The notes under the pieces were generated by a model. The model saw only the letters and a list, made by a program, of their open reading frames with translations, had not been told where the DNA came from and did not search any database. A stretch of DNA of 64,000 bases from Spirosoma montaniterrae. Lineage in GTDB: Bacteria > Bacteroidota > Bacteroidia > Cytophagales > Spirosomataceae. Location: positions 1,612,001-1,676,000 of the forward strand of contig NZ_CP014263.1 in NCBI RefSeq assembly GCF_001988955.1, in the 5' to 3' direction. Every line of letters starts with the position of its first letter. Positions within the stretch are counted from its first letter, which is position 1. Shown here piece after piece: positions 1-64,000 of the stretch. The translations under genes were made by a program, and so were the position numbers.

Positions 1-1
1 C

Positions 2-766
2 AAAGGGTCGGCGCGGGCGTGGCTGGCAAAAGCCTATCTGCAACAGCCGCAACCCGATTATACCAAAGCGTTAGCTGAATGCGAGGAAATTATGGCCGAT
101 ACCCAATACCGGTTGTTGCCGGGAACCAACTACGCCGATATTTTTACGGCGGGCAAGCAAAATACGGCGGAAACCATTTTTGAACTATCGTTCCGGCCCA
201 GCACGGCTACCGAAGGCCACGGTCTCGACCGGGAGTTTGTACCGTTTCAGGGTGCCGACTTCCGGGTGCGGCCTACGACCAACATTATCAACGCGTTCGC
301 GGCCAGCGTCGGCGACTTGCGGGCACCCGTCACGCTGGGCTTGCACAACAACAACCGGTATATCAAAAAGTACGAACAGGCACCACCCACCACTACCAAC
401 CGGGGCTTGCAGGCTTGTAACGTAGTGTTTTTGCGGCTGGCCGATATTGTGCTGCTCCGGGCCGAGTGTCTGAACGAACTGAACCGCACCGCCGAAGCTA
501 TTCCGTTCCTGAACCAAATCAGAACCCGCGCCGGGCTGGCTGCTACCACTGCCACCACAAAAGCGCAGGTGAAGCAGGCCATCGAAGACGAACGGTTTCT
601 TGAACTGGCCTTCGAGCCGCACCGCTGGTATGACCTCATCCGCTGGAATAAAGCCGTGGGTGGTGTGCCTAATCTGACCGAAGCTAATCGCGCCCGCATT
701 CTGTGGCCCGTACCGTCGCGGGAGTTGGATTTAAACCCGAATCTGGACCAGAATCCGAGTTACTAA
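2..766 (+). CDS. SusD/RagB-family outer-membrane lipoprotein, C-terminal part
   Basis: The reading frame is open from base 2 with no start, so the gene begins before the window; 254 residues are visible. SusD proteins are surface lipoproteins that capture glycans for a TonB-dependent SusC partner. The visible part shows the family's typical tail: an RTRAGL segment, a DERFLELAFEPHRWYDLIRW block, and the ending NPNLDQNPSY. The ATG at 92 is internal, because clear SusD-like helical sequence precedes it in frame. The SusC partner would be expected upstream, outside the window. The sugar-acid enzyme genes that follow suggest a polysaccharide utilisation locus, but the substrate cannot be read from the sequence. 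Confidence 0.93.
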   Translation, partial: KGSARAWLAKAYLQQPQPDYTKALAECEEIMADTQYRLLPGTNYADIFTAGKQNTAETIFELSFRPSTATEGHGLDREFVPFQGADFRVRPTTNIINAFAASVGDLRAPVTLGLHNNNRYIKKYEQAPPTTTNRGLQACNVVFLRLADIVLLRAECLNELNRTAEAIPFLNQIRTRAGLAATTATTKAQVKQAIEDERFLELAFEPHRWYDLIRWNKAVGGVPNLTEANRARILWPVPSRELDLNPNLDQNPSY

Positions 767-770
767 CTTA

Positions 771-861
771 CACCCCACCCCAACCCCTCCCCGTTAGGGA
801 GGGGCTAAAACCATCCGGTTCGCAAAGCCCCTCCCTAAAGGGGAGGGGTTGGGGTGGGGTT
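771..861. repeat. GC-rich long inverted repeat between susD and dehydratase gene
   Basis: Two arms of about 34 bases (roughly 772-805 and 826-861) are near-perfect reverse complements separated by about 20 bases. Each arm contains ACCCCAACCCCTCCCC-type sequence. It fills almost the whole gap between the susD stop (766) and the next ATG (873). It could fold into a very stable RNA hairpin that separates the two transcripts, although it has no T-run typical of an intrinsic terminator. Confidence 0.85.
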
Positions 862-872
862 AACATAACACG

Positions 873-2075
873 ATGGCTAACCGAAGAGAATTTTTGACAA
901 AAGCGAGCCTGCTGGCCGTGGGTTCATTGGCGGGCGTAATGCCGGGCTATGCGGCCCCAACGGACATCCCCACCGACATCACCATCAAGGATGTAAAAGG
1001 ACTGGTGTTTCAGGACGGCTACGACCGGGGCGTGTACGTGCGCATCGAAGCCTCAGACGGTACGGTGGGCTGGGGCGAAAGCAGTGCCAACGGCATTCGG
1101 GCCGTGCAAACCATTATCAATGACCTGCTGAAACCACAGGTGCTGGGTAAAAGCCCTTTCGACACCGAACAACTCTGGGAACAGATGTTCTGGAAAAACG
1201 TAGACCTGGGGTCGGGTGGGATTCTGACGTACGCCGTGGCTGGCGTCGATTGTGCGCTCTGGGACCTGAAGGCTAAATTCCTCGGTGCCCCCGTTCACCA
1301 GCTCATCGGCGGTAAATTTCGCGACCGTGTACCGGCCTACGCCGGATTTGGCATCGGGGGCGGAAAAATGTCGGTCGATGATGCCATAAAACAGGCCGTC
1401 AAACTGGGCGAAAAGGGATTCAGAACGGTGAAAATCAGGGCGCAAATCCGCGAATACAACATCAACCCCAAAGACGACCCCAGCCTGAACTATTACACAG
1501 CCATTCGGAAAGAGTTGCCCGATTCTGTGAATCTGTTTCTCGACCCCAACGAAGGCTACACGGGCTACCGGGCTATCGAAATAGGCAAACGACTCGAAGG
1601 CATGGGCATGACGATTTACGAAAGCCCATGCCCCAACGAGAACCTCGAAGATCTCGCTACGGTGGTCGATGCGCTGACGATTCCGGTGATGGCTGGCGAG
1701 AAGTGCTACACCCGCTGGATGGTGCAGGACCTGATCGTGAAAGGCAAACCCGACATGGTCAATACCGATTTTATCAAGTCGGGCGGCATTACCGAAGGAC
1801 TGAAAATCTGCCACATAGCAGGCTTGCACCACAAGCCCGTGGTGCCACACAACACCAAGCCGATGCAGGGCAGCGCGGCTACCATGCAGATTCTGGCGTC
1901 GATTCCCAACTGTGGGCCGCTGGTGGAGTACATCGAAGCCGACAAATACAAAACCATCTGCTCGATTTTCGACGAAGGGATTGAGTTTAAGAACGGTGAG
2001 ATGCTGTTGCCCAAAGGCAACGGACTGGGATTAGTGATTAATGAAAAACGGGCTAAAGCGTTATTTAAGTACTGA
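873..2075 (+). CDS. Exported mandelate racemase/muconate lactonizing (enolase superfamily) protein
   Basis: 400 residues. The N-terminus MANRREFLTKASLLAVGSLAG has a twin-arginine-like export signal. The rest is an enolase-superfamily capping domain plus TIM barrel. Visible candidate catalytic residues are Lys187 in KIR, metal ligands Asp224 (DPNEGY), Glu250 (ESPCP) and Glu276 (AGEK), and a possible Asp299/His326 dyad in VNTDFIKSGG and VVPHNT. These match acid-sugar dehydratases of the mandelate racemase group, which remove water from aldonic acids after abstracting an alpha proton. The substrate is not determinable. It is the first of four exported paralogues in this window. It lies downstream of susD, behind a long hairpin. 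Confidence 0.88.
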   Translation: MANRREFLTKASLLAVGSLAGVMPGYAAPTDIPTDITIKDVKGLVFQDGYDRGVYVRIEASDGTVGWGESSANGIRAVQTIINDLLKPQVLGKSPFDTEQLWEQMFWKNVDLGSGGILTYAVAGVDCALWDLKAKFLGAPVHQLIGGKFRDRVPAYAGFGIGGGKMSVDDAIKQAVKLGEKGFRTVKIRAQIREYNINPKDDPSLNYYTAIRKELPDSVNLFLDPNEGYTGYRAIEIGKRLEGMGMTIYESPCPNENLEDLATVVDALTIPVMAGEKCYTRWMVQDLIVKGKPDMVNTDFIKSGGITEGLKICHIAGLHHKPVVPHNTKPMQGSAATMQILASIPNCGPLVEYIEADKYKTICSIFDEGIEFKNGEMLLPKGNGLGLVINEKRAKALFKY

Positions 2076-2086
2076 TTATCAACAGT

Positions 2087-3112
2087 ATGAACTATAAAAA
2101 ACTGACAGGTTTCAGAAAGTGTATTGCCTGCTCAAGCCTGTTTATCGGCATATTACCCACGTATGCACAAGTCGGCGGGTTGCGGTTGTCGGTCATTGCC
2201 GAACGGCCTTCGCGTCAGGTTGTAGCCGCCTATGAAGGAGCTGATAGAGGAACGGGCAATACGTCCATTGCCTTCGACTCTGCCGATATTTATAAATGGT
2301 CGGGTACTTCTAAAGAGAGAGCCGAAAGTTGGGGTTATTTTACGACAGATGGCCGCGAAGTGCCGTACATCAAACGCGACCGCGATCTGGGGCAGACGTT
2401 TCTTTACACCGGAAAAACGCTCAAAACGCTTACAGCCATTACGGTGGCAACGGGCTATGGCACCAACGCCGTTCGGCTAAACACGTATCAAAAAGCCGTC
2501 TCGATTCAGATTTTTGCCGTTTCGGGCGAGCCGGTGCCGAACGACAATGGTTCAGACGCTACAACCGAAGCCTTCCACGGCTTTCCGCACAACCGCATGG
2601 GTGATTCGATTCTGCACCACCGCGACGATTATTTTACGGGCGAAACCTACACCTCGCTGGCCGTGTTTTCGGGAGCCGTTTTTCCCGGCAAACGCGCTTT
2701 TGGCTTTGCTACCGAAACAGAAGCCGTATCGCCCGACCATCCCCGGCTGAAGGGCCGATTGCTCCGCTTCAACTTGCCCGCCAGCAAGCCTGTTGTGCTA
2801 AAGCCCGGTACGCGATACGCTTTTCTGATAATGCTCGACCGGAAGGGCGACGAATGTGGCTTTACGTTAGCGAATAACTACTACGGCACGTACCCCGACG
2901 GACACGGCATCCGGCGCGATGGCAACGGCGTGTTTCCGCCCGCTGCGGCAGACCCGGCGAGAGCGTTTACTGACCCGGCCAATGCCAACGCTTATACATC
3001 GGCGCACTTTCCGGCAGATTTTGCGAAGCGAACGGCCATTCCACCCGGCACCAACGGCTACCCCGACGTATGCACCTGGCGCGATTTGTTGTTTTACGTT
3101 GAAGCCAAGTAG
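2087..3112 (+). CDS. Secreted protein of unknown function
   Basis: 341 residues starting 11 bases after the previous stop, so probably co-transcribed. The N-terminus has a basic start, a hydrophobic stretch (CIACSSLFIGILPTYA) and a likely cleavage after YAQ. The mature part looks beta-rich, with many aromatic and glycine residues and no transmembrane segments. Short features include DRDLGQTFLYTGKTL and an HNRMGDSILHHRDDYF segment rich in His and Asp. I do not recognise the family. Its position between enolase-superfamily genes suggests an extracytoplasmic role in the same sugar-acid pathway, but this is inference. Confidence 0.8.
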   Translation: MNYKKLTGFRKCIACSSLFIGILPTYAQVGGLRLSVIAERPSRQVVAAYEGADRGTGNTSIAFDSADIYKWSGTSKERAESWGYFTTDGREVPYIKRDRDLGQTFLYTGKTLKTLTAITVATGYGTNAVRLNTYQKAVSIQIFAVSGEPVPNDNGSDATTEAFHGFPHNRMGDSILHHRDDYFTGETYTSLAVFSGAVFPGKRAFGFATETEAVSPDHPRLKGRLLRFNLPASKPVVLKPGTRYAFLIMLDRKGDECGFTLANNYYGTYPDGHGIRRDGNGVFPPAAADPARAFTDPANANAYTSAHFPADFAKRTAIPPGTNGYPDVCTWRDLLFYVEAK

Positions 3113-3162
3113 AGACGCATAGTTGCGTCTTTACTTCTTTGCGTTTTTACTTCACAGAAAAT

Positions 3163-4245
3163 ATGATAAAACGCTTGATTTTCCTGGCATTATTGCCCGC
3201 AGCGGCTCTGGCGCAGGAGCCGATTTACAATCCCGACGTGCCGGAGGTTTTTCCGGTCTGGCACCGTGTGGCCGATTTTGCGCCCGCCCTGCGTTCGGTA
3301 GAGTCGGCCCGGATTTCGCCCGACGGTCGGGTGGCGGTGTCGGCGTCGAAGTTTGGCCCGGCTATTCGGGTGTGGCGCGTGGCCGACGGTACGCTGCTCT
3401 GGGAGAAAGACCAGCCTTCAGAAGTTGAATGCGTAGCGTTCGCGCCCGACGGCAAGCGTTTCGTAACGGGCGATGAGGAGTTTATGGTTACGGTCTGGGA
3501 TACGCAAACGGGCAACATCGTCAAGCGGTTCGAGGTCGATAGCGGGCTGGACGGTATTACGTGGTCGCACGATGGCAAGCTGATTGCAGCAGGTTCTGAA
3601 AAGGGCGACGTACTGTTCTGGAACGCCGATACGTTCGCACCGATGGGCAAACTCAACGTTGGTTCAACGGTGAACTCGCTCGATTTCACCCGCGACGATA
3701 AGCGGCTGGCCGTGGCGGGCAACAGTCAAACGCCCAATCCCACGACGAAAAAAACCGACTATTTCGGATTTGTTCGGCTTATCGACGTGGGGCGAAAGCA
3801 GGTAATCCGCTCCTATGATGGTCCGGTGGGGTCAATTAAGTCAGTACGTGTATCGACCGACGGGCGGCTGGTGGCGAGTGGCGGCTTCGACAACGTGGCC
3901 CGCGTGCATGAACTCGAAACCGGTAAATTGCTGCACAGTTTTGCCGAACCGCTCAAGATAGAAGCCGTAGCCTTAACCGGCGACGGTAATTTTCTGGTCA
4001 CGGGCGGGCATCAGCGCAAAATCACCTTCTACCGCCTGCGCGACGGACAAAAAGTACTGGAGCAGCCCAGTCCCCGGACTGAGTACCTCGATTTTTCGGC
4101 AGATGGCCGACTGTTGCTCACGGCCCATGAAGACAGCGGTCTGTTATCGCTGTATTTAATGCAGTCGAATCTGCAACATCAGCCTGATTTGTACCATAAA
4201 TTAGAGGTGAAGTACCTGCGAAACCGGGATTTGAAAAAGAGGTGA
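3163..4245 (+). CDS. Exported WD40 beta-propeller protein
   Basis: 360 residues from ATG 3163. This start is preferred over an in-frame TTG at 3139 because it gives a clean signal peptide (MIKRLIFLALLPAAALAQ). The mature chain carries repeated WD40-type motifs such as SPDGRVAVSAS, FAPDGKRFVTGDEEFMVTVWD and SHDGKLIAAGSEKGDVLFWN, enough for about six or seven blades. WD40 propellers are binding scaffolds without intrinsic catalysis. The export signal puts it in the periplasm or at the surface. It ends two bases before the stop of the convergent xisI-like gene. Confidence 0.88.
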   Translation: MIKRLIFLALLPAAALAQEPIYNPDVPEVFPVWHRVADFAPALRSVESARISPDGRVAVSASKFGPAIRVWRVADGTLLWEKDQPSEVECVAFAPDGKRFVTGDEEFMVTVWDTQTGNIVKRFEVDSGLDGITWSHDGKLIAAGSEKGDVLFWNADTFAPMGKLNVGSTVNSLDFTRDDKRLAVAGNSQTPNPTTKKTDYFGFVRLIDVGRKQVIRSYDGPVGSIKSVRVSTDGRLVASGGFDNVARVHELETGKLLHSFAEPLKIEAVALTGDGNFLVTGGHQRKITFYRLRDGQKVLEQPSPRTEYLDFSADGRLLLTAHEDSGLLSLYLMQSNLQHQPDLYHKLEVKYLRNRDLKKR

Positions 4246-4247
4246 TT

Positions 4248-4592
4248 CTAAGCAACGGCAAAACCGGAAAAAGCACGGGCGGCTGGTGCTACAAACCCCA
4301 ATACAATATCCTGACGATCAACGCCATCGGCCATAAGTTCATCGACAATCTCGCGCTCTGTATTGTTACATTGAATCCATATCTTACCGTCGATCAAATC
4401 GAAATGAAAGATTGGGCCAAAAAGATAGTGATTACCCCGCCAACCCGACGAGAGCAACTGAAAACTGTTGTTTTCCCGGTCGATCAACACCCGCCGTTGT
4501 ACCTCGTCATGGTAAATTTCCTGGCTGGTTTCGGCTACGTAACGACGCATAAAATTAATAACAGCGTCCTGATAACGGGTTAGCTTTTCCAT
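4248..4592 (-). CDS. xisI: XisI-family protein (fdxN element excision control factor)
   Basis: 114 residues on the minus strand, read after the XisH-like gene and overlapping its end by 13 bases, so translation is probably coupled. The sequence matches the XisI family by recognition: an MEKLTRYQDAVINFMRRYV start, DEVQRRVLIDRENNSFQLLSSGW in the middle, then GPIFHFDLIDGKIWIQCNNTE and a DIVLGFVAPAAR tail. XisI and XisH were named from Anabaena, where they influence excision of the fdxN element during heterocyst formation. The family also occurs widely where no such element exists, and its biochemical role is unknown. No integrase lies nearby. Confidence 0.85.
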   Translation of the reverse strand: MEKLTRYQDAVINFMRRYVAETSQEIYHDEVQRRVLIDRENNSFQLLSSGWRGNHYLFGPIFHFDLIDGKIWIQCNNTEREIVDELMADGVDRQDIVLGFVAPAARAFSGFAVA

Positions 4593-4993
4593 TGTACTAT
4601 CTTGTTTTGATGAGGGTCATAAACAATCACCTTAGCACCGATGCGTTCCAGTGACTTTTGAATAACATTTTTCTGAAAAAACCGATTCCAAACATCCTCC
4701 GGTATGGCTAAATACAGTATACGTTCGGGGTCCTGAATTGACATAGCCACATAGTAATCATTAAACTGCCCGACCGCTTTATGAAACTCATTGATTGTCG
4801 AAGGACCAGCAAAGCTTTTTATTTCTACCGCAATTTTTGTGGTGCCTTTCTCAGCAGCTATGAGCATTTCTGCTCCGAGATCAATCTCGTAGCCCACTTC
4901 TTCAACCCGCATGGAATATGGGTCGTGTGTAATAGACCAGCCGTCTTTTTCGAGGGCTTTCCGAACGTTGTTGTGGTAAAGATCGCGAGCCAT
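4580..4993 (-). CDS. xisH: XisH-family protein, probable nuclease-fold partner of XisI
   Basis: 137 residues; the first gene of a two-gene minus-strand unit. The start MARDLYHNNVRKALEKDGW and the block VGYEIDLGAEMLIAAEKG...KIAVEIKSF are typical of XisH. Asp38 and the E57-I-K59 triad have the spacing of a PD-(D/E)xK nuclease core (Asp, about 19 residues, Glu-x-Lys). Catalytic activity is therefore plausible but unproven. The pair sits between a WD40 gene and an enolase-superfamily gene on the opposite strand, so it looks like a self-contained inserted module. The function is unknown; an addiction or defence role is only a hypothesis. Confidence 0.87.
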   Translation of the reverse strand: MARDLYHNNVRKALEKDGWSITHDPYSMRVEEVGYEIDLGAEMLIAAEKGTTKIAVEIKSFAGPSTINEFHKAVGQFNDYYVAMSIQDPERILYLAIPEDVWNRFFQKNVIQKSLERIGAKVIVYDPHQNKIVQWKS

Positions 4994-5058
4994 TTGAGTT
5001 TTTTAAACAAAGATAACAGGTTGGCATAAACACACTGCCGATGTAAATGAACGTATGT

Positions 5059-6342
5059 ATGTCAACCCCCCGACGCCATTTTCTGAAATCGGCTTTGCTG
5101 GCTCCAACGTTGCCCGCGCTAACCGGTCGCGAAAGTGCTCCCGCCGTTGCGCCCGGTGTACCGCTGAAAATCAAAGACGTGCGCACCATCGTACTGGCCG
5201 ACCGGCTGACACTTGTCCAGATTTTTACCGATCAGGGTGTGGTGGGTTTTGGCGAGTGCAGCCCTATGAGCGCGAAAATCATTGCCGAAACCGTGTCGGT
5301 CATGCGCGATACGCTGCTGGGCGAAGACCCGCGCAACATCGAATACCTTTGGGAGCGGCTGTATATCAACACCTACAAACTGGAAGGTCGTAGTGCGGGC
5401 ATTGCCCTCAGCGGCATCGATCTGGCTTTGTGGGATATTCTCGGCAAGGTAGCCAATCTGCCTGTACACAATCTTATGGGCGGAGCCTACCGAAGCGTAG
5501 TGCCAGTTTATTCAACGCTGTTTCGTGAATCTTCGCCCGAAAACATGGCTCGCCGGGCGCAGGCTGCCGTAGCGTCGGGGTTTACAACGCTGAAACTCCA
5601 GGTTGCCACGCGCTGGGGCTTCGACGCTAAACCCGATACCTCGATTGCCGTTATCGAAGCCGTGCGGAAAGCCGTTGGCGATCAGATTGATCTGGTGGTC
5701 GATGCCAACTCGGGCTGGAGCGTACCCACGGCCATTCGGCGGTGCCGCGACATGGAACCTTACCGCATCTCATGGCTCGAACAGCCTACACCCGAACGCG
5801 ACTTAGCCGCCGTGGCCGAAATCTGCCGCGCTACCGATATTCCGATGGGATTCGGCGAAGAAGAATGGTCGGTCTGGCGGTTTAAAGACGCGCTGGTGGC
5901 CGGTGCTGCCGATATTCTCCAGCCCGACCCAATCAAATCGTCGGGGCTGACGGGCTGCAAAAAAGTGGCGGTGCTGGCCGAAGCTTTCAGTAAAACCCTG
6001 ACGCCCCATAACACCAGCCGACACCTCGGCATGGCCGCTACGCTTCACCTGATTGCGGCCTCGCCCAATGCCCGCAGCCCACACGAATGCACGATTCTGC
6101 CCGATGAAGCCGCTGCCAAACCAATGGATCAGAACGCCAGCCGCAAAACAACCGAAGCCTCGTTTGCCCCCCGCGCATCCGACGCCGAAGACGTGCTGCG
6201 ACGGGAGTTGCTGACAGAGCCTTTTGTGGTCAGAAACAGCGCATTAACCGTACCAACCGGGTCGGGCTTAGGGGTTAAGCTCAACGTAAACGTGGTAAAG
6301 AAATACGCCAGTGGCCCGGTCGATATTACCGAACAAATGTGA
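5059..6342 (+). CDS. Exported enolase-superfamily dehydratase-like protein (second copy)
   Basis: 427 residues from ATG 5059; an in-frame ATG at 5047 would add four residues. The N-terminus MSTPRRHFLKSALLAPTLPA is a twin-arginine-type signal. The barrel shows Lys179 (LKLQV), Asp215 (VVDANSGW), Glu241 (WLEQP), Glu267 (FGEEEW), Asp290 (LQPDPIKSSG) and His317 (TPHNTS), so the acid/base and metal residues appear complete. This is consistent with proton abstraction from a sugar acid. A region at about residues 345-375 is rich in Ala, Lys and Asp and looks like a lineage-specific insertion. It is followed after five bases by a third paralogue, indicating an operon. Confidence 0.87.
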   Translation: MSTPRRHFLKSALLAPTLPALTGRESAPAVAPGVPLKIKDVRTIVLADRLTLVQIFTDQGVVGFGECSPMSAKIIAETVSVMRDTLLGEDPRNIEYLWERLYINTYKLEGRSAGIALSGIDLALWDILGKVANLPVHNLMGGAYRSVVPVYSTLFRESSPENMARRAQAAVASGFTTLKLQVATRWGFDAKPDTSIAVIEAVRKAVGDQIDLVVDANSGWSVPTAIRRCRDMEPYRISWLEQPTPERDLAAVAEICRATDIPMGFGEEEWSVWRFKDALVAGAADILQPDPIKSSGLTGCKKVAVLAEAFSKTLTPHNTSRHLGMAATLHLIAASPNARSPHECTILPDEAAAKPMDQNASRKTTEASFAPRASDAEDVLRRELLTEPFVVRNSALTVPTGSGLGVKLNVNVVKKYASGPVDITEQM

Positions 6343-6347
6343 ACCCC

Positions 6348-7589
6348 ATGAACCGACTCGAGTTTCTAAAAACCGCCAGTGCAGCCGCCCTTCTGGTTTC
6401 GGGTGCCCCCCCAACTGACGCGCAGGCTGGCACAACTGCCCCTAATGACGCGCTGCCCACCTGGCCGCTGCCCGATTTGAAAAAAGCCATTACCAGTCCG
6501 GTTAAGATTCGGTCGGTTGAGTTGATGAAAACGCAAAACCGGCTATTGCTGATGGTTACGGCGGAAGACGGTACGCGGGGCATCACGCAGTGCAACGACC
6601 GTATGCCCAACCTGACGTCGCTGCTGAAAGGGCTGGTTTTGCCGCATTTTGTGGGGCAGGACGCCCGCGACCTGCCCCAGTTAGTCGATAACGCATACCG
6701 GCTTAACAGCAACTATAAATACGCCGGTATGCCGCTCTGGAACTGCATCGGCTCGGTCGAAATTGCAACCTGGGATTTGCTCGGGCGGCTGGCTCAGAAG
6801 CCGGTCTACGCGCTGCTGGGTAAGCCCGTTCGGCAGGAGTACCCGGTGTATATTTCAGACTGGTATCGGGGGGGCGAACCCGCCGAAGGCGTAGTGGACC
6901 GGCTGCTCGAAAAAATGGCGGCTACCGGGGCTAACGGCGTGAAAATCAAACTCGGCGGGCGCATGGTGAATACGCCCGAAGACGACGCCCGAACCCGTAT
7001 GTATGTGCCGCTGGTTCGGAAAAAGTTAGGCGATAAAGCCATTATTTATGCCGATGGAAATGGGTCGTTTACCCCGAAAGAAGGCATCGAAACCGGTAAG
7101 TTTCTGGAAAACTACGGCGTAGCGATTTTTGAAGAACCCTGCAATTTTGAGGATGAAGAGGGGATGCGGCAGGTGAATCAGGCTCTGACCAAAATCAAAC
7201 TGGCCGGGGGCGAACAGGACAGCAGCCTGTACCGCTTCGAGCGGATGGCCCGCACCAGCGTGTATGACCTCTACCAGCCCGATCTGTATTACAACGGCGG
7301 CATTTTACGGGCGTTACAGGTAGCCGAAATCGTGCGAAAATACGGCAAGCTGATAGCTCCGCACACGCCCAAAGCCGACCCGCTCATTGCACCTTTCTGG
7401 CAGTTTGCGGCACTGGCTCCGAACCTGTACGGCCTTCAGGAGTTTGTTTACAATCCCAGCGAAAAACCGGCGTCATGGTTTACGCCCAACATGCGCGTTC
7501 AGAACGGCAACATGCCCATTCCAGCCACGCCGGGGCTGGGTATCGAGTACGATGAGGGAATCTGGAAACAGGCCGAGAAAATCGTGTGA
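6348..7589 (+). CDS. Enolase-superfamily dehydratase-like protein (third copy)
   Basis: 413 residues from ATG 6348, five bases after the previous stop; a GTG at 6339 overlapping that stop is possible. The N-terminus MNRLEFLKTASAAALLVSGA resembles the Tat signals of its neighbours but has a single arginine, so export is less certain. Barrel residues visible are the K199-x-K201 pair (VKIKLGG), Asp236 (YADGNGS), Glu262 (FEEP), Glu289 (AGGEQ), Asp312 (YQPDLYYNGG) and His339 (IAPHTP). It is tandem with the second copy but clearly divergent in sequence, which argues for different substrates or successive steps. Confidence 0.86.
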   Translation: MNRLEFLKTASAAALLVSGAPPTDAQAGTTAPNDALPTWPLPDLKKAITSPVKIRSVELMKTQNRLLLMVTAEDGTRGITQCNDRMPNLTSLLKGLVLPHFVGQDARDLPQLVDNAYRLNSNYKYAGMPLWNCIGSVEIATWDLLGRLAQKPVYALLGKPVRQEYPVYISDWYRGGEPAEGVVDRLLEKMAATGANGVKIKLGGRMVNTPEDDARTRMYVPLVRKKLGDKAIIYADGNGSFTPKEGIETGKFLENYGVAIFEEPCNFEDEEGMRQVNQALTKIKLAGGEQDSSLYRFERMARTSVYDLYQPDLYYNGGILRALQVAEIVRKYGKLIAPHTPKADPLIAPFWQFAALAPNLYGLQEFVYNPSEKPASWFTPNMRVQNGNMPIPATPGLGIEYDEGIWKQAEKIV

Positions 7590-7605
7590 TATAACATGCC
7601 TGTTC

Positions 7606-9264
7606 CTACTTTAATTTCTGCCTGAACAGGTCGATAAGTGGCTGATTACCCTCGCTGGCGACGGGCAACCGACCGTAGCCGGGGTAGATACCGAAACTGT
7701 CTTCGTGATAGGCATGATATGTAAAGTGCAGATTATTCGGTCTGGCAATGTCCAGTACGTCGCTGACCCATTGCACTCCGCCTTTGTTGTTGTCGAAACA
7801 AGGATCGCCCACGCCAAACTCACCCATAAACAGCGGCACGTTATTGCGCTTGCCCCAGTCGAGGTAAGGCTGGATGTTTGCGAGCATGTACATTTTATCG
7901 CGGGTAAACACCGGTTGGTCGCTGGTTTCAAAATCAGCCCGTAGCCGGACTGTGGCCGTAGCGGGTAAGTTGCTGGTTTTCATCCATCCGCTGATGCGGT
8001 ACGCGTAGCCCTGCTTAGGCGCGAACGGCAAGGCATAGCAACCGGCGTTGGCGTCTTCGGTTGTACCGGTGAAACGCAGCGACTTAGCGTCGCTGTGTCC
8101 CTCCGACGCCAATTGCCAACCGCCCGTGTTGTTGCTCGACCAGAAGTACCAGCCGTTCTGGTCGTTGAGGGGTTGCCACAGCACGTCGCGCACGAACTGC
8201 CCGTTGGTAGTATACTCTTTCACCACTACGTCGTCGAGCCAGACGGCACCCCCACCTACTTTCGACACCTGAATAACGGCCTTTGCCAACTTCATCTTCG
8301 GATCGGCAACGGTGTAGTTTGTACCCTCGTAGTACGTCCAGTCCGAGCTACCGGCAGCGAGGGCCGGGTTGTTGAACGAGGCCGCGTACCAGCGGGCGTC
8401 TGACGGAGCATATACCCGATTCGGGTCAGGGTAGGCACCGCCGTCGCCGAGGTTGGTCCACGACATCAACTGGTGGGTATATTCGTGCGGGTCGTAGGTA
8501 TGAAACTGGTAGAGTACGTTGCTGTCGTTAATCAGAAACATATTCCGCTCGCCGTTGAAGTCCTTCCACTCGTTATTGATGGCGTTGACTCGCTCGATCA
8601 CAACGAGGTGGTTGCGGTCAACGGTACGGATGGCGTCGGTAATTTGTTGCGCCAGTGTTTTCCACTGGTCGATGCTACGGGTGGTGTTGGGTTCGTTGAC
8701 GAGGTCGTAGCCACCAATCACGGGTTCGGTGGCATAGCGTTGGGCGATGGCCTTCCAGAGTGCCGTAAGCCGTTTCTGGTTCTCAGGTACGTCCCACAGT
8801 GCCTTCCCGTTGCCCTGCGACTGATAGCCACCCTGGGGCGCGTGCATATTCAGAATGAGGTAGATGCCGTGCTTTTTCGCCCACGCTATGTTCTGATCGA
8901 GCCAGGCCCAGCCGGTTTGTTTGTACACGTATGGTCTGGCATCATCCTCAAAGAACGTATAGTTCAGATAGAACCGGACGGCGTTCATGCCCATGTCGCG
9001 CACCCGCTCATAATCGACTTCGGTATGGTGCGTTGTGGGCGGCACAGGCGCGTTGCTCCAGATTTCGTTACCAAACGCTACGCCCCGCAACCAGATGGGC
9101 TGTCCGTCGGGGCCAAGCAGACGGGAGCCATCGCGCCGGATAACGGCCATTCGTGCACCAGAGGCTTCTGCCGCTGCATCGGTCGGCGTTACCCCGTCGG
9201 TGGTTGGGCCGGGTTTGCAGGCGTAGCACAAGGCTACAAAAACGAACCAGATAAGTTTGTTCAT
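7606..9264 (-). CDS. GH5-type glycoside hydrolase lipoprotein with an inserted domain
   Basis: 552 residues from ATG 9264, chosen because it begins a membrane-targeting signal (MNKLIWFVFVALCYACK) with a probable lipid-anchored Cys16. The barrel shows the family 5 pattern: RGVAFGNEIW near residue 60, FYLNYTFF at about 98, the acid/base Glu191 in YDLVNEPN, His255 in YQFHTYDPH and the nucleophile Glu482 in MGEFGVG. Roughly residues 275-455, between the two catalytic glutamates, form an extra beta-rich segment resembling a carbohydrate-binding module (VWLDDVVVKEY, SLRFTGTTEDANAGCY, YRISGWMKTS). GH5 enzymes cleave beta-linked glucans, mannans or related glycans; the substrate here is unknown. Confidence 0.85.
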   Translation of the reverse strand: MNKLIWFVFVALCYACKPGPTTDGVTPTDAAAEASGARMAVIRRDGSRLLGPDGQPIWLRGVAFGNEIWSNAPVPPTTHHTEVDYERVRDMGMNAVRFYLNYTFFEDDARPYVYKQTGWAWLDQNIAWAKKHGIYLILNMHAPQGGYQSQGNGKALWDVPENQKRLTALWKAIAQRYATEPVIGGYDLVNEPNTTRSIDQWKTLAQQITDAIRTVDRNHLVVIERVNAINNEWKDFNGERNMFLINDSNVLYQFHTYDPHEYTHQLMSWTNLGDGGAYPDPNRVYAPSDARWYAASFNNPALAAGSSDWTYYEGTNYTVADPKMKLAKAVIQVSKVGGGAVWLDDVVVKEYTTNGQFVRDVLWQPLNDQNGWYFWSSNNTGGWQLASEGHSDAKSLRFTGTTEDANAGCYALPFAPKQGYAYRISGWMKTSNLPATATVRLRADFETSDQPVFTRDKMYMLANIQPYLDWGKRNNVPLFMGEFGVGDPCFDNNKGGVQWVSDVLDIARPNNLHFTYHAYHEDSFGIYPGYGRLPVASEGNQPLIDLFRQKLK

Positions 9265-9340
9265 GGCTGATAAAGCGTTGGTGAATTCTGGCAATGTACC
9301 GATAATTGAATAACCCAACAACCTGCTGGTCACTATCTTA

Positions 9341-10015
9341 TCAAAGCGAATACATCAGCCGAACCTGACCCTGAAGCTGGTAGGAAACGGTCCGGTTATA
9401 CCGAATAAATTGATCGCCTTGGGGTCGGAACCGCCAGACCAGCAGCGGTTGTGCCATCAACGACCAACGCTCCGTCAGCCGATAGGCGATGCCTGCACCC
9501 AGCAGGGGCTGTACAGTAAGTTCGTTACCAAAGTTGATGCGGAATTCCCGGAAGCTCGAACCGGCTTCGGGTTTAAACACCGTGCTGCCGCCAAACGACC
9601 CCTGTATGCCCACGGAAACCAAAGGCGAGAATCGGCGGTCAGAAAAACGATAATTGACCAGCAACGGAACGGCCCAGCCTGAACTGATAACGCGGGCCGA
9701 CGTATTTGCCGACCCAAACGAATAAGGCTGTTTGCTACGCGACTGGCTGAACCAGATACCGGTTGAAACGCTCCAGCGCGGAGTGAACGCATAATCAGCC
9801 GATGCGCCCACGATAGCAGCCCAACCGGAAGAACGCTGGTCGAAATCGGTGGAAACAAGCTGGCCGTTCTGATTAGGGGCCGTAAAGGTTAAATTAGTGT
9901 GGCTATAGTTAAAGGCCGGAGCCGCCACCACGCCCACCGAAAAACGTTTTTGCGCGAAGGTTGGCGCAACACAGACGCAAAGCAGACTGAACAAAAGCGG
10001 AAACCGGGTTTTCAT
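9341..10015 (-). CDS. Outer-membrane beta-barrel protein (porin-like)
   Basis: 224 residues from ATG 10015, where a signal peptide begins (MKTRFPLLFSLLCVCVAPTFAQ). The mature part alternates hydrophobic and polar residues in short strands, for example WSVSTGIWFSQS, VISSGWAVPLLVNYRFS and YRLTERWSLMAQPLLVWRF. It ends in an aromatic/Leu strand (GQVRLMYSL), as expected for Bacteroidota outer-membrane barrels of the beta-brl type. It has no TonB plug. It follows the GH5 gene's direction but starts downstream of a separate intergenic region, so joint transcription is uncertain. Confidence 0.8.
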   Translation of the reverse strand: MKTRFPLLFSLLCVCVAPTFAQKRFSVGVVAAPAFNYSHTNLTFTAPNQNGQLVSTDFDQRSSGWAAIVGASADYAFTPRWSVSTGIWFSQSRSKQPYSFGSANTSARVISSGWAVPLLVNYRFSDRRFSPLVSVGIQGSFGGSTVFKPEAGSSFREFRINFGNELTVQPLLGAGIAYRLTERWSLMAQPLLVWRFRPQGDQFIRYNRTVSYQLQGQVRLMYSL

Positions 10016-10114
10016 ACAGCATCGAGTAGAGTTTGTTAAGGATGCCGTAATGTACAATAAAACCCGGTAAACGGGAAGCAAGCGGGTGTGGGATAAAAGC
10101 GGATTCGGGGGAAA

Positions 10115-10840
10115 TTAATCCGGTAGCTGGTCAAGAATGGCCGCCAGTTCGGTTGGCAGCGCAAAGTACGCGCTGTGTCCGCAGTTCATCGAATAAACCT
10201 GCCGAACCTGACTGTTGGCGGCTACCATGCGTCGCTGTAGCGTGTTGCCAACGCCCTGATCGGCAAGGGTTTCGATGTAAAATTTTGGCACCCGGCCAAA
10301 GTTAGCGTCGGTCAGTTCTACCTTTGTCTGGAAAGCGGCTAATGGTTCGGGCCTTGCTTTGGCTTTGACTAAGGCTTTAATTTCGTCGGAACAATCGCCC
10401 GCAAAGACCTGTACGGCCACTTCTTCGGGCAGCGAGGCACTCGAATAATCAGGCGCGAATTGCAGGTTTGGGCCAATCAGACTTTCAGCGTCGCTACCGG
10501 CCAGTGTCTGTAAGTCATCGCCATTTTGGGGCAGATAGGCCGACAGATATACCAATTTGGCGAGTCTGTCGGGCAGTTGTTCAGCAACGGCGGAGATAAC
10601 CATACCGGCCATGCTGTGACCAACGAGCGTTACCGGCCCGGCTTCGGCGGTAATGCGCTGGCTCACCGCATCAACGTACTGCGCGAACGTTACTGAACCG
10701 GGGGGCGTGGGGTCGTCGCCGTGGCCGGGCAGGTCGAGCGTGATGACCGTATGTCCCGCCTGTTCGAGCAGCGGTTTTACCAACTGCCAGGCATATTGGC
10801 CCGCAAAAGCACCGTGGACAAGCACAAATGTTGTTTTCAT
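10115..10840 (-). CDS. Alpha/beta-fold hydrolase (esterase-like)
   Basis: 241 residues from ATG 10840; the preceding open frame lacks family sequence. The chain opens with TTFVLVHGAFAGQYAW (oxyanion-hole HG), then LDLPGHGDD, and carries the nucleophile elbow GHSMAGM with Ser76. A late NCGHSAYF supplies the likely catalytic His. The layout resembles the plant methyl-salicylate esterase/EstC type of small cytosolic hydrolase. No signal peptide is visible. The natural substrate cannot be deduced. Confidence 0.87.
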   Translation of the reverse strand: MKTTFVLVHGAFAGQYAWQLVKPLLEQAGHTVITLDLPGHGDDPTPPGSVTFAQYVDAVSQRITAEAGPVTLVGHSMAGMVISAVAEQLPDRLAKLVYLSAYLPQNGDDLQTLAGSDAESLIGPNLQFAPDYSSASLPEEVAVQVFAGDCSDEIKALVKAKARPEPLAAFQTKVELTDANFGRVPKFYIETLADQGVGNTLQRRMVAANSQVRQVYSMNCGHSAYFALPTELAAILDQLPD

Positions 10841-10974
10841 GTCAGGTTTGTGTTTTGGTTTTGAATAGATCGCCAACCGACCGAGGAGGAGACAGCAGCG
10901 CGATAACACCCGCAAATGTCTGTTATTCAAGTGTATTCTGCCCGGTATAGAAGTGGGTATTCTGGGTATAAATC

Positions 10975-11937
10975 TCAGCCCAGCCGGTGTTTGCGACGGT
11001 AAGTCGAGGGAGACGCGCCCATAGCTTTTCGGAAAAACTTAGCTAAATGCGACGTGTCGGTGAAGCGAAGCTGGTAGGCAATTTCTGACATCCGCAGGTC
11101 GGTGTAGCGTAGCAGTGCCCTGAGTTCCATCAGCAGCATATCATCAATTAGTTCGCCGGGGCTTCGGCCTGTTTCGTCTTTCACCATCTTGTGCAGATGG
11201 CTTACCGAAACAGCCAGTATATCGGCATACTCCTTCACACTCCGGCGCGTAACGTACTGTTGGCCCACTAATTTTTTGTACCGCGTCACCAGCGGTGAGT
11301 GGCTGACACTCGCCGAACCGGGCGAAATACGCTGTCGGCTATAGCTGCGTTTGGCGGTAATAAAAATGAGATTGAGCAGCAATTTAATCCGGCGGCTGCG
11401 GTCGGGCCAGTGGTTCAGCACTTCATCGGAGATGTCGAGCAGCAACGCTTTGATGGCATCGGCTTCGTTCTGGGCCAGCCGAAAAAAAGGCACCTGTTGG
11501 TAGTCGAAAAACGGATAGGCCGCTGCCAACTGACTGTCGGTCAGCAACTCGTCTATAAAATCAGACGTGAAAACAAGGTAGTACGCGTCAAGGTCAGCGG
11601 ATTTGTTTCGCAACCAGAAGAGCTGATTCGGCGTGTGGAAGTGAATACTGTTTGGTTCGTGCGTGAATTTTTCCAGCCCAATATGCACATCAACAGAGCC
11701 GCGTAAACACAGCGCGACCCGGTACACGTTTGACTTTAGCGGGCCAATCTCATCGCGCAAATTAACGCAGGAATACAACCCAAACCCACCATCGATCAGC
11801 ACAGCCTGATTGTCTGAACCGAAGCCCGTATCGGCAACGGCTGTTTTGTGAATATAAAAATACGGCTCGTCAAGAACGAACGACGGAATGTCGGCAAGGG
11901 GCGTCAAGGCAGTTATGGTTCTAAAGAGTAGCTTCAC
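10975..11937 (-). CDS. AraC-family transcriptional regulator
   Basis: About 320 residues. No in-frame ATG exists near the N-terminus, so translation probably begins at GTG 11937 or TTG 11946. The C-terminal third has two helix-turn-helix motifs of the AraC type: SVKEYADILAVSVSHLHKMVK and MSEIAYQLRFTDTSHLAKFFRKAMGASPSTYR. The N-terminal part looks like a cupin-type sensing domain. The gene is divergent from the dehydratase at 12055 across 117 bases containing palindromes. It is therefore a good candidate to control that gene in response to a sugar or sugar acid. Confidence 0.88.
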   Translation of the reverse strand: MKLLFRTITALTPLADIPSFVLDEPYFYIHKTAVADTGFGSDNQAVLIDGGFGLYSCVNLRDEIGPLKSNVYRVALCLRGSVDVHIGLEKFTHEPNSIHFHTPNQLFWLRNKSADLDAYYLVFTSDFIDELLTDSQLAAAYPFFDYQQVPFFRLAQNEADAIKALLLDISDEVLNHWPDRSRRIKLLLNLIFITAKRSYSRQRISPGSASVSHSPLVTRYKKLVGQQYVTRRSVKEYADILAVSVSHLHKMVKDETGRSPGELIDDMLLMELRALLRYTDLRMSEIAYQLRFTDTSHLAKFFRKAMGASPSTYRRKHRLG

Positions 11938-11974
11938 ACCATACAAACCAACGCGGTAGAATGTTTCTGCCTGA

Positions 11975-12017
11975 CTCTTTTCTCATTGAGAAAAGTCAAC
12001 GCTGCCATCGGGCAGCG
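11975..12017. promoter_or_regulatory. Palindromes in divergent araC-ilvD intergenic region
   Basis: Bases 11977-11995 form a 19-base palindrome, CTTTTCTCATTGAGAAAAG. Just downstream (12000-12017), CGCTGCC and GGCAGCG form a 7-bp stem with a four-base loop. Both lie between the divergent AraC-type regulator and the dehydratase start at 12055. The AT-rich palindrome is a candidate operator; the GC-rich stem would lie in the dehydratase leader. Confidence 0.5.
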
Positions 12018-12054
12018 CACTGTTTACCGCTAACTGTTTACTGCTCACTGAATT

Positions 12055-13755
12055 ATGCGTTCGCAGGATTGGTTTGGCCGCACCGGAAAAGACGGCTTTA
12101 TTTACCGGGCCTGGATGAAAAATCAGGGATTTCCGCACCACGAGTTCGAGGGAAAACCCGTTATCGGCATTTGTAATACCTGGTCGGAACTGACGCCCTG
12201 CAACGCGCACTTCCGCGAACTGGCCGAAGCCGTAAAGCGGGGCGTGTGGGAAGCGGGTGGTTTTCCGCTCGAATTCCCGGTAATGTCGCTGGGCGAATGT
12301 CAGATAAAACCCACAGCTATGCTGTTTCGCAACTTAGCCAGCATGGACGTGGAAGAAAGCATCCGGGGCAACTCGCTCGATGCCGTAATTCTGATGTGTG
12401 GCTGCGATAAAACCACGCCCTCGCTCGTGATGGGAGCCTGCTCGGTCGATTTACCAACGATGGTTATTTCGGGCGGGCCGATGCTGGCGGGCCGGTTCCG
12501 GGGCCGCAAAATTGGCACGAGCGACGTGTGGCGGTTTGCCGAAGCCTACAAAATGGGCGAGATGAGTCAGGCCGATTTTATTGCCGCCGAAGCCAGCATG
12601 GCCCGCAGCCCCGGCCATTGCGCCGTGATGGGCACGGCTTCTACGATGGCTGCAATGGTCGAGTCGCTGGGGCTGGCCCTGCCCGACAACGCCACGATTC
12701 CAGCCGCCGATTCGCGCCGGAAAGTGCTGGCCCACATGACCGGCGTTCGGGCCGTTGAACTGGCCCGACAAAACATAAAACCGTCGGATATTCTGACCCG
12801 GCAGGCGTTCGAGAATGCCATCATGGTAAACGCGGCTTTAGGCGGTTCAACCAACTTCATCATCCACCTGATGGCAATAGCCGGTCGGGTGGGGGTTGAT
12901 TTATCGCTTGATGATTTCGATACACTGTCGGCCAAAATTCCGCTGCTGGCAAACCTGCAACCGTCGGGCGAACATTTTGTGGAAGACCTGTTTTATGCCG
13001 GTGGTCTGCCTGCCATTATTCGCGAACTGCGCTCATTCCTGCACAACGACGCCATGACCATAAACGGCAATTCGCTGGGCGAAAACTGCGCTGAAGCCCA
13101 ATGCTACGACCCGGCGGTGATTGCGTCAGTCGAACACCCATTCAAACCCGAATCGGGCGTGGCGGTGCTACGGGGTAATTTGTGTCCCAACGGGGCCGTG
13201 CTGAAACCCTCGGCGGCCTCGCCCCACCTGATGCAGCACACGGGCCGCGCGGTGGTATTCGAGGATATCGACGACTACAAAGCCCGCGTCGATGACCCCA
13301 ATCTGGACGTTGACCCCGACTGTGTGCTGGTACTCAAAAACGTGGGGCCGCGTGGCTATCCCGGAATGCCCGAAGTGGGCAACATGCAGCTACCGGCCAA
13401 AATTCTGGCCCTCGGCGTTCACGACATGGTGCGAATTTCGGACGGACGCATGAGTGGTACTGGCTTCGGCACGGTGGTGCTGCACGTATCGCCCGAAGCG
13501 GCTGTTGGCGGCAATCTCGCGCTGGTGCAAAACGGTGATCTCATCACGCTCGACGTACCGAACCGAAGTCTGCATCTGCACGTTTCCGACCAAGAGCTGG
13601 CCGGGCGGCTTGTTCATTTCAAACCGCTCGACCTCGGCTATCATCGCGGCTACGTGAACCTCTACGTGCGGCACGTAACGCAGGCCCACGAAGGGGCCGA
13701 TCTCGATTTTCTGCGGGGCGGCTCCGGCAGCGTAGTGAAGCGCGATTCACATTGA
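12055..13755 (+). CDS. IlvD/Edd-family dehydratase, probably for a sugar acid
   Basis: 566 residues. Candidate iron-sulfur ligands are Cys49 (ELTPCNAH), Cys117 (MCGCDKTTPS) and Cys189 (SPGHCAVMG). Lys119 next to Cys117 matches the carbamoylated lysine of [2Fe-2S] pentonate dehydratases, and the Cys spacing resembles L-arabinonate dehydratase. The family converts aldonic acids or branched dihydroxy acids to 2-keto acids in the cytoplasm. An ilvD role in Ile/Val synthesis is less likely because no ilv genes adjoin it and it faces an AraC-type regulator. This fits the sugar-acid theme of the neighbouring enolase-superfamily genes. Confidence 0.9.
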   Translation: MRSQDWFGRTGKDGFIYRAWMKNQGFPHHEFEGKPVIGICNTWSELTPCNAHFRELAEAVKRGVWEAGGFPLEFPVMSLGECQIKPTAMLFRNLASMDVEESIRGNSLDAVILMCGCDKTTPSLVMGACSVDLPTMVISGGPMLAGRFRGRKIGTSDVWRFAEAYKMGEMSQADFIAAEASMARSPGHCAVMGTASTMAAMVESLGLALPDNATIPAADSRRKVLAHMTGVRAVELARQNIKPSDILTRQAFENAIMVNAALGGSTNFIIHLMAIAGRVGVDLSLDDFDTLSAKIPLLANLQPSGEHFVEDLFYAGGLPAIIRELRSFLHNDAMTINGNSLGENCAEAQCYDPAVIASVEHPFKPESGVAVLRGNLCPNGAVLKPSAASPHLMQHTGRAVVFEDIDDYKARVDDPNLDVDPDCVLVLKNVGPRGYPGMPEVGNMQLPAKILALGVHDMVRISDGRMSGTGFGTVVLHVSPEAAVGGNLALVQNGDLITLDVPNRSLHLHVSDQELAGRLVHFKPLDLGYHRGYVNLYVRHVTQAHEGADLDFLRGGSGSVVKRDSH

Positions 13756-13801
13756 CGATATTTCGTTGCGTAAGGGGGCGACTACGAAATGAAACATGCC
13801 A

Positions 13802-13972
13802 CTACCCCCGAAATACGTTGCCGCCGTGCGGGGTTGACTGGCGCGACAGAGCCTCGAACGCCTGCGCGTTCTCGGCGATGAATCGGTTAAACGAGTCTCT
13901 TAGAAAAAGCCAACTACCGGCGACTGCGTGAGACAATTGATTTTCTATATGGCGAAATTTAAGAACTTGCAT
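13802..13972 (-). CDS. Possible small protein of unknown function
   Basis: A 56-residue minus-strand reading frame beginning MQVLKFRHIENQLSHAVAG, with an amphipathic helical middle (WLFLRDSFNRFIAENAQAFEAL). It lies convergent to the dehydratase and would otherwise leave a long non-coding gap. The composition is protein-like, but there is no recognised family and no clear ribosome site. It may be spurious. Confidence 0.3.
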   Translation of the reverse strand: MQVLKFRHIENQLSHAVAGSWLFLRDSFNRFIAENAQAFEALSRQSTPHGGNVFRG

Positions 13973-14201
13973 AGTCGTAAAAATTTGTTCAGAATCAACG
14001 TGCTGCACACTCGGCTGCACGTTCCTGTTGACGACAAAGTAACAGGAGCGTTTCCCTAAAAAATTCGCTATTCTTGGTTTTGTACAAAAAGTACCTTTAA
14101 AATAGCAGCGAATAGTTGAAGGGTGATGAAGATTCTTGATTGGGTACAATGAAAATTTGGGGCATTTTTTTGGTTGTTACCCGTTCGTGACGTAAAAAAG
14201 A
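13973..14201. other. Intergenic stretch, AT-richer, no clear gene
   Basis: Between the possible small gene and the methyltransferase the base composition becomes more AT-rich. An imperfect inverted repeat sits near 13999-14025, with AACGTG facing CACGTT and TGCA on both sides. I see no coding sequence, RNA gene or promoter that I can support. Confidence 0.4.
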
Positions 14202-14837
14202 GTGAGCTTTGATCGAATAGCCTTCTTCTACGATGGTCTGGCCTGGCTGGTGTTTGGCAATTGGCTGCAACGTGCCCAGCTAACGCACCTCCATCAACTG
14301 GCTGCCAGAGCCGATGCCCAACCCCCGATTGTATTACTGCTGGGGGGCGGCACGGGCTGGCTGCTCAAACCGCTGCTGGCCCTGCTACCCAACAGCCGGG
14401 TTGTTTACCTCGAAGCATCGGCCCAAATGCTGGCCCGGTCGAGTGAACGCATGGCGCGGCAGGGTTTGGCCGGGACGGTCGAGTTTCGACTGGGCGACGA
14501 AACAAACCTATATCCCGGCGAACAGTTCGATATGATTTTCACGCCTTTTGTACTGGATTTATTTACGAATCAAGCCCTTGAAAACCAGTTGATTCCGCGC
14601 TTGCAGGCCGCGCTCAAACCCGACGGTCTGTGGTTCGTCACCGATTTTGTGCATACAACCGTCTGGTGGCAGCGGGCTTTGTTGTGGTTGATGATTGCGT
14701 TTTTTCGCGCGACGGCAGGTATTGGCATCGGGCAGTTGGCCGATTGGCAGCAATGTTTAGCCGAAGCGGGTCTGATGCGAATAAAGGAGCAACGGCACGT
14801 TGGTGGGATGGTGTCAGCAGAGGTTTGGCGGGGTTGA
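14202..14837 (+). CDS. Class I SAM-dependent methyltransferase
   Basis: 211 residues from a GTG start. The first domain shows motif I as VLLLGGGTGWLL and motif II as VVYLEASAQML. An acidic GDETNLYPGEQFDMIFTPFVLDLF region follows, with LKPDGLWFVTDF as the post-motif strand, all typical of UbiE-like small-molecule methyltransferases. A hydrophobic helix (ALLWLMIAFFRATAGIGIG) near residue 160 may contact the membrane or a lipophilic substrate. The substrate is unknown. It converges with the isochorismatase-like gene, with only seven bases between stops. Confidence 0.82.
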   Translation: MSFDRIAFFYDGLAWLVFGNWLQRAQLTHLHQLAARADAQPPIVLLLGGGTGWLLKPLLALLPNSRVVYLEASAQMLARSSERMARQGLAGTVEFRLGDETNLYPGEQFDMIFTPFVLDLFTNQALENQLIPRLQAALKPDGLWFVTDFVHTTVWWQRALLWLMIAFFRATAGIGIGQLADWQQCLAEAGLMRIKEQRHVGGMVSAEVWRG

Positions 14838-14844
14838 AAATAGC

Positions 14845-15450
14845 TTACACGTCGGTCACTAATTTCTCCAGATTTATGGCTGTCGATGGCGTGGTTTCGG
14901 CTTTCAGAACCCGCTTCATGTAGGCCAGTGCTTCAGCCGTGTAGGCGGGCGAAGCAGCCACCACGCAGTCTTCGGGGACGAACAGTTTGTAGTCGCGCAC
15001 GTAAGCGTCGTTGGCTGTAAACAACACGCAGGCATCAGCACTGATACCCGTCAGAATCAGTGTTTTAGCTTTCAGATAAGTTAGCAGCGTTTCGAGCGTA
15101 GTGGCGTAAAAAGCCGAGTTTTTTGGTTTCAGTACCGAATAATCGCCGGCGTCGGGACGGAGCAATTCGGCAATGGGCTGCCCCCGAACGCCATCGTTCA
15201 GGCAATGATCGAGCACTTCATTGAAATCCGAACGCCACCGGCCAAAGTTGTCGTTGACGTACACGACCGGAATGTTGAGGGCTTTGGCACGCTGTTTTAA
15301 GTCAGCAATGTGGTTGGCAATTTGTAAAGTAGGTTCGAGAAAATCCGGGCCTTCAGGAAATTCCAGATCATTAATCATATCGATAATCAGCAGGGCGACC
15401 GGTGCTGAATCGGGCGCGTTGCCGTGCAAATCGTCGCTTGCCTGAGCCAT
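14845..15450 (-). CDS. Isochorismatase-like cysteine hydrolase
   Basis: 201 residues. The family triad is visible: Asp24 in LLIIDMIND, Lys108 in LKPKNSAF and Cys141 in GISADACVL, with the expected cis-peptide neighbourhood before the Cys. Such enzymes hydrolyse isochorismate, nicotinamide or N-carbamoyl compounds; the neighbours give no hint which. No signal peptide, so it should be cytosolic. It stands alone on the minus strand, upstream of the methyltransferase terminus. Confidence 0.86.
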   Translation of the reverse strand: MAQASDDLHGNAPDSAPVALLIIDMINDLEFPEGPDFLEPTLQIANHIADLKQRAKALNIPVVYVNDNFGRWRSDFNEVLDHCLNDGVRGQPIAELLRPDAGDYSVLKPKNSAFYATTLETLLTYLKAKTLILTGISADACVLFTANDAYVRDYKLFVPEDCVVAASPAYTAEALAYMKRVLKAETTPSTAINLEKLVTDV

Positions 15451-15523
15451 AACAAAAACGTTGAGTTGGTAAAACGTATAACCAAAAGCCGTTCAAGCTG
15501 TTTTTGTTTGGCAGGGCAGCGAG

Positions 15524-15895
15524 TTAAGCTGTTTTCAAAATATATTCAGCCCGAATGTGTAGCTGTTCGTGCAGCCGTTTGGCTAAATCCATATTGACTT
15601 TACGCTTGCCCGTTAAAACTTCTGATAAGCGGGTTTCTGTAATGCCCAACATTTTGGCTGTGTCACGCTGTCTCAAATTTTCCTGAAACATGCGTAAGCG
15701 TATCATCTCCGGTAGCGTTGCCGGTTCTACAGGCATAGGATAATGCTCTTCTTCATAACGCTCAACCAGCAACGAGAGCCGTTGAAGTTCAGCCAAATCC
15801 ACTTCGGTCATGTTCGATGAGCCTTTCGCCAGAAAAACTTCAATCTCAGCCAAAGCCCGTGTGTATTGTTCCTGGGTCTCTATGGTCAGAATCAT
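15524..15895 (-). CDS. higA: HigA-type antitoxin with HTH domain
   Basis: 123 residues from ATG 15895. A helix-turn-helix of the XRE kind occupies the second half (RQRDTAKMLGITETRLSEVLTGKRKVNMDLAKRLHEQL). Before it lies an acidic helical part (LLVERYEEEHYPM) typical of HigA proteins that wrap the toxin. It starts 27 bases after the HigB-like toxin stop, in the toxin-first order characteristic of higBA. It should neutralise the toxin and repress the shared promoter. Confidence 0.87.
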   Translation of the reverse strand: MILTIETQEQYTRALAEIEVFLAKGSSNMTEVDLAELQRLSLLVERYEEEHYPMPVEPATLPEMIRLRMFQENLRQRDTAKMLGITETRLSEVLTGKRKVNMDLAKRLHEQLHIRAEYILKTA

Positions 15896-15922
15896 GTACA
15901 ATGTTTATGCAACAACGCTTCG

Positions 15923-16216
15923 TCAGGCTGATGAAGCGTCTATTTTATCATACTCAGCGTGCGTGCCAATGAACCGTATAAAAACAGTTCGGACCGAAAA
16001 AATAATCCGAACAATAAGCCGATACTGATTACCTTTTATGTTAAACACGTAATTATCATTACCAACATAATCAACGGAGCCAAATGTATTTTTTACGTCC
16101 GATAGATTACGCCAGTCGGCAGCTTTTGTTTTCAAGTACCACTCGTTCAGCGCTTCAGTTGCCTGTGGTTTCGTTGACGCATACTCGTGAATGGCCTTGC
16201 GGCTTACAATTACCAT
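15923..16216 (-). CDS. higB: HigB-type mRNA interferase toxin
   Basis: 97 residues. The chain matches HigB of the RelE-like superfamily: VIVSRKAIHEYASTKPQA at the start, WYLKTKAADWRNLSDVKNTF in the middle, and the core NIKGNQYRLIVRI and FIRFIGTHAEYDKID at the end. HigB cleaves mRNA on translating ribosomes. It is the first gene of the pair. Its promoter must lie in the gap before the divergent TonB receptor at 16323. Confidence 0.9.
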   Translation of the reverse strand: MVIVSRKAIHEYASTKPQATEALNEWYLKTKAADWRNLSDVKNTFGSVDYVGNDNYVFNIKGNQYRLIVRIIFSVRTVFIRFIGTHAEYDKIDASSA

Positions 16217-16322
16217 TTTTTGATGTGTGTTTCATAAGCAATCGCCGTCCGGTAACGATTATAAGTTGCGTAAAGAAGTCTATTTATTTACACTTTTCAA
16301 AATATATTTTTGTTTTTGCTAA

Positions 16323-18419
16323 ATGAAATTACTTCGCACTACGTGTCTTGCCCTATTTATAGGTTGGCTACACTCAACAATTCTCGTCGCCCAAACGCCC
16401 TTGCCTTCTTTGCTCGATGATACACTGCAACTCAACGAGGTGGTGGTGCGCGGCTACGCTACCAACCGACGGCTGCTTGAAACGCCCGCGTCGGTGGGCT
16501 TGCTCACGCGCCGGGATTTGCAGCAGCGGTTTGGCATACCAACGCCCATAGCGGCTTTGAATACGCTCCCCGGTGTGCGGGCCGACGAACGGTCGCCGGG
16601 GAGTTACCGGCTGGCAATTCGGGGCAGTGCCATCCGGTCGCCATTTGGTGTTCGCAATGTGAAAGCCTACTGGAACGAACTGCCCCTGACCGACGCGGGC
16701 GGCAACACACCCCTTAACGCCCTTGATGTCAGAACGCTGGGCCGGATTGAAGTCATCAAAGGGCCATCGGGTAGTTTATACGGAGCCGGAACGGGTGGTA
16801 CGCTGCTGTTTGGCGGGTTGGCTGTGCCGGGTGGCAAAACCACCGCCGAAGTATCGGCATTGGGTGGCAGCTACGGCTTGTTCGGTAACGGCCTGACCGT
16901 GCAGACGGGTAAGGCAAACACCGCCCTGTCGCTCAGCTACAACTATATGGAAAGCAACGGCTACCGCAGCCATTCGGCCCTCCGACGCGATGTGCTGAAC
17001 CTAACCGGTTCGTTCAACGTGAGCGACAATCGAACCGTTTCGGTGCTGGGTATTTTCTCCGACATCAACTACCAAACGCCCGGTGGCCTGACCGAAGCAC
17101 AGTACCGCGCCGACCCGCGAGCCTCGCGACCGGCTACGCGCACCCTGCCCGGCAGTGCCGAACAGCAGGCGGGCATTCGGCAGCAATATGGCTACGTTGG
17201 TATCTCGCACGAGTATCGTTGGAATAACCGGTTTCAGAATACTACGGCACTGTACGGCTCAGGCACCAACTTGAATAACCCCTTCATCACCAATTACGAA
17301 CGACGAAACGAGCAGGGCGTTGGGGGCCGAACCGTGACGCAGATACGCCTGTGGAAAGGACCACTGCCCACCACCTTTACGCTCGGTGCCGAACTGCTGG
17401 CAAACCTGACCGTGAGCCGAAACTACGGCAACCGGCGCGGCCAGCCCGACACCATCCAGACGAATACCGAACTAACGGCCCGCCAGATTACGGCCTTTGC
17501 CCAGGCCGAAGCCGAATTGCCCGCTCGCTTTCAGTTTACCGTAGGACTGAGCCGCAACGACCTTAGGTATGGCTACATTAACTATCCGGTTCGGGCTGTT
17601 GTGGGTGGGTTATCTGCCGAGCCACAAAGCCAGTTATGGAAGGGTGTGTGGTTGCCGCGTGTGGCTCTGATGCGTACATTCGGCGCGAATATGGCTGCTT
17701 TTGCCAGCGTCAGCACTGGCTTCTCGCCCCCGTCGAGTCAGGAAGTGGTGCCGTCGGCGGGTGGGTTCAACGGCGAACTTGACCCTGAATACGGCACGAG
17801 TTATGAAGTTGGCTTGCGCGGGTCGGCTCTGCAAAATCGGCTGCGGTTCGACGTGGCTGTGTACGATTTGGCCCTGCGCGAAACCATTGTCAGGCGGTCG
17901 AATGCGGCTGGAGCTGAATTTTTCGTCAACGCCGGTCGAACCAGTCAGCGCGGATTAGAAGCACAACTGAGTTACGACGTGCGACTTGCGGCAGTTAATC
18001 TGCTGCGATTCTGGAGCAATGCAACCCTGACCAACTACCGATTCCGCGACTATCAGCAAGGCACTGTCGACCTCTCGAACAACCGCATTCCGGGCGTCGC
18101 TCCAACCACGCTGATTGCCGGTGCCGATCTGGAAACCAAACGCGGTTTTTACGCTCACCTGACCTACCAGTTTCTAAACCCGTTTCCACTTAACGACGCC
18201 AACACGGCTACGGCAGACCCCACGCGGCTGCTACAGGCCACGGCGGGCTTTCGCCGAACGGTTGGCCGCTGGACTGTTGACCTTTACGCGAGTGGCGATA
18301 ACCTGCTAAACCAGACCTTCTCGCTTGGCTACGACATCAACGCCCTCGGTAACCGCTTCTACAACGCGGCACCGGCCCGTAATTTTCTGGGGGGTGTCAA
18401 ACTTGGAGTTGGCTGGTAA
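16323..18419 (+). CDS. TonB-dependent outer-membrane receptor
   Basis: 698 residues with a signal peptide (MKLLRTTCLALFIGWLHSTILVAQ). A TonB box-like segment LNEVVVRG is followed by a plug domain of about residues 45-165 (TPASVGLLTRRDLQQRF, LRTLGRIEVIKGPSGSLYGAGTGG), then a 22-strand-type barrel ending in a strand near ARNFLGGVKLGVGW. The size and the absence of a CarboxypepD_reg extension separate it from SusC proteins and resemble siderophore/iron-complex receptors. It takes substrates across the outer membrane using ExbBD-TonB energy. The ligand is unknown. A TATTTTTG element at 16305 lies close to the start. Confidence 0.9.
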   Translation: MKLLRTTCLALFIGWLHSTILVAQTPLPSLLDDTLQLNEVVVRGYATNRRLLETPASVGLLTRRDLQQRFGIPTPIAALNTLPGVRADERSPGSYRLAIRGSAIRSPFGVRNVKAYWNELPLTDAGGNTPLNALDVRTLGRIEVIKGPSGSLYGAGTGGTLLFGGLAVPGGKTTAEVSALGGSYGLFGNGLTVQTGKANTALSLSYNYMESNGYRSHSALRRDVLNLTGSFNVSDNRTVSVLGIFSDINYQTPGGLTEAQYRADPRASRPATRTLPGSAEQQAGIRQQYGYVGISHEYRWNNRFQNTTALYGSGTNLNNPFITNYERRNEQGVGGRTVTQIRLWKGPLPTTFTLGAELLANLTVSRNYGNRRGQPDTIQTNTELTARQITAFAQAEAELPARFQFTVGLSRNDLRYGYINYPVRAVVGGLSAEPQSQLWKGVWLPRVALMRTFGANMAAFASVSTGFSPPSSQEVVPSAGGFNGELDPEYGTSYEVGLRGSALQNRLRFDVAVYDLALRETIVRRSNAAGAEFFVNAGRTSQRGLEAQLSYDVRLAAVNLLRFWSNATLTNYRFRDYQQGTVDLSNNRIPGVAPTTLIAGADLETKRGFYAHLTYQFLNPFPLNDANTATADPTRLLQATAGFRRTVGRWTVDLYASGDNLLNQTFSLGYDINALGNRFYNAAPARNFLGGVKLGVGW

Positions 18420-18503
18420 TTAAAACACAAGGCCCCGGCCTGTAGTTACTGAACGTAGCAGCCACTCACCGGCTGGTTCGGTTCACTACGTCGCCAACGC
18501 TCT

Positions 18504-19243
18504 ATGGATTTTGCAACTAATATTGTCCCTCTGCTCACGCTGATTGTTCTGGAAGTCATTCTTGGTATCGACAACATCATCTTTATTTCTATTCTGGCCG
18601 ACAAACTGCCGGTCGACCAACGCGATAAACTCCGGTACTGGGGTATTGGGCTGGCAATGTTTATGCGGCTGGGGCTGCTGGCTCTGATCTCGTGGATTAT
18701 GCAACTCGACCAAACGCTGTTTACCGTATTTGGTATCGACATCAGCGGTAAAGGGCTGATTCTGCTGGCCGGGGGCTGTTTCTGATCTATAAGAGCACCG
18801 TAGAAATATATCACAAAGCCGAACTCAACGACGATGCCAACGCCCCCAATCTCACAACCAAAGTTACCTTCCGCGATTCACTGATTCAGGTGCTGATTCT
18901 GGATATGGTGTTTTCCATTGACTCTATCATTACGGCAGTCGGTATGGTCGATCAGCTTTGGGTGATGTACACGGCGGTAATCGTTACGGTCGGTATTATG
19001 CTGGTGGCTTCTAAACCCATCAGTTCGTTTATCAGTCAGCATCCATCGTTCAAGATTCTGGCTTTGTGTTTTCTGTTGATTATCGGTATGTCGCTGGTGG
19101 CCGAGGGGCTGCATTTCGAGATTCCGAAAGGGTACATTTATTTCTCGATGGCCTTCGCGTTTTTGGTCGACGTAATTCAGATGCGGACAGTTCGACCGGC
19201 GGTACGGGACGTTGCGTCGTCGGAGCGTAAGCAGAATGCATAA
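18504..19243 (+). pseudogene. TerC-family membrane protein gene, interrupted by one frameshift
   Basis: The first frame (from ATG 18504) gives 93 residues with TerC signatures (LEVILGIDNIIFISILADKLP) and stops at 18785. The continuing TerC sequence lies in another frame from about 18776 to 19243 (LILDMVFSIDSIITAVGMVDQLW and further membrane helices). Adding one G to the run GGGGG at 18771-18775 restores a continuous protein of about 246 residues, the normal family size. TerC proteins are multi-helix inner-membrane proteins linked to tellurite resistance and metal homeostasis. Either a true mutation or a sequence error is possible; the next gene has the same kind of lesion. Confidence 0.85.
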
Positions 19244-19274
19244 CGCAGGTTGCAAAGTAAAATGCCGGGTAGCC

Positions 19275-20524
19275 ATGCATTGCCCACGGTCGGTTTATAC
19301 GAATGTGCTCTGGTTTGGTATGCTGCTCATCGGGTGGCATACCGGCCTGGCTCAGGGTGGGGTAGAGCCAGGTAGCCAATCGGCGAACGATACTATTTCG
19401 GTGAAAACGGATTCGGTGCAACGAACATCATTCTGGCGCAAACTGCATCCCGATTCGCTGACAAATCGTCCGCTTAAATTTATTCCACTGCCGGTATTGC
19501 AAACAGGACCGGAGATCGGTGTAAAAGGCGGCATTACGCTTGATTATTTTTTCAATGCCGGAACCGGGCAACCATACAAACGCCGGTTTCACAGCCGCTA
19601 TTGGCAACGGCTCGATTCTGTCGAACGCACCACCCGCGATTCATATGCCTTCGTTCATGCACTCTACAGCACCCGCCGACAACTAACGATTGAAGGTGTC
19701 TGGAACACCTACGGGGCCGCCGAACGCTACGTGCTGCGCGGGCGGGGTGGCTACATCGACTTTTCGGAAGATTACTGGGGCGTTGGCAATCAGACGGTGA
19801 GTGAGCGCGATTTTGCGGTACTGAGCTACCAACGCTGGTACGTGCAGAACCGGGCGTGGCGCAGGTTGGGAGGGCGTGTCTTTGCCGGGTTGAGCTATCA
19901 GTACAGCGACACGCGAAACATGGGGCTAAACCTGGGCAGGAACTTCCCGAACGCCTGCCGGGCAACAACGGTAGCGTAGTGTCTGGACTGGGGCCAACCC
20001 TGCTTGCCGACTACCGCGATAATCCGTTCAGTCCAACACGCGGCTGGTATGCCGAATGGGCCACGCAAATCTACAAACATAAGTTAGGCAGTCAGTTTAA
20101 TTACGTCGAACACCTGTTCGACCTGCGTCGGTATATGCCGTTAAATGCCCGGAATTTGCTCAGTTTTCAGGCGATAGGCCATTTCACAGCCGGAACCGTA
20201 CCCCTGCGCGAACTGCCTCGGCTGGGTGGCCCTAACATGCTGCGAGGGTTTGTTATGGGCCGTTACCGCGACCGGCAGTTGTGGTCGGTGCAGGCCGAAT
20301 ACCGCCGAACCCTGAATCGGTTTCTGGTAGCAGCCGCTTTTGCGGCTGCTGGGGGTGTGGCCGATACGCCCGCCAACTTCGGTCTGGAAACTACCCGCTA
20401 CGCCGGTGGGGCAGGGCTGCGGGTATTGCTGAATCGCAAAAAAAGCGTCTATCTGCGTACCGACGTTGCTCTGAACTCTAATGGCACGGTCAACTTCTAC
20501 ATGCGGATGCTCGACGCTTTCTGA
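19275..20524 (+). pseudogene. Omp85/surface-antigen barrel gene, interrupted by one frameshift
   Basis: The ATG at 19275 begins a good signal peptide (HCPRSVYTNVLWFGMLLIGWHTGLAQ lies at its N-terminus). The first frame runs to 19979, but homologous sequence switches frame near 19934-19936. Adding one G to that GGG restores the passage GQELPERLPGNNG and the rest to 20524, about 416 residues. The C-terminal half has the Omp85 features YRDNPFSPTRGWY and GGPNMLRGF (the RGF loop motif) and ends in a beta-barrel strand with terminal Phe. No POTRA domains are present, so it is a short surface-antigen-type barrel. Confidence 0.82.
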
Positions 20525-20567
20525 CGATTAGTTTTATTCTGTTTTGGTAGTATAAAAAAATTGTACA

Positions 20568-20575
20568 TATATTTG
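20568..20575 (+). promoter_or_regulatory. Bacteroidota-type -7 element before tetR
   Basis: TATATTTG matches the TAnnTTTG -7 consensus of Bacteroidota primary sigma factor promoters. A TTTG lies 21 bases upstream (20543-20546), close to the usual -33 spacing. The last base is shared with the following palindrome, so a bound repressor would block the promoter. Confidence 0.6.
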
Positions 20576-20590
20576 TGAGTAATTACTCAC
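20575..20590. promoter_or_regulatory. Perfect 16-bp operator palindrome before tetR
   Basis: GTGAGTAATTACTCAC is a perfect inverted repeat immediately after the -7 element and eight bases before the GTG start of the TetR-type gene. TetR regulators usually bind such 15-20 bp palindromes to repress themselves. A close relative of this site lies before the next gene (21155-21170). Confidence 0.75.
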
Positions 20591-20597
20591 TTTTGTC

Positions 20598-21137
20598 GTG
20601 ACAGAGAAAAAAGAAACTATTCTGACCATAGCCCTGCAACTATTTGCTGAGCAGGGTTATGAAAATACGCCCACCAGCCAGATTGCCAGGCAGGCGGGTG
20701 TGTCGGAAGGGTTGATTTTCAGGCATTTTGAGAGTAAAGAAGGGTTGTTCAAAGCGTTGCTGGCCGAAGGGCAAACGCGTTTAAAAGGCTATGTCGATGC
20801 GATTGTCAATGAGCCGGATTACAAAAAACGCATTGCGTTGGTCATTGAATTGGGGCCGTTACTGATGCGTCGTGAGCGGTCGTTCTGGCAGTTGCAGTTC
20901 ACGCTTAAATTCAAAAGTGCGCTGTATGCTAAATTAAAAAATGAACAGGCGGAGTTTGTTGCGCTGTTTCAGGCTGGCGTAGAAGCGTTTGCCGGGCTGG
21001 GATATGCCGAACCGGAGCAGGAAACGTACCTGTTAATGCTGTTACTCGAAGGGTTGACCGGGCAAATGCTGGCGCAGGGTGATAGTTATGACTCAGCCCC
21101 AGTCGTTGCGTTTATCAAGTCGAAATACAACGTTTAA
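20598..21137 (+). CDS. TetR/AcrR-family transcriptional regulator
   Basis: 179 residues from a GTG start. The N-terminal DNA-binding domain is canonical (ETILTIALQLFAEQGYENTPTSQIARQAGVSEGLIFRHFESKEGLF). The remaining helical part is the ligand and dimer domain. It precedes an SDR oxidoreductase by 50 bases, and both genes carry a nearly identical palindrome. This supports autoregulation and control of the SDR. The inducer is unknown. Confidence 0.9.
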   Translation: MTEKKETILTIALQLFAEQGYENTPTSQIARQAGVSEGLIFRHFESKEGLFKALLAEGQTRLKGYVDAIVNEPDYKKRIALVIELGPLLMRRERSFWQLQFTLKFKSALYAKLKNEQAEFVALFQAGVEAFAGLGYAEPEQETYLLMLLLEGLTGQMLAQGDSYDSAPVVAFIKSKYNV

Positions 21138-21154
21138 TTTTTTTGTAAAATAAT

Positions 21155-21170
21155 GTAAGTGATTGCTCAC
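21155..21170. promoter_or_regulatory. Second, imperfect TetR-type operator before the SDR gene
   Basis: GTAAGTGATTGCTCAC matches the upstream site GTGAGTAATTACTCAC at 13 of 16 positions and keeps the dyad arrangement. It lies 17 bases before the SDR start. Confidence 0.65.
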
Positions 21171-21187
21171 AAACGTACTTTTCAACC

Positions 21188-22042
21188 ATGACTAAATTCG
21201 TGTTGATTACAGGGGCTTCGACGGGTATTGGCCGGACAACTGCCATGCGAATGGCGAAACGGGGCTACACAGTTTTCGCTGGCGTCCGAAACGAACGGGA
21301 CGCGCAGGACCTTCGGAATGAGAACATAGCCACGCTTAGTCCAATCCTGCTTGACGTAAGCAAACAGACCGACATCGAACGCACCGTTTCAGTGTTGCAG
21401 CAGGCATGTAGCACTGCCGGTCTGATGGCTCTCATCAACAATGCTGGCATCAATTACGTCGCTCCGTTTGAACTGGCCGACGAGCAGAAAGTGCGTTACC
21501 TGATGGAGGTGAATTTCTTTGGCATGATGAACCTCACACGGGCTTTGGTTCCGTTGCTGCAAACTTACGCGCAGACCAGCCAGAAAACGGCCAAAGTCGT
21601 TAACGTCGGCTCCATTGGCAGCAAAATTGGGTTGCCGTGGGAGTTCAGTTATCACGCGTCCAAGTTTGCCGTGCTGGGTATGAGTCAGGCGTTGCGGTTT
21701 GAACTCGACGCGCTCGGCATTCGGGTGTGCTGCGTAATGCCGGGTGGGATACGAACGCCGTTTTTCGCCAAATCAGGTACAGAAACTCAGCAGACAAAGC
21801 AGACACTAATCGGCCCGAACGCTGCCTATTACGAACGAAACATGAGCAAAATGTGGGACGCAGCCCTGCAATTTGAACGTTTTGCCACCCCGCCCGAAAC
21901 CGTGGCTCAGGCCATTCAGCGATTGGTTGAAAAACGAAACCCACCCCTGCGAAAAGTGATTGGCATAGATGCTAAACTAATCAATTTTCTGGTCTGGGCC
22001 AGATGGGAGAATGTTCTGAAAAGTCAGTTTGTAAGCGGTTGA
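21188..22042 (+). CDS. Short-chain dehydrogenase/reductase
   Basis: 284 residues of the classical SDR type. The Rossmann glycine motif is TGASTGIG (residues 8-15), followed by the NNAG motif, and the catalytic residues are Ser142, Tyr155 and Lys159 (YHASK). The long C-terminal region resembles SDRs acting on bulky lipid or steroid-like alcohols. It is an NAD(P)-dependent oxidoreductase of unknown substrate. It is probably under control of the adjacent TetR-type repressor through the palindrome at 21155. It converges with the gene at 22050, stops seven bases apart. Confidence 0.88.
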   Translation: MTKFVLITGASTGIGRTTAMRMAKRGYTVFAGVRNERDAQDLRNENIATLSPILLDVSKQTDIERTVSVLQQACSTAGLMALINNAGINYVAPFELADEQKVRYLMEVNFFGMMNLTRALVPLLQTYAQTSQKTAKVVNVGSIGSKIGLPWEFSYHASKFAVLGMSQALRFELDALGIRVCCVMPGGIRTPFFAKSGTETQQTKQTLIGPNAAYYERNMSKMWDAALQFERFATPPETVAQAIQRLVEKRNPPLRKVIGIDAKLINFLVWARWENVLKSQFVSG

Positions 22043-22049
22043 CAATCAG

Positions 22050-23276
22050 TTATCGGCTCAGCACGGTCTCACGTCGGACTACGGCGGGGTGCGTCCAGAC
22101 ATCGGGTTTTACCTCCATGCCGAAGCCGGGCAGGTCGGGCGGGCTGATGGTGCCGTTCTGCGGGCGCAGTGGATTGTTGAGCATCGTAGGCCAGTCGCGC
22201 TCGTAAAATCGCTGGCAGCTTTCCTGAATCCAGTTGTTGGGCATAGCCGCCGAGAGGTGCGTAGAGGCATAGAACAGCAGTGGCCCGCCCGCCGTGTGGG
22301 GCGCAAACGGCAACTGGTAGGCATCGGCCATCGTCGTGATTTTTCGGGCTTCGGTCAGTCCACCGCACCAGCATACGTCGAACATGATGAACGTAGCCGC
22401 CCGCGATTCGAGCAGGGTTTCAAACTGGAGTTTTCCGGCCATGCGCTCGCCAACAGTTAAGGGAATGCCAGTGGCTTCGGCTAACTGGCGGTACTGCGAA
22501 AAATTGCCCGGCATGAGCATGTCTTCGAGCCACATGGGTCGGTAAGGTTCCAGTGCTTTGGCGATGCGAATGCCCGCTGTCAGGTTCCAGTACGAATGCA
22601 GTTCGATGAGGATGTCGATGTCGTCGCCGAACGCATCGCGCAGAATTCTGACGGGCTTCAGGGCTTCTTCCAGTTCGGCGTGGGTAATAAACTGCCCCCG
22701 GTTGCGCTGTGCGGCCCCATCGAAGGGCCAGATTTTTATGGCTTTTACGCCGTAGCCATCGCGTACTTCGCGCATAATCTTGTCGGGGTCGGTCAGAAAG
22801 CTGTGTTTATGCGGGAAGCAGGTGTTGTAGAGTCGCACCGCCGGGTTTGCCAGCCCGCCCAGCAGCCGATAAACGGGCGCGTTCAGTGACTTGCCGAGCA
22901 AATCCCACAGGGCCAAATCGAGCGCACTCTGGGCGCGAATTTCGGCCCCGCCCGCAATGTTAAAATCGTTGCGCTGGTAAATCTGCCGCCAGAGTCCTTC
23001 AATATCACGCGGGTCTTTGCCGATTAAGGCCGGGGCCAGAATGCTGTGAATGGCTTCGGCTTCAAGGCTGTTGCGCGGGTAGGTTTCGCCGATGCCCACC
23101 AATCCGGTGTCGGTATGAACGCGGAGCCAGGTCCAGTGCGGCCACCACGGAGCGTCGTTGCGGTCTTTCCAGTAAAAGGTTTCGACTTTAGTAACGCGCA
23201 TCGGCGGAGCAGCCGCAAAGGAAGAGGCCAGAAACGGCAGAGCAGGCATCAAACCCAGAAAATGGCGACGATTCAT
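22050..23276 (-). CDS. Exported enolase-superfamily dehydratase-like protein (fourth copy)
   Basis: 408 residues from ATG 23276, chosen because it starts a twin-arginine signal (MNRRHFLGLMPALPFLASSF). The active-site pattern is Lys181 (KIWPFDG), Glu225-x-His227 (IELHSYW), Glu251 (WLEDM), Glu277 (GERMAG), Asp300 (MFDVCWCGG) and His327 (APHTAGGP). The E-x-H in place of the more usual D-x-N sets it apart from the other three copies and recalls galactonate-dehydratase-like enzymes with an extra His. It is divergent from the ABC transporter genes, 117 bases apart. Confidence 0.87.
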   Translation of the reverse strand: MNRRHFLGLMPALPFLASSFAAAPPMRVTKVETFYWKDRNDAPWWPHWTWLRVHTDTGLVGIGETYPRNSLEAEAIHSILAPALIGKDPRDIEGLWRQIYQRNDFNIAGGAEIRAQSALDLALWDLLGKSLNAPVYRLLGGLANPAVRLYNTCFPHKHSFLTDPDKIMREVRDGYGVKAIKIWPFDGAAQRNRGQFITHAELEEALKPVRILRDAFGDDIDILIELHSYWNLTAGIRIAKALEPYRPMWLEDMLMPGNFSQYRQLAEATGIPLTVGERMAGKLQFETLLESRAATFIMFDVCWCGGLTEARKITTMADAYQLPFAPHTAGGPLLFYASTHLSAAMPNNWIQESCQRFYERDWPTMLNNPLRPQNGTISPPDLPGFGMEVKPDVWTHPAVVRRETVLSR

Positions 23277-23392
23277 ACAGAGGAAAGGATTTTTGCCCAA
23301 AAGCGCATACCAAACAGGTTTTACTAAATGTGATGAGCGGTTTGGCGCTTTGAACAGGTTGCCGCAGGTTTGCAGCGAAAAAACCAAGCCAA

Positions 23393-24031
23393 TTGCTCAC
23401 AGTTACAAACCTGATAAAAGCCTACGACGGTCGGCCCGTACTGACCGTGCCAAGTCTGCAGTTGCCGACGGGTATTCATTATTTTCGGGGCAGCAATGGG
23501 TCTGGCAAAACCACGTTTTTCCGCACGGTGGCGGGTTTATTGCCCTTCGCCGGGCAAATTACGCTGAACGACCAGTACGAAATCAGCCGCGACCCGGTGG
23601 CTTACCGACTGCGGGTAAACTACGCTGAAGCCGAACCGCTGTATCCCGATTTTTTGACACCCCGCGATCTCGCCGGGTTTGTGGGCCAGGCTAAACGCGC
23701 TCCGGCGGAGCAGGTCAGCGAACTGGTCGAAGTTCTTGGTATTAATCCCTTCTGGACGCAGCCAACGGGTACGTTTTCGAGTGGAATGCTCAAAAAACTG
23801 TCGTTGCTACTGGCGTTTCTGGGCCAGCCCCGCCTGATTCTGCTCGATGAGCCGCTAACGACTTTAGACACGGCTACGGCTTCGCAACTTTTCGGCTTAG
23901 TCCGTCAACTCCGCGCCGATCAGGACGTTTCATTCTGCCTGACTTCGCATCAGGACGTTAGCCTGACGGGCCTGCCCCTGACGAGCATCTGGCAGGTGAA
24001 TGACGGACTTCTTACGGATGTAACGCCCTGA
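23393..24031 (+). CDS. ABC transporter ATP-binding protein
   Basis: 212 residues from a TTG start (LTVTNLIKAYDG follows). All nucleotide-binding motifs are present: Walker A GSNGSGKT (33-40), the signature variant FSSGMLKKLSL (128-138), Walker B LILLDEP (148-154) and the H-loop His186. The signature SSGM deviates from LSGGQ but is common in small exporters. It ends eight bases before the permease gene, which is its obvious partner. The transported substrate is unknown. Confidence 0.9.
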   Translation: MLTVTNLIKAYDGRPVLTVPSLQLPTGIHYFRGSNGSGKTTFFRTVAGLLPFAGQITLNDQYEISRDPVAYRLRVNYAEAEPLYPDFLTPRDLAGFVGQAKRAPAEQVSELVEVLGINPFWTQPTGTFSSGMLKKLSLLLAFLGQPRLILLDEPLTTLDTATASQLFGLVRQLRADQDVSFCLTSHQDVSLTGLPLTSIWQVNDGLLTDVTP

Positions 24032-24038
24032 TTGTTCT

Positions 24039-25115
24039 ATGCTTGCTGTACTCAATCGAACGCTGGTCTGGCCGTTTTTTACCCGCAATGCCGGAACCTT
24101 CGGGGTGGTGTTTTACTTTGCTTTTGGCTTCATGCGCCCGCAGGACCACGAAGCGTTTATCCGGGCGACCCTAAACGCGCCGTTTCTGCTGGCGTTGGTG
24201 TTTGCGGGCTGGAGCCTGTACGCAACCCGAACGGTGGCGTTTGTGCGAAAACAACTCAACGCGCCCGAACACCTGTTTCTACAAACGTTCCGGCTGGTTC
24301 CGTGGCATTGGCGTGGGCTGCTTTGGGGCTGTATGTTCGTTCAACTGCTGTCGCCTGTTCTTGGTTACGCTGGCTGGCTGGGCGTCAGGGCCGTGCAGAT
24401 GCGGTCGGTCGGGGCAGGTTGTGCGCTTGTACTGATGCTATTGGCTCTGTTGCTGATGGGTGTTTGGGCGGCAGACGTCCGGCTCCGACGGCCTAATCCC
24501 GACACAACGCGGTGGATGCCGAAGCGTACTGTTTCGCTGCCGTATCTGCTGTTTTTTCCGGCCTACTGGCTGCGGCACGAACCGCTGTCGATGCTGTTGA
24601 CAAAAGCTATATCGGGTGGCTTGCTGCTGGGCGTTTGTCGGCTCTACCCAACCGATGACTACGATGAGCGGCTGCTGCTGATTGGCCTGATGCTGGCCCT
24701 TATCACGCACACGCAACTGGCCCGGCAACTCACCGCGTTTGAACGCCGATACCTGCTCCTGCTGCCTAATCTGCCGCTGTCGATGGGGCAGCGTTTGGGG
24801 CGTTATACGCTGTTGTATGGCCTGCTCTGGTTGCCCGAACTGCTGATACTACTACGCAACAATCCCGCCGGAGTGCCGACCAGCTACGCGGGCTGGCTTT
24901 GGCTGACAGGCTGGGGCTGGCTGCTATTGTTACACGCGCTGGCCTACAGCCGCTCCATCGCGTCCGACTGCTGGCAGACGGCTGTTTTTGCCAGTTTTAT
25001 TCTGGGTTTATTATTGATTATGTTTGGCTTAGCAGTGGGCGTATGGTTGCTGCTGGGTTGGCTGGGCGCGTGGCTAATCTGGCGCAGGGCTGCTCCCTTT
25101 CAAACAAATCTGTAG
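24039..25115 (+). CDS. Multi-spanning membrane protein, probable ABC permease subunit
   Basis: 358 residues with about eight to ten hydrophobic segments (for example FLLALVFAGWSLYA, ALVLMLLALLLMGVWAADV, ASFILGLLLIMFGLAVGVWLLLGWLGAWL). It has little similarity to well-known permeases, but its position directly after the ATPase gene makes it the likely transmembrane subunit. Arginine-rich cytoplasmic loops (ADVRLRRPNPDTTRWMPKR) separate two halves. A function in export is plausible. The substrate cannot be deduced. Confidence 0.75.
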   Translation: MLAVLNRTLVWPFFTRNAGTFGVVFYFAFGFMRPQDHEAFIRATLNAPFLLALVFAGWSLYATRTVAFVRKQLNAPEHLFLQTFRLVPWHWRGLLWGCMFVQLLSPVLGYAGWLGVRAVQMRSVGAGCALVLMLLALLLMGVWAADVRLRRPNPDTTRWMPKRTVSLPYLLFFPAYWLRHEPLSMLLTKAISGGLLLGVCRLYPTDDYDERLLLIGLMLALITHTQLARQLTAFERRYLLLLPNLPLSMGQRLGRYTLLYGLLWLPELLILLRNNPAGVPTSYAGWLWLTGWGWLLLLHALAYSRSIASDCWQTAVFASFILGLLLIMFGLAVGVWLLLGWLGAWLIWRRAAPFQTNL

Positions 25116-25122
25116 ACCAGCT

Positions 25123-26430
25123 TTAGCCTTTCCTAATTTGCCCTACCTGTTTGTCAGCCAGGTCGGTAATGGCCGTAACGAGTCGGTCGAGGTCTTTGGG
25201 CGTGGTGTATATGTGGGGCGTCACGCGAACGCCACTGATATTCTCCCACACAACCGGCGAGGTATGAATTTTATACTGACCCAGTAACTGACTTTCGACC
25301 TCGCCCGGCTTCATGCCGTCGATAGAAAAAAGAGCCAACGCCCCGGCATAGTCAGGTTTGAGCGAAGTATGCACCCGCACGCCCGGCATCGACTGAACGC
25401 GCTCGGCCCAGTAATTTTTGAGGTAATGTAGCCGTGCGAACTTCCGCGCCGAACCAATGCCGAGGTGATAATCGACCGCCGTACCAATTGCCATTTCCGA
25501 CGCAAACGAGCGGGTGCCGAGCGTCTCGAATTTGCGAATATCCGGCCCGTCGGGTTTATCGTTGGAGAGTAAGGCCCACACGTCAGGAATGCGGTCTTTT
25601 TTGATGTACAGCATCCCGCTGCCAAAGGGCGCACACAGCCATTTGTGCAGGCTGGTAGCGTAAAAATCACAACCTAAATCAGGGATTTTGTAGTCGAGAT
25701 GGGCGAACGAATGTGCCCCATCGACAATCACCGCAATACCCCGTTTGCGGGCTTCGTCGGCGATTTTACGAACGGGTAGCACCTGACCAACCCAGTTGAT
25801 GAGGTGCGTAAGATGTACTACTTTGGTGCGGGGCGTAAAGGCCCGAACAAACTGCTCGACAAAATACTCGTCGGTTTCCTGCGGTAACGCCAGATTCAGA
25901 AATACCAGCTTTACACCATCGCGTTTTTCGCGTTGTTTCCAGGCATTGAGCATGTTCGGATAATCCTGCCGGGTCAGCACAACCTCGTCGCCCGCTTTCA
26001 GGTTAAGCCCGAAAATTACCGTGTTCAACCCTTCGGTGGCGTTGCGGTTAATGGCGAGTTCGTCGGGCGAGCAACCGGCAAGGTCGGCGAGTTTGCCGCG
26101 CAGGGCTTCGCGACCCTGATCCAGAATCCGCCACATATAATACGTAGGCGCTTCGTTGGCATACTGATAAAACCGGATGTGTGCGTCCTGCACCAGTTTC
26201 GGCTGCGGACTAACGCCCCCGTTGTTGAGGTTCAGCAGGTTGGGCGATACGGTAAAATCGGTTTTGATACGCGCCCAGAAATCTTCATCCCGCGCCCATT
26301 CGGCGGGCGATTTCAGCCCGGCATCGGGCAGTGGCTGCGCGTAGGCATCGGGCAGAAAACCGGGCAGCGCGAACGCCCCCGCAACGGCGGCACCCGACTG
26401 GCGAAAAAACGAACGGCGAGAGGTAGGCAT
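25123..26430 (-). CDS. Exported class V aminotransferase-fold protein (isopenicillin N epimerase-like)
   Basis: 435 residues with a clear Tat signal (MPTSRRSFFRQSGAAVAGAF). The PLP-dependent fold is indicated by NRNATEGLNTV, Asp237 in VDGAH and the Schiff-base Lys263 in TSLHKWLCAPFG. Relatives act as isopenicillin N epimerases or cysteine desulfurase-like enzymes. The twin-arginine leader implies export of a folded cofactor-loaded enzyme, matching the exported enolase-superfamily proteins nearby. The exact reaction is unknown. It converges with the ABC permease gene. Confidence 0.88.
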   Translation of the reverse strand: MPTSRRSFFRQSGAAVAGAFALPGFLPDAYAQPLPDAGLKSPAEWARDEDFWARIKTDFTVSPNLLNLNNGGVSPQPKLVQDAHIRFYQYANEAPTYYMWRILDQGREALRGKLADLAGCSPDELAINRNATEGLNTVIFGLNLKAGDEVVLTRQDYPNMLNAWKQREKRDGVKLVFLNLALPQETDEYFVEQFVRAFTPRTKVVHLTHLINWVGQVLPVRKIADEARKRGIAVIVDGAHSFAHLDYKIPDLGCDFYATSLHKWLCAPFGSGMLYIKKDRIPDVWALLSNDKPDGPDIRKFETLGTRSFASEMAIGTAVDYHLGIGSARKFARLHYLKNYWAERVQSMPGVRVHTSLKPDYAGALALFSIDGMKPGEVESQLLGQYKIHTSPVVWENISGVRVTPHIYTTPKDLDRLVTAITDLADKQVGQIRKG

Positions 26431-26517
26431 AAAACGATACAGGCTTGAGGATGAGCGACGTATCGTAAAGCTATTGATTTTTATGGAATATCGGGCAGAT
26501 GATGTACCGCTGTTTCG

Positions 26518-26559
26518 TATTCCGTAAGAGGCTGAATTTATTCAGCCTCTTACGGAATA
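26518..26559. terminator. 42-bp perfect palindrome downstream of menB
   Basis: Arms 26518-26537 and 26540-26559 are perfectly complementary 20-mers separated by two bases, with core TTCCGTAAGAGGCTGAAT. It lies 10 bases beyond the menB stop on the minus strand, so an RNA hairpin there could end transcription. A related 38-bp palindrome occurs at 29786-29823, so this is also a repeat family member. Confidence 0.75.
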
Positions 26560-26568
26560 GCCGGTCTA

Positions 26569-27393
26569 CTACGGAAATTTTGGAAACTTGCTAAAATCAG
26601 GTTTTCGCTTTTCCAGAAACGCGTCTTTCCCTTCTTTGGCTTCGTCCGACAGGTAGTACAGCAGCGTAGCATCGCCCGCGAGTTGCTGAATACCGGCCTG
26701 CCCGTCGAGTTCGGCGTTGAACGAAGCTTTCAGCATTCGGAGCGCGATGGGGCTTTTTTCGAGCATCTTGCGGCACCACTCAATGGTGGTCTCTTCCAGC
26801 TTATCGAGCGGCACTACTTTGTTCACTAAGCCCATGTCGAGAGCTTCCTGCGCGTTGTATTGATCGCAGAGATACCAGATTTCGCGGGCTTTTTTCTGGC
26901 CTACAATCCGGGCTAAATAACTGGCACCGAATCCACCATCGAACGAGCCAACTCTGGGGCCGGTTTGCCCAAAGCGGGCGTTGTCGGCGGCAATGCTCAG
27001 GTCGCAGACCACGTGCAGCACGTGTCCGCCCCCAATGGCATAACCCGCTACCATTGCTACCACGGGCTTCGGAATCCGGCGAATCTGCATTTGTAGGTCC
27101 AGCACGTTCAGGCGGGGCACAGCATCTTCGCCAATATAGCCGCCATGCCCCCGCACCGATTGGTCGCCACCAGAGCAGAACGCTTCACCGCCTTCGCCAG
27201 TTAGAATTACCACGCCTACGCGTTCGTCCTGCCGGGCCAGTTCCATCGCTTCCGACATCTCCTTCACGGTCAGGGGCGTAAAGGCGTTGCGCTTGTGTGG
27301 ACGGTTGATACTGATTTTGGCAATGCCGTCGTAATACGAGAAAATAATCTCCTGATATTCTTTAATCGTCTCCCAGGGGTAGTTGCTTGTCAT
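26569..27393 (-). CDS. menB: 1,4-dihydroxy-2-naphthoyl-CoA synthase
   Basis: 274 residues from ATG 27393; the open frame upstream is repeat sequence. It is a crotonase-fold enzyme that closes the second ring of the menaquinone naphthoquinone from O-succinylbenzoyl-CoA. Characteristic blocks are [29 protein letters not shown] (oxyanion hole) and [22 protein letters not shown], the last being diagnostic for MenB among crotonases. A menE-like gene lies 1.3 kb away on the other strand. Menaquinone is the usual respiratory quinone in Bacteroidota. Confidence 0.95.
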
Positions 27394-27407
27394 ACAGATT
27401 GAATGGT

Positions 27408-27486
27408 TGACTGATTGAGTGATTGAATGATTGAATGGGGCAGCTTGCGTCAGCATAATTCAATCATTCAACCACTCAATCAGTCA
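27408..27486. repeat. Inverted repeat of TGATTGAATGATT type
   Basis: 29-base arms at 27408-27436 and 27458-27486 match at 28 of 29 positions. They are built from short near-repeats of GATTGAAT. The 21-base loop contains CTTGCGTCAGCA. The right arm runs into the preceding minus-strand gene and contains its TGA stop (27480-27482). Related 8-base units form a longer array at 45621-45767. Confidence 0.85.
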
Positions 27487-27938
27487 GTATAAGATACATC
27501 GTGATACTGCACATCCCACGTGTGGTCGGCCATCATGCGGACGGTGGCAAGGCACCGCTCGAACGGAAATTTGCGGCCCCATTCGGTTGGGCCAACCATC
27601 GAGAGGGCGTCCTGACCGTTTTTGCGGGTGTAAAAATAATAGGTATGACCCACCACCGGCTCAAAACTCATCTGGGCCGAATAGATGCGCTCCGACACTT
27701 CGACCCGGTGCCGAATGGCTGTGGCCTGCTCGGCCAGCAGTTGCATCTGTTTATACAACTGGCTCAGTTGCATATCGGTCTGTTCGCGCATGGCCGCTAC
27801 GGCCCGGCCTGTAATTTTGCCTTTGTCTTCAGGGCGAATAACGGCTCCGCCTGCTGTGTGGGCATAAGCCAGCAGCCCCGGTGCTTCGGCTACTTTGTCA
27901 GGCGAAATGGGATTAACGAAAACTTTAGCTTCTTCCAT
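27480..27938 (-). CDS. DUF2452-type protein
   Basis: 152 residues from ATG 27938. The sequence resembles the DUF2452 family: a conserved VNPISPDKVAEAPGLLAYAHTAGGAVIRPEDKG-like beginning (shown here in part), a coiled region QLSQLYKQMQLLAEQATAI, and the motif SFEPVVGHTYYFYTRKNGQ. No function is known for the family. It is likely co-transcribed with menB, 86 bases downstream, across an intervening inverted repeat. No signal peptide or membrane segment is visible. Confidence 0.78.
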   Translation of the reverse strand: MEEAKVFVNPISPDKVAEAPGLLAYAHTAGGAVIRPEDKGKITGRAVAAMREQTDMQLSQLYKQMQLLAEQATAIRHRVEVSERIYSAQMSFEPVVGHTYYFYTRKNGQDALSMVGPTEWGRKFPFERCLATVRMMADHTWDVQYHDVSYTD

Positions 27939-28021
27939 GAATATGGGGTTAACCAACGGTAGAGCCGGATTGTTCGGTGCCGCAGAATGCCGAAAAAATG
28001 GCATATTTACGGCAGGAAAAT

Positions 28022-28132
28022 GAGAAATTAAAAGTGAATAGTGAAGAATGAGAGATCAATTCTAAAGTAGGGTCAAGGGACTATTGACCGTTCATCGCTC
28101 ACTATCAACTTTTCATTTTTCACTATTCACTA
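28022..28132. repeat. Imperfect inverted repeat of AGTGAATAGTGAA type
   Basis: The left part (about 28025-28060, containing AAAGTGAATAGTGAAGAATG) is imperfectly complementary to the right part (about 28098-28132, containing TTTCACTATTCAC). It occupies most of the gap between two divergent genes (DUF2452 and Rieske). It belongs to the same class of junction hairpins as others in the window but has its own sequence. Confidence 0.65.
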
Positions 28133-28166
28133 AAAAATATTGCCTGCAAAAATACAACGAACCGCT

Positions 28167-28619
28167 ATGGAAACCAGCCCTACAACCATTGACCGTCAGG
28201 AGTTTTTTCGCCGGGTGGGCACGGGCGTGGGTGCTATCTGGCTCATGCGTTGCCTGGCGGGCTGCTCCAGCGAAGCCAACGGCGACCCCGCTCCCAACGG
28301 CGGGCGTAACGTAGATTTCACGCTGAACCTGACCGAAAAAGCCAACGAAATACTGAAAACGAAAGGCGGTTATGTGGTGGTCAACGATATTATTGTCGCC
28401 CAAACCAAAGACGGTCAGTTCGTAGCGGTGTCGGCCAATTGTACGCACCAGAACACCCAACTGACTTACCGGCCTATAGAGAACCTGTTTTATTGTCCGC
28501 TGCACTTATCGCGTTTCGATGCAACAGGCCGGGTGCTGAATGGCCCCGCAGCCCAGGCTCTGACTGCCTATAAAGTAACGGCTAATCTGGGAGCAAATAC
28601 GGTACGGATTTTTGAGTGA
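28167..28619 (+). CDS. Rieske [2Fe-2S] lipoprotein
   Basis: 150 residues from ATG 28167. Ligands of a Rieske cluster are all present: Cys92-x-His94 (ANCTHQNTQL) and Cys110-x-x-His113 (FYCPLHLSRFD). The N-terminus combines an RR pair (EFFRRVGTG), a hydrophobic stretch and a lipobox LAGC ending at Cys33, so it may be a membrane-anchored electron-transfer protein outside the cytoplasm. Its position between menaquinone genes would fit a quinol-linked chain. No cytochrome b partner is visible in the window. Confidence 0.88.
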   Translation: METSPTTIDRQEFFRRVGTGVGAIWLMRCLAGCSSEANGDPAPNGGRNVDFTLNLTEKANEILKTKGGYVVVNDIIVAQTKDGQFVAVSANCTHQNTQLTYRPIENLFYCPLHLSRFDATGRVLNGPAAQALTAYKVTANLGANTVRIFE

Positions 28620-28725
28620 TGAACGATGAACGATGAGTGATGAGTGTTTCTCTTGCGTCAGCAAACTCATCACTCATCACTCATCACTCATCACTCATCA
28701 CTTATCACTTATCACTTATCACTCC
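28614..28725. repeat. Inverted repeat of GATGAGTGATGA type between Rieske gene and menE
   Basis: A left arm of about 35 bases (28614-28648; GATGAACGATGAGTGATGAG) faces a longer right arm of near-tandem CATCACT units (28663-28725). The loop contains CTTGCGTCAGCA (28652-28663), identical to the loop core of the inverted repeat at 27408-27486. The repeat overlaps the Rieske stop and ends five bases before the menE ATG. Translated, it yields the spurious leader ITHHSSLITYHLSLI. Confidence 0.8.
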
Positions 28726-28729
28726 TCCA

Positions 28730-29806
28730 ATGCTTCTCTCAGCGTCTCTGCTTCCCGAACCTGCAACCTCTTATGAAGCTGAAGCTACTGCGTTTTGCCG
28801 GGCGTGGCTTGGCGGGCAGGATACGTTTACGCTACACACCTCTGGCTCAACGGGTTCGCCCAAGCCCATTGTACTCACGCGGGCGCAGATGCGGGCGAGC
28901 GCACACCTGACCGGCCAAACGCTGGGCCTGCAACCGGGCGATGCCGCGCTGGTGTGCCTGAACGTTCGCTACGTGGCCGGGGTGATGATGCTTGTACGCG
29001 GGCTGGAACTGGGCCTGCCAATGACGCTCATCGAACCCACGGGCAACCCACTGGCTGGCTTTTCGGTCGATACGACGTTTGCCTTCACGGCTTTGGTGCC
29101 GCTGCAACTACAGGCCATTCTGGAGAATACGCCCGATAAACTGCCGATTCTGAATCGGATGAAAGCGATTCTGGTAGGTGGAGCCGCCACAAGCCCCGCA
29201 CTTGAACAGGCGTTGCAGGCGATTGACGCGCCGGTCTATGCCACCTATGGTATGACCGAAACCGTGTCGCATATTGCGCTGCGTCGGCTCAACGGTCCTG
29301 ATCGCAGTGATTTGTTTACGGCTCTCGAAGGCGTTTCGCTTGGCACCGACGAGCGGGGGTGTCTGCATATTACGTCGGCAGTTACCAACTTTGAGCGCGT
29401 TCAGACCAATGATGTCGTTGAACGGCTTGATGAAAAGAGATTTCGGTTATTGGGCCGGGCCGATATGGTCATCAACAGTGGTGGCGTGAAGGTGCAGCCG
29501 GAGCCGGTCGAGCGGGTTGTGCAGGAGGTGCTGGCCCGTTTCGGGCTGATGCCGCGCCTGTTTGTAGCGGGCCTGCCCGATGAGCGGCTGGGCCAACAGG
29601 TTACGGTTATCATTGAGCAGATGTCGATAAACGGCACTCAGTGGGCTGCGATACAGAATGCCGTTCGGGTGCGGCTGGGGCCATACGCCGTGCCGAAAGA
29701 CTGGCAAATTGTACCGACCTTTGCCGAAACGCCCACCGGCAAAATTGACCACAGGGCAACGATTGACCTGTTGTTTTCTAAAGACTTCCGTAAGCAGGCG
29801 AATTAA
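28730..29806 (+). CDS. menE: AMP-dependent acyl-CoA ligase, probable O-succinylbenzoate--CoA ligase
   Basis: 358 residues from ATG 28730; earlier in-frame starts lie in repeat DNA. Adenylating-enzyme motifs are in order: HTSGSTGSPKP (phosphate loop), YGMTETVSH, GRADMVINSGGVKV (hinge) and PTGKIDH with the catalytic Lys. The short length is typical of MenE in Bacteroidota. It would make O-succinylbenzoyl-CoA, the substrate of MenB nearby. The last residues (FRKQAN) and the stop are encoded inside a 38-bp palindrome. Confidence 0.85.
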   Translation: MLLSASLLPEPATSYEAEATAFCRAWLGGQDTFTLHTSGSTGSPKPIVLTRAQMRASAHLTGQTLGLQPGDAALVCLNVRYVAGVMMLVRGLELGLPMTLIEPTGNPLAGFSVDTTFAFTALVPLQLQAILENTPDKLPILNRMKAILVGGAATSPALEQALQAIDAPVYATYGMTETVSHIALRRLNGPDRSDLFTALEGVSLGTDERGCLHITSAVTNFERVQTNDVVERLDEKRFRLLGRADMVINSGGVKVQPEPVERVVQEVLARFGLMPRLFVAGLPDERLGQQVTVIIEQMSINGTQWAAIQNAVRVRLGPYAVPKDWQIVPTFAETPTGKIDHRATIDLLFSKDFRKQAN

Positions 29807-29823
29807 TTCACCCGCTTACGGAA
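29786..29823. repeat. 38-bp palindrome overlapping the menE stop
   Basis: Left half 29786-29804 and right half 29805-29823 are complementary at 17 of 19 positions with no spacer. The outer sequence TTCCGTAAG...CTTACGGAA and the total length equal those of the palindrome near menB (26520-26557). It contains the TAA stop at 29804-29806 and probably also serves as a terminator hairpin. Confidence 0.8.
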
Positions 29824-29854
29824 CGATGTCCGGCATAATTCATAAACCGCTCCG

Positions 29855-30592
29855 ATGTCTTTTACCTCGCTTCAGATTCGCTTCCAAACGGCCCGGTCGT
29901 TGCCCGCGCCCTATGCTTACTTTTATACGCTCGCGGCCAAACCTGCCAACACCGCCGTGCAAATTGACTTCTCCATTACATACCCCGACCGCGACGACAT
30001 TGACGACGACGAATTGCTGGCCGAAGGATTCACGCGCGACGACGATTTTAGCTGGTCGGGGCAACTGCCCAACGCGTGGTTGCAAACGTTGACCGAATTA
30101 ATCAGCAAAACCCAATTGAGGGCTGTAGACGAGGATGCATTGGACGAAGATGATGAGTTCTGGGACGTAATGCTCGAACAAAACGGGCAACAGCGTCAAA
30201 CGGGGCGACCAACCGATACCGACGGCTGGCAATATAGCCTTCAGGAGTTAATACAGGCCATTTACGAGAAAATGGGCCGCGAACGTCCGTTCGAGCTTAC
30301 GTTTCTGTCGCAGAACGGGCCGAACGACTCGTTTGAACGGCGCGTAACCGCTTCGTTTGCAGATCGTTCGGTATTGATTCGTACAATGCAAAACCAGCGC
30401 GATGAAAAAAGCTACCGCCCGTGGTCGGCCCTGAAACGGCTGATGAGCGAAATTTACGCCCACGATTATGACCCCGACGAGTCTCAGCCCAAACGACCCC
30501 GGCAACCCGGCCAATGGTTAAACCTTGGCACCGACGAATGGTATGAGATCAGTGACAAAAAGAAGATCGCTGAACTGCTGATGCGACTGTAA
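29855..30592 (+). CDS. Acidic cytosolic protein of unknown function
   Basis: 245 residues without signal peptide or membrane helices. The N-terminal half is acidic (DRDDIDDDELLAEGFTRDDDF, then DEDALDEDDEFWDVML). The second half contains WQYSLQELIQAIYEKMGRERPFEL and a mixed alpha/beta pattern, ending in a helix KKKIAELLMRL. I do not recognise a family. It lies 48 bases after menE and is followed by a strong intrinsic terminator, so it closes that transcription unit. Confidence 0.72.
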   Translation: MSFTSLQIRFQTARSLPAPYAYFYTLAAKPANTAVQIDFSITYPDRDDIDDDELLAEGFTRDDDFSWSGQLPNAWLQTLTELISKTQLRAVDEDALDEDDEFWDVMLEQNGQQRQTGRPTDTDGWQYSLQELIQAIYEKMGRERPFELTFLSQNGPNDSFERRVTASFADRSVLIRTMQNQRDEKSYRPWSALKRLMSEIYAHDYDPDESQPKRPRQPGQWLNLGTDEWYEISDKKKIAELLMRL

Positions 30593-30636
30593 ACTGAACT
30601 ATTTTTAGTTTATATTTGCTCTAAATCAAGCGGTTT

Positions 30637-30667
30637 GCTGACCGGAGAAACAGGGTCAGCGTTTTTT
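30637..30667 (+). terminator. Intrinsic terminator before the DEAD-box helicase gene
   Basis: GCTGACC (30637-30643) pairs with GGTCAGC (30654-30660) across a 10-base loop and is followed by GTTTTTT. The simplest reading is a terminator for the unknown gene ending at 30592. A TATATTTG promoter-like element at 30611-30618 lies upstream, so the hairpin could alternatively sit in the helicase leader and act as an attenuator. Confidence 0.75.
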
Positions 30668-30689
30668 ACCACCAACACAAGCTGACACG

Positions 30690-32201
30690 TTGATATTCTC
30701 TGAATTTAATCTGCACGACGACCTGCTGGCCGGTGTAGACGCCATGAACTACCTGAAGGCTACGCCCATTCAGGAGTTGGCTATCCCCAAAATCCTCGAA
30801 GGTAAAGACCTCATCGCCAGTGCCCAAACCGGCACCGGCAAAACAGCGGCCTACCTGATTCCGCTCCTCGACCGCATCTCGCACGCCGACCACGATCATA
30901 CCAGTACGCTCATTCTGGTGCCTACCCGCGAACTCGCCAAGCAAATCGACGAACAGGTCGAAGGCTTTGGCTATTTTGTATCGGCTACCAGCATCGCTAT
31001 TTACGGCGGAGGCAAAGGCGACGACTGGGACAAGCAGCGCAAAGCTCTCGAAACCGGAGCCGACATTATTATTGCTACCCCCGGCAGGCTGATTGCACAC
31101 ATGCAGCTCGGCTATGTCAAATTCAATAAAATCGACTATCTCGTACTCGATGAGGCCGACAAGATGCTCGATATGGGCTTTTCGGACGACATCCTGAATA
31201 TTGTTGACAAAATTCCGGCCAAGCGGCAGACGCTGCTGTTCTCGGCTACAATGCCCAATAAAATTCGCGAATTTGCCAGGCGCATTCTGACTGATCCCGA
31301 AGAAATTCGGCTGGCCGTATCGAAACCGGCGGCTGGTATCGATCAGCAGTTTTACATGGCTTTCGAGAATCAGAAATTGCCCTTACTGGCTCATTTGATC
31401 AAAAATAGCTCGAAGCCGGTGCAGAGCATGGTGCTGTTTACGTCCAAAAAAGCCGAAGTCAACAGCATTGTGCGGACATTGAGTAAACTTGGTTATGAAG
31501 CACGCGGCATCAGTTCCGACCTCGAACAGGACGCCCGCGAGGTAGTACTGCGCGATTTCAAAAATAAACAATTCCCGATTTTAGTTGCGACCGACGTGCT
31601 CTCACGCGGTATCGACATCGACAACCTGACGCACGTTGTTAACTACGATACTCCCCGCGACGCCGAAGATTACGTTCACCGCATTGGCCGCACAGCGCGG
31701 GCGTCGACCACCGGCACGGCTATTACGTTTATCAGCGATCAGGATCAGAATCGTATTGTTGCTATTGAGCGGCTGATCGAGCGCGAAATTGAAAAACAAT
31801 CGCTGACCGAAGAACTCGGTATGGGCAAAGCCCCGGAGTATGACCCGAAACGATTCGGTCGGCGACGGGAGCAGAATTGGGGCCGCAACGACCGGCGGGG
31901 CGATGGAAAGCCACGTGCCCAACAACCCCGCCCCGAAGCCGCAAACGAGACCGAATCTGGCGAAAAACGGGAAGGTAAAAATAACCGCAACAAACGCCGT
32001 CGCGATGGTAAGCCCCGTCCGCAGGGTGTTGCAGTCGAGGGCGAAATTCCAGCGGTAGTGACTGCCGGTGCTGCAACGGTGGTGGTAAACGCTGACGACG
32101 GACAGGCAACCGACAAGCCTAAACGCCGGAAAAAGCGTCGGCGCGGGCCGCGTGGCGAAGAGCAGCCGGCAACTGCGCCCGTACCGGTAGGGCAGGAGTA
32201 G
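30690..32201 (+). CDS. DEAD-box RNA helicase (RhlE-like)
   Basis: 503 residues from a TTG start, which keeps the conserved Phe upstream of the Q motif (SEFNLHDDLL, then ATPIQ). Motifs follow in order: AQTGTGKT (45-52), PTRELA, VLDEADKML, SAT, DVLSRGIDI and HRIGRTAR. The C-terminal tail of about 125 residues is strongly basic and low complexity (RFGRRREQNWGRNDRRGDG, KPKRRKKRRRGPRG) and probably binds RNA. Such helicases remodel ribosomal RNA or mRNA, often at low temperature. Confidence 0.92.
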   Translation: MIFSEFNLHDDLLAGVDAMNYLKATPIQELAIPKILEGKDLIASAQTGTGKTAAYLIPLLDRISHADHDHTSTLILVPTRELAKQIDEQVEGFGYFVSATSIAIYGGGKGDDWDKQRKALETGADIIIATPGRLIAHMQLGYVKFNKIDYLVLDEADKMLDMGFSDDILNIVDKIPAKRQTLLFSATMPNKIREFARRILTDPEEIRLAVSKPAAGIDQQFYMAFENQKLPLLAHLIKNSSKPVQSMVLFTSKKAEVNSIVRTLSKLGYEARGISSDLEQDAREVVLRDFKNKQFPILVATDVLSRGIDIDNLTHVVNYDTPRDAEDYVHRIGRTARASTTGTAITFISDQDQNRIVAIERLIEREIEKQSLTEELGMGKAPEYDPKRFGRRREQNWGRNDRRGDGKPRAQQPRPEAANETESGEKREGKNNRNKRRRDGKPRPQGVAVEGEIPAVVTAGAATVVVNADDGQATDKPKRRKKRRRGPRGEEQPATAPVPVGQE

Positions 32202-32256
32202 GTTTCAAACAATCTACTGGCTGTGTAGGTTGAACGGCTAACCAAACTCGACGCAG

Positions 32257-33234
32257 ATGGAAAGCCAATTTGAAACCGACGTTCCGATCTATCATGATCC
32301 TGTTGCAACTCCGCCCCAATCGCCCTACGATGTAACCCACGACGTGGCGGGGCTAAGAACCTTATTTGTTAATGTATTTTTTATTGGTACGCCCGGCTCC
32401 GGTAATCCGTGGGTGCTGGTCGATGCAGGTTTAGCCGGGTACACCGGGCAAATTCGCCGGAGAGCCGAACACTTGTTTGGCACCAACAATCCGCCAAAAG
32501 CCATTGTGCTGACCCACGGTCATGCCGACCATACGGGTTCGCTGCGGAGCCTGCTGAAACAGTGGAATGCCCCTGTATATGCCCACAAACTTGAACTGCC
32601 TTACCTAACCGGCAAGTCGAGCTACCCACCACCCGATCCGGCCATTGGTGGAGGCTTGATGGCGTACATTTCGTTTATTTTCCCCATTGGTCCCGATGAC
32701 TTTGGCGACCATATTCGGGCTATTCCCGATAATGGGGAGATACCTGAACTGCTTGGCTGGCAGGTGATTCATACGCCGGGCCATGCACCGGGCCACGTTT
32801 CCCTCTTTCGCGAAACCGACCGGACACTGATTGCGGGCGATGCGTTCGTAACAACCAATCAGAATTCAGCACTGGCGGTAGCGCAGCAAAAAGAGGAATT
32901 TCATGGACCACCCGCCTATTTCACCTGCGACTGGGAAGCCGCCCGGCAGTCGGTTGAGCGATTGGCAACACTGAATCCACTGGCTGTTGGCACAGGGCAT
33001 GGCGTGTCGGTGCGGGGCTACGAACTGCAAATCAAGCTCAACCACTTAGCCGAACATTTTGACGAACAGTCGATTCCGTCGGAAGGTCGTTATGTGAAGC
33101 AGCCGGCCCGAACCGACGAGACCGGCATTGTCGATATGCCCGCGCCGACTTCATTCCATGTAGCCCGCGCACTCGGCTGGGGACTGCTGGCGGGCGTTCT
33201 GGCCTACGCGCTATGGCCGAAGTCTGACGAGTAG
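32257..33234 (+). CDS. Metallo-beta-lactamase-fold hydrolase with C-terminal membrane anchor
   Basis: 325 residues. The metal site is complete: His87, His89, Asp91 and His92 in LTHGHADHTGS, with HTPGHAPGH, AGDAFVT and GTGHG further on. Unusually, residues about 303-320 (ARALGWGLLAGVLAYALW) form a single hydrophobic helix close to the end, suggesting a tail-anchored enzyme facing the cytoplasm. The substrate is unknown; glyoxalase II-like or lactonase-like activity is possible. Confidence 0.87.
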   Translation: MESQFETDVPIYHDPVATPPQSPYDVTHDVAGLRTLFVNVFFIGTPGSGNPWVLVDAGLAGYTGQIRRRAEHLFGTNNPPKAIVLTHGHADHTGSLRSLLKQWNAPVYAHKLELPYLTGKSSYPPPDPAIGGGLMAYISFIFPIGPDDFGDHIRAIPDNGEIPELLGWQVIHTPGHAPGHVSLFRETDRTLIAGDAFVTTNQNSALAVAQQKEEFHGPPAYFTCDWEAARQSVERLATLNPLAVGTGHGVSVRGYELQIKLNHLAEHFDEQSIPSEGRYVKQPARTDETGIVDMPAPTSFHVARALGWGLLAGVLAYALWPKSDE

Positions 33235-33247
33235 CGTACTTTCTCTA

Positions 33248-33293
33248 AGCCATGATTCGTACCTTTGCCCGTAAAGCAGTACGAATCATGGCT
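33248..33293. promoter_or_regulatory. Perfect inverted repeat spanning promoter and start of rnhA
   Basis: AGCCATGATTCGTAC (33248-33262) and GTACGAATCATGGCT (33279-33293) are perfect 15-bp complements 16 bases apart. A TACCTTTG element (33260-33267), matching the Bacteroidota -7 consensus TAnnTTTG, sits at the inner edge of the left arm, and the right arm contains the RNase H ATG (33288). It could be an operator over the promoter or an RNA hairpin hiding the start. Confidence 0.7.
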
Positions 33294-33926
33294 CAGAAAA
33301 AGCCGAAATTTTACGTTGTCTGGCAGGGTCGGAAACCCGGTGTATACGACAGTTGGGACGATGCCAAAGCCCAAACCGATGGGTTTGCCAAACCGTTATT
33401 CAAATCGTTCGATACTAAGGCAGCGGCCCTGAAAGCCTTTGGCGAAAAACCGCATCTGCACGTTGGGAAACCCACAAAGCCCGCTGCCAAACAAACCAAA
33501 ATCGACGGATTGGTAGGCTCTCCCAATCCAGACAGTTTAGTAGTCGATGCGGCCTGGAACACCGCCACTGGCGATATGGAGTACCAGGGCATCTATTTAG
33601 CAACGGGCCAAAAACTGTTTTTGAAAGGACCATACCCCGACGGCACCAACAACATCGGCGAGTTTCTGGCAATTGTTCATGCACTGGCTTTGCTGCACCA
33701 GAAAGGCAGCAACATACCCGTTTATTCCGACTCGAAAACGGCTATCGGCTGGGTCAAAAAAAAGAAAGCCAACACCAAACTCGAAGAAACAGCCCGCAAC
33801 GCCGAACTCTTCGACCTGCTCGACCGCGCCGAAACGTGGCTCCAGACCCATCGCTACGCCAACCCGGTGCTGAAATGGGAAACTACCGTATGGGGCGAAA
33901 ATCCCGCTGATTTCGGCAGAAAATGA
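33288..33926 (+). CDS. rnhA: Ribonuclease HI with N-terminal viroplasmin-like hybrid-binding domain
   Basis: 212 residues from ATG 33288 (an alternative ATG at 33252 lies in the left arm of the inverted repeat). Residues about 7-52 (FYVVWQGRKPGVYDSWDDAKAQ) form the viroplasmin-like domain that grips RNA-DNA hybrids. The RNase H core has Asp87, Glu125, Asp148 and Asp208 as the metal-binding quartet. It removes RNA from hybrids, for instance primers and R-loops. The two-domain layout is frequent in Bacteroidota. Confidence 0.92.
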   Translation: MAQKKPKFYVVWQGRKPGVYDSWDDAKAQTDGFAKPLFKSFDTKAAALKAFGEKPHLHVGKPTKPAAKQTKIDGLVGSPNPDSLVVDAAWNTATGDMEYQGIYLATGQKLFLKGPYPDGTNNIGEFLAIVHALALLHQKGSNIPVYSDSKTAIGWVKKKKANTKLEETARNAELFDLLDRAETWLQTHRYANPVLKWETTVWGENPADFGRK

Positions 33927-33935
33927 GCCATCAGC

Positions 33936-34062
33936 ACCAGGATTAACCAAGATTTGCGAGATTATTACAAGATGCTACGCTTCGCTTACCTAAATTTTCA
34001 TTTAATAAACAAGCGAAGCGTAGCATCTTGTTTAATCGTATAAATCGTGGCTAATCCTGGTT
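33936..34062. repeat. MANPGS-type inverted repeat, copy 1
   Basis: Outer arms 33936-33955 and 34042-34061 match at 18 of 20 positions (consensus ACCAGGATTAGCCACGATTT). Inner arms 33967-33987 and 34011-34031 are perfect 21-mers containing GATGCTACGCTTCGC. The right outer arm supplies the GTG start (34047) and the first codons MANPGS of the next gene. Copies 2 and 3 are at 46792-46907 and 48944-49086. Confidence 0.9.
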
Positions 34063-34775
34063 CTTTTTTCTCCTTCAAACAATTCACCATTCAGCAAGAC
34101 CGCACGGCAATGAAGGTTTGTACCGATGCCTGTGTGCTGGGTGCATACGCTGATGTAGGTTCAGGTGCCGAATCCAGAGCAGAGCGTGTCCTTGACATTG
34201 GTACAGGAACGGGGCTGCTCGCACTCATGGCCGCCCAACGCAAGCCAACGACGCAGGTCGACGCGGTGGAGATTGATGATGAAGCATTTCGGCAAGCCGT
34301 TGATAATGTGGCGCATAGTCCGTTTGCCGGGCGCGTTCGGGTTTGGCACGGGCCGATACAATCGTTTGACGGTGAGCCATACGACCGTATTCTAACGAAC
34401 CCGCCGTTCTACACAAACCATCTACGTTCGCCCGATGCCGCCGTAAACCGTGCTTTACACACCGGAGAGCTACCTTTTACGGACCTGCTGACGGCTGTAA
34501 GTCGATTGCTCCGGCGCGATGGGCAATGGTGGGTGTTGCTACCGCCCTATGAAGCCGGGCTGCTGAGCAAGATGGCGCAGACGTATGGGCTGCGTCCGTT
34601 TCGGCGGCTGTATCTCCGGCACAACACGCACAAACCCCCGTTTCGGGTCATTACGGGCTTTGGATACGGGCCGGAAACTGCGACCGACGAAACGCTGTTC
34701 ATTTATGAAATCGATAACCGGACATACACACCCGCATTTCGGGCGTTGTTGCAGGATTTTTACCTGATTTTCTGA
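34047..34775 (+). CDS. TrmN6-like tRNA1(Val) A37 N6-methyltransferase
   Basis: 242 residues. The conserved family start FSFKQFTIQQDRTAMKVCTD begins at residue 8, and the SAM loop DIGTGTG (50-56) and adenine-methylase motif NPPF (118-121) are clear. The GTG at 34047 lies within a repeat arm and is the only start codon between an in-frame TAA (34041-34043) and the FKQF motif, so the repeat really encodes the N-terminus MANPGS. The enzyme modifies adenine 37 of a tRNA in E. coli; the same role is inferred here. Confidence 0.88.
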   Translation: MANPGSFFSFKQFTIQQDRTAMKVCTDACVLGAYADVGSGAESRAERVLDIGTGTGLLALMAAQRKPTTQVDAVEIDDEAFRQAVDNVAHSPFAGRVRVWHGPIQSFDGEPYDRILTNPPFYTNHLRSPDAAVNRALHTGELPFTDLLTAVSRLLRRDGQWWVLLPPYEAGLLSKMAQTYGLRPFRRLYLRHNTHKPPFRVITGFGYGPETATDETLFIYEIDNRTYTPAFRALLQDFYLIF

Positions 34776-34828
34776 AAACTCTGCGACCTTTGTGTCATTC
34801 AACGCAGCCTAATGCGTTTATTTATCAA

Positions 34829-35827
34829 ATGACTGCATCGCTTCAACTGACTGTTCTGATTCCGCTTTACAACGAAGAAGAATCGCTGCCCGAACTGCAC
34901 GACTGGATTGTGCGGGTAGTAACTGAACAGCGGTTTTCATACGAAATTTTATTTGTTGACGACGGCAGCACCGACGATTCATGGGCGGTGGTTGAGCAAC
35001 TGGCTGGCGTGAATCCGCACGTGCGCGGCATTCGGTTTAACCGCAATTACGGCAAAACGGCGGCTCTACAGGCAGGGTTTACGGCAGCACAGGGCGGTGT
35101 CATCATTACCATGGACGCCGATTTGCAGGACAGCCCCGACGAAATCCCCGAACTTTACCGGATGATCGTTGACGACCGGTACGACCTTGTGTCGGGCTGG
35201 AAACAGAAACGCTACGACCCCATTACCAAAACGCTGCCAACCAAACTGTTCAACGCCGTATCGCGCTGGATTTCGGGCGTGCAGCTTCACGATTTCAACT
35301 GCGGCCTGAAAGCGTACCGACAGAAAGTAGTCAAAACCATTGCCCCCGGCCTGTATGGCGACATGCACCGAAATTTGCCGATTGTAGCCAACTGGAACGG
35401 TTTTTCGAAGATTGGTGAGAAGGTAGTTCAACACCGTGCCCGCAAATATGGCACCACTAAGTTCGGGCTGGAACGATTCGTCAATGGCTTTCTCGACGTG
35501 TTGGTGATTGCCTTTGTGAATAAGTTTGGCAAACGACCCATGCACTTCTTCGGCACCTTCGGCACACTGTCGTTTTTTATTGGCACAGTGCTGGCCGTTT
35601 GGATCATTGTTGAAAAACTGGTCAATATTTCGCAGGGTGTCAAGTTTCGTAATGCCACCGATAACCCGCTGTTTTATTTCGGTTTAGTGGCGATTATTCT
35701 GGGCGTGCAGCTTTTTCTGGCCGGTTTTCTGGGCGAGTTGCTGGTGCGTCAGAGCCTTGTCAAAAGTGCCGATTCGCAAATTGCTGAGCGAATTGGGTTT
35801 ACGGAAACGGCCCGTTTCCTCGGTTAA
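34829..35827 (+). CDS. Family 2 glycosyltransferase, polyprenyl-phosphate type
   Basis: 332 residues from ATG 34829. The GT-A domain shows VLIPLYNEEESLPEL, VDDGSTDD (Asp44, Asp45) and MDADLQDSPDEIP (the DxD region near 95-101). Two C-terminal hydrophobic helices (FFGTFGTLSFFIGTVLAVWIIV and FYFGLVAIILGVQLFLAGFLGELL, described here in part) anchor it in the membrane. This layout is that of DPM1/GtrB/ArnC-like enzymes, which load a sugar onto undecaprenyl phosphate. No flippase partner adjoins. Confidence 0.9.
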   Translation: MTASLQLTVLIPLYNEEESLPELHDWIVRVVTEQRFSYEILFVDDGSTDDSWAVVEQLAGVNPHVRGIRFNRNYGKTAALQAGFTAAQGGVIITMDADLQDSPDEIPELYRMIVDDRYDLVSGWKQKRYDPITKTLPTKLFNAVSRWISGVQLHDFNCGLKAYRQKVVKTIAPGLYGDMHRNLPIVANWNGFSKIGEKVVQHRARKYGTTKFGLERFVNGFLDVLVIAFVNKFGKRPMHFFGTFGTLSFFIGTVLAVWIIVEKLVNISQGVKFRNATDNPLFYFGLVAIILGVQLFLAGFLGELLVRQSLVKSADSQIAERIGFTETARFLG

Positions 35828-35850
35828 ACCAAACGACTGTGTTTTTTGCG

Positions 35851-35858
35851 TAGCTTTG
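35851..35858 (+). promoter_or_regulatory. Candidate -7 element for ppa
   Basis: TAGCTTTG fits TAnnTTTG. It lies 155 bases before the chosen ppa ATG, which would give a long leader or support one of the more upstream starts. No convincing -33 box was found. Confidence 0.4.
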
Positions 35859-36013
35859 CCGTGGATTTTACACCGTTCCGCCCGCTACTGGTCTGGCTTT
35901 GCCACCCATCGGCAGGCGGAATGTTTGTTTTTGTGTCTCGGCAAACACCGAATTTTCTAATTTTTTCTCAAAATTGTATGCAGGCATTTTTTGCGCCAAC
36001 CGAACTCGATCTT

Positions 36014-36625
36014 ATGGCAAAGACCCCTTCCAAAGCTCACCCCTGGCACGGTATCTCGCCAGGCGATAATGCTCCTGATATTATCACTGCTTTCATCGAA
36101 ATTGTGCCGACTGATACCGTTAAGTACGAAATCGATAAAGAGTCGGGATATCTGAAAATCGACCGGCCTCAGCAGTATTCCAACATTATTCCGGCTCTGT
36201 ACGGCTTCGTGCCACGCACCTACTGTGGCGACCGCATTGCCCGGCTGGCCTCGGAACGGTCGGGACGGTTTATCGAAATGGGCGATGGCGACCCACTCGA
36301 CATTTGTGTATTGACCGAACGCGAAATCACCCACGGCGACATTCTGTTGCAGGCGGTGCCCATCGGTGGTTTCCGGCTGATCGACAAGGGCGAAGCCGAC
36401 GACAAAATTATTGCCGTACTGAAAGGCGACGCCATGTACGGCCAATACAAAGACCTGAGCGAACTACCCGAAGCGGTGGTGAAACGCCTGCGTCACTACT
36501 TCCTGACTTATAAGAACTTGCCCGGCGAACCGGCTTTGATGGAACTGGCAAACGTGTACGGACGCGACGAAGCCTGCGAAGTCATTCAAACGTCGATGGA
36601 TGATTACGCCGACATGCCCGCGTAG
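36014..36625 (+). CDS. ppa: Family I inorganic pyrophosphatase
   Basis: 203 residues from ATG 36014; an in-frame ATG at 35978 would add 12 residues, and the frame stays open further upstream without family-like sequence. The metal and substrate residues are visible in KYEIDKESG, YGFVPRTYCGD and GDGDPLDICVL (the D-x-D-P-x-D motif at 91-96). The enzyme hydrolyses pyrophosphate released by biosynthesis and is cytosolic. It stands as its own unit, closed by a bidirectional hairpin at 36649. Confidence 0.93.
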   Translation: MAKTPSKAHPWHGISPGDNAPDIITAFIEIVPTDTVKYEIDKESGYLKIDRPQQYSNIIPALYGFVPRTYCGDRIARLASERSGRFIEMGDGDPLDICVLTEREITHGDILLQAVPIGGFRLIDKGEADDKIIAVLKGDAMYGQYKDLSELPEAVVKRLRHYFLTYKNLPGEPALMELANVYGRDEACEVIQTSMDDYADMPA

Positions 36626-36648
36626 CGTTTTTCTACCATTTATCCCCC

Positions 36649-36702
36649 AAAATACGCACTCAACATTTTTCCGGTTATCGGGAAAACTGGGTGCGTATTT
36701 TT
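36649..36702. terminator. Intrinsic, possibly bidirectional terminator after ppa
   Basis: AAAATACGCAC (36649-36659) pairs with GTGCGTATTTT (36691-36701). An inner TTTTCC/GGAAAA stem extends the hairpin, and a T-rich tract follows on both strands. Confidence 0.8.
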
Positions 36703-36742
36703 GTTTATTGCGTATTTGGATTTATTAACCTACTAAGCAACT

Positions 36743-38509
36743 ATGCTACAGTTTTTTAAATATGTGCTGGCTACAATTGTTGGGCTGCTGCTGTTCTCAT
36801 TTGTGGGCTTCCTGCTCCTGATCGGTCTGACAGCGGCCCTGTCGTCGTCGGCTGACACGAAGGTAGATGTCAAAGAAAATTCGGTGCTGAAACTAAACCT
36901 CGACAAGCCCATTCAGGAACGCAGTACCGAAAATCCGTTCGAGGGTTTTGGACCGGTAAGCGGCTCGGGTAGTGCGCTCGGCCTGATCGAGATCAAACAG
37001 GCGTTGAAAGCCGCTAAAGACGATGATAATATCGAAGGCATTTATCTCCAGGCCGAAGAAATACAGGCGGGCTGGGCCACCATCGAAGAAATCCGTAACG
37101 CGCTGATCGACTTCAAACAATCGAAAAAATTTGTGTATGCCTACGCCGAAACCATGTCGGAGAAGGGCTATTACGTGGCGTCGGTGGCCGATAAAATTTA
37201 CCTGAACCCGGCGGGCGGCATGGAGTGGAACGGCCTGAACGCTGAACTGATGTTCTTCAAAGGAACCCTCGACAAACTGGGCCTGAAACCCGAAATCTTC
37301 AAAGTCGGCGATTTCAAAAGTGCCGTAGAACCGTTTGTGCGCGAAAACATGAGCGATCCTAATCGACTCCAGGTCAGTTCGTTCCTGAATTCGATCAACG
37401 ACCACATGCTCGTGAAGGTGGCCCAAACACGCGGGCTGCGCGTAGATTCGCTGAAACGCTATGCCGACAACCTGACGATTCAGAAACCTGCCGATGCACT
37501 GCGGGCCAAACTGATTACGAACGTAGGTTATCAGGATGAACTGGAAAGCCTGATTAAGAAACAGTTGGATCTGGACGAGAAAAAGAAAATCAGCTACATC
37601 TCGCTCGGTAAGTACGGGAAATCCGCAAAAGATGATGAGGGTGAATCGAGCAAAAACCGAATCGCTGTCATCATAGCTTCGGGCGACATCAGTACGGGCA
37701 AAAGTGGGGAAGAAAGCATTGGCTCCGAAACAGTTGCCGAAGAAATCCGGAAGGCACGTTTAGATGATAAAGTGAAAGCCATTGTGTTGCGGGTTAATTC
37801 GGGTGGGGGCAGTGCGCTGGCCTCAGACGTGATGTACCGCGAGGTCGAGCTGGCGAAAAAAGCCAAACCCGTGATTGGCTCCATGTCCGATTATGCCGCT
37901 TCGGGTGGGTATTACATGCTTATGGGCTGCAACAAAATCGTGGCACAGCCCAACACCATTACGGGTTCGATTGGCGTGTTTGCGCTCTTGTTCAACACCG
38001 AAACATTCTTCAAAGATAAACTCGGCGTGACCTACGACCGGGTCAAAACCAACGTCAATTCCGATTTCCCGGCGTTGACGCACGAAATGACGCCGTTTCA
38101 GAAGCAGGTGTTGCAACGTAGTACCGAAAAGATTTATGCCGACTTCACGACCAAAGCCGCTGCCGGTCGGAAATTGCCGGTCGATAGTATCCGGGCCATT
38201 GCTGGCGGGCGCGTCTGGACGGGTTCGCAGGGTAAAGCCATCGGACTAGTCGATCAGTTAGGTGGGCTGGACGATGCCATCAAACTGGCGGCTCAGTCGG
38301 CTAAGTTGAAAGAGGGCGATTATAAACTGAAATATCAGCCGCGCAAAAAGCCGTTTTTTGAGCAACTGATGGCTTCGTTTGGCGGTGATGAAGAAGCCCG
38401 AATTTCGGCTCAACTCGGCGAACTGGCTCCGTATGTAGCGTATCTGAAAAAGGTCAAAACAATGGAGGGTGTGCAGATGCGCCTGCCGTTCCAGGTCGAG
38501 ATTCGATAA
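36743..38509 (+). CDS. sppA: Signal peptide peptidase SppA, 67-kDa type
   Basis: 588 residues with an N-terminal membrane helix (YVLATIVGLLLFSFVGFLLLIGL). It is a tandem-domain protease. The general base Lys192 lies in KVGDFKSAVEPF and the nucleophile Ser387 in MSDYAASGGYYM, matching the Lys209/Ser409 dyad of the E. coli enzyme. It degrades cleaved signal peptides in the membrane. A strong intrinsic terminator follows (38532-38569). Confidence 0.93.
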   Translation: MLQFFKYVLATIVGLLLFSFVGFLLLIGLTAALSSSADTKVDVKENSVLKLNLDKPIQERSTENPFEGFGPVSGSGSALGLIEIKQALKAAKDDDNIEGIYLQAEEIQAGWATIEEIRNALIDFKQSKKFVYAYAETMSEKGYYVASVADKIYLNPAGGMEWNGLNAELMFFKGTLDKLGLKPEIFKVGDFKSAVEPFVRENMSDPNRLQVSSFLNSINDHMLVKVAQTRGLRVDSLKRYADNLTIQKPADALRAKLITNVGYQDELESLIKKQLDLDEKKKISYISLGKYGKSAKDDEGESSKNRIAVIIASGDISTGKSGEESIGSETVAEEIRKARLDDKVKAIVLRVNSGGGSALASDVMYREVELAKKAKPVIGSMSDYAASGGYYMLMGCNKIVAQPNTITGSIGVFALLFNTETFFKDKLGVTYDRVKTNVNSDFPALTHEMTPFQKQVLQRSTEKIYADFTTKAAAGRKLPVDSIRAIAGGRVWTGSQGKAIGLVDQLGGLDDAIKLAAQSAKLKEGDYKLKYQPRKKPFFEQLMASFGGDEEARISAQLGELAPYVAYLKKVKTMEGVQMRLPFQVEIR

Positions 38510-38531
38510 AATAGTTTGGTTTGCAATGCTT

Positions 38532-38569
38532 AGACCTGAACGGGCATCAACGTCGTTCAGGTCTTTTTT
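38532..38569 (+). terminator. Intrinsic terminator after sppA
   Basis: AGACCTGAACG (38532-38542) pairs perfectly with CGTTCAGGTCT (38554-38564), followed by a run of T. Confidence 0.92.
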
Positions 38570-38606
38570 GTGTATTTTGCGATTGTACCATGTAGCCTGA
38601 AGGCTT

Positions 38607-39800
38607 ATGAAAATCCTGCCACCGCAGTTGGATGTATTCGCGCTGATTATGCTGCTGGGCGTGGCCCAGGGAATATTTTTAGGTATATTTTTCCTGACGG
38701 GCGAACGTGGGCGGACGGTAGCAAATCGCTGTTTGGGCTGGTTTATGCTGGCGATCTCGGCTGTAACAGCCGAAATTTTTCTGGGCTATACCAACTACAT
38801 GTTCCGGGTGCTGTGGTTAGTCGACTTTTCGGAGCAATTCAATTTTCTGGTAGGGCCGCTGTTTTATTTTTTCGTGTACGCCCGGCTGTACGACCAATTA
38901 CCAAAGCGGTGGGTATGGCATCTGGTGCCATTTAGCCTCTGGTGCCTGAATGCTATTACCTGGTTTTATCAACCTGTCGAGTTTAAGTACAATGCATATA
39001 TTTCAGCCTATCATCCTGAATTATCATTTGTTCGCTTTAATGAATATATACCCCACGATTTTACGGAATTACGTGATTATGTGAGTGAGCTAACACTGTT
39101 AAGTTGTTTCATATACAGTATGTTATCGATGGTGGCTGTTTGGCAGGCTTACCGGCAGGCAGGCAGGACTCTGGGCCAGTTTGTATCGGTTCAACTTACC
39201 CAGCTTCGGAATCTGGCGATATTGAACCTGACGTTTCCACTGTTGATTGTTGTCGTTAAACCGCAGTTTGAAGAAGACCTGGGCGATTATATTCTGGCCT
39301 GTTACGTAACGGTTCTTATCTATACGACCTGTTTTTTAGTTATGCGCGGCTCCGATTTTTTTCGGACGGCCCCCATGCCTGCTCTGGTTGCAGACGAATC
39401 AACGCCGACCGTCGAGCCAAAGAGAAAATACGAAAAATCGGCTCTGTCGGAAGAACTGGAAGAGGCTGTATTAATCCGACTGGCCCGGCTGCTCGATACT
39501 GAGAAACCGTATCTGCAAGCCGATCTCTCCTTGCCCAAACTGGCCGAACGGCTGCAAACCAGCCCGCACCACCTCTCGCAACTGCTCAACGACCGGTTGG
39601 GGCAAAGCTTTTTCGACTGGCTGGCCGCGCATCGTATCGCCGAAGCGCAACAGCTACTTAATAACTCCGCAACAGCGCACCTGAAAATTGATGAGATCGC
39701 CGAGCGGGTAGGCTACAATTCGCCGTCGGCGTTTCACACCGCTTTCAAGCGCATTACCGGTCAAACTCCGGCTCAGTTTCGTGCGTCCCTATCGGCGTGA
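38607..39800 (+). CDS. Membrane-embedded AraC-family regulator
   Basis: 397 residues. The N-terminal 250 residues hold about seven hydrophobic segments (FALIMLLGVAQGIFLGIFFL, FNFLVGPLFYFFVYARLY, YILACYVTVLIYTTCFLVM). A charged linker (EPKRKYEKSALSEELEEAV) leads to an AraC DNA-binding domain (LSLPKLAERLQTSPHHLSQLLND and IDEIAERVGYNSPSAFHTAFKRITGQTP). Such one-component membrane regulators are common in Bacteroidota and sense an unknown signal at the membrane. The acyltransferase gene 76 bases downstream is a plausible target. Confidence 0.9.
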   Translation: MKILPPQLDVFALIMLLGVAQGIFLGIFFLTGERGRTVANRCLGWFMLAISAVTAEIFLGYTNYMFRVLWLVDFSEQFNFLVGPLFYFFVYARLYDQLPKRWVWHLVPFSLWCLNAITWFYQPVEFKYNAYISAYHPELSFVRFNEYIPHDFTELRDYVSELTLLSCFIYSMLSMVAVWQAYRQAGRTLGQFVSVQLTQLRNLAILNLTFPLLIVVVKPQFEEDLGDYILACYVTVLIYTTCFLVMRGSDFFRTAPMPALVADESTPTVEPKRKYEKSALSEELEEAVLIRLARLLDTEKPYLQADLSLPKLAERLQTSPHHLSQLLNDRLGQSFFDWLAAHRIAEAQQLLNNSATAHLKIDEIAERVGYNSPSAFHTAFKRITGQTPAQFRASLSA

Positions 39801-39876
39801 ACTTCGTAGTTGTCGGCAGATAGGGCGTTGAACACGGTTGCAGGCCAGTTTTGTCGCATCGAACAACCAACCGATT

Positions 39877-41076
39877 ATGCAACCCGATCAACACGCAACT
39901 ACAGCCGGTTCCTTGCCGCCTGTTGTCAACCAACTTCCTGCCCGCCGGTACGATCTCGACTGGCTGCGGGTGGGTGCTATTCTGATTCTACTGTTCTACC
40001 ACACCGGCATGATCTACGTGTCGTGGGGCTGGCACATCAAAAGCACCGAACACAGCCAGCCGATGGAGGAAGTAATGCGATGGCTGCACCGCTGGCGGAT
40101 GCCGCTGCTATTTTTTATTTCAGGGGCCGGTACGTATTTCGCCCTTCGGAAACGCAGCTACGGTGGCTATGCGGGCGAGCGCGTTCGGCGACTGTTTGTG
40201 CCGTTAGTGTTCGGGATGTTTGTTATCGTGCCGCCCCAAATTTATATCGAGTGGTTGTTTCGGGGACGGTTTTCAGGCAATTACGCCGAATTTTACCCAA
40301 ACGTTTTTGGTTTTGAACCTTACCACGATGGTGGTACGGGCGGGGCCTTTAGCTGGCACCATTTGTGGTTTGTGTGTTACCTGTTTTTCTATTCATTGCT
40401 GAGCATTCCCGTGTTTCGCTGGCTCCGAACCAGTGCCGGACAGCGATTTACTGACCGAGTAGGGCGGCTACTGGCCCGGCCCGGTGGGGCTATGTGGCTG
40501 GTGGGCCTGCTGTGGCTGAACGACGTGGCACTGGGCAGTTTTTTTCCCAATGAAACCCACGCCCTCATCAACGACTGGGCCTACTTCATGAAAAACCTGA
40601 TTATTTTCTGGTTAGGCTACCTGCTCATCAGCCGACGCGACTTCTGGCAAATCATTGCCGATCAGCGACGATTTTTTCTGGCCGGAACCCTCATTTGTAC
40701 GTTGTTTCTCTACGGTTCGCGGGCCATGCTGACCGAAGAGGCCATCGACGGTTCGACTCTGATAAGAACCTTGTATAGTTTCAACAGTCTGGGCCTGACG
40801 TGGTTTTCGGTGCTGGCAACGGTGGCCTACGGTTATCGGTATCTGAACGTAAACCGGCCCATTTTGCCGTACCTGAACGAAGCCGTGTACCCGTTTTACA
40901 TCCTGCACCAAACCGTTATTGTTGTTGTTGGGTACTACGTGCTGACGCGCACCGGGCTGGGTGTTTACAGCGGTTTCTTGACAGTAAGTTTCGGTTCGCT
41001 GGCGGTGTGTATTGCAATTTATTGGCTGCTGATCAGGCCGTTCTGGCTAACGCGGCTGCTGTTTGGCATGAAATAA
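39877..41076 (+). CDS. Acyltransferase family 3 membrane protein
   Basis: 399 residues from ATG 39877; an in-frame TTG at 39838 would add 13 residues. About ten hydrophobic segments follow the family's opening motif YDLDWLRVGAILILLFYH, with the conserved His of the first helix, and FFISGAGTYFALRKRS in the second. These proteins transfer acyl (acetyl or succinyl) groups to extracytoplasmic glycans, as in OpgC. The substrate is unknown. It follows the membrane AraC regulator, and a strong terminator (41163-41203) closes the unit. Confidence 0.88.
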   Translation: MQPDQHATTAGSLPPVVNQLPARRYDLDWLRVGAILILLFYHTGMIYVSWGWHIKSTEHSQPMEEVMRWLHRWRMPLLFFISGAGTYFALRKRSYGGYAGERVRRLFVPLVFGMFVIVPPQIYIEWLFRGRFSGNYAEFYPNVFGFEPYHDGGTGGAFSWHHLWFVCYLFFYSLLSIPVFRWLRTSAGQRFTDRVGRLLARPGGAMWLVGLLWLNDVALGSFFPNETHALINDWAYFMKNLIIFWLGYLLISRRDFWQIIADQRRFFLAGTLICTLFLYGSRAMLTEEAIDGSTLIRTLYSFNSLGLTWFSVLATVAYGYRYLNVNRPILPYLNEAVYPFYILHQTVIVVVGYYVLTRTGLGVYSGFLTVSFGSLAVCIAIYWLLIRPFWLTRLLFGMK

Positions 41077-41162
41077 ATTAACGGCTCCAACGCAACCGTT
41101 TGGCCCTGATTTACGTATATGAGCAATAAACCAGCAATGGTTGCTACCAACCTATGATGGTG

Positions 41163-41203
41163 GCCGCAGAACGATGATTGGGCATCGCGTCTGCGGCTTT
41201 TTT
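41163..41203 (+). terminator. Intrinsic terminator after acyltransferase gene
   Basis: GCCGCAGA (41163-41170) pairs with TCTGCGGC (41190-41197), reinforced by an inner CGATG/CATCG stem, and is followed by TTTTTT. Confidence 0.9.
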
Positions 41204-41288
41204 GCGTTCCTTTTCAGCCAAAAAATTGCTTCGCCCCGCTCAATTTCCGACTTTTGACAATATAAATTCGTAATTCGTAAATCAACCC

Positions 41289-42284
41289 ATGTTGCGTACC
41301 GACTGGACCCGCGCCGAAATCGCCGATATTTATAACGCTCCCGTACTGGACCTGATTTATCAGGCCGCTACCGTTCATCGCCAACACCACGACCCGCAGG
41401 AGGTGCAGGTTTGTACGTTGCTGTCGGTTAAAACGGGTGGTTGCCCCGAAGACTGTGCCTACTGCCCGCAGGCGGCCCGCTATCACACCGACGTAAAGGT
41501 GCACAAACTGATGGAGGTTGATGAAGTGCTGACAGCCGCTCAACATGCCAAAGACAGCGGCAGTACGCGCTTTTGCATGGGCGCGGCCTGGCGCGAAGTG
41601 CGCGACAACCGTGATTTCGATAAGGTTCTCGACATGGTGCAGGGCGTAAATGCAATGGGCCTCGAAGTCTGCTGCACGCTCGGTATGCTTACCGAAAGTC
41701 AGGCGGAGAAGTTGAAAAACGCCGGGCTTTACGCCTATAACCATAACCTCGATACGAGCGAAGAATTTTACGGCGACATCATCACCACCCGCACCTACGA
41801 CGACCGTTTAGACACCATCAACCACGCCCGTAAAGCTGGTATTTCGGTTTGTTCAGGCGGCATCATCGGTATGGGTGAATCGGATGGCGACCGGATTGGT
41901 ATGTTGCACACGCTGGCAACGCTGCCCCAACACCCGGAGTCGGTGCCGGTCAACGCGCTCGTGCCGGTAGAAGGAACGCCGTTGGAAGAGCAGCCGCGTG
42001 TGTCGGTCTGGGAAATGGTTCGGATGATTGCTACGGCGCGGATTATTATGCCGAAAGCGATGGTGCGGCTCTCTGCCGGGCGCGTTCGGATGACCACCGA
42101 AGAGCAGGCATTATGCTTTCTGGCCGGGGCCAACTCGATCTTCGCGGGCGACAAACTGCTGACAACGCCGAACCCTGCCGAAGACGCTGATCAGCAGTTA
42201 TTCCAAACGCTCAACATCCGCCCGCGCAAAGCCTTTAAAGACGCCGAAAAACCTTCCGTTGTGTTCGAGCAAATACCAATGTAG
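41289..42284 (+). CDS. bioB: Biotin synthase
   Basis: 331 residues. The radical-SAM cluster motif is Cys52-x3-Cys56-x2-Cys59 ([12 protein letters not shown]). [21 protein letters not shown] and [14 protein letters not shown] are strongly BioB-like, and residues for the second [2Fe-2S] cluster are present (for example RFCMGAAWR and CCTLGM). It inserts sulfur into dethiobiotin. No other bio genes adjoin; biotin would be needed by the carrier protein encoded at 51362. Confidence 0.96.
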
Positions 42285-42320
42285 TTGCACCAGATTTTAC
42301 GTACAGGCAAATAGTTTATA

Positions 42321-42411
42321 ACACAGAGATACGCTAAGGAGAAAGAGATACACGGAGATTTTGTTGCTATTAGCCTCCGTGTATCTCTTTCCCCTTAGCG
42401 TATCTCTGTGT
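42321..42411. repeat. Very long near-perfect inverted repeat after bioB
   Basis: Arms of 37 bases (42321-42357 and 42375-42411) match at 36 of 37 positions around a 17-base loop; the ends read ACACAGAGATACGC and GCGTATCTCTGTGT. It lies between convergent genes (bioB and a lipoprotein) and could terminate both. The sequence is unrelated to the other repeat families here. Confidence 0.9.
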
Positions 42412-42442
42412 AACAATAGTATGCAGTGCCTGAATAACTGCA

Positions 42443-43228
42443 TTACGCCGACGCGTCTTCAATAAAGTGCGACAGCACCAGATTGGCGAGGTCGGCGGCT
42501 TTTTTCTGTCGCTGCTGTTCCGTACCCTTCATCTGCACCGTGATCGACAGGATGTGATTGTTATAGAGCACGTGTAGTGCCTGTTTGGTGGGGTCCCAAA
42601 CGGCTTTATCGCCTACGTTCGGCATGGCAACAAACCGGCCCGCGCTCACAACGGGTTTAGTAAACTGCGTAGCTACCGGTGTTATGCCTGATACGGAGTT
42701 CGATGAGTCGTTGTTGGCCGTAGCATCCTCGTCAGCATCGGCAGCGGCCCCGCCTTCGGGTTCAATGGCTGGCCGTTCGGCACCCGTTCCTGCTGGTTCA
42801 GGCCCGCTCAGAGCCGGTTTCTGATTGGCTTCGCCCGATTGTCCTGACACCTGCCCGGCTCCACCCTGATAGTTTTTGTCGAAGTTATATTCGGCATGGT
42901 AAATTGATGGATAGGGGCGGGGGCCACCCAGGGCAAGACTTACTGTGCCGCCCGACCATTTGAACTGACAACCAGTCTGAGAATCCAATACGGTGAGTTC
43001 GTCGGTGGGCTTGATATCGAACATCTCCTGAATCAGCCCCTCATTCAATTGGTTACAGATTTCATCGTAGCCGAGCCGCTGGTCGGTGCTAAGTTGCCAG
43101 ACGCCCGTTACCTCTTTCGCCAGAATTTTGCTGCCCGTACCGGCGGCATCGTTGGCATCGTCGTTTTCGTGCTGACCACAGGCCATCAAACAAAAAGGCA
43201 GGGCCAAAAAAAGCAATTTGGTTTTCAT
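42443..43228 (-). CDS. Lipoprotein of unknown function
   Basis: 261 residues with a lipobox LMAC ending at Cys17 (MKTKLLFLALPFCLMACGQ). A first domain (VTGVWQLSTDQRLGYDEICNQLNEGL) and a last domain (KQALHVLYNNHILSITVQMKG) flank a low-complexity Glu/Ala/Asp/Gly/Pro linker (about residues 125-170). The last part may be a small alpha/beta fold. I recognise no family. It is probably anchored to a membrane facing the periplasm. Confidence 0.8.
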   Translation of the reverse strand: MKTKLLFLALPFCLMACGQHENDDANDAAGTGSKILAKEVTGVWQLSTDQRLGYDEICNQLNEGLIQEMFDIKPTDELTVLDSQTGCQFKWSGGTVSLALGGPRPYPSIYHAEYNFDKNYQGGAGQVSGQSGEANQKPALSGPEPAGTGAERPAIEPEGGAAADADEDATANNDSSNSVSGITPVATQFTKPVVSAGRFVAMPNVGDKAVWDPTKQALHVLYNNHILSITVQMKGTEQQRQKKAADLANLVLSHFIEDASA

Positions 43229-43366
43229 AAGAGCGGAGTACGTTTTTGTGTATTACCAAAATACCCGCTTAGTTGTTTTACCTTTTATCAATCGCAGACT
43301 ATTGAACCAACGGTAACGAGAACCGAACAAATCAAACAAGCCGCTGAGCGAATGGCAATCCCTGCT

Positions 43367-43374
43367 TACTTTTG
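43367..43374 (+). promoter_or_regulatory. Candidate -7 element for lpxH
   Basis: TACTTTTG fits TAnnTTTG and lies 18 bases before the lpxH start, giving a short leader. No good -33 box is visible. Confidence 0.45.
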
Positions 43375-43392
43375 CGTTGAATAATTCGCTGC

Positions 43393-44169
43393 ATGTCCAA
43401 CCTCGAACACATTCCGCTGCCCGCCGGTCGCCACGTTTATTTTGCTTCTGATTTTCACCTCGGAACCCCTACACCCGATCAAAGCCGTGCCCGCGAACAG
43501 GCCGTTGTTAACTGGCTCGACACCGTTCGTGCCAATGCCGAACTGATTTTCTTAGTCGGCGACGTGTTCGATTTCTGGTTTGAGTACAAACGTAGTATTC
43601 CAAAGGGATTTATTCGATTACAGGGCAAATTAGCCGAACTGACCGATGCCGGAACGCGCATTGTGCTGTTTACGGGCAATCACGACATGTGGATGCAGGA
43701 TTATTTCACGCAGGAAATGGGTATTCCTGTGTATCGGAATCCGCGTCAGTACGAAATCGGCACGAAACGATTTCTGATCGGCCACGGCGACGGCCTCGGC
43801 CCCGGCGATTTTACCTACAAACGCCTGAAACGGCTGTTTGAAAGCGGAGCGGGGCAGTGGTTATTCCGATGGCTGCATCCCGACGTGGGCATTACGCTGG
43901 CGCAGGCATGGTCGCGCCGGAGCCGCATCAGCAATCAGGAAAAAGGGGAGGAGTTTCTGGGTGAAGACCGCGAGTGGCTCATGCAGTACTGCCGTGAAGT
44001 AGAGCAGCGCGAACACCATGATTATTACGTATTCGGCCACCGCCACCTCCCGCTCGATCTGGCCGTGAACGACCGCAGCCGGTATATTAACCTCGGCGAA
44101 TGGGTATCGGCCAAAACCTACGGTGTGTTCGACGGCGAACGACTGAGGTTAGAAACGTGGCAGGGTTAA
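43393..44169 (+). CDS. lpxH: UDP-2,3-diacylglucosamine diphosphatase
   Basis: 258 residues of the calcineurin-like phosphoesterase fold. The metal-binding motifs appear in order: DFHLG (Asp20, His22), GDVFDFW (Asp57), GNHD (Asn96, His97), IGHGDGLGPGD and FGHRH. The FDFWFEY segment and overall length fit LpxH, which removes UMP to give lipid X in lipid A synthesis at the membrane surface. No other lpx genes adjoin. The toxin-antitoxin pair follows after 74 bases. Confidence 0.9.
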   Translation: MSNLEHIPLPAGRHVYFASDFHLGTPTPDQSRAREQAVVNWLDTVRANAELIFLVGDVFDFWFEYKRSIPKGFIRLQGKLAELTDAGTRIVLFTGNHDMWMQDYFTQEMGIPVYRNPRQYEIGTKRFLIGHGDGLGPGDFTYKRLKRLFESGAGQWLFRWLHPDVGITLAQAWSRRSRISNQEKGEEFLGEDREWLMQYCREVEQREHHDYYVFGHRHLPLDLAVNDRSRYINLGEWVSAKTYGVFDGERLRLETWQG

Positions 44170-44243
44170 GCAACATAACACGGAAGGCTACAAACTGGCA
44201 CGGCTTTTCGTGTAATTTTGTTCACCAGCAAAGAAAACAGCGT

Positions 44244-44462
44244 ATGGCAACGATCACAGTAGAGGTTCAGGACAAGAAACTGAAGTTTTTTAAAGAACTG
44301 CTTAACCAGCTTTCTTTCGTAAAAATTCGGGAAGACGAACCCGACGAAGATACCGACGAGCAGGTAATTGCCAACATACGTGAAGGTGTTCGACAAATGC
44401 GGTTGGTGGAGCAGGGGAAGATACAAAGTCGCCCGGCACGCGAGTTTCTGGACGAATTATGA
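44244..44462 (+). CDS. Probable antitoxin of a RelE/ParE-type pair
   Basis: 72 residues from ATG 44244. It begins with a beta strand (ATITVEVQDKKLKFF), followed by an acidic, helical C-terminal part (REDEPDEDTDEQVIANIREGVRQMRLV). This is the usual plan of small antitoxins that wrap a RelE/ParE toxin. Its stop overlaps the toxin start (ATGA at 44459-44462), implying translational coupling. I cannot assign a named antitoxin family. Confidence 0.78.
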   Translation: MATITVEVQDKKLKFFKELLNQLSFVKIREDEPDEDTDEQVIANIREGVRQMRLVEQGKIQSRPAREFLDEL

Positions 44463-44785
44463 TGTATCGCGTTGACAGTATCGAGCATTTTGAACGCGAA
44501 GCGAAACGGTTGAAAAAGAAGTTTCCTTCACTCAAAGAAGAGATCAATCGCCTAATTGATTCGCTTGAAAAGGACCCGTTTCAAGGCGCAGCTATGCGCG
44601 ACGGATTCTATAAAATTCGCTTGGGAATCAAATCGAAAGGCAAAGGAAAACGGGGCGGAGCGCGTGTCATCACGTGCGTGAAGGTCGTTGCCGAAACGGT
44701 TTTTTTGGTTTCGATCTACGATAAATCGGAACAGTCGGATATTGCCGACAGCGAACTGACCCGGTTGCTAACCGAATTGCCTTAG
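44459..44785 (+). CDS. RelE/ParE-family toxin
   Basis: 108 residues starting on the antitoxin stop. The basic first helices (FEREAKRLKKKFPSLKEEINRLIDSLEKDP) and the core strands (GFYKIRLGIKSKGKGKRGGARVITCV and VFLVSIYDKSEQSDI) are typical of RelE/ParE toxins. Whether it cleaves mRNA or poisons gyrase is not readable. It is the second toxin-antitoxin module in the window, unlike higBA in gene order. Confidence 0.84.
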   Translation: MMYRVDSIEHFEREAKRLKKKFPSLKEEINRLIDSLEKDPFQGAAMRDGFYKIRLGIKSKGKGKRGGARVITCVKVVAETVFLVSIYDKSEQSDIADSELTRLLTELP

Positions 44786-44804
44786 TAGTTGAAAGCAGAT
44801 AAGA

Positions 44805-45533
44805 TCAATTACCATCCTGCAAGATGTCCTTGCGGGTCATGTTTTCGCGAGGAGCTTTGTTGAGTTCGCTGCGGAATTCCTTGCTTTTGAAATCACCCCG
44901 TTTTACTGACCGGATGAAATTAGCCCACGCGAAGGGGTTCGTAAAGGCAAACGTGGTCATGTTGCTGCGCCCGTAGGCCGATTCGCGCCCGAAAAACTGC
45001 TGATTCACGAAATTCTGGTGGTTGGCAATGGCACCCATCGGCATGGTTGCGGCCTGTCGCATAATAGCCGCCGGGTCGGTGTTGCGGGCGAGGTTATCGC
45101 GTTCCATCTGATCGGGCAGTTTCAGACTAACAAATGCTTCCTTGAACAACTGCTCGGTGGCGTAGGGGTACACTTTTACCTCGGCCAGCGTTTTCACGTC
45201 TTCCTGCAACGCCACTACCGCCGAATAGGTCAGGTCAGAGAGTCGGCGCGGGATGATGTGGTACTGCGTTTTGAAGCCTACATAGCTGAAAATGATACTG
45301 TCGCCGGGGAAAACGGGTAGGGCAAAATAACCGTTCGGAGCTGATAATACGCCTTTTCCGGCTTTAGGAATGTAGATATAGGCATTGGGCAGCGGCTCGT
45401 TGGTTTTGCCGCCTGTAATGAAGCCTGTGAACGTTACCTGACGCTCCTGTCCTTGCGCGAATGCGACCGAAAACAGCCCTGCACCAATGAACAGGAATAA
45501 AACCAAACCCAGTAACGCCAGCAATTTCTTCAT
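44805..45533 (-). CDS. Secreted protein with CarboxypepD_reg-like domain
   Basis: 242 residues with a signal peptide (LLALLGLVLFLFIGAGLFSVAFAQ). Residues about 33-110 (FTGFITGGKTNEPLPNAYIYIPKAGKGVLSAPNGYF, IFSYVGFKTQ) match the carboxypeptidase-regulatory beta-sandwich found in SusC and other Bacteroidota envelope proteins. The rest is alpha-helical and polar and is seen in stand-alone proteins of this type. The role is unknown; surface or periplasmic location is expected. Confidence 0.86.
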   Translation of the reverse strand: MKKLLALLGLVLFLFIGAGLFSVAFAQGQERQVTFTGFITGGKTNEPLPNAYIYIPKAGKGVLSAPNGYFALPVFPGDSIIFSYVGFKTQYHIIPRRLSDLTYSAVVALQEDVKTLAEVKVYPYATEQLFKEAFVSLKLPDQMERDNLARNTDPAAIMRQAATMPMGAIANHQNFVNQQFFGRESAYGRSNMTTFAFTNPFAWANFIRSVKRGDFKSKEFRSELNKAPRENMTRKDILQDGN

Positions 45534-45620
45534 GAGCAGTCAATCAATTCACAAAATAAACGAGTAAAGCCCCTCCTTCGGTTCGTCTAACCAAATTTTA
45601 ACAAGAATTAAGCCCGACGG

Positions 45621-45767
45621 GTTGAATGATTGAATGATTGAATGAAGGCTACTACCTCAGCACCCCATTCAATCATTCAATCATTCAATCATTCAATCAT
45701 TCAATCATTCAATCATTCAATCATTCAATCATTCTATCACTCAATCATTCAATCATTCAACCATTCA
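45621..45767. repeat. Eight-base tandem array with an inverted left arm
   Basis: Twelve units of ATTCAATC or close variants run from 45667 to 45762; the first eight are perfect. A complementary GATTGAAT-type arm lies at 45621-45645, across a 21-base gap, so the whole can fold back. The array ends at the cdsA stop codon (45765-45767). Similar units form the repeat at 27408-27486. Copy number is likely to vary between strains. Confidence 0.9.
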
Positions 45768-46577
45768 GGCAAACAGTTTCAGAAACGAGATGATAAACGG
45801 TGCGGCCAGAATCAGGCTGTCGAAGCGATCTAAAAAGCCACCGTGACCGGGGATGCTCGTACCCGAATCTTTAATAGCTATGCTGCGCTTGAACAACGAT
45901 TCGACCAAATCGCCGTAAATACCCGTCACAACAATAATAGCCCCTACGCAATACCACTGCCAGGGTTGCAGGGTGCTGTCGTAGAAGGCCAGAGCCAGGG
46001 CCACGAGGGCGGCAGCACCCGCTCCGCCAATGGCCCCTTCCCATGACTTTTTCGGCGACACGCGCTCGAACAGTTTGCGTTTGCCAAAGGTGCGCCCGGC
46101 AAAGTACGCGCCAATGTCGCTCGCCCATAGCAGAAACAGACAGCCCAGAATAATAGTAGGATGATACGCCCCGCCCCGTAACGCCAGCACAATGAGCAGG
46201 GCAAACGGCATTGCCACGTAAATAATGCCCAGAAACGTGAAGCCAATGTTGGTGAATGGCTTCATATCACGCTTTTTGTAAAGCTTGATCAGGAAAATCA
46301 TCGACGACGCCGGGCAGATCAGAAAGTACGAATCGGTGTGTAAATAGCCTTTTTCAATCAAATAGGCTAATGCACAAACCAAACACCCGACCAGTGTACC
46401 GTAGGCCGTTAGCGGCTCGAAGCCGTCGAGACCCAGCAGCTTGTAGAACTCGCGCTGCGTCATGGCACTGATAAACGTAAAGAGCAGCGCGAACGTCCAG
46501 TCGGCGTACCAGATCAGAAAAATAATAAACGGAACCGCCACCACAGCGGCAAACACCCGCTGTTGAAGGTTCGACAT
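45765..46577 (-). CDS. cdsA: Phosphatidate cytidylyltransferase
   Basis: 270 residues from ATG 46577, one base after the stop of the DUF2007 gene (a start at 46598 would overlap it). About seven to eight membrane helices are present, with the family signature near the C-terminus (ESLFKRSIAIKDSGTSIPGH followed by GGFLDRFDS). It makes CDP-diacylglycerol for phospholipid synthesis. It is co-transcribed with the DUF2007 gene upstream. Its stop sits at the end of the eight-base tandem array. Confidence 0.94.
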   Translation of the reverse strand: MSNLQQRVFAAVVAVPFIIFLIWYADWTFALLFTFISAMTQREFYKLLGLDGFEPLTAYGTLVGCLVCALAYLIEKGYLHTDSYFLICPASSMIFLIKLYKKRDMKPFTNIGFTFLGIIYVAMPFALLIVLALRGGAYHPTIILGCLFLLWASDIGAYFAGRTFGKRKLFERVSPKKSWEGAIGGAGAAALVALALAFYDSTLQPWQWYCVGAIIVVTGIYGDLVESLFKRSIAIKDSGTSIPGHGGFLDRFDSLILAAPFIISFLKLFA

Positions 46578-46578
46578 A

Positions 46579-46809
46579 TTAGCTAAACGTCGCTTCATTA
46601 TCAAGGATAACTTTGGCAAGAATCGCGTCCTTAGCCATAACGTGCACTTCACTTTTGCCCAGACTCAGCGTGGGGTAGCTGCTGCTTTGGCTGTTCACGA
46701 CCACTGCCGGAATGTCGTGTTCGGCCAGCAGGGCTTTTGCCAGCTCGGCCCGATGCGGCAGCGGTGACGAATAAATTGATTCCCAGGAGTCTGAACCAGG
46801 ATTAGCCAT
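46579..46809 (-). CDS. DUF2007-type small protein with repeat-derived N-terminus
   Basis: 76 residues. The body (WESIYSSPLPHRAELAKALLA, EHDIPAVVVNSQ, GKSEVHVMAKDAILAKVIL) matches the DUF2007 family of putative signal-transduction proteins with a ferredoxin-like fold. The first eight residues MANPGSDS come from the left arm of repeat copy 2, which also supplies the ATG. It precedes cdsA by one base and is probably translationally coupled to it. Confidence 0.85.
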   Translation of the reverse strand: MANPGSDSWESIYSSPLPHRAELAKALLAEHDIPAVVVNSQSSSYPTLSLGKSEVHVMAKDAILAKVILDNEATFS

Positions 46810-46907
46810 GATTTTTAGGATTAAACAGAATTATAAATTCAACAAATCAACTAAGCGCAGCGTAGTATCTTGTTTTAATCTTGTAAATCATGGCTAATCT
46901 TGGTTCA
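46792..46907. repeat. MANPGS-type inverted repeat, copy 2
   Basis: Arms 46792-46814 and 46885-46907 match at 22 of 23 positions. Both arms are coding on the minus strand: the left gives the start and N-terminus of the DUF2007 gene (ATG at 46809), and the right gives the final residues and TAG stop (46894-46896) of the CPBP protease. The interior is AT-rich and retains AAGCGCAGCGTAG, related to the inner arms of copies 1 and 3. Confidence 0.9.
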
Positions 46908-47841
46908 AATGATTTTGAGATCTGAAAATTACCAGCAGCCCCGCCGTAACAACCCCAGCTATCAACCCTGCCCAGACCGGTACGGCTTCTGTACTGTCAA
47001 CATCGAACGAAACCAGTTTGCGTTGGTTCAGATAAACCATAAAAACGGTGAAGCCATTGTTGACAAAATGCGCCAGAATCGCCACCCACAAATTGCCCGA
47101 CCAGACGTACAGATAGCCAAACAACGCGCCCAGCAACATGCGGGGAAAAAAGCCAAGAAACTGAACGTGAATAGCACTGAACAGAATGGCCGCTACCCAG
47201 ATGCCGACATGAACGTTTTTGGTCCAATACGTCAGATTGCGTTGTAGGATACCACGAAACAACACCTCTTCGCCAATGGCCGGAATAACGCCGATCACGA
47301 GCAGAGCCACCAGTAGTTGCAGGGGTGTATTAAATGTGGTGAGATATTTGGTAAGCCCTTCAAGGTCTTTTTCCTTATCCCGAATCCATTGCTCAAGCGG
47401 AGCCAGCGTCTGGGGCAGATGCAGGTTGCGGTTCCAGTCGATAATCAGGCTGTCGAAGGGCATAAATGCGATGACAATCAGAGCCACCAGGCTTAGTCCC
47501 ACCACCGCCGATAGGGGCCGAACGCTGAACTGCGCCCAGTTTCGGCGTTCGATCCAGTACCAGTAAGCCAGTGCGGGCAGCAGAAACGTGCCGAGGTGAT
47601 TGACGGTCTGGAGCAGCATGATTTCGTACCACGCGCCGGGTTTCGTTGCCGGGCTGGTGGTCAGATCGAGCAGATAGGGCTGAATATCAGACACCGGAAG
47701 TCCTTTGGTCAGCACCAGTAAAACCGCCATCAGCATCGTACTGACAACACCCCCGATAAGTATAAAACCGATAAGAATCATCAGGCCGCCGAGCGTGGGC
47801 GGACGAGACGTTGCGTGGTTAGGTGCGTAGACGGATTGCAT
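46894..47841 (-). CDS. CPBP-family intramembrane metalloprotease (CAAX protease-like)
   Basis: 315 residues from ATG 47841; the open frame continues upstream but without family sequence. Eight or so hydrophobic segments contain the active-site motifs Glu191-Glu192-x3-Arg196 (GEEVLFRG), His225 (AIHVQFLGFFPR) and His258/Asn262 (LAHFVNNGF). The family includes prenyl-protein proteases and bacteriocin-immunity proteins. The last residues NQD and the stop come from the right arm of repeat copy 2. Confidence 0.89.
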   Translation of the reverse strand: MQSVYAPNHATSRPPTLGGLMILIGFILIGGVVSTMLMAVLLVLTKGLPVSDIQPYLLDLTTSPATKPGAWYEIMLLQTVNHLGTFLLPALAYWYWIERRNWAQFSVRPLSAVVGLSLVALIVIAFMPFDSLIIDWNRNLHLPQTLAPLEQWIRDKEKDLEGLTKYLTTFNTPLQLLVALLVIGVIPAIGEEVLFRGILQRNLTYWTKNVHVGIWVAAILFSAIHVQFLGFFPRMLLGALFGYLYVWSGNLWVAILAHFVNNGFTVFMVYLNQRKLVSFDVDSTEAVPVWAGLIAGVVTAGLLVIFRSQNHLNQD

Positions 47842-47968
47842 AATTTGTGTAAAAATACAAGTAATGCCGATAATTGTATGTATTACCTGTAGCATCAGGC
47901 TCAACACCAGGCGGAACCAAACGCGGGCGCAAATCGTAATTCGTACATCGTACCTGGTAAATACTGCT

Positions 47969-49006
47969 GTGGTTTCTATTGGCAACATTCAACTTCCCGA
48001 CTTTCCGCTACTGCTCGCCCCGATGGAGGACGTGAGCGACCCGCCGTTTCGCGCCGTTTGCAAGGCCAACGGAGCTGACCTGATGTATACAGAATTTATT
48101 TCGTCGGAAGGCTTAATCCGCGATGCGGCCAAGAGCGTACAGAAACTCGATATTTTTGAATACGAACGGCCCATCGGTATTCAACTGTTTGGCTCCGACG
48201 TACAAACAATGGCCGAATGCGCCCGTATTGCTACCCGCGCCAACCCCGACCTGATCGACATCAATTACGGCTGTCCGGTGAAGAACGTAGCCTGCCGGGG
48301 AGCAGGGGCCGCTTTATTGCAGGATATTCCGAAAATGGTGCAGATGACCGAAGCGGTAGTAAAAGCAACGCACCTGCCCGTAACCGTGAAAACCCGGCTC
48401 GGCTGGGACGATACCACGAAGAACGTAGAGGAAGTAGCCGAACGCTTGCAGGACATCGGTATCAAGGCCCTTACCATTCACGGGCGTACCCGGTCGCAGA
48501 TGTACAAAGGCAGTGCCGACTGGACGCTGATTGGCCGGATCAAAAACAACTCACGCATTCAGATTCCTATCTTCGGCAATGGCGACATCGATTCGCCCGA
48601 AAAGGCCGTGGAATACAAAAACCGGTATGGCGTCGATGGCGTAATGATTGGTCGGGCGAGCATCGGCTATCCGTGGATTTTCAACGAAATCAAGCATTTT
48701 GTGAAAACCGGGCAGCATCTGTCGGCACCCACCATTGCCGACCGCGTGGCTGTGTGCCGCCAGCACCTCGACTTTTCGATTCGCTGGAAGGGTGAGATTA
48801 CCGGTCTGTTCGAGATGCGCCGGCATTATGCCAACTATTTCAAAGGGCTGCCCGATTTCAAACCTTACCGCCAGCGGCTCGTTACGACCGATACCTACGC
48901 CGACACCCGCGCCGTGCTGGATGAAGTGGCTGAACATTATACGTCTGAACCAGGATTAGCCACGATTGACAAGATTAGTACAAGATTGTACGCTGCGCTT
49001 ACCTGA
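47969..49006 (+). CDS. dusB: tRNA-dihydrouridine synthase with repeat-derived C-terminal tail
   Basis: 345 residues from GTG 47969, which begins directly at the conserved SIGNIQLPDFPLLLAPMEDV. The FMN barrel has the catalytic Cys in NYGCPVKNVACRGAGAAL, then TVKTRLGWDD, IHGRTRSQMYKG and IGRASIGYPWIF, all characteristic of Dus enzymes of the DusB group. It reduces uridine in tRNA. From SEPGLATIDKISTRLY to the stop, the last 20 residues are encoded by the left arm and interior of repeat copy 3. Confidence 0.92.
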   Translation: MVSIGNIQLPDFPLLLAPMEDVSDPPFRAVCKANGADLMYTEFISSEGLIRDAAKSVQKLDIFEYERPIGIQLFGSDVQTMAECARIATRANPDLIDINYGCPVKNVACRGAGAALLQDIPKMVQMTEAVVKATHLPVTVKTRLGWDDTTKNVEEVAERLQDIGIKALTIHGRTRSQMYKGSADWTLIGRIKNNSRIQIPIFGNGDIDSPEKAVEYKNRYGVDGVMIGRASIGYPWIFNEIKHFVKTGQHLSAPTIADRVAVCRQHLDFSIRWKGEITGLFEMRRHYANYFKGLPDFKPYRQRLVTTDTYADTRAVLDEVAEHYTSEPGLATIDKISTRLYAALT

Positions 49007-49086
49007 CTTTGACTACATATGTAAGCGCTAAGCGCAGCGCATAAATCCTGTTTAATCCTGTTAATCGTGGCTAATCCTGGTTCAGA
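48944..49086. repeat. MANPGS-type inverted repeat, copy 3
   Basis: Perfect 24-base arms at 48944-48967 and 49063-49086 (core GAACCAGGATTAGCCACGAT). The left arm and part of the interior encode the C-terminal 20 residues of the Dus enzyme and its stop (49004-49006). The right arm carries the GTG start (49067) of the following exporter. The interior has an inner pair around AAGCGCAGCG. Confidence 0.93.
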
Positions 49087-49972
49087 TGGTTCAAATCATC
49101 GCCCGTTGTTGGCGTGGGTGCTGCTGTGTACACTTGCAGTAGTGTGGGGCAGTTCGTTTATTCTGATGAAACTGAGCCTACAAATCTTCACGTCGGAGCA
49201 GGTAGCTGCCGGGCGGATTATGCTGGCATGGCTGTTTTTTCTGCCGCTGATTGGCTATCAGGCCCGCCAGCCTGCGGTTCGGGAGACGGTTCGGAGTCGA
49301 TGGGTCTATTTGCTGATTGCCGGACTACTGGGAAATCTGTTGCCGGCCTTTCTGTTTGCCATTGCCGGGGCGCATCTGAACAGTTCGCTCGCGGGTGCGC
49401 TGAACTCGCTAAGCCCGCTGTTTACCCTGCTGATTGGCGCGGCTTTTTTTGGCGGCAGCATCCGGGCGCGGCAACTGACGGGTGTTCTGCTGGGATTGGC
49501 TGGCTCAGTTCTGCTCATCTTTTTTAGTGCAACGGGTGCGTTTTCGGTGAACGGCTACGCGCTGCTTATTGCGCTGGCAACGCTCTGCTACGGCCTGAAT
49601 ATCAACCTGATCGGCAAATATCTGAGTCACCTGCCCCCGCTGGTGTCGAGCGGCTGGATTTTCGCACTCATCGGTCCCATAGCCCTTGCGGCCTTACTCC
49701 TCACACCCTATAACCCGGCTATCTGGCAGGCCGAACACCGCTGGTCGCTGCTGGCTCTGCTGGTGCTGGGCGTATTTGGATCGGGGGTAATGACGGTGCT
49801 GTTCAACCGGGTTGTGCAGCTTACCTCGCCCGTTTTTGCGGCATCGGTCACGTATCTTATGCCGATTGTGTCGCTGGGCTGGGGCTTTGTGGCGGGCGAA
49901 ATTATTTATCTGCCGCAGTATATCGGCATGGGAATTTGCCTCTTGGGCGTGTGGTTAAGCAACCGACGCTGA
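49067..49972 (+). CDS. EamA/DMT-superfamily transporter
   Basis: 301 residues with ten predicted membrane helices in two EamA halves (LAVVWGSSFILMKLSLQIF opens the first; LATLCYGLNINLIGKYLS the second). The GTG start at 49067 in repeat copy 3 gives the N-terminus MANPGSDGSNHRP; an in-frame TTG at 49106 is the only close alternative. DMT proteins export amino acids, nucleotides or drugs. The substrate is unknown. Confidence 0.88.
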   Translation: MANPGSDGSNHRPLLAWVLLCTLAVVWGSSFILMKLSLQIFTSEQVAAGRIMLAWLFFLPLIGYQARQPAVRETVRSRWVYLLIAGLLGNLLPAFLFAIAGAHLNSSLAGALNSLSPLFTLLIGAAFFGGSIRARQLTGVLLGLAGSVLLIFFSATGAFSVNGYALLIALATLCYGLNINLIGKYLSHLPPLVSSGWIFALIGPIALAALLLTPYNPAIWQAEHRWSLLALLVLGVFGSGVMTVLFNRVVQLTSPVFAASVTYLMPIVSLGWGFVAGEIIYLPQYIGMGICLLGVWLSNRR

Positions 49973-50014
49973 TTTTTTTCGTTATACCTTCGAACCATTC
50001 ATCTACCAGCCCGC

Positions 50015-51238
50015 ATGAGATCGTTCCGCCAGCAGACCTACGCCGTATGGCTGCTTTGTTCACTCTTTCTTTTTGTTACAAGCTGCCGCGACCAGACTGC
50101 CGATAACACCCAGCCGAAACCCGATCAATACCTTGTTAGTGCCACGCCCATCGGCTCGGTTACTACGACCGAGCAGCTACGCGCCCGTTTTGCTGATTTT
50201 GGTCCGCTTGTCGGTACGTTCCTCCGCAATAATATTCGGGTGTATCGGGTGGTGTATAAAACCAAAAACTTCGATAACTCAGAAGTGAACGCGTCGGGCG
50301 CGCTGATTGTGCCGGAAGGGAATACATCGTTCCCGTTAGCCAGTTATCAGCACGGTACGCTGTTCGACGAAGCGCAGGCACCGTCGTATTATACTCCGCA
50401 AACCGAATCGTTTTCCGTGGGTTCGCTGGTGGCCTCGCTGGGCTATATCGTAGCCTGCCCCGATTATATCGGCTATGGCGAATCGAAGGCAATAGAACAT
50501 CCGTATGAACACCGGCAGGTGACAGCCCAAACGTGTTTAGACATGCTGCGGGCATCACGGGAATTGCTCGCCAAACCCGCTACCGACGGGCGACAGGCTA
50601 CCTGGGACAACCGGCTGTTTCTGGGCGGCTATTCGCAGGGGGGAGGAGCCACAATGGCCCTGCTCAAACACATCGAGGAGACTGTACCAACTGAGTTTCG
50701 GCTGATTGCCGCTACCTGCGGGGCAGGAGCTTATAACAAAGAAGGCTTCATGCAGGATTTGATCAATACCCGAACCCACGGCATTGCGTCTTACAACAAC
50801 CTGTATTCGTGGGTGTTGCGGACGTACAACCGGACCTACCCGAATCTGAGCCGACCGATGAGCTATTACTTTCGGGAGCCGTTCGCCACCGACGTGCAGC
50901 AGAACGGCAACCGGGCCAATATCAACGTCAGTATCAACACGGCCTTTTCCGACCAGTTTCGCAACGGCGTCAACAGCGGCTCCGACGCGGCTTTTTTAGC
51001 TGCCGTGCGCGACAACAACATGTACGACTGGAAGCCCAACACTCCTCTTCAACTCTATCACGGCACCGCCGACCAGCAGGTATTTTTCCGCAATTCGCAG
51101 GACGCCTTCGATGCCATGCGGAAACGCGGGGCCACTAACGTTGAATTGATTCGGATTGAGGGTAAAGACCACGGCCCCGCTATTCAGGACTATCTACTTG
51201 GCACATTCAGCTTTTTTACGACGAAAAATGTACGATAA
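50015..51238 (+). CDS. Alpha/beta-hydrolase lipoprotein, secreted-lipase type
   Basis: 407 residues. The leader ends in a lipobox VTSC with Cys24. The fold resembles fungal/bacterial secretory lipases and prolyl-oligopeptidase-like esterases: PDYIGYGESKAIEHPY, nucleophile Ser207 in GGYSQGGGATM, an acidic residue in YHGTADQQVFF and the late His in GKDHGPAI. A large central insertion (about 225-320) would form the lid. It is expected on the cell surface or in the periplasm. The substrate is unknown. Confidence 0.87.
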   Translation: MRSFRQQTYAVWLLCSLFLFVTSCRDQTADNTQPKPDQYLVSATPIGSVTTTEQLRARFADFGPLVGTFLRNNIRVYRVVYKTKNFDNSEVNASGALIVPEGNTSFPLASYQHGTLFDEAQAPSYYTPQTESFSVGSLVASLGYIVACPDYIGYGESKAIEHPYEHRQVTAQTCLDMLRASRELLAKPATDGRQATWDNRLFLGGYSQGGGATMALLKHIEETVPTEFRLIAATCGAGAYNKEGFMQDLINTRTHGIASYNNLYSWVLRTYNRTYPNLSRPMSYYFREPFATDVQQNGNRANINVSINTAFSDQFRNGVNSGSDAAFLAAVRDNNMYDWKPNTPLQLYHGTADQQVFFRNSQDAFDAMRKRGATNVELIRIEGKDHGPAIQDYLLGTFSFFTTKNVR

Positions 51239-51360
51239 AGGGGGTAAGGTGTACAGGTATAAGGTGTAAGGTTTGAAGGGGCAGGGTTGAAAAACTTTCC
51301 AACCTTACCCCTTTATACCCTACTCCCCCTTTACACCCTCCCCCTTTACACCCTCCCCTT
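51239..51360. repeat. Imperfect inverted repeat of GGTGTAAGG / CCCCTTTACACC type
   Basis: A purine-rich left half (51239-51290, with GGTGTAAGG units) faces a pyrimidine-rich right half (51301-51360, with CCCTTTACACC units). It starts right after the lipase stop and ends one base before the biotin-carrier ATG. Translation of it gives the spurious leader PLYTLLPLYTLPLYTL. Confidence 0.75.
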
Positions 51361-51361
51361 T

Positions 51362-51859
51362 ATGTTCCAGACAACCTTAAACCAGCAACCGGCCACTATC
51401 GACTTTTTGGCGGGAGGACAGCCCACGTTAAACGGCGAACCATTCCAATGGGATTTTTCCCGGCTTTCGGACCGGACGTTTCACATTATCCGCAACCACC
51501 AGTCATACACGGCTGAATTGCTCGATCTCAATCTGGCCAACAAGACGGTGAGTCTGAAAATCAACGGGCATCTACATACGGTCGAACTTAAAGACCGCTT
51601 CGATCTGCTGCTCGAAAAAATGGGTATGAGCAACGCAGTAGCCACCAAAGTCGGCGATCTGAAAGCACCTATGCCCGGCCTGATTGTGGGTATTGGCGTT
51701 GAACCGGGCGTGCCCGTAAAGAAAGGGGAAACCGTGCTGATTCTGGAAGCCATGAAAATGGAAAATACCATTAAAGCCCCCGCCGACGCCGTTGTGAAAG
51801 CAATCCGGGTTCAGAAAGGCGACCGCGTTGAGAAAGGGCAGGTGTTGGTTGAATTCTAA
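51362..51859 (+). CDS. Biotin carboxyl carrier protein
   Basis: 165 residues from ATG 51362. The C-terminal half is a biotinyl/lipoyl domain with the attachment Lys132 in EAMKMEN and the hammerhead LKAPMPGLIVGIGVEPG. The first half (FQTTLNQQPATIDFLAGGQP, HIIRNHQSYTAELL) is the domain seen in carriers of propionyl- or acetyl-CoA-type carboxylases of Bacteroidota. The carboxylase subunits are not in this window on either side; the IS element follows 58 bases later and may have separated them. Confidence 0.9.
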   Translation: MFQTTLNQQPATIDFLAGGQPTLNGEPFQWDFSRLSDRTFHIIRNHQSYTAELLDLNLANKTVSLKINGHLHTVELKDRFDLLLEKMGMSNAVATKVGDLKAPMPGLIVGIGVEPGVPVKKGETVLILEAMKMENTIKAPADAVVKAIRVQKGDRVEKGQVLVEF

Positions 51860-51960
51860 TCTCAGTACAAGATTGCCCGTACAGTTTTATTATATAATTG
51901 CAAGTGTTCAAAATAGAAACATGAGTCATCCCGAATTTTAGGGACACTCTGAAAAAAGAA

Positions 51961-52011
51961 CCTCCTTTCTTAGCTTTGAGCATCACCACAACGCCAAAGC
52001 CAGAAAGGAGG
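51961..52011 (+). promoter_or_regulatory. Hairpin sequestering the transposase ribosome-binding site
   Basis: CCTCCTTTCT (51961-51970) pairs perfectly with AGAAAGGAGG (52002-52011), and an inner GCTTTG/CAAAGC stem (51973-51978 with 51995-52000) continues the helix. The right arm contains the Shine-Dalgarno AAGGAGG, nine bases before the ATG, and TTTTTT follows. The structure can block translation on read-through RNA and also resembles an intrinsic terminator. Confidence 0.8.
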
Positions 52012-52019
52012 TCTTTTTT

Positions 52020-53366
52020 ATGGCAACGCCATGCACACAAAATAACAATACGACGCGCGTAAAGTCAACCGCGAATGACTTTCTACAAGCCCGAATACAG
52101 CACTATCTCCAACCCATTCAAGACCAGCTACTCCAGCAAATCGACAAGCGACTCGTAGCTACCTTTGCGACCTTGTTTAGCAGCATTCTGCTCTTTCGTA
52201 ACACGAAGATGGGACTGCTACTGAGTGAGTTAGGAGGCTATATCGCTGGGCATGCCCACGCCCCGGCAGGTACCAAACGCCTAAGCAACCTCTTACGATG
52301 CGCCTATTGGGACGCTGCTGTTATCGAGGAGTTTTTCTGGGCCAAGACCCAACGACGCATTGCCCAACTGGCGACTATGGGCAAACGGCCTTTGCTGGTG
52401 TGGGATGATAGTCGCATCGAGAAGCCAGAAAGTTGGTTTGTCGAAGGACTTTGTTCAGTCGAAAGTAGCAAGGGGAAACGACTCACCAAGATCAAGAAAG
52501 GCTTCTACAAGCCCCCTTCAGCCCGCATCTGCGTGCCGGGCTTTCACTGGACGGGTGTATTACTGGCCGCGCTGGGCGAAACACCCAGTGTGTGCCAGAT
52601 GAGTTGGTGGACGACGCGGGGCAAGCATAAAGAGGTGGGTACCAACATCATGTTCCGTCTGCTTAGGCAGTTACAGGCCCATCTGCCAGCTTCCGTGCTG
52701 CATGTGCTGGATCGGGGCTATGCCAGTAGCTGGACGATTGAGTGGATGAGCCACTTCAAACAGGACTTTCTGGTGCGCTGGAAAAAGAATCACCTACTGA
52801 CTCACGGCGAAAAAGGCACCAAACAGACCCATCTGCTGGCCCGTAGTTGTGCGCCCCAGAGCCGTAAGCTCCTGCGCGACAAGGAACGTAAGATTACCAA
52901 ACAGGTCAGTGTGGGTTGGCTGGCCGTTCGTCATGCGGAGCATGAGCTATTGCCTTTATGGTTGCTGGTGGTCCGGGATCGCAGGCATCAGCAACCGCCC
53001 ATGTACCTGCTCACATCCGTACCCGTCCGGGATGTGCATCAGGCTTGGCTACTGGTACACAGTTACATGCACCGTTGGCAGATTGAACAGGCTTTTCGAG
53101 CGGGCAAGGCCGAGTTCGGCCTGGAGTCGCCCCGGCTGTGGTTCTGGGAGAACCGGCTAAAGCTGTTGGGCATAGTCAGTTTAGTGTATGACTTTCTGTT
53201 ATCGCTGTTACGCCACTGGCCGGATTGGATACCCCTATTTTTGAAACGGTGGGTACCCCGAACAGGCAATCGGCACCGATGCTCGTCGGTGCCGATTTAC
53301 AGACTGCGGTTAGCCATCTCAAACGCTTTAATGGTGGCCTTCGCCCTCACTCAAAATTCGGGATGA
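52020..53366 (+). CDS. IS4-family DDE transposase
   Basis: 448 residues. The catalytic Asp residues appear in LLVWDDSRIEKPES and LHVLDRGYAS, and the Glu in the IS4 signature Y-x2-R-x3-E-x6-K, seen exactly as YMHRWQIEQAFRAGK. The frame is intact, and its TGA stop (53364-53366) lies within the right terminal repeat. An unusually strong ribosome-binding site for this genome (AAGGAGG) precedes it but is held in a hairpin. The element appears potentially active. Confidence 0.94.
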   Translation: MATPCTQNNNTTRVKSTANDFLQARIQHYLQPIQDQLLQQIDKRLVATFATLFSSILLFRNTKMGLLLSELGGYIAGHAHAPAGTKRLSNLLRCAYWDAAVIEEFFWAKTQRRIAQLATMGKRPLLVWDDSRIEKPESWFVEGLCSVESSKGKRLTKIKKGFYKPPSARICVPGFHWTGVLLAALGETPSVCQMSWWTTRGKHKEVGTNIMFRLLRQLQAHLPASVLHVLDRGYASSWTIEWMSHFKQDFLVRWKKNHLLTHGEKGTKQTHLLARSCAPQSRKLLRDKERKITKQVSVGWLAVRHAEHELLPLWLLVVRDRRHQQPPMYLLTSVPVRDVHQAWLLVHSYMHRWQIEQAFRAGKAEFGLESPRLWFWENRLKLLGIVSLVYDFLLSLLRHWPDWIPLFLKRWVPRTGNRHRCSSVPIYRLRLAISNALMVAFALTQNSG

Positions 53367-53482
53367 CTCATGTTTGAGAGGGTTATTTGATAATGACCAG
53401 TTATGTTAAGAAACTATTCTCATAAATCAGACCTGCCCGGTAGCACCAGAAAACTCCGAAAAGTGCAACAAGCATAGAAGCG

Positions 53483-53607
53483 CAGAACAAAACCGGAGTT
53501 TTGTTAGTCCTTGCGAGAAACGAGGAAAAAGACGCAGTTTACCGCCATAACAAAACGTTGTATTTTACTGTAATGGCTACTCAAGACGACAGAACAAAAC
53601 CGGAGTT
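53483..53607. repeat. 18-bp direct repeat pair near the decayed gene
   Basis: CAGAACAAAACCGGAGTT occurs at 53483-53500 and again at 53590-53607. The second copy lies inside the reading frame of the decayed gene at 53573. It may mark a short duplication or an old recombination event. Confidence 0.7.
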
Positions 53608-53851
53608 AAGTTTTGCAGTCGCTGACCGGTGCGCAGCAGAGCCGGAGCCAGAGGGCAAAAAAGGGAAGGGCGGCAGGCCCTGACGCGCCCCGGACGTCGG
53701 TTTGTGGACAGTACGCGGGGTTGATCTGGAGACTCGTACCGCTATTGAAAAAGCTGCGTAGCGTAGCGGTAAGACGATAGGCCAGTACGTGAACGAGGAT
53801 TTCCGCCAGTACGCCCAGGAGCAACTAAAGAAGGGCAGTCAGCCCCCATAA
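53573..53851 (+). pseudogene. Decayed ribbon-helix-helix-type small gene with two nonsense codons
   Basis: One frame of 93 codons runs from ATG 53573 (MATQDDRTKPELSFAV) to TAA 53849 but contains TGA at 53681-53683 and TAG at 53759-53761. Conceptual translation after the stops (RGVDLETRTAIEKAA, then RSGKTIGQYVNEDFRQYAQE) looks like a CopG/MobC-like DNA-binding protein of plasmids or mobile elements. Both stops are consistent with single C-to-T changes (CGA to TGA, CAG to TAG). The rest of the interval from 53376 holds no other gene that I can support. Confidence 0.6.
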
Positions 53852-53906
53852 GCATATATAAGATGTTATATTCAACCATGAATGATAGCAAGAAAGTATA
53901 ATCGTT

Positions 53907-54536
53907 TTAAAAGTAACTTTTTGCACAAGCTGCGGTTCGCCGAATATCTTTTTGGTGGCTTTTGTATAACTTTTTTGTTCTAATTTCGATACGGTCGTCG
54001 ATTTTAGTGAATGTAGTCCTTTTTGAGAAAGCAGGATGGTCTTTAGGAAAATTAATTTCCACATATGGATTAACAAAACGAGGATGTAAATCGAAAGCAT
54101 ATTCTTTGATGTTAAACGCTGCCATGTGGCTGACATCCTTCTCAGTAATCTTTGATACAAAACCTACGTGAAAATATTCTATTCTAAATAGGACTGCTTT
54201 CATCTCAGCTCGCTTAGGTATGTAATTTTTCTCATTGATTAATTGAATAGTGTATCCATTGTCTAAAATTACCCAAGCACTATCACCAATGGAAGAAGAT
54301 AAGGGTATAGGTGTCATTATATCAAATTTGATGTAAGTGGTTTTAGGAAATTGTTTGTCGGTAAAAAATTGCACTTCATCGGTAAAATAATCAACGTTAA
54401 GCTCTGTTCTTGTCATCCAAGAATCGGTATTCGTGATTGGATTAATGTTGCTACTGACGCGGCAAGGCTGCGCTATGAGCTGAATATAGCCTAAAATCAT
54501 TATAGCTAATGTAAGCACGTTGGGTAGTCGACTCAT
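53907..54536 (-). CDS. AT-rich secreted orphan protein
   Basis: 209 residues from ATG 54536, which starts a signal peptide (MSRLPNVLTLAIMILGYIQLIAQ). The mature protein looks beta-rich, with no known motif that I recognise. Base composition is far more AT-rich than in neighbouring genes and codon choice differs (many AAA, ATA, TTA), suggesting recent acquisition. It sits in the accessory stretch next to the IS element. The function is unknown. Confidence 0.75.
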   Translation of the reverse strand: MSRLPNVLTLAIMILGYIQLIAQPCRVSSNINPITNTDSWMTRTELNVDYFTDEVQFFTDKQFPKTTYIKFDIMTPIPLSSSIGDSAWVILDNGYTIQLINEKNYIPKRAEMKAVLFRIEYFHVGFVSKITEKDVSHMAAFNIKEYAFDLHPRFVNPYVEINFPKDHPAFSKRTTFTKIDDRIEIRTKKLYKSHQKDIRRTAACAKSYF

Positions 54537-54557
54537 GAATATTTTACTACATAGTTC

Positions 54558-54590
54558 CTCTGCTCGGTACGGCATCCGCACCGAGCAGAG
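54558..54590. terminator. Perfect 11-bp hairpin between two minus-strand genes
   Basis: CTCTGCTCGGT (54558-54568) and ACCGAGCAGAG (54580-54590) are perfect complements with an 11-base loop. It lies four bases after the stop of the small HTH gene (minus strand) and before the orphan gene. No T-run follows, so it may slow or shape the transcript rather than end it. Confidence 0.6.
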
Positions 54591-54593
54591 AGC

Positions 54594-54731
54594 TTACGTG
54601 GTTTTCTCTGCGATGTTTGACACACCTAATTTTTCGGCGAAGTCTTCAGGTGAGCCAGTACTTCGTGTTCGGATGTGATAGTCTATACGTTCTATCTTCA
54701 ACAATGCTTCTTTAATTCTACGTAGTGGCAT
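54594..54731 (-). CDS. Short HTH-type protein, apparently truncated
   Basis: 45 residues from ATG 54731: MPLRRIKEALLKIERIDYHI, then RTRSTGSPEDFAEKLGVS and NIAEKTT. The pattern of a basic helix, TGSPEDFAEKLGVS and then an expected recognition helix matches a small Bacteroidota family of HTH proteins. Here the recognition helix after GVS is lost and the chain stops seven residues later. It may be a degraded regulator in the accessory stretch. Confidence 0.55.
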   Translation of the reverse strand: MPLRRIKEALLKIERIDYHIRTRSTGSPEDFAEKLGVSNIAEKTT

Positions 54732-54828
54732 AATTTAAAAATAAATTTATATCGTACTGTCCAATTCTATACTGCTTAGACCCATGTCACTTGAAAGAAG
54801 TTGCAAAAAGAAGTAAATTTTAATTTTA

Positions 54829-54836
54829 TATCTTTG
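54829..54836 (+). promoter_or_regulatory. Candidate -7 element for pyrH
   Basis: TATCTTTG fits TAnnTTTG and lies 22 bases before the pyrH ATG. A TTG at 54801 is 25 bases upstream, slightly further than the usual -33 spacing. Confidence 0.6.
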
Positions 54837-54858
54837 CCCCCGCAAAAAATACCCCTTC

Positions 54859-55575
54859 ATGACACCAACGAACTACAAACGCATTCTGCTTAAGCTGAGC
54901 GGAGAGGCTTTGGCTGGCCCAAGCGGTTATAATATCGATCCGGCAGTGCTGGAACAATACAGTAAGGAGGTTAAACAGGTTGTCGACCTGGGTGTTGAAG
55001 TCGCCATTGTAATTGGAGGAGGCAATATTTTCCGGGGCGTGTCGGGCGAACGATCCGGCATCGACCGCGTGCAGGGCGATTACATGGGTATGTTAGCCAC
55101 AGTTATCAACGCGATGGCTATTCAAAGCTCGCTCGAAAAACAGGGCCTCTACACCCGCGTGATGTCGGCCATTAAAATGGAACAGGTCTGCGAACCCTAC
55201 GTGCGTCGGCGGGCGGTGCGGCATCTTGAAAAAGGACGCGTGGTCATTTTCGGAGCTGGCACGGGCAACCCCTATTTCACGACCGACTCAACGGCGGCTC
55301 TGCGGGCCATCGAAATCGAAGCCGACGTGGTACTGAAAGGCACGAAGGTCAACGGCGTGTACACTGCCGACCCGATGAAAGACAAAACCGCCACACGCTA
55401 CACCAGCATCAGCTTCCAGGACGTTTACGAAAAGAAACTGAACGTGATGGACCTCACGGCCTTCACACTTTGCCAGGAAAACAACCTGCCCATCATCGTG
55501 TTCAACATGAACGAGCCGGGTAGCCTGCTGCGCGTGGTGCAGGGCGACGAAGGCACGGGAACATTGATAAAATGA
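54859..55575 (+). CDS. pyrH: Uridylate kinase
   Basis: 238 residues, the usual length. Amino-acid-kinase motifs are clear: [37 protein letters not shown] and [20 protein letters not shown]. It phosphorylates UMP to UDP. It is followed by frr, as in most bacteria, but here the two genes are separated by a 105-base inverted repeat. Its promoter lies at the edge of the AT-rich accessory stretch. Confidence 0.96.
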
Positions 55576-55576
55576 G

Positions 55577-55676
55577 TTATAAGGTTGTAAAGTTATAGGG
55601 TTGTAAAGTTGATTAAACGGCAACATTTGCGGCTCAATAACTTTACAACGCTACAACCTTACAACTTTACAACTTA
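55577..55676. repeat. Inverted repeat of GTTGTAAAG type between pyrH and frr
   Basis: Left (55577-55610) and right (55639-55676) arms consist of near-tandem GTTGTAAAG/CTTTACAAC units; the best-matching 27 bases agree at about 23 positions. It starts one base after the pyrH stop and ends four bases before the frr ATG, so it fills the whole gap of a normally tight operon. Confidence 0.82.
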
Positions 55677-55680
55677 AAAG

Positions 55681-56241
55681 ATGGAAGAAATCGAGCTATA
55701 TCTCGACGATGCAAAAGATACGATGGAGAAGGCTCTCAAGCACTTAGCCATTGAACTAACCAAAATTCGGGCCGGTAAAGCCTCGGCCCAGATGCTCGAC
55801 GGTATTCAGGTTGAATACTACGGCAGCATGACACCCCTCAATCAGGTAGCTTCGGTCAACACGCCCGATGCCCGCACCATTGTGGTGAAGCCGTTCGAGA
55901 GAAAACTGATTGGCGAGATCGAAAAAGCCATTCGTAACTCGAACATAGGGCTGGCTCCCAACAACGATGGCGAGATGATTCGGCTCAGCGTACCGCCCCT
56001 GACCGAAGAACGCCGGCGCGACCTTGTCAAGAAGGTGAAGCAGGAAGTAGAAGTGGCGAAAGTGAACGTGCGCAACATTCGCAAAGACACCAACGAAGAC
56101 ATCCGTAAACTAACCAAAGAAGGTGTTTCGGAAGATGCCGTGAAGCAGGGCGAAGAGCGCGTTCAAAAACTAACTGACGCCTTCATCGCCCGCATCGATG
56201 AAACGTTTGCGGCCAAAGAAAAAGATATTCTGGTGGTGTGA
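55681..56241 (+). CDS. frr: Ribosome recycling factor
   Basis: 186 residues, full length. The three-helix bundle domain is recognisable (MEKALKHLAIELTKIRAGKAS, then LTEERRRDLVKKVKQEVEVAKVNVRNIRKDTNEDI in part) with VEYYGSMTPLNQVASVNTPDARTIVVKPFE in the small domain. It splits post-termination ribosomes together with EF-G. The 160 bases after it hold no feature that I can support. Confidence 0.96.
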   Translation: MEEIELYLDDAKDTMEKALKHLAIELTKIRAGKASAQMLDGIQVEYYGSMTPLNQVASVNTPDARTIVVKPFERKLIGEIEKAIRNSNIGLAPNNDGEMIRLSVPPLTEERRRDLVKKVKQEVEVAKVNVRNIRKDTNEDIRKLTKEGVSEDAVKQGEERVQKLTDAFIARIDETFAAKEKDILVV

Positions 56242-56401
56242 CCACACGGCAGCTATCCAGATCCTTCACTTTCTACAATGGGGTGGGAAACAGGGGTGGG
56301 GTGATCAGTCAGCTACCTCTCAGTATATTTATCGAACTGATAGGTAAGGGGCAGTTACATTTGGTAATTAAAATGCCGAATTAAAAACTCTTCCTTACCC
56401 C

Positions 56402-58456
56402 ATGCGCTACTTTTTCTTTCTGATTGCCTGCCTGATTGTTTTTATATCAGCCCAGGCACAAACCAACACGTCTATTGTCTCACAAACGGGTAACATCCAG
56501 TCGGCGTCGGTTACGCAGGGCGGTTCCGGCCAGCAGTCGACCATTACGCAACAGGGTGCCAGTCAGACGGCCACCGTCTCGCAGTCGGTGCAGAGCAATA
56601 GTGCCATCATCACGCAAACGCAGGGAGCTACGGGCAACATAGCTTCGGTGGTGCAGAGTGGTACGGCCAATACGGGCGTTATCGACCAGAAAGAAGATGC
56701 CATCGGCAATACGGCGGGCCTGACACAAACCGGGAGCGGTAATACGGCCCTGATAACCCAGATCAAGTCGAGCAGCAGCAACAGTGCTTCGATTCAGCAA
56801 AACGGCACCGCCAACAACGCGCTCATTACCCAGCGCGAATCGGCTGTGTCGAATACGGCGTCCGTAACGCAGATTGGTACGGCCAATTCGGCTACGGTGA
56901 CACAGAGCAACAACAGTGTTCGGAACAGAGGAAACATGTCGCAGAGTGGTCTAACGAACACAGCCACTCTATTTCAACGCGATGATTCTAACACAAATGC
57001 CGCCGATTTAACGCAGACCGGAAACAGCAATGACGGCACGATTCGGCAAACCAACAATAGCCGTAATAATACCGTTACGAGCCTTCAGGTTGGTGATAAC
57101 AATATTGTTCGGGTCGATCAGATTAATGATTCTGGCAATAATACGGGAGATATATCCCAGGAAGGTCTCGCGAACGAGGTTGCGCTGGCCCAGCAAAACA
57201 ACGGCCAGAGCAACACGGCTACGGTGGGCCAGGGTGGAAATTCAAATACAGCGGTGGTTACTCAGTTTAACGCGGCTACCGCGAACACCGCTACTGTGTT
57301 GCAGAACGGTATAGGCAACCAGGGAAGTGTGACCCAGGGCAGAGGAGGTATCCTGAATATGGCCAGCCTGACGCAGACAGGCAATACCAACAACGGATTG
57401 ATCTATCAGGGTGAATCCGGTAATACCAATGCGGCTACAATGGTGCAAAGCGGCACTGGCAATGTAGGGTCAATTACGCAGCGGGGCGGGGCGGTCGATA
57501 ACAGAGCCAGCTTAACCCAAGTCGGTACGGTCAATAACGGAGTTATTTATCAGGGCGAATCGGGCACCAGCAACACGGCTACGGTGGGCCAGAGTGGTGA
57601 GGCCAACCGGGGGCTTGTCGACCAGAAAGGCGACGCCCGTACCAACCTGACTACGCTGACCCAAACCGGCGTGTCGAACACGGCGACCGTAGCGCAAACC
57701 AACTCAAGTAGTACCAACGCGGCTTCGGCAATACAGGATGGTAACTCGAATACCGGTATTATTAATCAGCTTGGATTTTCAGTAACCAACACAGCCAGCC
57801 TGAGCCAAACGGGCGATAATCACTCCGGTGCCATTAACCAAACCAATAACAGCGTTAACAACAGGGGGGCAATTGTGCAGAGCGGCAACGCCAACGTAGG
57901 GTTTGTTAACCAACGGTTCGATTCGAGAGATAATCAGGCATATATCACGCAGGCTGGTACGTCGGGTACGGCGACTATCAACCAGACTTCAGGTCTTGAC
58001 AATGCCACTGCTTTTATCAATCAGGGTACGGGCGGTACGGGCAATTCGGCACTGATTACCCAGGAGGCCAACAGCAAATCGGGAGCACCGAACTCGGCCA
58101 CCATCAACCAGAACATGACCACTACCGGCAGCGGCAACTCGGCTACGGTGACGCAGGGCAACGGCACGGGCAGCAACACGGCCCTCGTGAATCAGGAAGA
58201 CAGCAACAATACAACGCTGCTCAACCAGACCGGCGTAGGCACCAACGTAGCGACCATCAGCCAAAGCGGCAACGGCAACGGCGTGTATGGGCTGGGTGGC
58301 ATCGGCACCTACGCGACGCAACTCAGCGCAGCAGGCGACCCTAACATACTCACTGTAACCCAAACAGCCAACGGCGGAGTCGCCAACAACGCCTTCGTGG
58401 GTCAGAACGGCGCAGGCAACACCGCCACGATTACGCAGACGGGGGTGATGCCGTAG
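56402..58456 (+). CDS. Large curlin-repeat protein with a 24-residue period
   Basis: 684 residues with a signal peptide (MRYFFFLIACLIVFISAQAQ). The rest is rich in Asn, Gln, Thr, Ser and Gly. Eighteen consecutive units of exactly 24 residues run from about residue 78 to 509 (56633-57928), each fitting N-x-A-x-V-x-Q-x-G-x-x-N-x-A-x-V-x-Q-x6 (for example SNTASVTQIGTANSATVTQ followed by SNNSV). Irregular units flank them. This is the strand-turn-strand pattern of CsgA/CsgB curli amyloid subunits but several times longer. No csgE, csgF or csgG homologue is visible in the window. Confidence 0.88.
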   Translation: MRYFFFLIACLIVFISAQAQTNTSIVSQTGNIQSASVTQGGSGQQSTITQQGASQTATVSQSVQSNSAIITQTQGATGNIASVVQSGTANTGVIDQKEDAIGNTAGLTQTGSGNTALITQIKSSSSNSASIQQNGTANNALITQRESAVSNTASVTQIGTANSATVTQSNNSVRNRGNMSQSGLTNTATLFQRDDSNTNAADLTQTGNSNDGTIRQTNNSRNNTVTSLQVGDNNIVRVDQINDSGNNTGDISQEGLANEVALAQQNNGQSNTATVGQGGNSNTAVVTQFNAATANTATVLQNGIGNQGSVTQGRGGILNMASLTQTGNTNNGLIYQGESGNTNAATMVQSGTGNVGSITQRGGAVDNRASLTQVGTVNNGVIYQGESGTSNTATVGQSGEANRGLVDQKGDARTNLTTLTQTGVSNTATVAQTNSSSTNAASAIQDGNSNTGIINQLGFSVTNTASLSQTGDNHSGAINQTNNSVNNRGAIVQSGNANVGFVNQRFDSRDNQAYITQAGTSGTATINQTSGLDNATAFINQGTGGTGNSALITQEANSKSGAPNSATINQNMTTTGSGNSATVTQGNGTGSNTALVNQEDSNNTTLLNQTGVGTNVATISQSGNGNGVYGLGGIGTYATQLSAAGDPNILTVTQTANGGVANNAFVGQNGAGNTATITQTGVMP

Positions 58457-58487
58457 GGGTGGGGCTAACCTGCCTGAACCGGTTTTG

Positions 58488-58525
58488 AAGCAGCCAGCCC
58501 ACACGCAAGTTTGAGCTGGTTGCTT
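58488..58525 (+). terminator. Hairpin after the curlin-repeat gene
   Basis: AAGCAGCCAGC (58488-58498) and GCTGGTTGCTT (58515-58525) pair at 10 of 11 positions around a 16-base loop, followed by GGTTTATG. It is a plausible but weak terminator because the T-run is short. Confidence 0.55.
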
Positions 58526-58618
58526 GGTTTATGAACACAATCCCGCTTCTGTCTCGGTCGTTTTTTGGGGAAAGCCGTATCTTTGGGTTTCGCAGACCTC
58601 CGTCGCATAAACCGTTTT

Positions 58619-61216
58619 ATGAACCAACCTACCCGTTTTCAACGGCTGCGCCCGCACCTGATTGCCGTGCTGGGCCTGTTTGTTTTGGCCGTTATCTACT
58701 TCTCGCCCGTGCTGTCGGGCAAAACGCTGAGTATGGCCGACGTGCAGCAGGCGACGGCCTCGGCCCGCGAAGTCCGCGAAATTGCCCAGCAAACCGGCGA
58801 CAAACCGCTCTGGACCGACGCGGTCTTCAGCGGTATGCCCGCCTACATGATCGACTTCAATTACCCGTATATTTTTGTTTATAAGGCCACTATGGCCGTC
58901 ATCAACGTGCTGCCCAACACGGCGTCGGTGGTGTTTGTGGTCATGCTCTGTGCATATATTCTGCTGGTGGTGCTGGGCTGTAATGCGTGGGTGTCGGCAC
59001 TGGGAGCCATTGCGTATGGCTTTGGTACGTTCGGCATCGTGAGTCTCGAAGCCGGGCATATTTCCAAACTATTTGCGATGGGCTACGGAGCCGGGCTGCT
59101 GGCGGGAATTGTGCTATGTCTGCGGGGCCGATACTGGCTCGGCGCGGCTCTGACCGGTTTTTTCGGCTGTATGGAACTGGGTGCCAACCATATCCAGATA
59201 ACCTATTACCTGTTTCTGACCATCGGCCTGTACGTGCTCATCGAAGGCATTGCGCTGGTGCGGGCGGGTAAGGTTCGTCAACTTGCGCTGGGGCTTGCAA
59301 CGGTGGCCGTGGTGGGGCTGCTGGCAGGTGGCAGCTTCGGCAAACGCCTGCTGGTGATGAATCAGTACACCAAAGAAACCATTCGCGGCACCTCCGAACT
59401 GACCGCAAAGACAACGAATCCTGATGGGAAAGCGGCCACGAACGAAACCAAATCGGGTCTGGATAAGGAATACGCCTTCAACTACAGCTATGGTCTGGGC
59501 GAAACGCTGACGCTGCTGGTGCCAAACGCTTTCGGTGGCGCGTCGGGGGGCGGGTTAAGCACCGATTCGGAGTTTTACAAAGCCCTCGTTAACCGGGGAC
59601 TCGACCCGGCATCGGCTAAACAGTTTGTTGAACTCGGCACGCCCACCTACTGGGGCAATCAGCCGATGGTGGGAGGTCCGGCCTACGCGGGCGCGGCTCT
59701 GCTGTTTCTGTTTGCGCTGGGTATGTTCATCATTCCGGGTACTATTCGCTGGTGGCTGCTGGGCGCGGCTTTCCTGATGGTGATGCTGGCGTGGGGCAAA
59801 AACTTCGCGGCTGTCAACTACTTCCTGTTCGATTACCTGCCGTATCTGAACAAGTTCCGGGCTATGACAATGGCCCTTTGTTTAGCGCAACTATTTATCG
59901 GCATTGGAGCCGCACTGACGCTGCAAACGCTGGTGACGCAAAAGCCGACTTTCGCGCAACTCAAACAACCCCTGCTTATCAGCTTCGGGCTAACGGGCGG
60001 GCTGGCTCTGGTGCTGGCCGTGCTGGGCGGCTCACTGTTTTCGTTTCAGGCCCCCAACGACACGGCCATTCTGGGTAACTATTTCGGCGACGCAGCCAAA
60101 GATTTCCTGCCCGCGCTCATCAGCGACCGGCAGGGCCTTTTGCGGGCCGATGCCTTCCGGTCGCTCATCCTGATTCTATTAGTTGCCGGGGCTGTGTGGG
60201 CGTTCGTTACAAACAAAATTAAACCGGCTGTGCTCTATCCGGTGGTGTTGGCCGTAGTAGTGTTCGATTTGCTGGCTGTTGACAAGCGATTCCTGAACAA
60301 TGCGGATTTTGTATCGAAAACGCAGGCAAGTCAGATTTTTGAACCGACGCCCGCCGACCAGCAGATTTTGCAGGATAAAAGCTTAGGCTATCGGGTGTTC
60401 GATCAAACCATCGACTTCATGAACAGCAACCGCACGTCGTATTTCCACCGCTCTATCGGTGGCTATCACGCGGCTAAACTGCGCCGGTATCAGGAGTTGA
60501 TTACCTATGCGTTTCAGCCCAATACGCTGAATTTGCTCAACATGCTGAACGCCAAATACATCATCCGAACCGGCGAACCGGCTCCCGGTGCCGATCCGGC
60601 GCAGCAGCAGCCAGGCGCACCGGTGGCCCTGCCTAATCCCGAAGTCCTCGGCGCAGCCTGGTTTGTGAGTCACGTGCAGCCGGTAGACGGAGCCGACGCC
60701 GAGATAGCGGCTATGCAGAAACTGAACCCACGCGATACGGCGGTGGTCGATAAACGGTTTGCCGAACAATTGGCCGGCTTGCCTGCCACAATGGACCATA
60801 CCGGCAGCACGGTTGAACTGACCAACTACCGCGCCGACAAACTGACCTACGCCGTTAATGCCGCCCGCGAGGGGCTGGTGGTGTTTTCGGAAATTTATTA
60901 CCGGGGCAATGAAGACTGGCAAGTGACCATCGACGGTAAACCCGCCCCGCACTTACGCGCCAACTACGTATTGCGGGCCATGCGCGTTCCTGCTGGCAAA
61001 CACACCGTCGAATTCCGGTTCGACCCGCCCGTTGCCAAAACCGGCGATACCATCGACCTGATTTGCAATATTCTGCTGATTGGTCTGATTGGTTTCGTCG
61101 CTTTCCGCGAAGGACGTGGCTCCCGTTCGGTGCCTGCGCCACAGCCCGAACCTGCTCCCGTAGCCGAAGTACGCGCCGAACCAACCAAGCCCGTGTCGAA
61201 GCCGAAGCGGAAATAA
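58619..61216 (+). CDS. YfhO-like large integral membrane protein
   Basis: 865 residues from ATG 58619. About twelve hydrophobic helices occupy the first two thirds (HLIAVLGLFVLAVIYFSPVL, FVVMLCAYILLVVLGCNAWV, LLIGLIGFVAFREG near the end). A soluble part lies at about residues 590-820, including a beta-rich stretch (REGLVVFSEIYYRGNEDWQV). This plan matches the YfhO family of Gram-positives and Bacteroidota, thought to be involved in lipid-linked sugar modification. A TATCTTTG element at 58578-58585 is a candidate promoter. Confidence 0.85.
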   Translation: MNQPTRFQRLRPHLIAVLGLFVLAVIYFSPVLSGKTLSMADVQQATASAREVREIAQQTGDKPLWTDAVFSGMPAYMIDFNYPYIFVYKATMAVINVLPNTASVVFVVMLCAYILLVVLGCNAWVSALGAIAYGFGTFGIVSLEAGHISKLFAMGYGAGLLAGIVLCLRGRYWLGAALTGFFGCMELGANHIQITYYLFLTIGLYVLIEGIALVRAGKVRQLALGLATVAVVGLLAGGSFGKRLLVMNQYTKETIRGTSELTAKTTNPDGKAATNETKSGLDKEYAFNYSYGLGETLTLLVPNAFGGASGGGLSTDSEFYKALVNRGLDPASAKQFVELGTPTYWGNQPMVGGPAYAGAALLFLFALGMFIIPGTIRWWLLGAAFLMVMLAWGKNFAAVNYFLFDYLPYLNKFRAMTMALCLAQLFIGIGAALTLQTLVTQKPTFAQLKQPLLISFGLTGGLALVLAVLGGSLFSFQAPNDTAILGNYFGDAAKDFLPALISDRQGLLRADAFRSLILILLVAGAVWAFVTNKIKPAVLYPVVLAVVVFDLLAVDKRFLNNADFVSKTQASQIFEPTPADQQILQDKSLGYRVFDQTIDFMNSNRTSYFHRSIGGYHAAKLRRYQELITYAFQPNTLNLLNMLNAKYIIRTGEPAPGADPAQQQPGAPVALPNPEVLGAAWFVSHVQPVDGADAEIAAMQKLNPRDTAVVDKRFAEQLAGLPATMDHTGSTVELTNYRADKLTYAVNAAREGLVVFSEIYYRGNEDWQVTIDGKPAPHLRANYVLRAMRVPAGKHTVEFRFDPPVAKTGDTIDLICNILLIGLIGFVAFREGRGSRSVPAPQPEPAPVAEVRAEPTKPVSKPKRK

Positions 61217-61265
61217 GCCGCGATATGCCAATCTAAGCCTATCTTTGGCTTTTCGTTCCTGACGG

Positions 61266-61351
61266 GGAACACGGATTAAACGGATTTTCGCCGAGGGCTC
61301 TTCTATACTGTTATCCGTGTAAACCCGTAAAATCCGTTGATTCCGTGTTCC
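61266..61351. repeat. Inverted repeat of GGAACACGGATT type
   Basis: 23-base arms (61266-61288 and 61329-61351; GGAACACGGATT and AATCCGT...GTGTTCC) match at 21 of 23 positions. It fills the gap between the YfhO-like gene and the HAD gene and ends eight bases before the ATG. A GTG within the right arm (61345) extends the HAD frame, as the MANPGS-type repeats do elsewhere. Confidence 0.85.
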
Positions 61352-61359
61352 ATCCCCAT

Positions 61360-61986
61360 ATGAAAAACCTGATTTTCGACCTCGGCGACGTTATCATTCC
61401 TATCGACCTGTCGGCACCCATTCGCAACTTCGCGATGCTGGCAAATCTGCCCGAAGAGGATGTGCGGACACTCTGGCAGCAGCACGATTTCCTGAACCAT
61501 TACGAAACCGGCCTGATCGACGATCAGGGTTTTCGAGACCATGTTCGGCAGGTCATCGGCGAACGCAACGGAACATCGGTCGATTGGGCCGATGAAGTTA
61601 TCGACACAGCCTGGAACACGGTACTGCTCGATTTGCCTGTAGAGCGTATCGAACGCATTAAACGGCTGCATGGTAAGTACCGATTGTTTCTGCTGAGCAA
61701 TACGAGCCCTATTCACATTCGGCAGGTGAATCGCGTTCTGAAAAGTATGAATCAACCCACGCTGGAAGAACTCTTCGAGCGGGTGTTTTATTCCTACGAC
61801 GTGCGCATGGCAAAACCTTCGCCCGATATTTATCGACACGTACTCGAACAGGCCGGGATAAATGCCGACGAAACAGCCTTTTTCGATGACAATGCCGCAA
61901 ACATCCGGGCCGCTGCCGAGTTGGGCATACAGGCGGTGCAGGTAGTACCGCCAAAAACGATTATTGATTACGTAGAAGGATTGTAA
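61360..61986 (+). CDS. HAD-superfamily hydrolase (YihX-like)
   Basis: 208 residues from ATG 61360; an in-frame GTG at 61345 in the repeat arm is less likely. Motif I is LIFDLGDVI with nucleophile Asp7, motif II FLLSNTSPIH, motif III Lys in MAKPSPDIY, and motif IV FFDDNAANI. The helical cap lies between motifs I and II. It should be a phosphatase for a small phosphorylated metabolite; relatives include sugar-phosphate phosphatases. Confidence 0.9.
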   Translation: MKNLIFDLGDVIIPIDLSAPIRNFAMLANLPEEDVRTLWQQHDFLNHYETGLIDDQGFRDHVRQVIGERNGTSVDWADEVIDTAWNTVLLDLPVERIERIKRLHGKYRLFLLSNTSPIHIRQVNRVLKSMNQPTLEELFERVFYSYDVRMAKPSPDIYRHVLEQAGINADETAFFDDNAANIRAAAELGIQAVQVVPPKTIIDYVEGL

Positions 61987-62036
61987 CGCGGGCACAAGCC
62001 CGTTTCATTTAGTTCCTGATGCGGGTTCGCCCCGCG
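61987..62036. repeat. Short GC-rich inverted repeat before the protease gene
   Basis: CGCGGGCACAAGCCCG (61987-62002) is imperfectly complementary to GCGGGTTCGCCCCGCG near 62020-62036. It lies immediately after the HAD stop and may act as a weak terminator. Confidence 0.55.
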
Positions 62037-62044
62037 TTTCTGGT

Positions 62045-63196
62045 ATGACGTCACGGACCAAAACGTACCTCCTCCACGGAGGTCTTTTTTTAATTACGCT
62101 GATTACGACCACGATGGCTGGTGCCGAGTGGATGTTTGGGCGATTGTTTATCCCGCTCGAAGGCATGAAAACGCTTGGCTGGAACGAGTTTCTGGCCGGG
62201 TTTCAGTTTTCGATTCCGTTCCTGTCGATTCTGACTGTCCACGAGTTTGGGCACTACATTGTGGCGCGGGCCAATCGGGTGCGCGTTACGCTGCCATTCT
62301 ACATTCCGATCTGGCTCGGTATTGGGCAGGGCATTGGTACGCTGGGCGCGTTTATTCGCATTCAGGATTATATCAACAGCCGCCGAAAATACTTCGACAT
62401 TGGTGTAGCCGGGCCGCTGGCGGGGTTTGCCCTGGCGTTAGTGGTGTTGTGGTACGGTTTCACGCACCTGCCACCCCCCGAATACATTTTTACCATTCAC
62501 CCTGAATATCAGAAATGGGGCCTGGCCTATGGGCAGTTTGCCTACGAAAACCAGCCGCCCGGTCAGAATATTGGGCTGGGCGATACGCTGCTGTTTTCCT
62601 TTTTTAAAACTTACGTAGCCGATCCGATGCGGGTGCCACATCCCTACGAAATGGTGCATTATCCCTACTTGCTGGCGGGGTATCTGGCTCTGTTTTTTAC
62701 GGCCCTGAACCTGATTCCGATTGGACAGTTAGACGGTGGGCATATTCTGTACGCTCTCATCGGACGTGAGCGGTTTCGGTGGGTAGCACCGGCGTTATTC
62801 ATCCTGTTTGCCTTTTATGCCGGATTGGGTTCGTTCAGGCCCACCGACTTCGCTATAGCCACCGACGAAGGCTTTTACGAAAAGCTGGGGTATTTTGGCC
62901 TGTATATTTTTATGCTATACCTCGCTTTTTCGCGCATCAGCGAAAACCGGCTGACGGTTCTGCTCATTACCCTGAGCGTAGTGGTGGCACAACTGGCCCT
63001 ATCGTGGTGGCAACCCGCCTGGGAAGGCTATTCGGGCTTTTTAGTCTTTGTGTTTGTGCTGGGTCGGTTACTGGGTATTTATCATCCCGAAACCGAGTTG
63101 CAGGAACCTTTAGGCACCAAACGAACCGTGCTTGGCTGGCTCGCACTGCTTGTATTTATTCTGTGTTTCAGCCCCCGGCCATTTCTGATTTCCTGA
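62045..63196 (+). CDS. Site-2 protease family (M50) membrane metalloprotease
   Basis: 383 residues with about eight membrane helices. The zinc motif is VHEFGHY (His66, Glu67, His70) and the third ligand Asp230 is in LIPIGQLDGGH. GVAGPLAGFALALVVLW is a typical membrane element of the family. No PDZ domain is evident. Site-2 proteases cut regulatory proteins within the membrane, and an ECF sigma factor follows 108 bases later, but a functional link is only suggested. Confidence 0.9.
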   Translation: MTSRTKTYLLHGGLFLITLITTTMAGAEWMFGRLFIPLEGMKTLGWNEFLAGFQFSIPFLSILTVHEFGHYIVARANRVRVTLPFYIPIWLGIGQGIGTLGAFIRIQDYINSRRKYFDIGVAGPLAGFALALVVLWYGFTHLPPPEYIFTIHPEYQKWGLAYGQFAYENQPPGQNIGLGDTLLFSFFKTYVADPMRVPHPYEMVHYPYLLAGYLALFFTALNLIPIGQLDGGHILYALIGRERFRWVAPALFILFAFYAGLGSFRPTDFAIATDEGFYEKLGYFGLYIFMLYLAFSRISENRLTVLLITLSVVVAQLALSWWQPAWEGYSGFLVFVFVLGRLLGIYHPETELQEPLGTKRTVLGWLALLVFILCFSPRPFLIS

Positions 63197-63304
63197 TGCG
63201 GGAAACTGCCAACAACCTGGCGAAGTTGTTAAATAAGTAATACGCTTATTTTCAGTCAATTTATATATCTTACGGCAAAGAACCACTCTACTGAACCTAC
63301 ACTT

Positions 63305-63895
63305 ATGGCACTGTTTTCAAGACAACCTTCCGACGCAGAGCTGATGGCGGGTATTCGGGCAGGTGGTGCACAGCGTCGGCAATCCGAAAACAAGTTGTAC
63401 GAAAAATATGCTTACCTCATCGCCGACGGCACCCGAAAGCATCGGTTAGATGAGGAAGACTGCGCCAGTGCCTATTCCGATACAGTGCTAACGATCTTCG
63501 ATCATATCATAACCGGGCGTTTTGAAGGACGTTCGGAACTTAAAACGTACCTCTATCAAATATTTACGAATAAATGTGTTGACTTTATCCGAAAAAAGAC
63601 GACTAACCGAAGTAGTGTACATGATGCGCTCTCACTCGACGATTCGCTGATGCAACTGCCCGACGTGGCCCGGTCAGTGGTGCAGCAACTGATTGCCCAG
63701 AGCGACGTAGACCATCTGCACCGGCAGTTGCGCGACATTGGTGAAAAGTGCCGGTCGATGGTTCTGGCCTGGGGTGAGGGGTACTCTGACGAGGAGATTG
63801 CGCAGACGCTGGGCTACAACTCAGCGGCTGTTGCCAAAACCAGTCGCTTACGCTGCTTGGAAAAATTACGCGAACGTTATCGCACAGACCTATGA
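63305..63895 (+). CDS. ECF-type RNA polymerase sigma factor
   Basis: 196 residues. Region 2 is recognisable (SAYSDTVLTIFDHIITGRFEG, then LKTYLYQIFTNKCVDFIRKK) and region 4 has the helix-turn-helix (WGEGYSDEEIAQTLGYNSAAVAKTSRLRCLEKL). Its stop overlaps the start of the next gene by ATGA, the usual arrangement for an ECF factor and its regulator. It should direct transcription of an envelope or stress regulon. Confidence 0.9.
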   Translation: MALFSRQPSDAELMAGIRAGGAQRRQSENKLYEKYAYLIADGTRKHRLDEEDCASAYSDTVLTIFDHIITGRFEGRSELKTYLYQIFTNKCVDFIRKKTTNRSSVHDALSLDDSLMQLPDVARSVVQQLIAQSDVDHLHRQLRDIGEKCRSMVLAWGEGYSDEEIAQTLGYNSAAVAKTSRLRCLEKLRERYRTDL

Positions 63896-64000
63896 ATAAT
63901 CTTGAATTCATTGAACAATATGTAACGGGTCAGCTTTCGGCTGCCGAACGAACTCAGTTTGAAAATGCGCTGCAAACAGACCCGGCCTTAGCCGATTTGC
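63892..64000 (+). CDS. Start of a probable anti-sigma-type protein, truncated by the window end
   Basis: 36 residues are visible: MNNLEFIEQYVTGQLSAAER, then TQFENALQTDPALADL. The beginning resembles the short N-terminal helical segment of Bacteroidota proteins encoded next to ECF sigma factors (a YVTGQLSAAERTQFE pattern). The start overlaps the sigma-factor stop by four bases, so the two are translationally coupled. The main part lies beyond the window. Confidence 0.75.
   Translation, partial: MNNLEFIEQYVTGQLSAAERTQFENALQTDPALADL

Follow-up and report, generated by a model that had tools for sequence, protein, structure and literature searches.

Ends of a palindromic gene-border element in Spirosoma as probable sources of stop and start codons

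Introduction

Three unrelated genes within 64,000 nucleotides of the Spirosoma montaniterrae genome (the whole stretch analysed, referred to here as the window) begin inside the arms of one inverted repeat. The question raised by this locus is whether the repeat is a portable translation-initiation module, as the first-pass annotation proposed, or whether its ends became start codons in some other way. From sequence comparisons, we favor the reading that a Spirosoma-wide border hairpin has its ends co-opted as stop and start, and we assign it a probability of roughly 0.76.

Palindromic elements in the window

All three copies were real when read directly in the sequence, their spans were refined (Table 1), and one arm of each carries the start codon of the protein that had been named for it (GTG 34047, ATG 46809 on the minus strand, and GTG 49067). 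The same elements also terminate neighboring genes, namely the CPBP-like ORF in copy 2 and dusB in copy 3, and the last ~20 residues of the dusB product (SEPGLATIDKISTRLYAALT) are element-coded. The stretch at the RNase HI-like stop, TGAGCCATCA, resembles a degenerate outer repeat unit. The start of the TrmN6-like gene had been described as forced, which holds in that TAA lies in frame at 34041-34043 and no ATG, GTG, or TTG occurs before the conserved region, but the FKQF motif is nine codons downstream and not seven. The family profiles start behind the arm residues (DUF2007 position 1 at residue 9, TrmN position 12 at residue 8, and EamA position 5 at residue 18).

Table 1. Palindromic elements of the window, their predicted RNA folds, and the adjoining genes (positions are those of the window).
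Feature	Position	Strand	Remark
Palindromic element copy 1, 130 bp	33934..34063	.	between RNase HI-like and TrmN6-like genes
Predicted RNA fold, copy 1			-64.1 kcal/mol, z -10.8
TrmN6-like methyltransferase, 242 aa	34047..34775	+	GTG and codons 2-6 (ANPGS) in right arm
RNase HI-like ORF (33252-33926), stop TGA	33924..33926	+	7 nt upstream of copy 1
Palindromic element copy 2, 114 bp	46793..46906	.	between CPBP-like and DUF2007 genes, both minus strand
Predicted RNA fold, copy 2			-43.0 kcal/mol, z -7.3
DUF2007 protein, 76 aa	46579..46809	-	arm-coded ATG and ANPGS, DS just behind arm
CPBP-like ORF (46894-47988), stop TAG	46894..46896	-	lies 13 nt into the opposite arm of copy 2; C-terminus ...LNQD*
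Palindromic element copy 3, 137 bp	48947..49083	.	between dusB and DMT exporter gene
Predicted RNA fold, copy 3			-80.6 kcal/mol, z -15.5
EamA/DMT exporter, 301 aa	49067..49972	+	arm-coded GTG and ANPGS, DGSNH just behind arm
dusB (47864-49006), stop	49004..49006	+	60 nt inside copy 3

Structure and distribution of the element family

The picture of three copies was correct for the window but incomplete, as the 5.80-Mb genome contains 49 two-arm elements in addition to single arms. A search allowing up to two mismatches returned 113 arm matches (surroundings were fetched specifically for all but 13), compared with one for the reversed-pattern control, and the tip was present in 28 of the 36 genomes searched, with one reversed-pattern match across all 36; a chance origin of the matches was thereby ruled out. 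The two-arm elements are 97-291 bp long (median 126, n = 49) and have mirror-image ends, TC(T/A)GAACC..GATT and its mirror image, the former also written TC(T/A)GAACCAGGATT. AATC or GATT recurs about every 10 nt along the element, and the stretches between these motifs vary by species. Reading into the element, two of the three frames are closed by a stop in the first 13 nt (TGA at the edge and TAG inside); reading out of it, there is one open frame, x-A-NPGS-D in S. montaniterrae and NPGSD in relatives. The family is best read as a gene-border element that probably extends across Spirosoma. An Rfam search with an E-value limit of 1 gave 11 matches, each to an miRNA family and far under its gathering score. 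Weak miRNA matches of this kind are common for hairpins.

The repeat had been called mobile-looking. Its species-specific sequence and dozens of copies make mobility plausible, but many sites are common to several species: reciprocal pairs numbered 19 for G000-G039, 5 for G000-G041, and 7 for G000-G004, where 0.4-1.2 were expected on the assumption of 5000 genes with neighboring genes taken as independent. The elements may have moved as non-autonomous MITE/REP-like DNA.

Orthologues of the genes that open in an arm

Ten genes of the S. montaniterrae genome open in an arm. The family profile starts at residue 7-11 in six of them (XerC-like, RluE-like, CrtD, GDSL, TrmN6, and DUF2007) and well inside the protein in the thioesterase and DUF4011. 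ATG or GTG occupied the arm position in nine of the ten donors, compared with 10 of the remaining 100 arms (p 1.8e-7), a test that is partly circular because the donors were chosen as ORFs opening at an arm. Orthologue series were compiled for TrmN6, DUF2007, DMT, MnmH, RluE, and XerC-like, with CrtD, thioesterase, DUF4011, and GDSL standing outside them, and at most 30 loci were taken per search among the 36 genomes. The counts leave out loci marked "no anchor" or "nf" (reverse-strand loci or loci with no motif match), and the RluE loci so marked were recovered save L223. When GDSL was compared with G039, its motif was not matched.

Comparison with orthologues lacking the repeat, a check suggested by the first-pass annotation, found the native N-termini of TrmN6, MnmH, DMT, and DUF2007 replaced in S. 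montaniterrae. Spirosoma orthologues of TrmN6 begin MF[S/R]FKQF, and S. montaniterrae reads TTT where this native start would fall. The native form of DUF2007 is M-xEx-WES, with the start four codons before WES/WEV in 18 of 18 parsed relatives, one of them GTG (11 of the 30 loci, with no motif match, were left out). Relatives of the DMT exporter carry MTx(E)EPV..QK before RPLLAW, where S. montaniterrae has MANPGS..., and the arm tips at the end of dusB were seen in its own locus only, among 30 loci. MnmH (12 of 29 relatives parsed) begins M[VI]xxL[SP].. in relatives versus MANLGSEA.. in S. montaniterrae, where a TTG three codons deeper in the element is an alternative possible start. These comparisons support the view that unrelated genes owe their start codons and the N-terminus (M)ANPGS to the repeat. 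The orthologues show that the native borders of the neighboring genes are lost at several junctions, where the element holds the stop of the upstream gene and/or the apparent start of the downstream gene.

An annotation artefact, in which the arm is an open upstream stretch and the genes start at native downstream codons, is very improbable. From the arm codon to the conserved region, no ATG, GTG, or TTG was present in TrmN6, DUF2007, RluE, XerC-like, or MnmH, and RluE joins the four genes above in having a native N-terminus in orthologues that is replaced in S. montaniterrae. Such an artefact would agree with the later start favored by the gene finder for the DMT gene (GTG 49118) and with an ATG kept right behind the arm, the likely start, at 336876, 1834808, 2201396, and 4496979, where the arms carry CTG or CAG.

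The ExoIII-RluE junction

Of the 29 Spirosoma loci parsed at this junction (30 fetched), 11 had an arm-coded RluE start, and in 10 of these 11 the ExoIII frame ended in the left, opposite arm, which is degenerate in some. The junction in G013 (L229) has no element and 4 nt from TGA to ATG, and about 12 other loci have hairpins of unrelated sequence, judged by eye, at the same place. RluE and XerC-like orthologues show related N-terminal forms across the genus; public gene calls give NPGS-like N-termini to 30 RluE homologues and 27 XerC-like homologues among the best 120 of each, the S. montaniterrae protein being counted with the XerC-like ones. On the RluE tree, from which two of the 120 proteins were left out, the NPGS label required at least 22 changes, 9 of them forced, and a single origin of this N-terminus was not supported; the patchy distribution could be due in part to gene transfer or to weak branches. 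The predicted arm-coded N-terminal peptides of RluE and XerC are MNPGSDYFLIYKPY and MNQPNPGSDFLAHIR, or processed forms of these.

Position at gene borders

The 49 two-arm elements occupy 29 tandem, 19 convergent, and one divergent junction. At convergent junctions, the gap minus the element had a median of 2 nt (n = 19), compared with 24 nt in 46 element-free gaps (MWU p 0.0016). Junction classes and gaps rest on a purpose-made simple gene finder. The gene finders used were all of this simple kind (TrmN6, RluE, and DUF2007 escaped the first), and their starts are rough while their stops are exact. Of the 67 stops at two-arm elements, 62 lay between -18 and +16 nt relative to the arm edge, and 33 of the 67 fell within the element. 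The stop was TAG in 20 of 20 cases at -13 and TGA in 10 of 10 cases at -2.

A genome-wide arm search had been set beforehand as the test of the start-module claim, and no excess at starts was found: of the 110 outermost arms of S. montaniterrae, 38 face a 5' end and 71 a 3' end. The tips in three other genomes (n = 106) divide into 40 facing starts, 39 facing ends, and 27 unclear, so that the surplus at 3' ends is confined to the S. montaniterrae genome. These counts rule out a general enrichment at starts. The frames of arms relative to genes were 16/13/4 in S. montaniterrae (p 0.029; 6 tips unclear) and 15/15/10 in the three other genomes (p 0.54; 27 tips unclear); strong frame selection was therefore rejected, the bias being weak in the former and absent in the latter.

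A role of the repeat as a portable translation-initiation module was thus not supported, because the arms show no excess at starts. A dedicated module that spreads through a start site improving downstream expression is improbable, although a single genome has ten genes opening in an arm, the NPGS label recurs at RluE, and S. montaniterrae has its weak frame-0 bias. Against it stand the majority of arms facing gene ends, the unbiased frames elsewhere, the presence of ATG or GTG at the start position in only 19 of the 110 outermost arms, and the location of the start in a predicted stem. Start donation is best read as what happens in a minority of cases at a gene-border element, a co-option and not the general job of the element.

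Function and origin of the border element

The border hairpin may have a job of its own, such as a bidirectional terminator, an mRNA 3' stabilizer, or a brake near stops as proposed for E. coli REPs, with start donation as a by-product of its flush position. We consider this possible but short of probable, and it is compatible with co-option. The clustering of stops at the arm edges, the 19 convergent junctions as opposed to one divergent, the strong predicted hairpins, and the unrelated hairpins at ExoIII-RluE would fit such a job, and a study cited in PMC12306157 reported ribosome stalling at REPs no more than 15 nt away from stops. However, starts are faced as often as ends in the three other genomes, and in that same paper only 446 of the 4,072 REPs predicted in E. 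coli are as close to a stop as this.

In the predicted RNA hairpin, the arm with the start codon lies in the paired stem, which would hinder initiation unless the stem were opened. One way of opening it is translational coupling, in which a ribosome ending the upstream gene in the left arm would melt the outer stem and free the right-arm start, so that both genes are co-translated. Coupling seems unlikely, even though the predicted fold pairs the start arm with the left one and the upstream gene is co-directional in all eight two-arm donor elements (the donors 2907032 and 4490989, in single-arm clusters, were left out of this tally). The upstream stop is inside the element in six of the eight (-13 at 1029474, 1658793, 4376014, and 5719841; -2 at 5548012; and -60 at 1660947), but two donors misfit (+7 at TrmN6, 1645934, and +113 at XerC-like, 21563), and a tandem layout is expected anyway wherever the upstream promoter must be kept.

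A junction-adapted element is likewise doubtful. Its ends would have been selected to give a stop inward in two of three frames and, outward, an in-frame start with a harmless flexible NPGSD tag; with stop inward and start outward, it could occupy operon junctions where genes abut or overlap and leave both genes intact. The hairpin would then couple both translations, and different hairpin families would have settled at ExoIII-RluE in different species.

For co-option, we propose that an element entering abutting genes, or losing its flanking DNA afterwards, would be tolerated only where the arm provides an in-frame stop and start, and that the arm may then evolve as coding sequence. The N-termini MSPGSD, MDPGSD, MHSGSD, and MNSGSE, together with tip duplications, fit an arm drifting in this way.

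The orthologous junctions illustrate how non-coding repeats may turn into the first and last codons of housekeeping genes and afterwards drift at the protein level, a conversion that is apparently recurrent at the same place. This bears on the origin of gene borders and N-terminal tags, on the tolerance of insertions inside operons, and on start-site annotation, as MNPGSD-type N-termini are already in public gene sets. Many Spirosoma species differ at ExoIII-RluE, and the effect of a repeat-borne start and stop can therefore be tested in matched pairs.

Comparison with known systems

A literature search found no described equivalent of a hairpin lending start or stop codons.

REPs in E. coli are 14-40 nt long (PMC12306157), and REP/BIME palindromes and RAYTs are also treated in PMC2817692 and PMC3733652. 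Our elements resemble REP/BIME in being palindromic, intergenic, and in some cases just behind stop codons (PMC12306157), but differ in being mostly ~100-150 bp, with arms in which GATT/AATC is phased at 10 nt. Their length sets them apart from palindromes of ~20-40 nt. The stops lie close to the arm edges, as expected of extragenic REPs behind stops, yet 33 are inside the element and ten arms overlap starts. A Y1/RAYT link was not found, as none of the three Y1_Tnp loci was a RAYT gene flanked by the repeat. Within 1.5 kb of these Y1-type transposase loci, no exact tip was found, and two of them had one 2-mismatch look-alike each; the search for an autonomous partner covered the Y1_Tnp genes of the same genome.

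Rickettsia palindromic elements are ~150-bp palindromes that are inserted into ORFs and translated in frame as a conserved peptide (PMC10969869). An in-frame coding palindrome is likewise strongly indicated here by orthologues and profiles. Unlike those elements, which have coding sequence on both sides, all 49 two-arm elements lie between genes, and the element end appears to form an N-terminus with its start codon.

Short length, terminal inverted repeats, and no room for a transposase characterize all 49 elements, as they do MITEs, and no target-site duplication was evident by eye in the flanks, where many ends are flush with genes or have lost their flanks. Prokaryotic MITEs fused to genes (PMC5896051, PMC2759123, and the review PMC10969869) are similarly short, with inverted repeats and some tens of copies. 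Coxiella QMITE1/2 extend over gene ends, to which they contribute stop codons or C-terminal residues (PMC5896051), and direct repeats, reported for them, were not evident here by eye. Among the enterobacterial RU-1/2/3 elements, an RU-2 sequence makes up approximately the N-terminal half of one Yersinia protein (PMC2759123). In contrast to these MITEs as described in the passages cited, the Spirosoma element recurrently appears to donate in-frame starts to housekeeping genes, and a single element would serve as both a stop and the next start at a junction shared across species.

The repeat family in the genome and the genus

The three palindromic repeats of the window and the reading frames that enter them were as the first-pass annotation had described when the sequence was read directly, including the three start codons; the FKQF motif of the TrmN6-like protein, placed there seven codons downstream, lies nine codons from its GTG. 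The window covers C1:1612001-1676000 of a genome of 5.80 Mb. By the TrmN6-like protein, the nearest named genomes were Spirosoma species and one Larkinella.

Positions of the repeat copies, of the genes that open in an arm (outer end of a repeat), and of further features. Plain numbers, window; C1, genome; L, fetched loci.
Feature	Position	Strand	Remark
Copy 1, before TrmN6-like gene	33934-34063		GTG 34047 opens TrmN6-like frame
Copy 2, before DUF2007 gene	46793-46906		ATG 46809 (minus strand) opens DUF2007 frame
Copy 3, between dusB and EamA/DMT gene	48947-49083		GTG 49067 opens EamA/DMT frame
XerC-like gene start	C1:21699
RluE-like gene start	C1:1029588
CrtD-like gene start	C1:2907048	-
MnmH gene start	C1:4376120
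Thioesterase gene start	C1:4490987
DUF4011 helicase gene start	C1:5548028	-
GDSL hydrolase gene start	C1:5719857	-	start TTG
Elements with extra tip	C1:1834808-1834946, 5122603-5122769, 5181727-5181867
DUF4011/AAA helicase	L057:28-4029	-	1333 aa
Tandem tip duplication	L140:4081-4120		XerC-like
Tandem repeat near cdsA end	45642-45730
Hairpin-like stretch	42305-42431

The arm TGGCTAATCCTGGTTC matched the genome 113 times at up to two mismatches, versus once for the reversed pattern. The fetched surroundings of 100 listed hits among the 113 contained 110 outermost arms and 49 two-arm elements (97-291 bp, median 126). At up to one mismatch, the same arm gave one match each in three of 38 relatives and zero in the remainder. 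The tip, the outermost motif of the arm (AATCCYGGTTCWGA), was found in 28 of 36 genus genomes, our own included (reversed control, 1 hit overall), and was most frequent in another species (G005, 97). Arms are built of AATC/GATT at about 10-nt spacing, with spacers that vary between species. As the tip recurs across the genus and the spacers depend on the species, the repeats form a superfamily that spans the genus but whose sequence is particular to each species. Predicted RNA folds were very stable in the four copies tested (z -7.3 to -15.5). No clear target duplication was seen by eye at the element flanks, and the exact tip was not found near the three Y1 transposase genes of the genome. 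In three elements a second tip follows the outer one at a distance of about 42-44 nt, which looks like insertion of one element into another or duplication within it.

Position at gene borders

The 110 outermost arms faced a gene 3' end in 71 cases and a 5' end in 38, counting start-facing genes up to 0.9 kb away; one had no gene. Two-arm elements occupied 29 tandem, 19 convergent, and 1 divergent junctions. After subtraction of the element, convergent gaps had a median of 2 nt, whereas the 46 convergent gaps that lack an element had one of 24 nt (MWU p 0.0016). Stops lay within -18 to +16 nt of the arm edge in 62 of 67 cases and inside the two-arm element in 33 of 67; most of the latter were a TAG located 13 nt inside (20) or an edge TGA (10). 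From these stop positions and the facing of the arms, stop donation is commoner than start donation in this genome.

Such a surplus at gene ends would suit a border hairpin with a function of its own, such as that of a terminator. This reading is rather doubtful, the more so because the surplus was absent in three other genomes, where, with all tips fetched, 40 faced starts, 39 faced ends, and 27 were unclear. The same absence slightly weakens the preferred reading, a border hairpin whose ends become the stop or start of neighboring genes, to which we still assign a probability of roughly three in four. Readable element ends, replaced native borders, and sites common to several species can be read directly from the sequences. 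Insertion or flank loss would be tolerated where the arm supplies stop and start in frame, and the arm would thereafter evolve as protein-coding sequence.

Genes adjoining arms formed 19 reciprocal best pairs between our genome and G039 (1.2 expected), 5 with G041 (0.5), and 7 with G004 (0.4); the remaining genome pairs gave 14, 9, and 7 (0.1-0.3 expected), with 5000 genes taken as equally likely and independent. The arm lay at different ends of the gene in a few shared-site pairs. By this comparison, element sites persist by descent or are targeted anew, with turnover of the sequence that fills them.

Genes that open in an arm

Ten genes of our genome open within an arm, which by sequence would give them an (M)ANPGS-type N-terminus. 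The family profile begins directly behind the arm-coded residues, at residue 7-11, in six of the ten, at 13-18 in MnmH and DMT, and deeper in the thioesterase and DUF4011 proteins. The orthologue comparison called for by the first-pass annotation revealed different native N-termini, replaced here, in four families: MF[S/R]FKQF in TrmN6 relatives, M[VI]xxL[SP].. in MnmH relatives (12 parsed of 29), M/V-3 residues-WE[SV] in DUF2007 relatives (18/18 parsed), and MTx(E)EPV..QKRPLLAW in DMT relatives adjoining dusB. No tips occurred at the dusB end in 29 other dusB loci. The DMT start makes it slightly likelier that arm-coded starts are an annotation artefact, which we regard as very improbable.

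The upstream gene was co-directional in 8/8 two-arm donors, and its stop fell inside the element in 6/8, which suggests that a ribosome terminating in the left arm may open the stem hiding the start codon. A general role of the arms in start donation is not borne out by the downstream frames (16/13/4, p 0.029 in our genome; 15/15/10, p 0.54 in G039, G041, and G004) and the ATG kept just behind the tip at many arms.

XerC-like N-termini vary on one motif (MNPGSDF, MNQPNPGSDF, MNHMNPGSDF). Our own protein is a 303-aa database prediction (P0121) that starts exactly MANPGS; among the best 120 homologues, own included, 27 had NPGxD/E, 36 more contained NP, and 57 had neither. The G002 gene carries tandem duplications MNPANHSNPANPGSDDPANHSNPANPGSDNPANPGSDSSDDF. 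The tip is duplicated in tandem at L432 (the G002 locus) and at L140, extending the XerC-like N-terminus, which in G002 reaches some 40 residues made up of NPANPGSD-type repeats.

At L057, the helicase ATG lies within an arm (MTNPGSD); this protein is related to anti-phage proteins (NF058533, match below cut-off). At the RNase H-TrmN6 junction of S. telluris (L063), a different palindrome, ACCAGGATTTTTATGAT...ATCATAAAAATCCTGGTTC, stands 3 nt before a TTG start.

The ExoIII-RluE junction

From 36 genus genomes, 30 loci were fetched and 29 parsed; the gene upstream of RluE is, judging by its sequence, presumably ExoIII. The RluE N-terminus was arm-coded in 11 of 29 loci, as MANPGSD in our genome and elsewhere as MNPGSD/E, MSPGSD, MNSGSE, or VNPGSD (G049), with the G005 start one spacer further in. 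The upstream frame terminated in the left arm in 10 of these 11 (e.g., ...HCPVYLNLDL*, ...LSLNQD*), degenerate in some, and the G006 junction retained only a remnant with no visible palindrome. RluE started with M directly before Y[FY]L in 17 of 29 loci, and one (G044) differed from both classes. The G013 junction is element-free (TGA, 4 nt, ATG).

About 12 of the 17 loci with M before Y[FY]L carried, by eye, hairpins whose sequence is unrelated (GAGCGAAAGAGTG-like and the like) at the same junction (L211-L213, L215, L218, L219, L221, L224-L227, L230). At L211 and L212, this hairpin supplies the final codons of the upstream gene together with its stop, and RluE retains its own ATG. The window's tandem repeat near cdsA (ORF translation with repeat) resembles these hairpins. 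The window's hairpin-like stretch, behind a biotin-synthase-like ORF, does not belong to the hairpin family described here, and its matches in Rfam were all to miRNA entries and below threshold.

Of the 120 best RluE proteins in a large database, 30 had strictly NPGS-like N-termini, 50 began with M immediately ahead of the conserved motif, and the remaining 40 were of other kinds. On a tree of 118 of these, the NPGS label (37 by a laxer pattern) had to change no fewer than 22 times, with well-supported branches forcing 9 of the changes, and was more clustered than shuffled labels (mean 31.7). Because of these changes, the NPGS N-terminus was likely gained or lost repeatedly at this site.

Comparison with known systems

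Titles and abstract openings, with subscription papers mostly outside the scope, yielded nothing on a Spirosoma hairpin family or a start-donating Bacteroidota repeat. The known systems taken for comparison with the family were the QMITEs of Coxiella (PMC5896051), the RU elements of enterobacteria (PMC2759123), the RPEs of Rickettsia (as described in PMC10969869), and REPs lying close to stop codons (PMC12306157).
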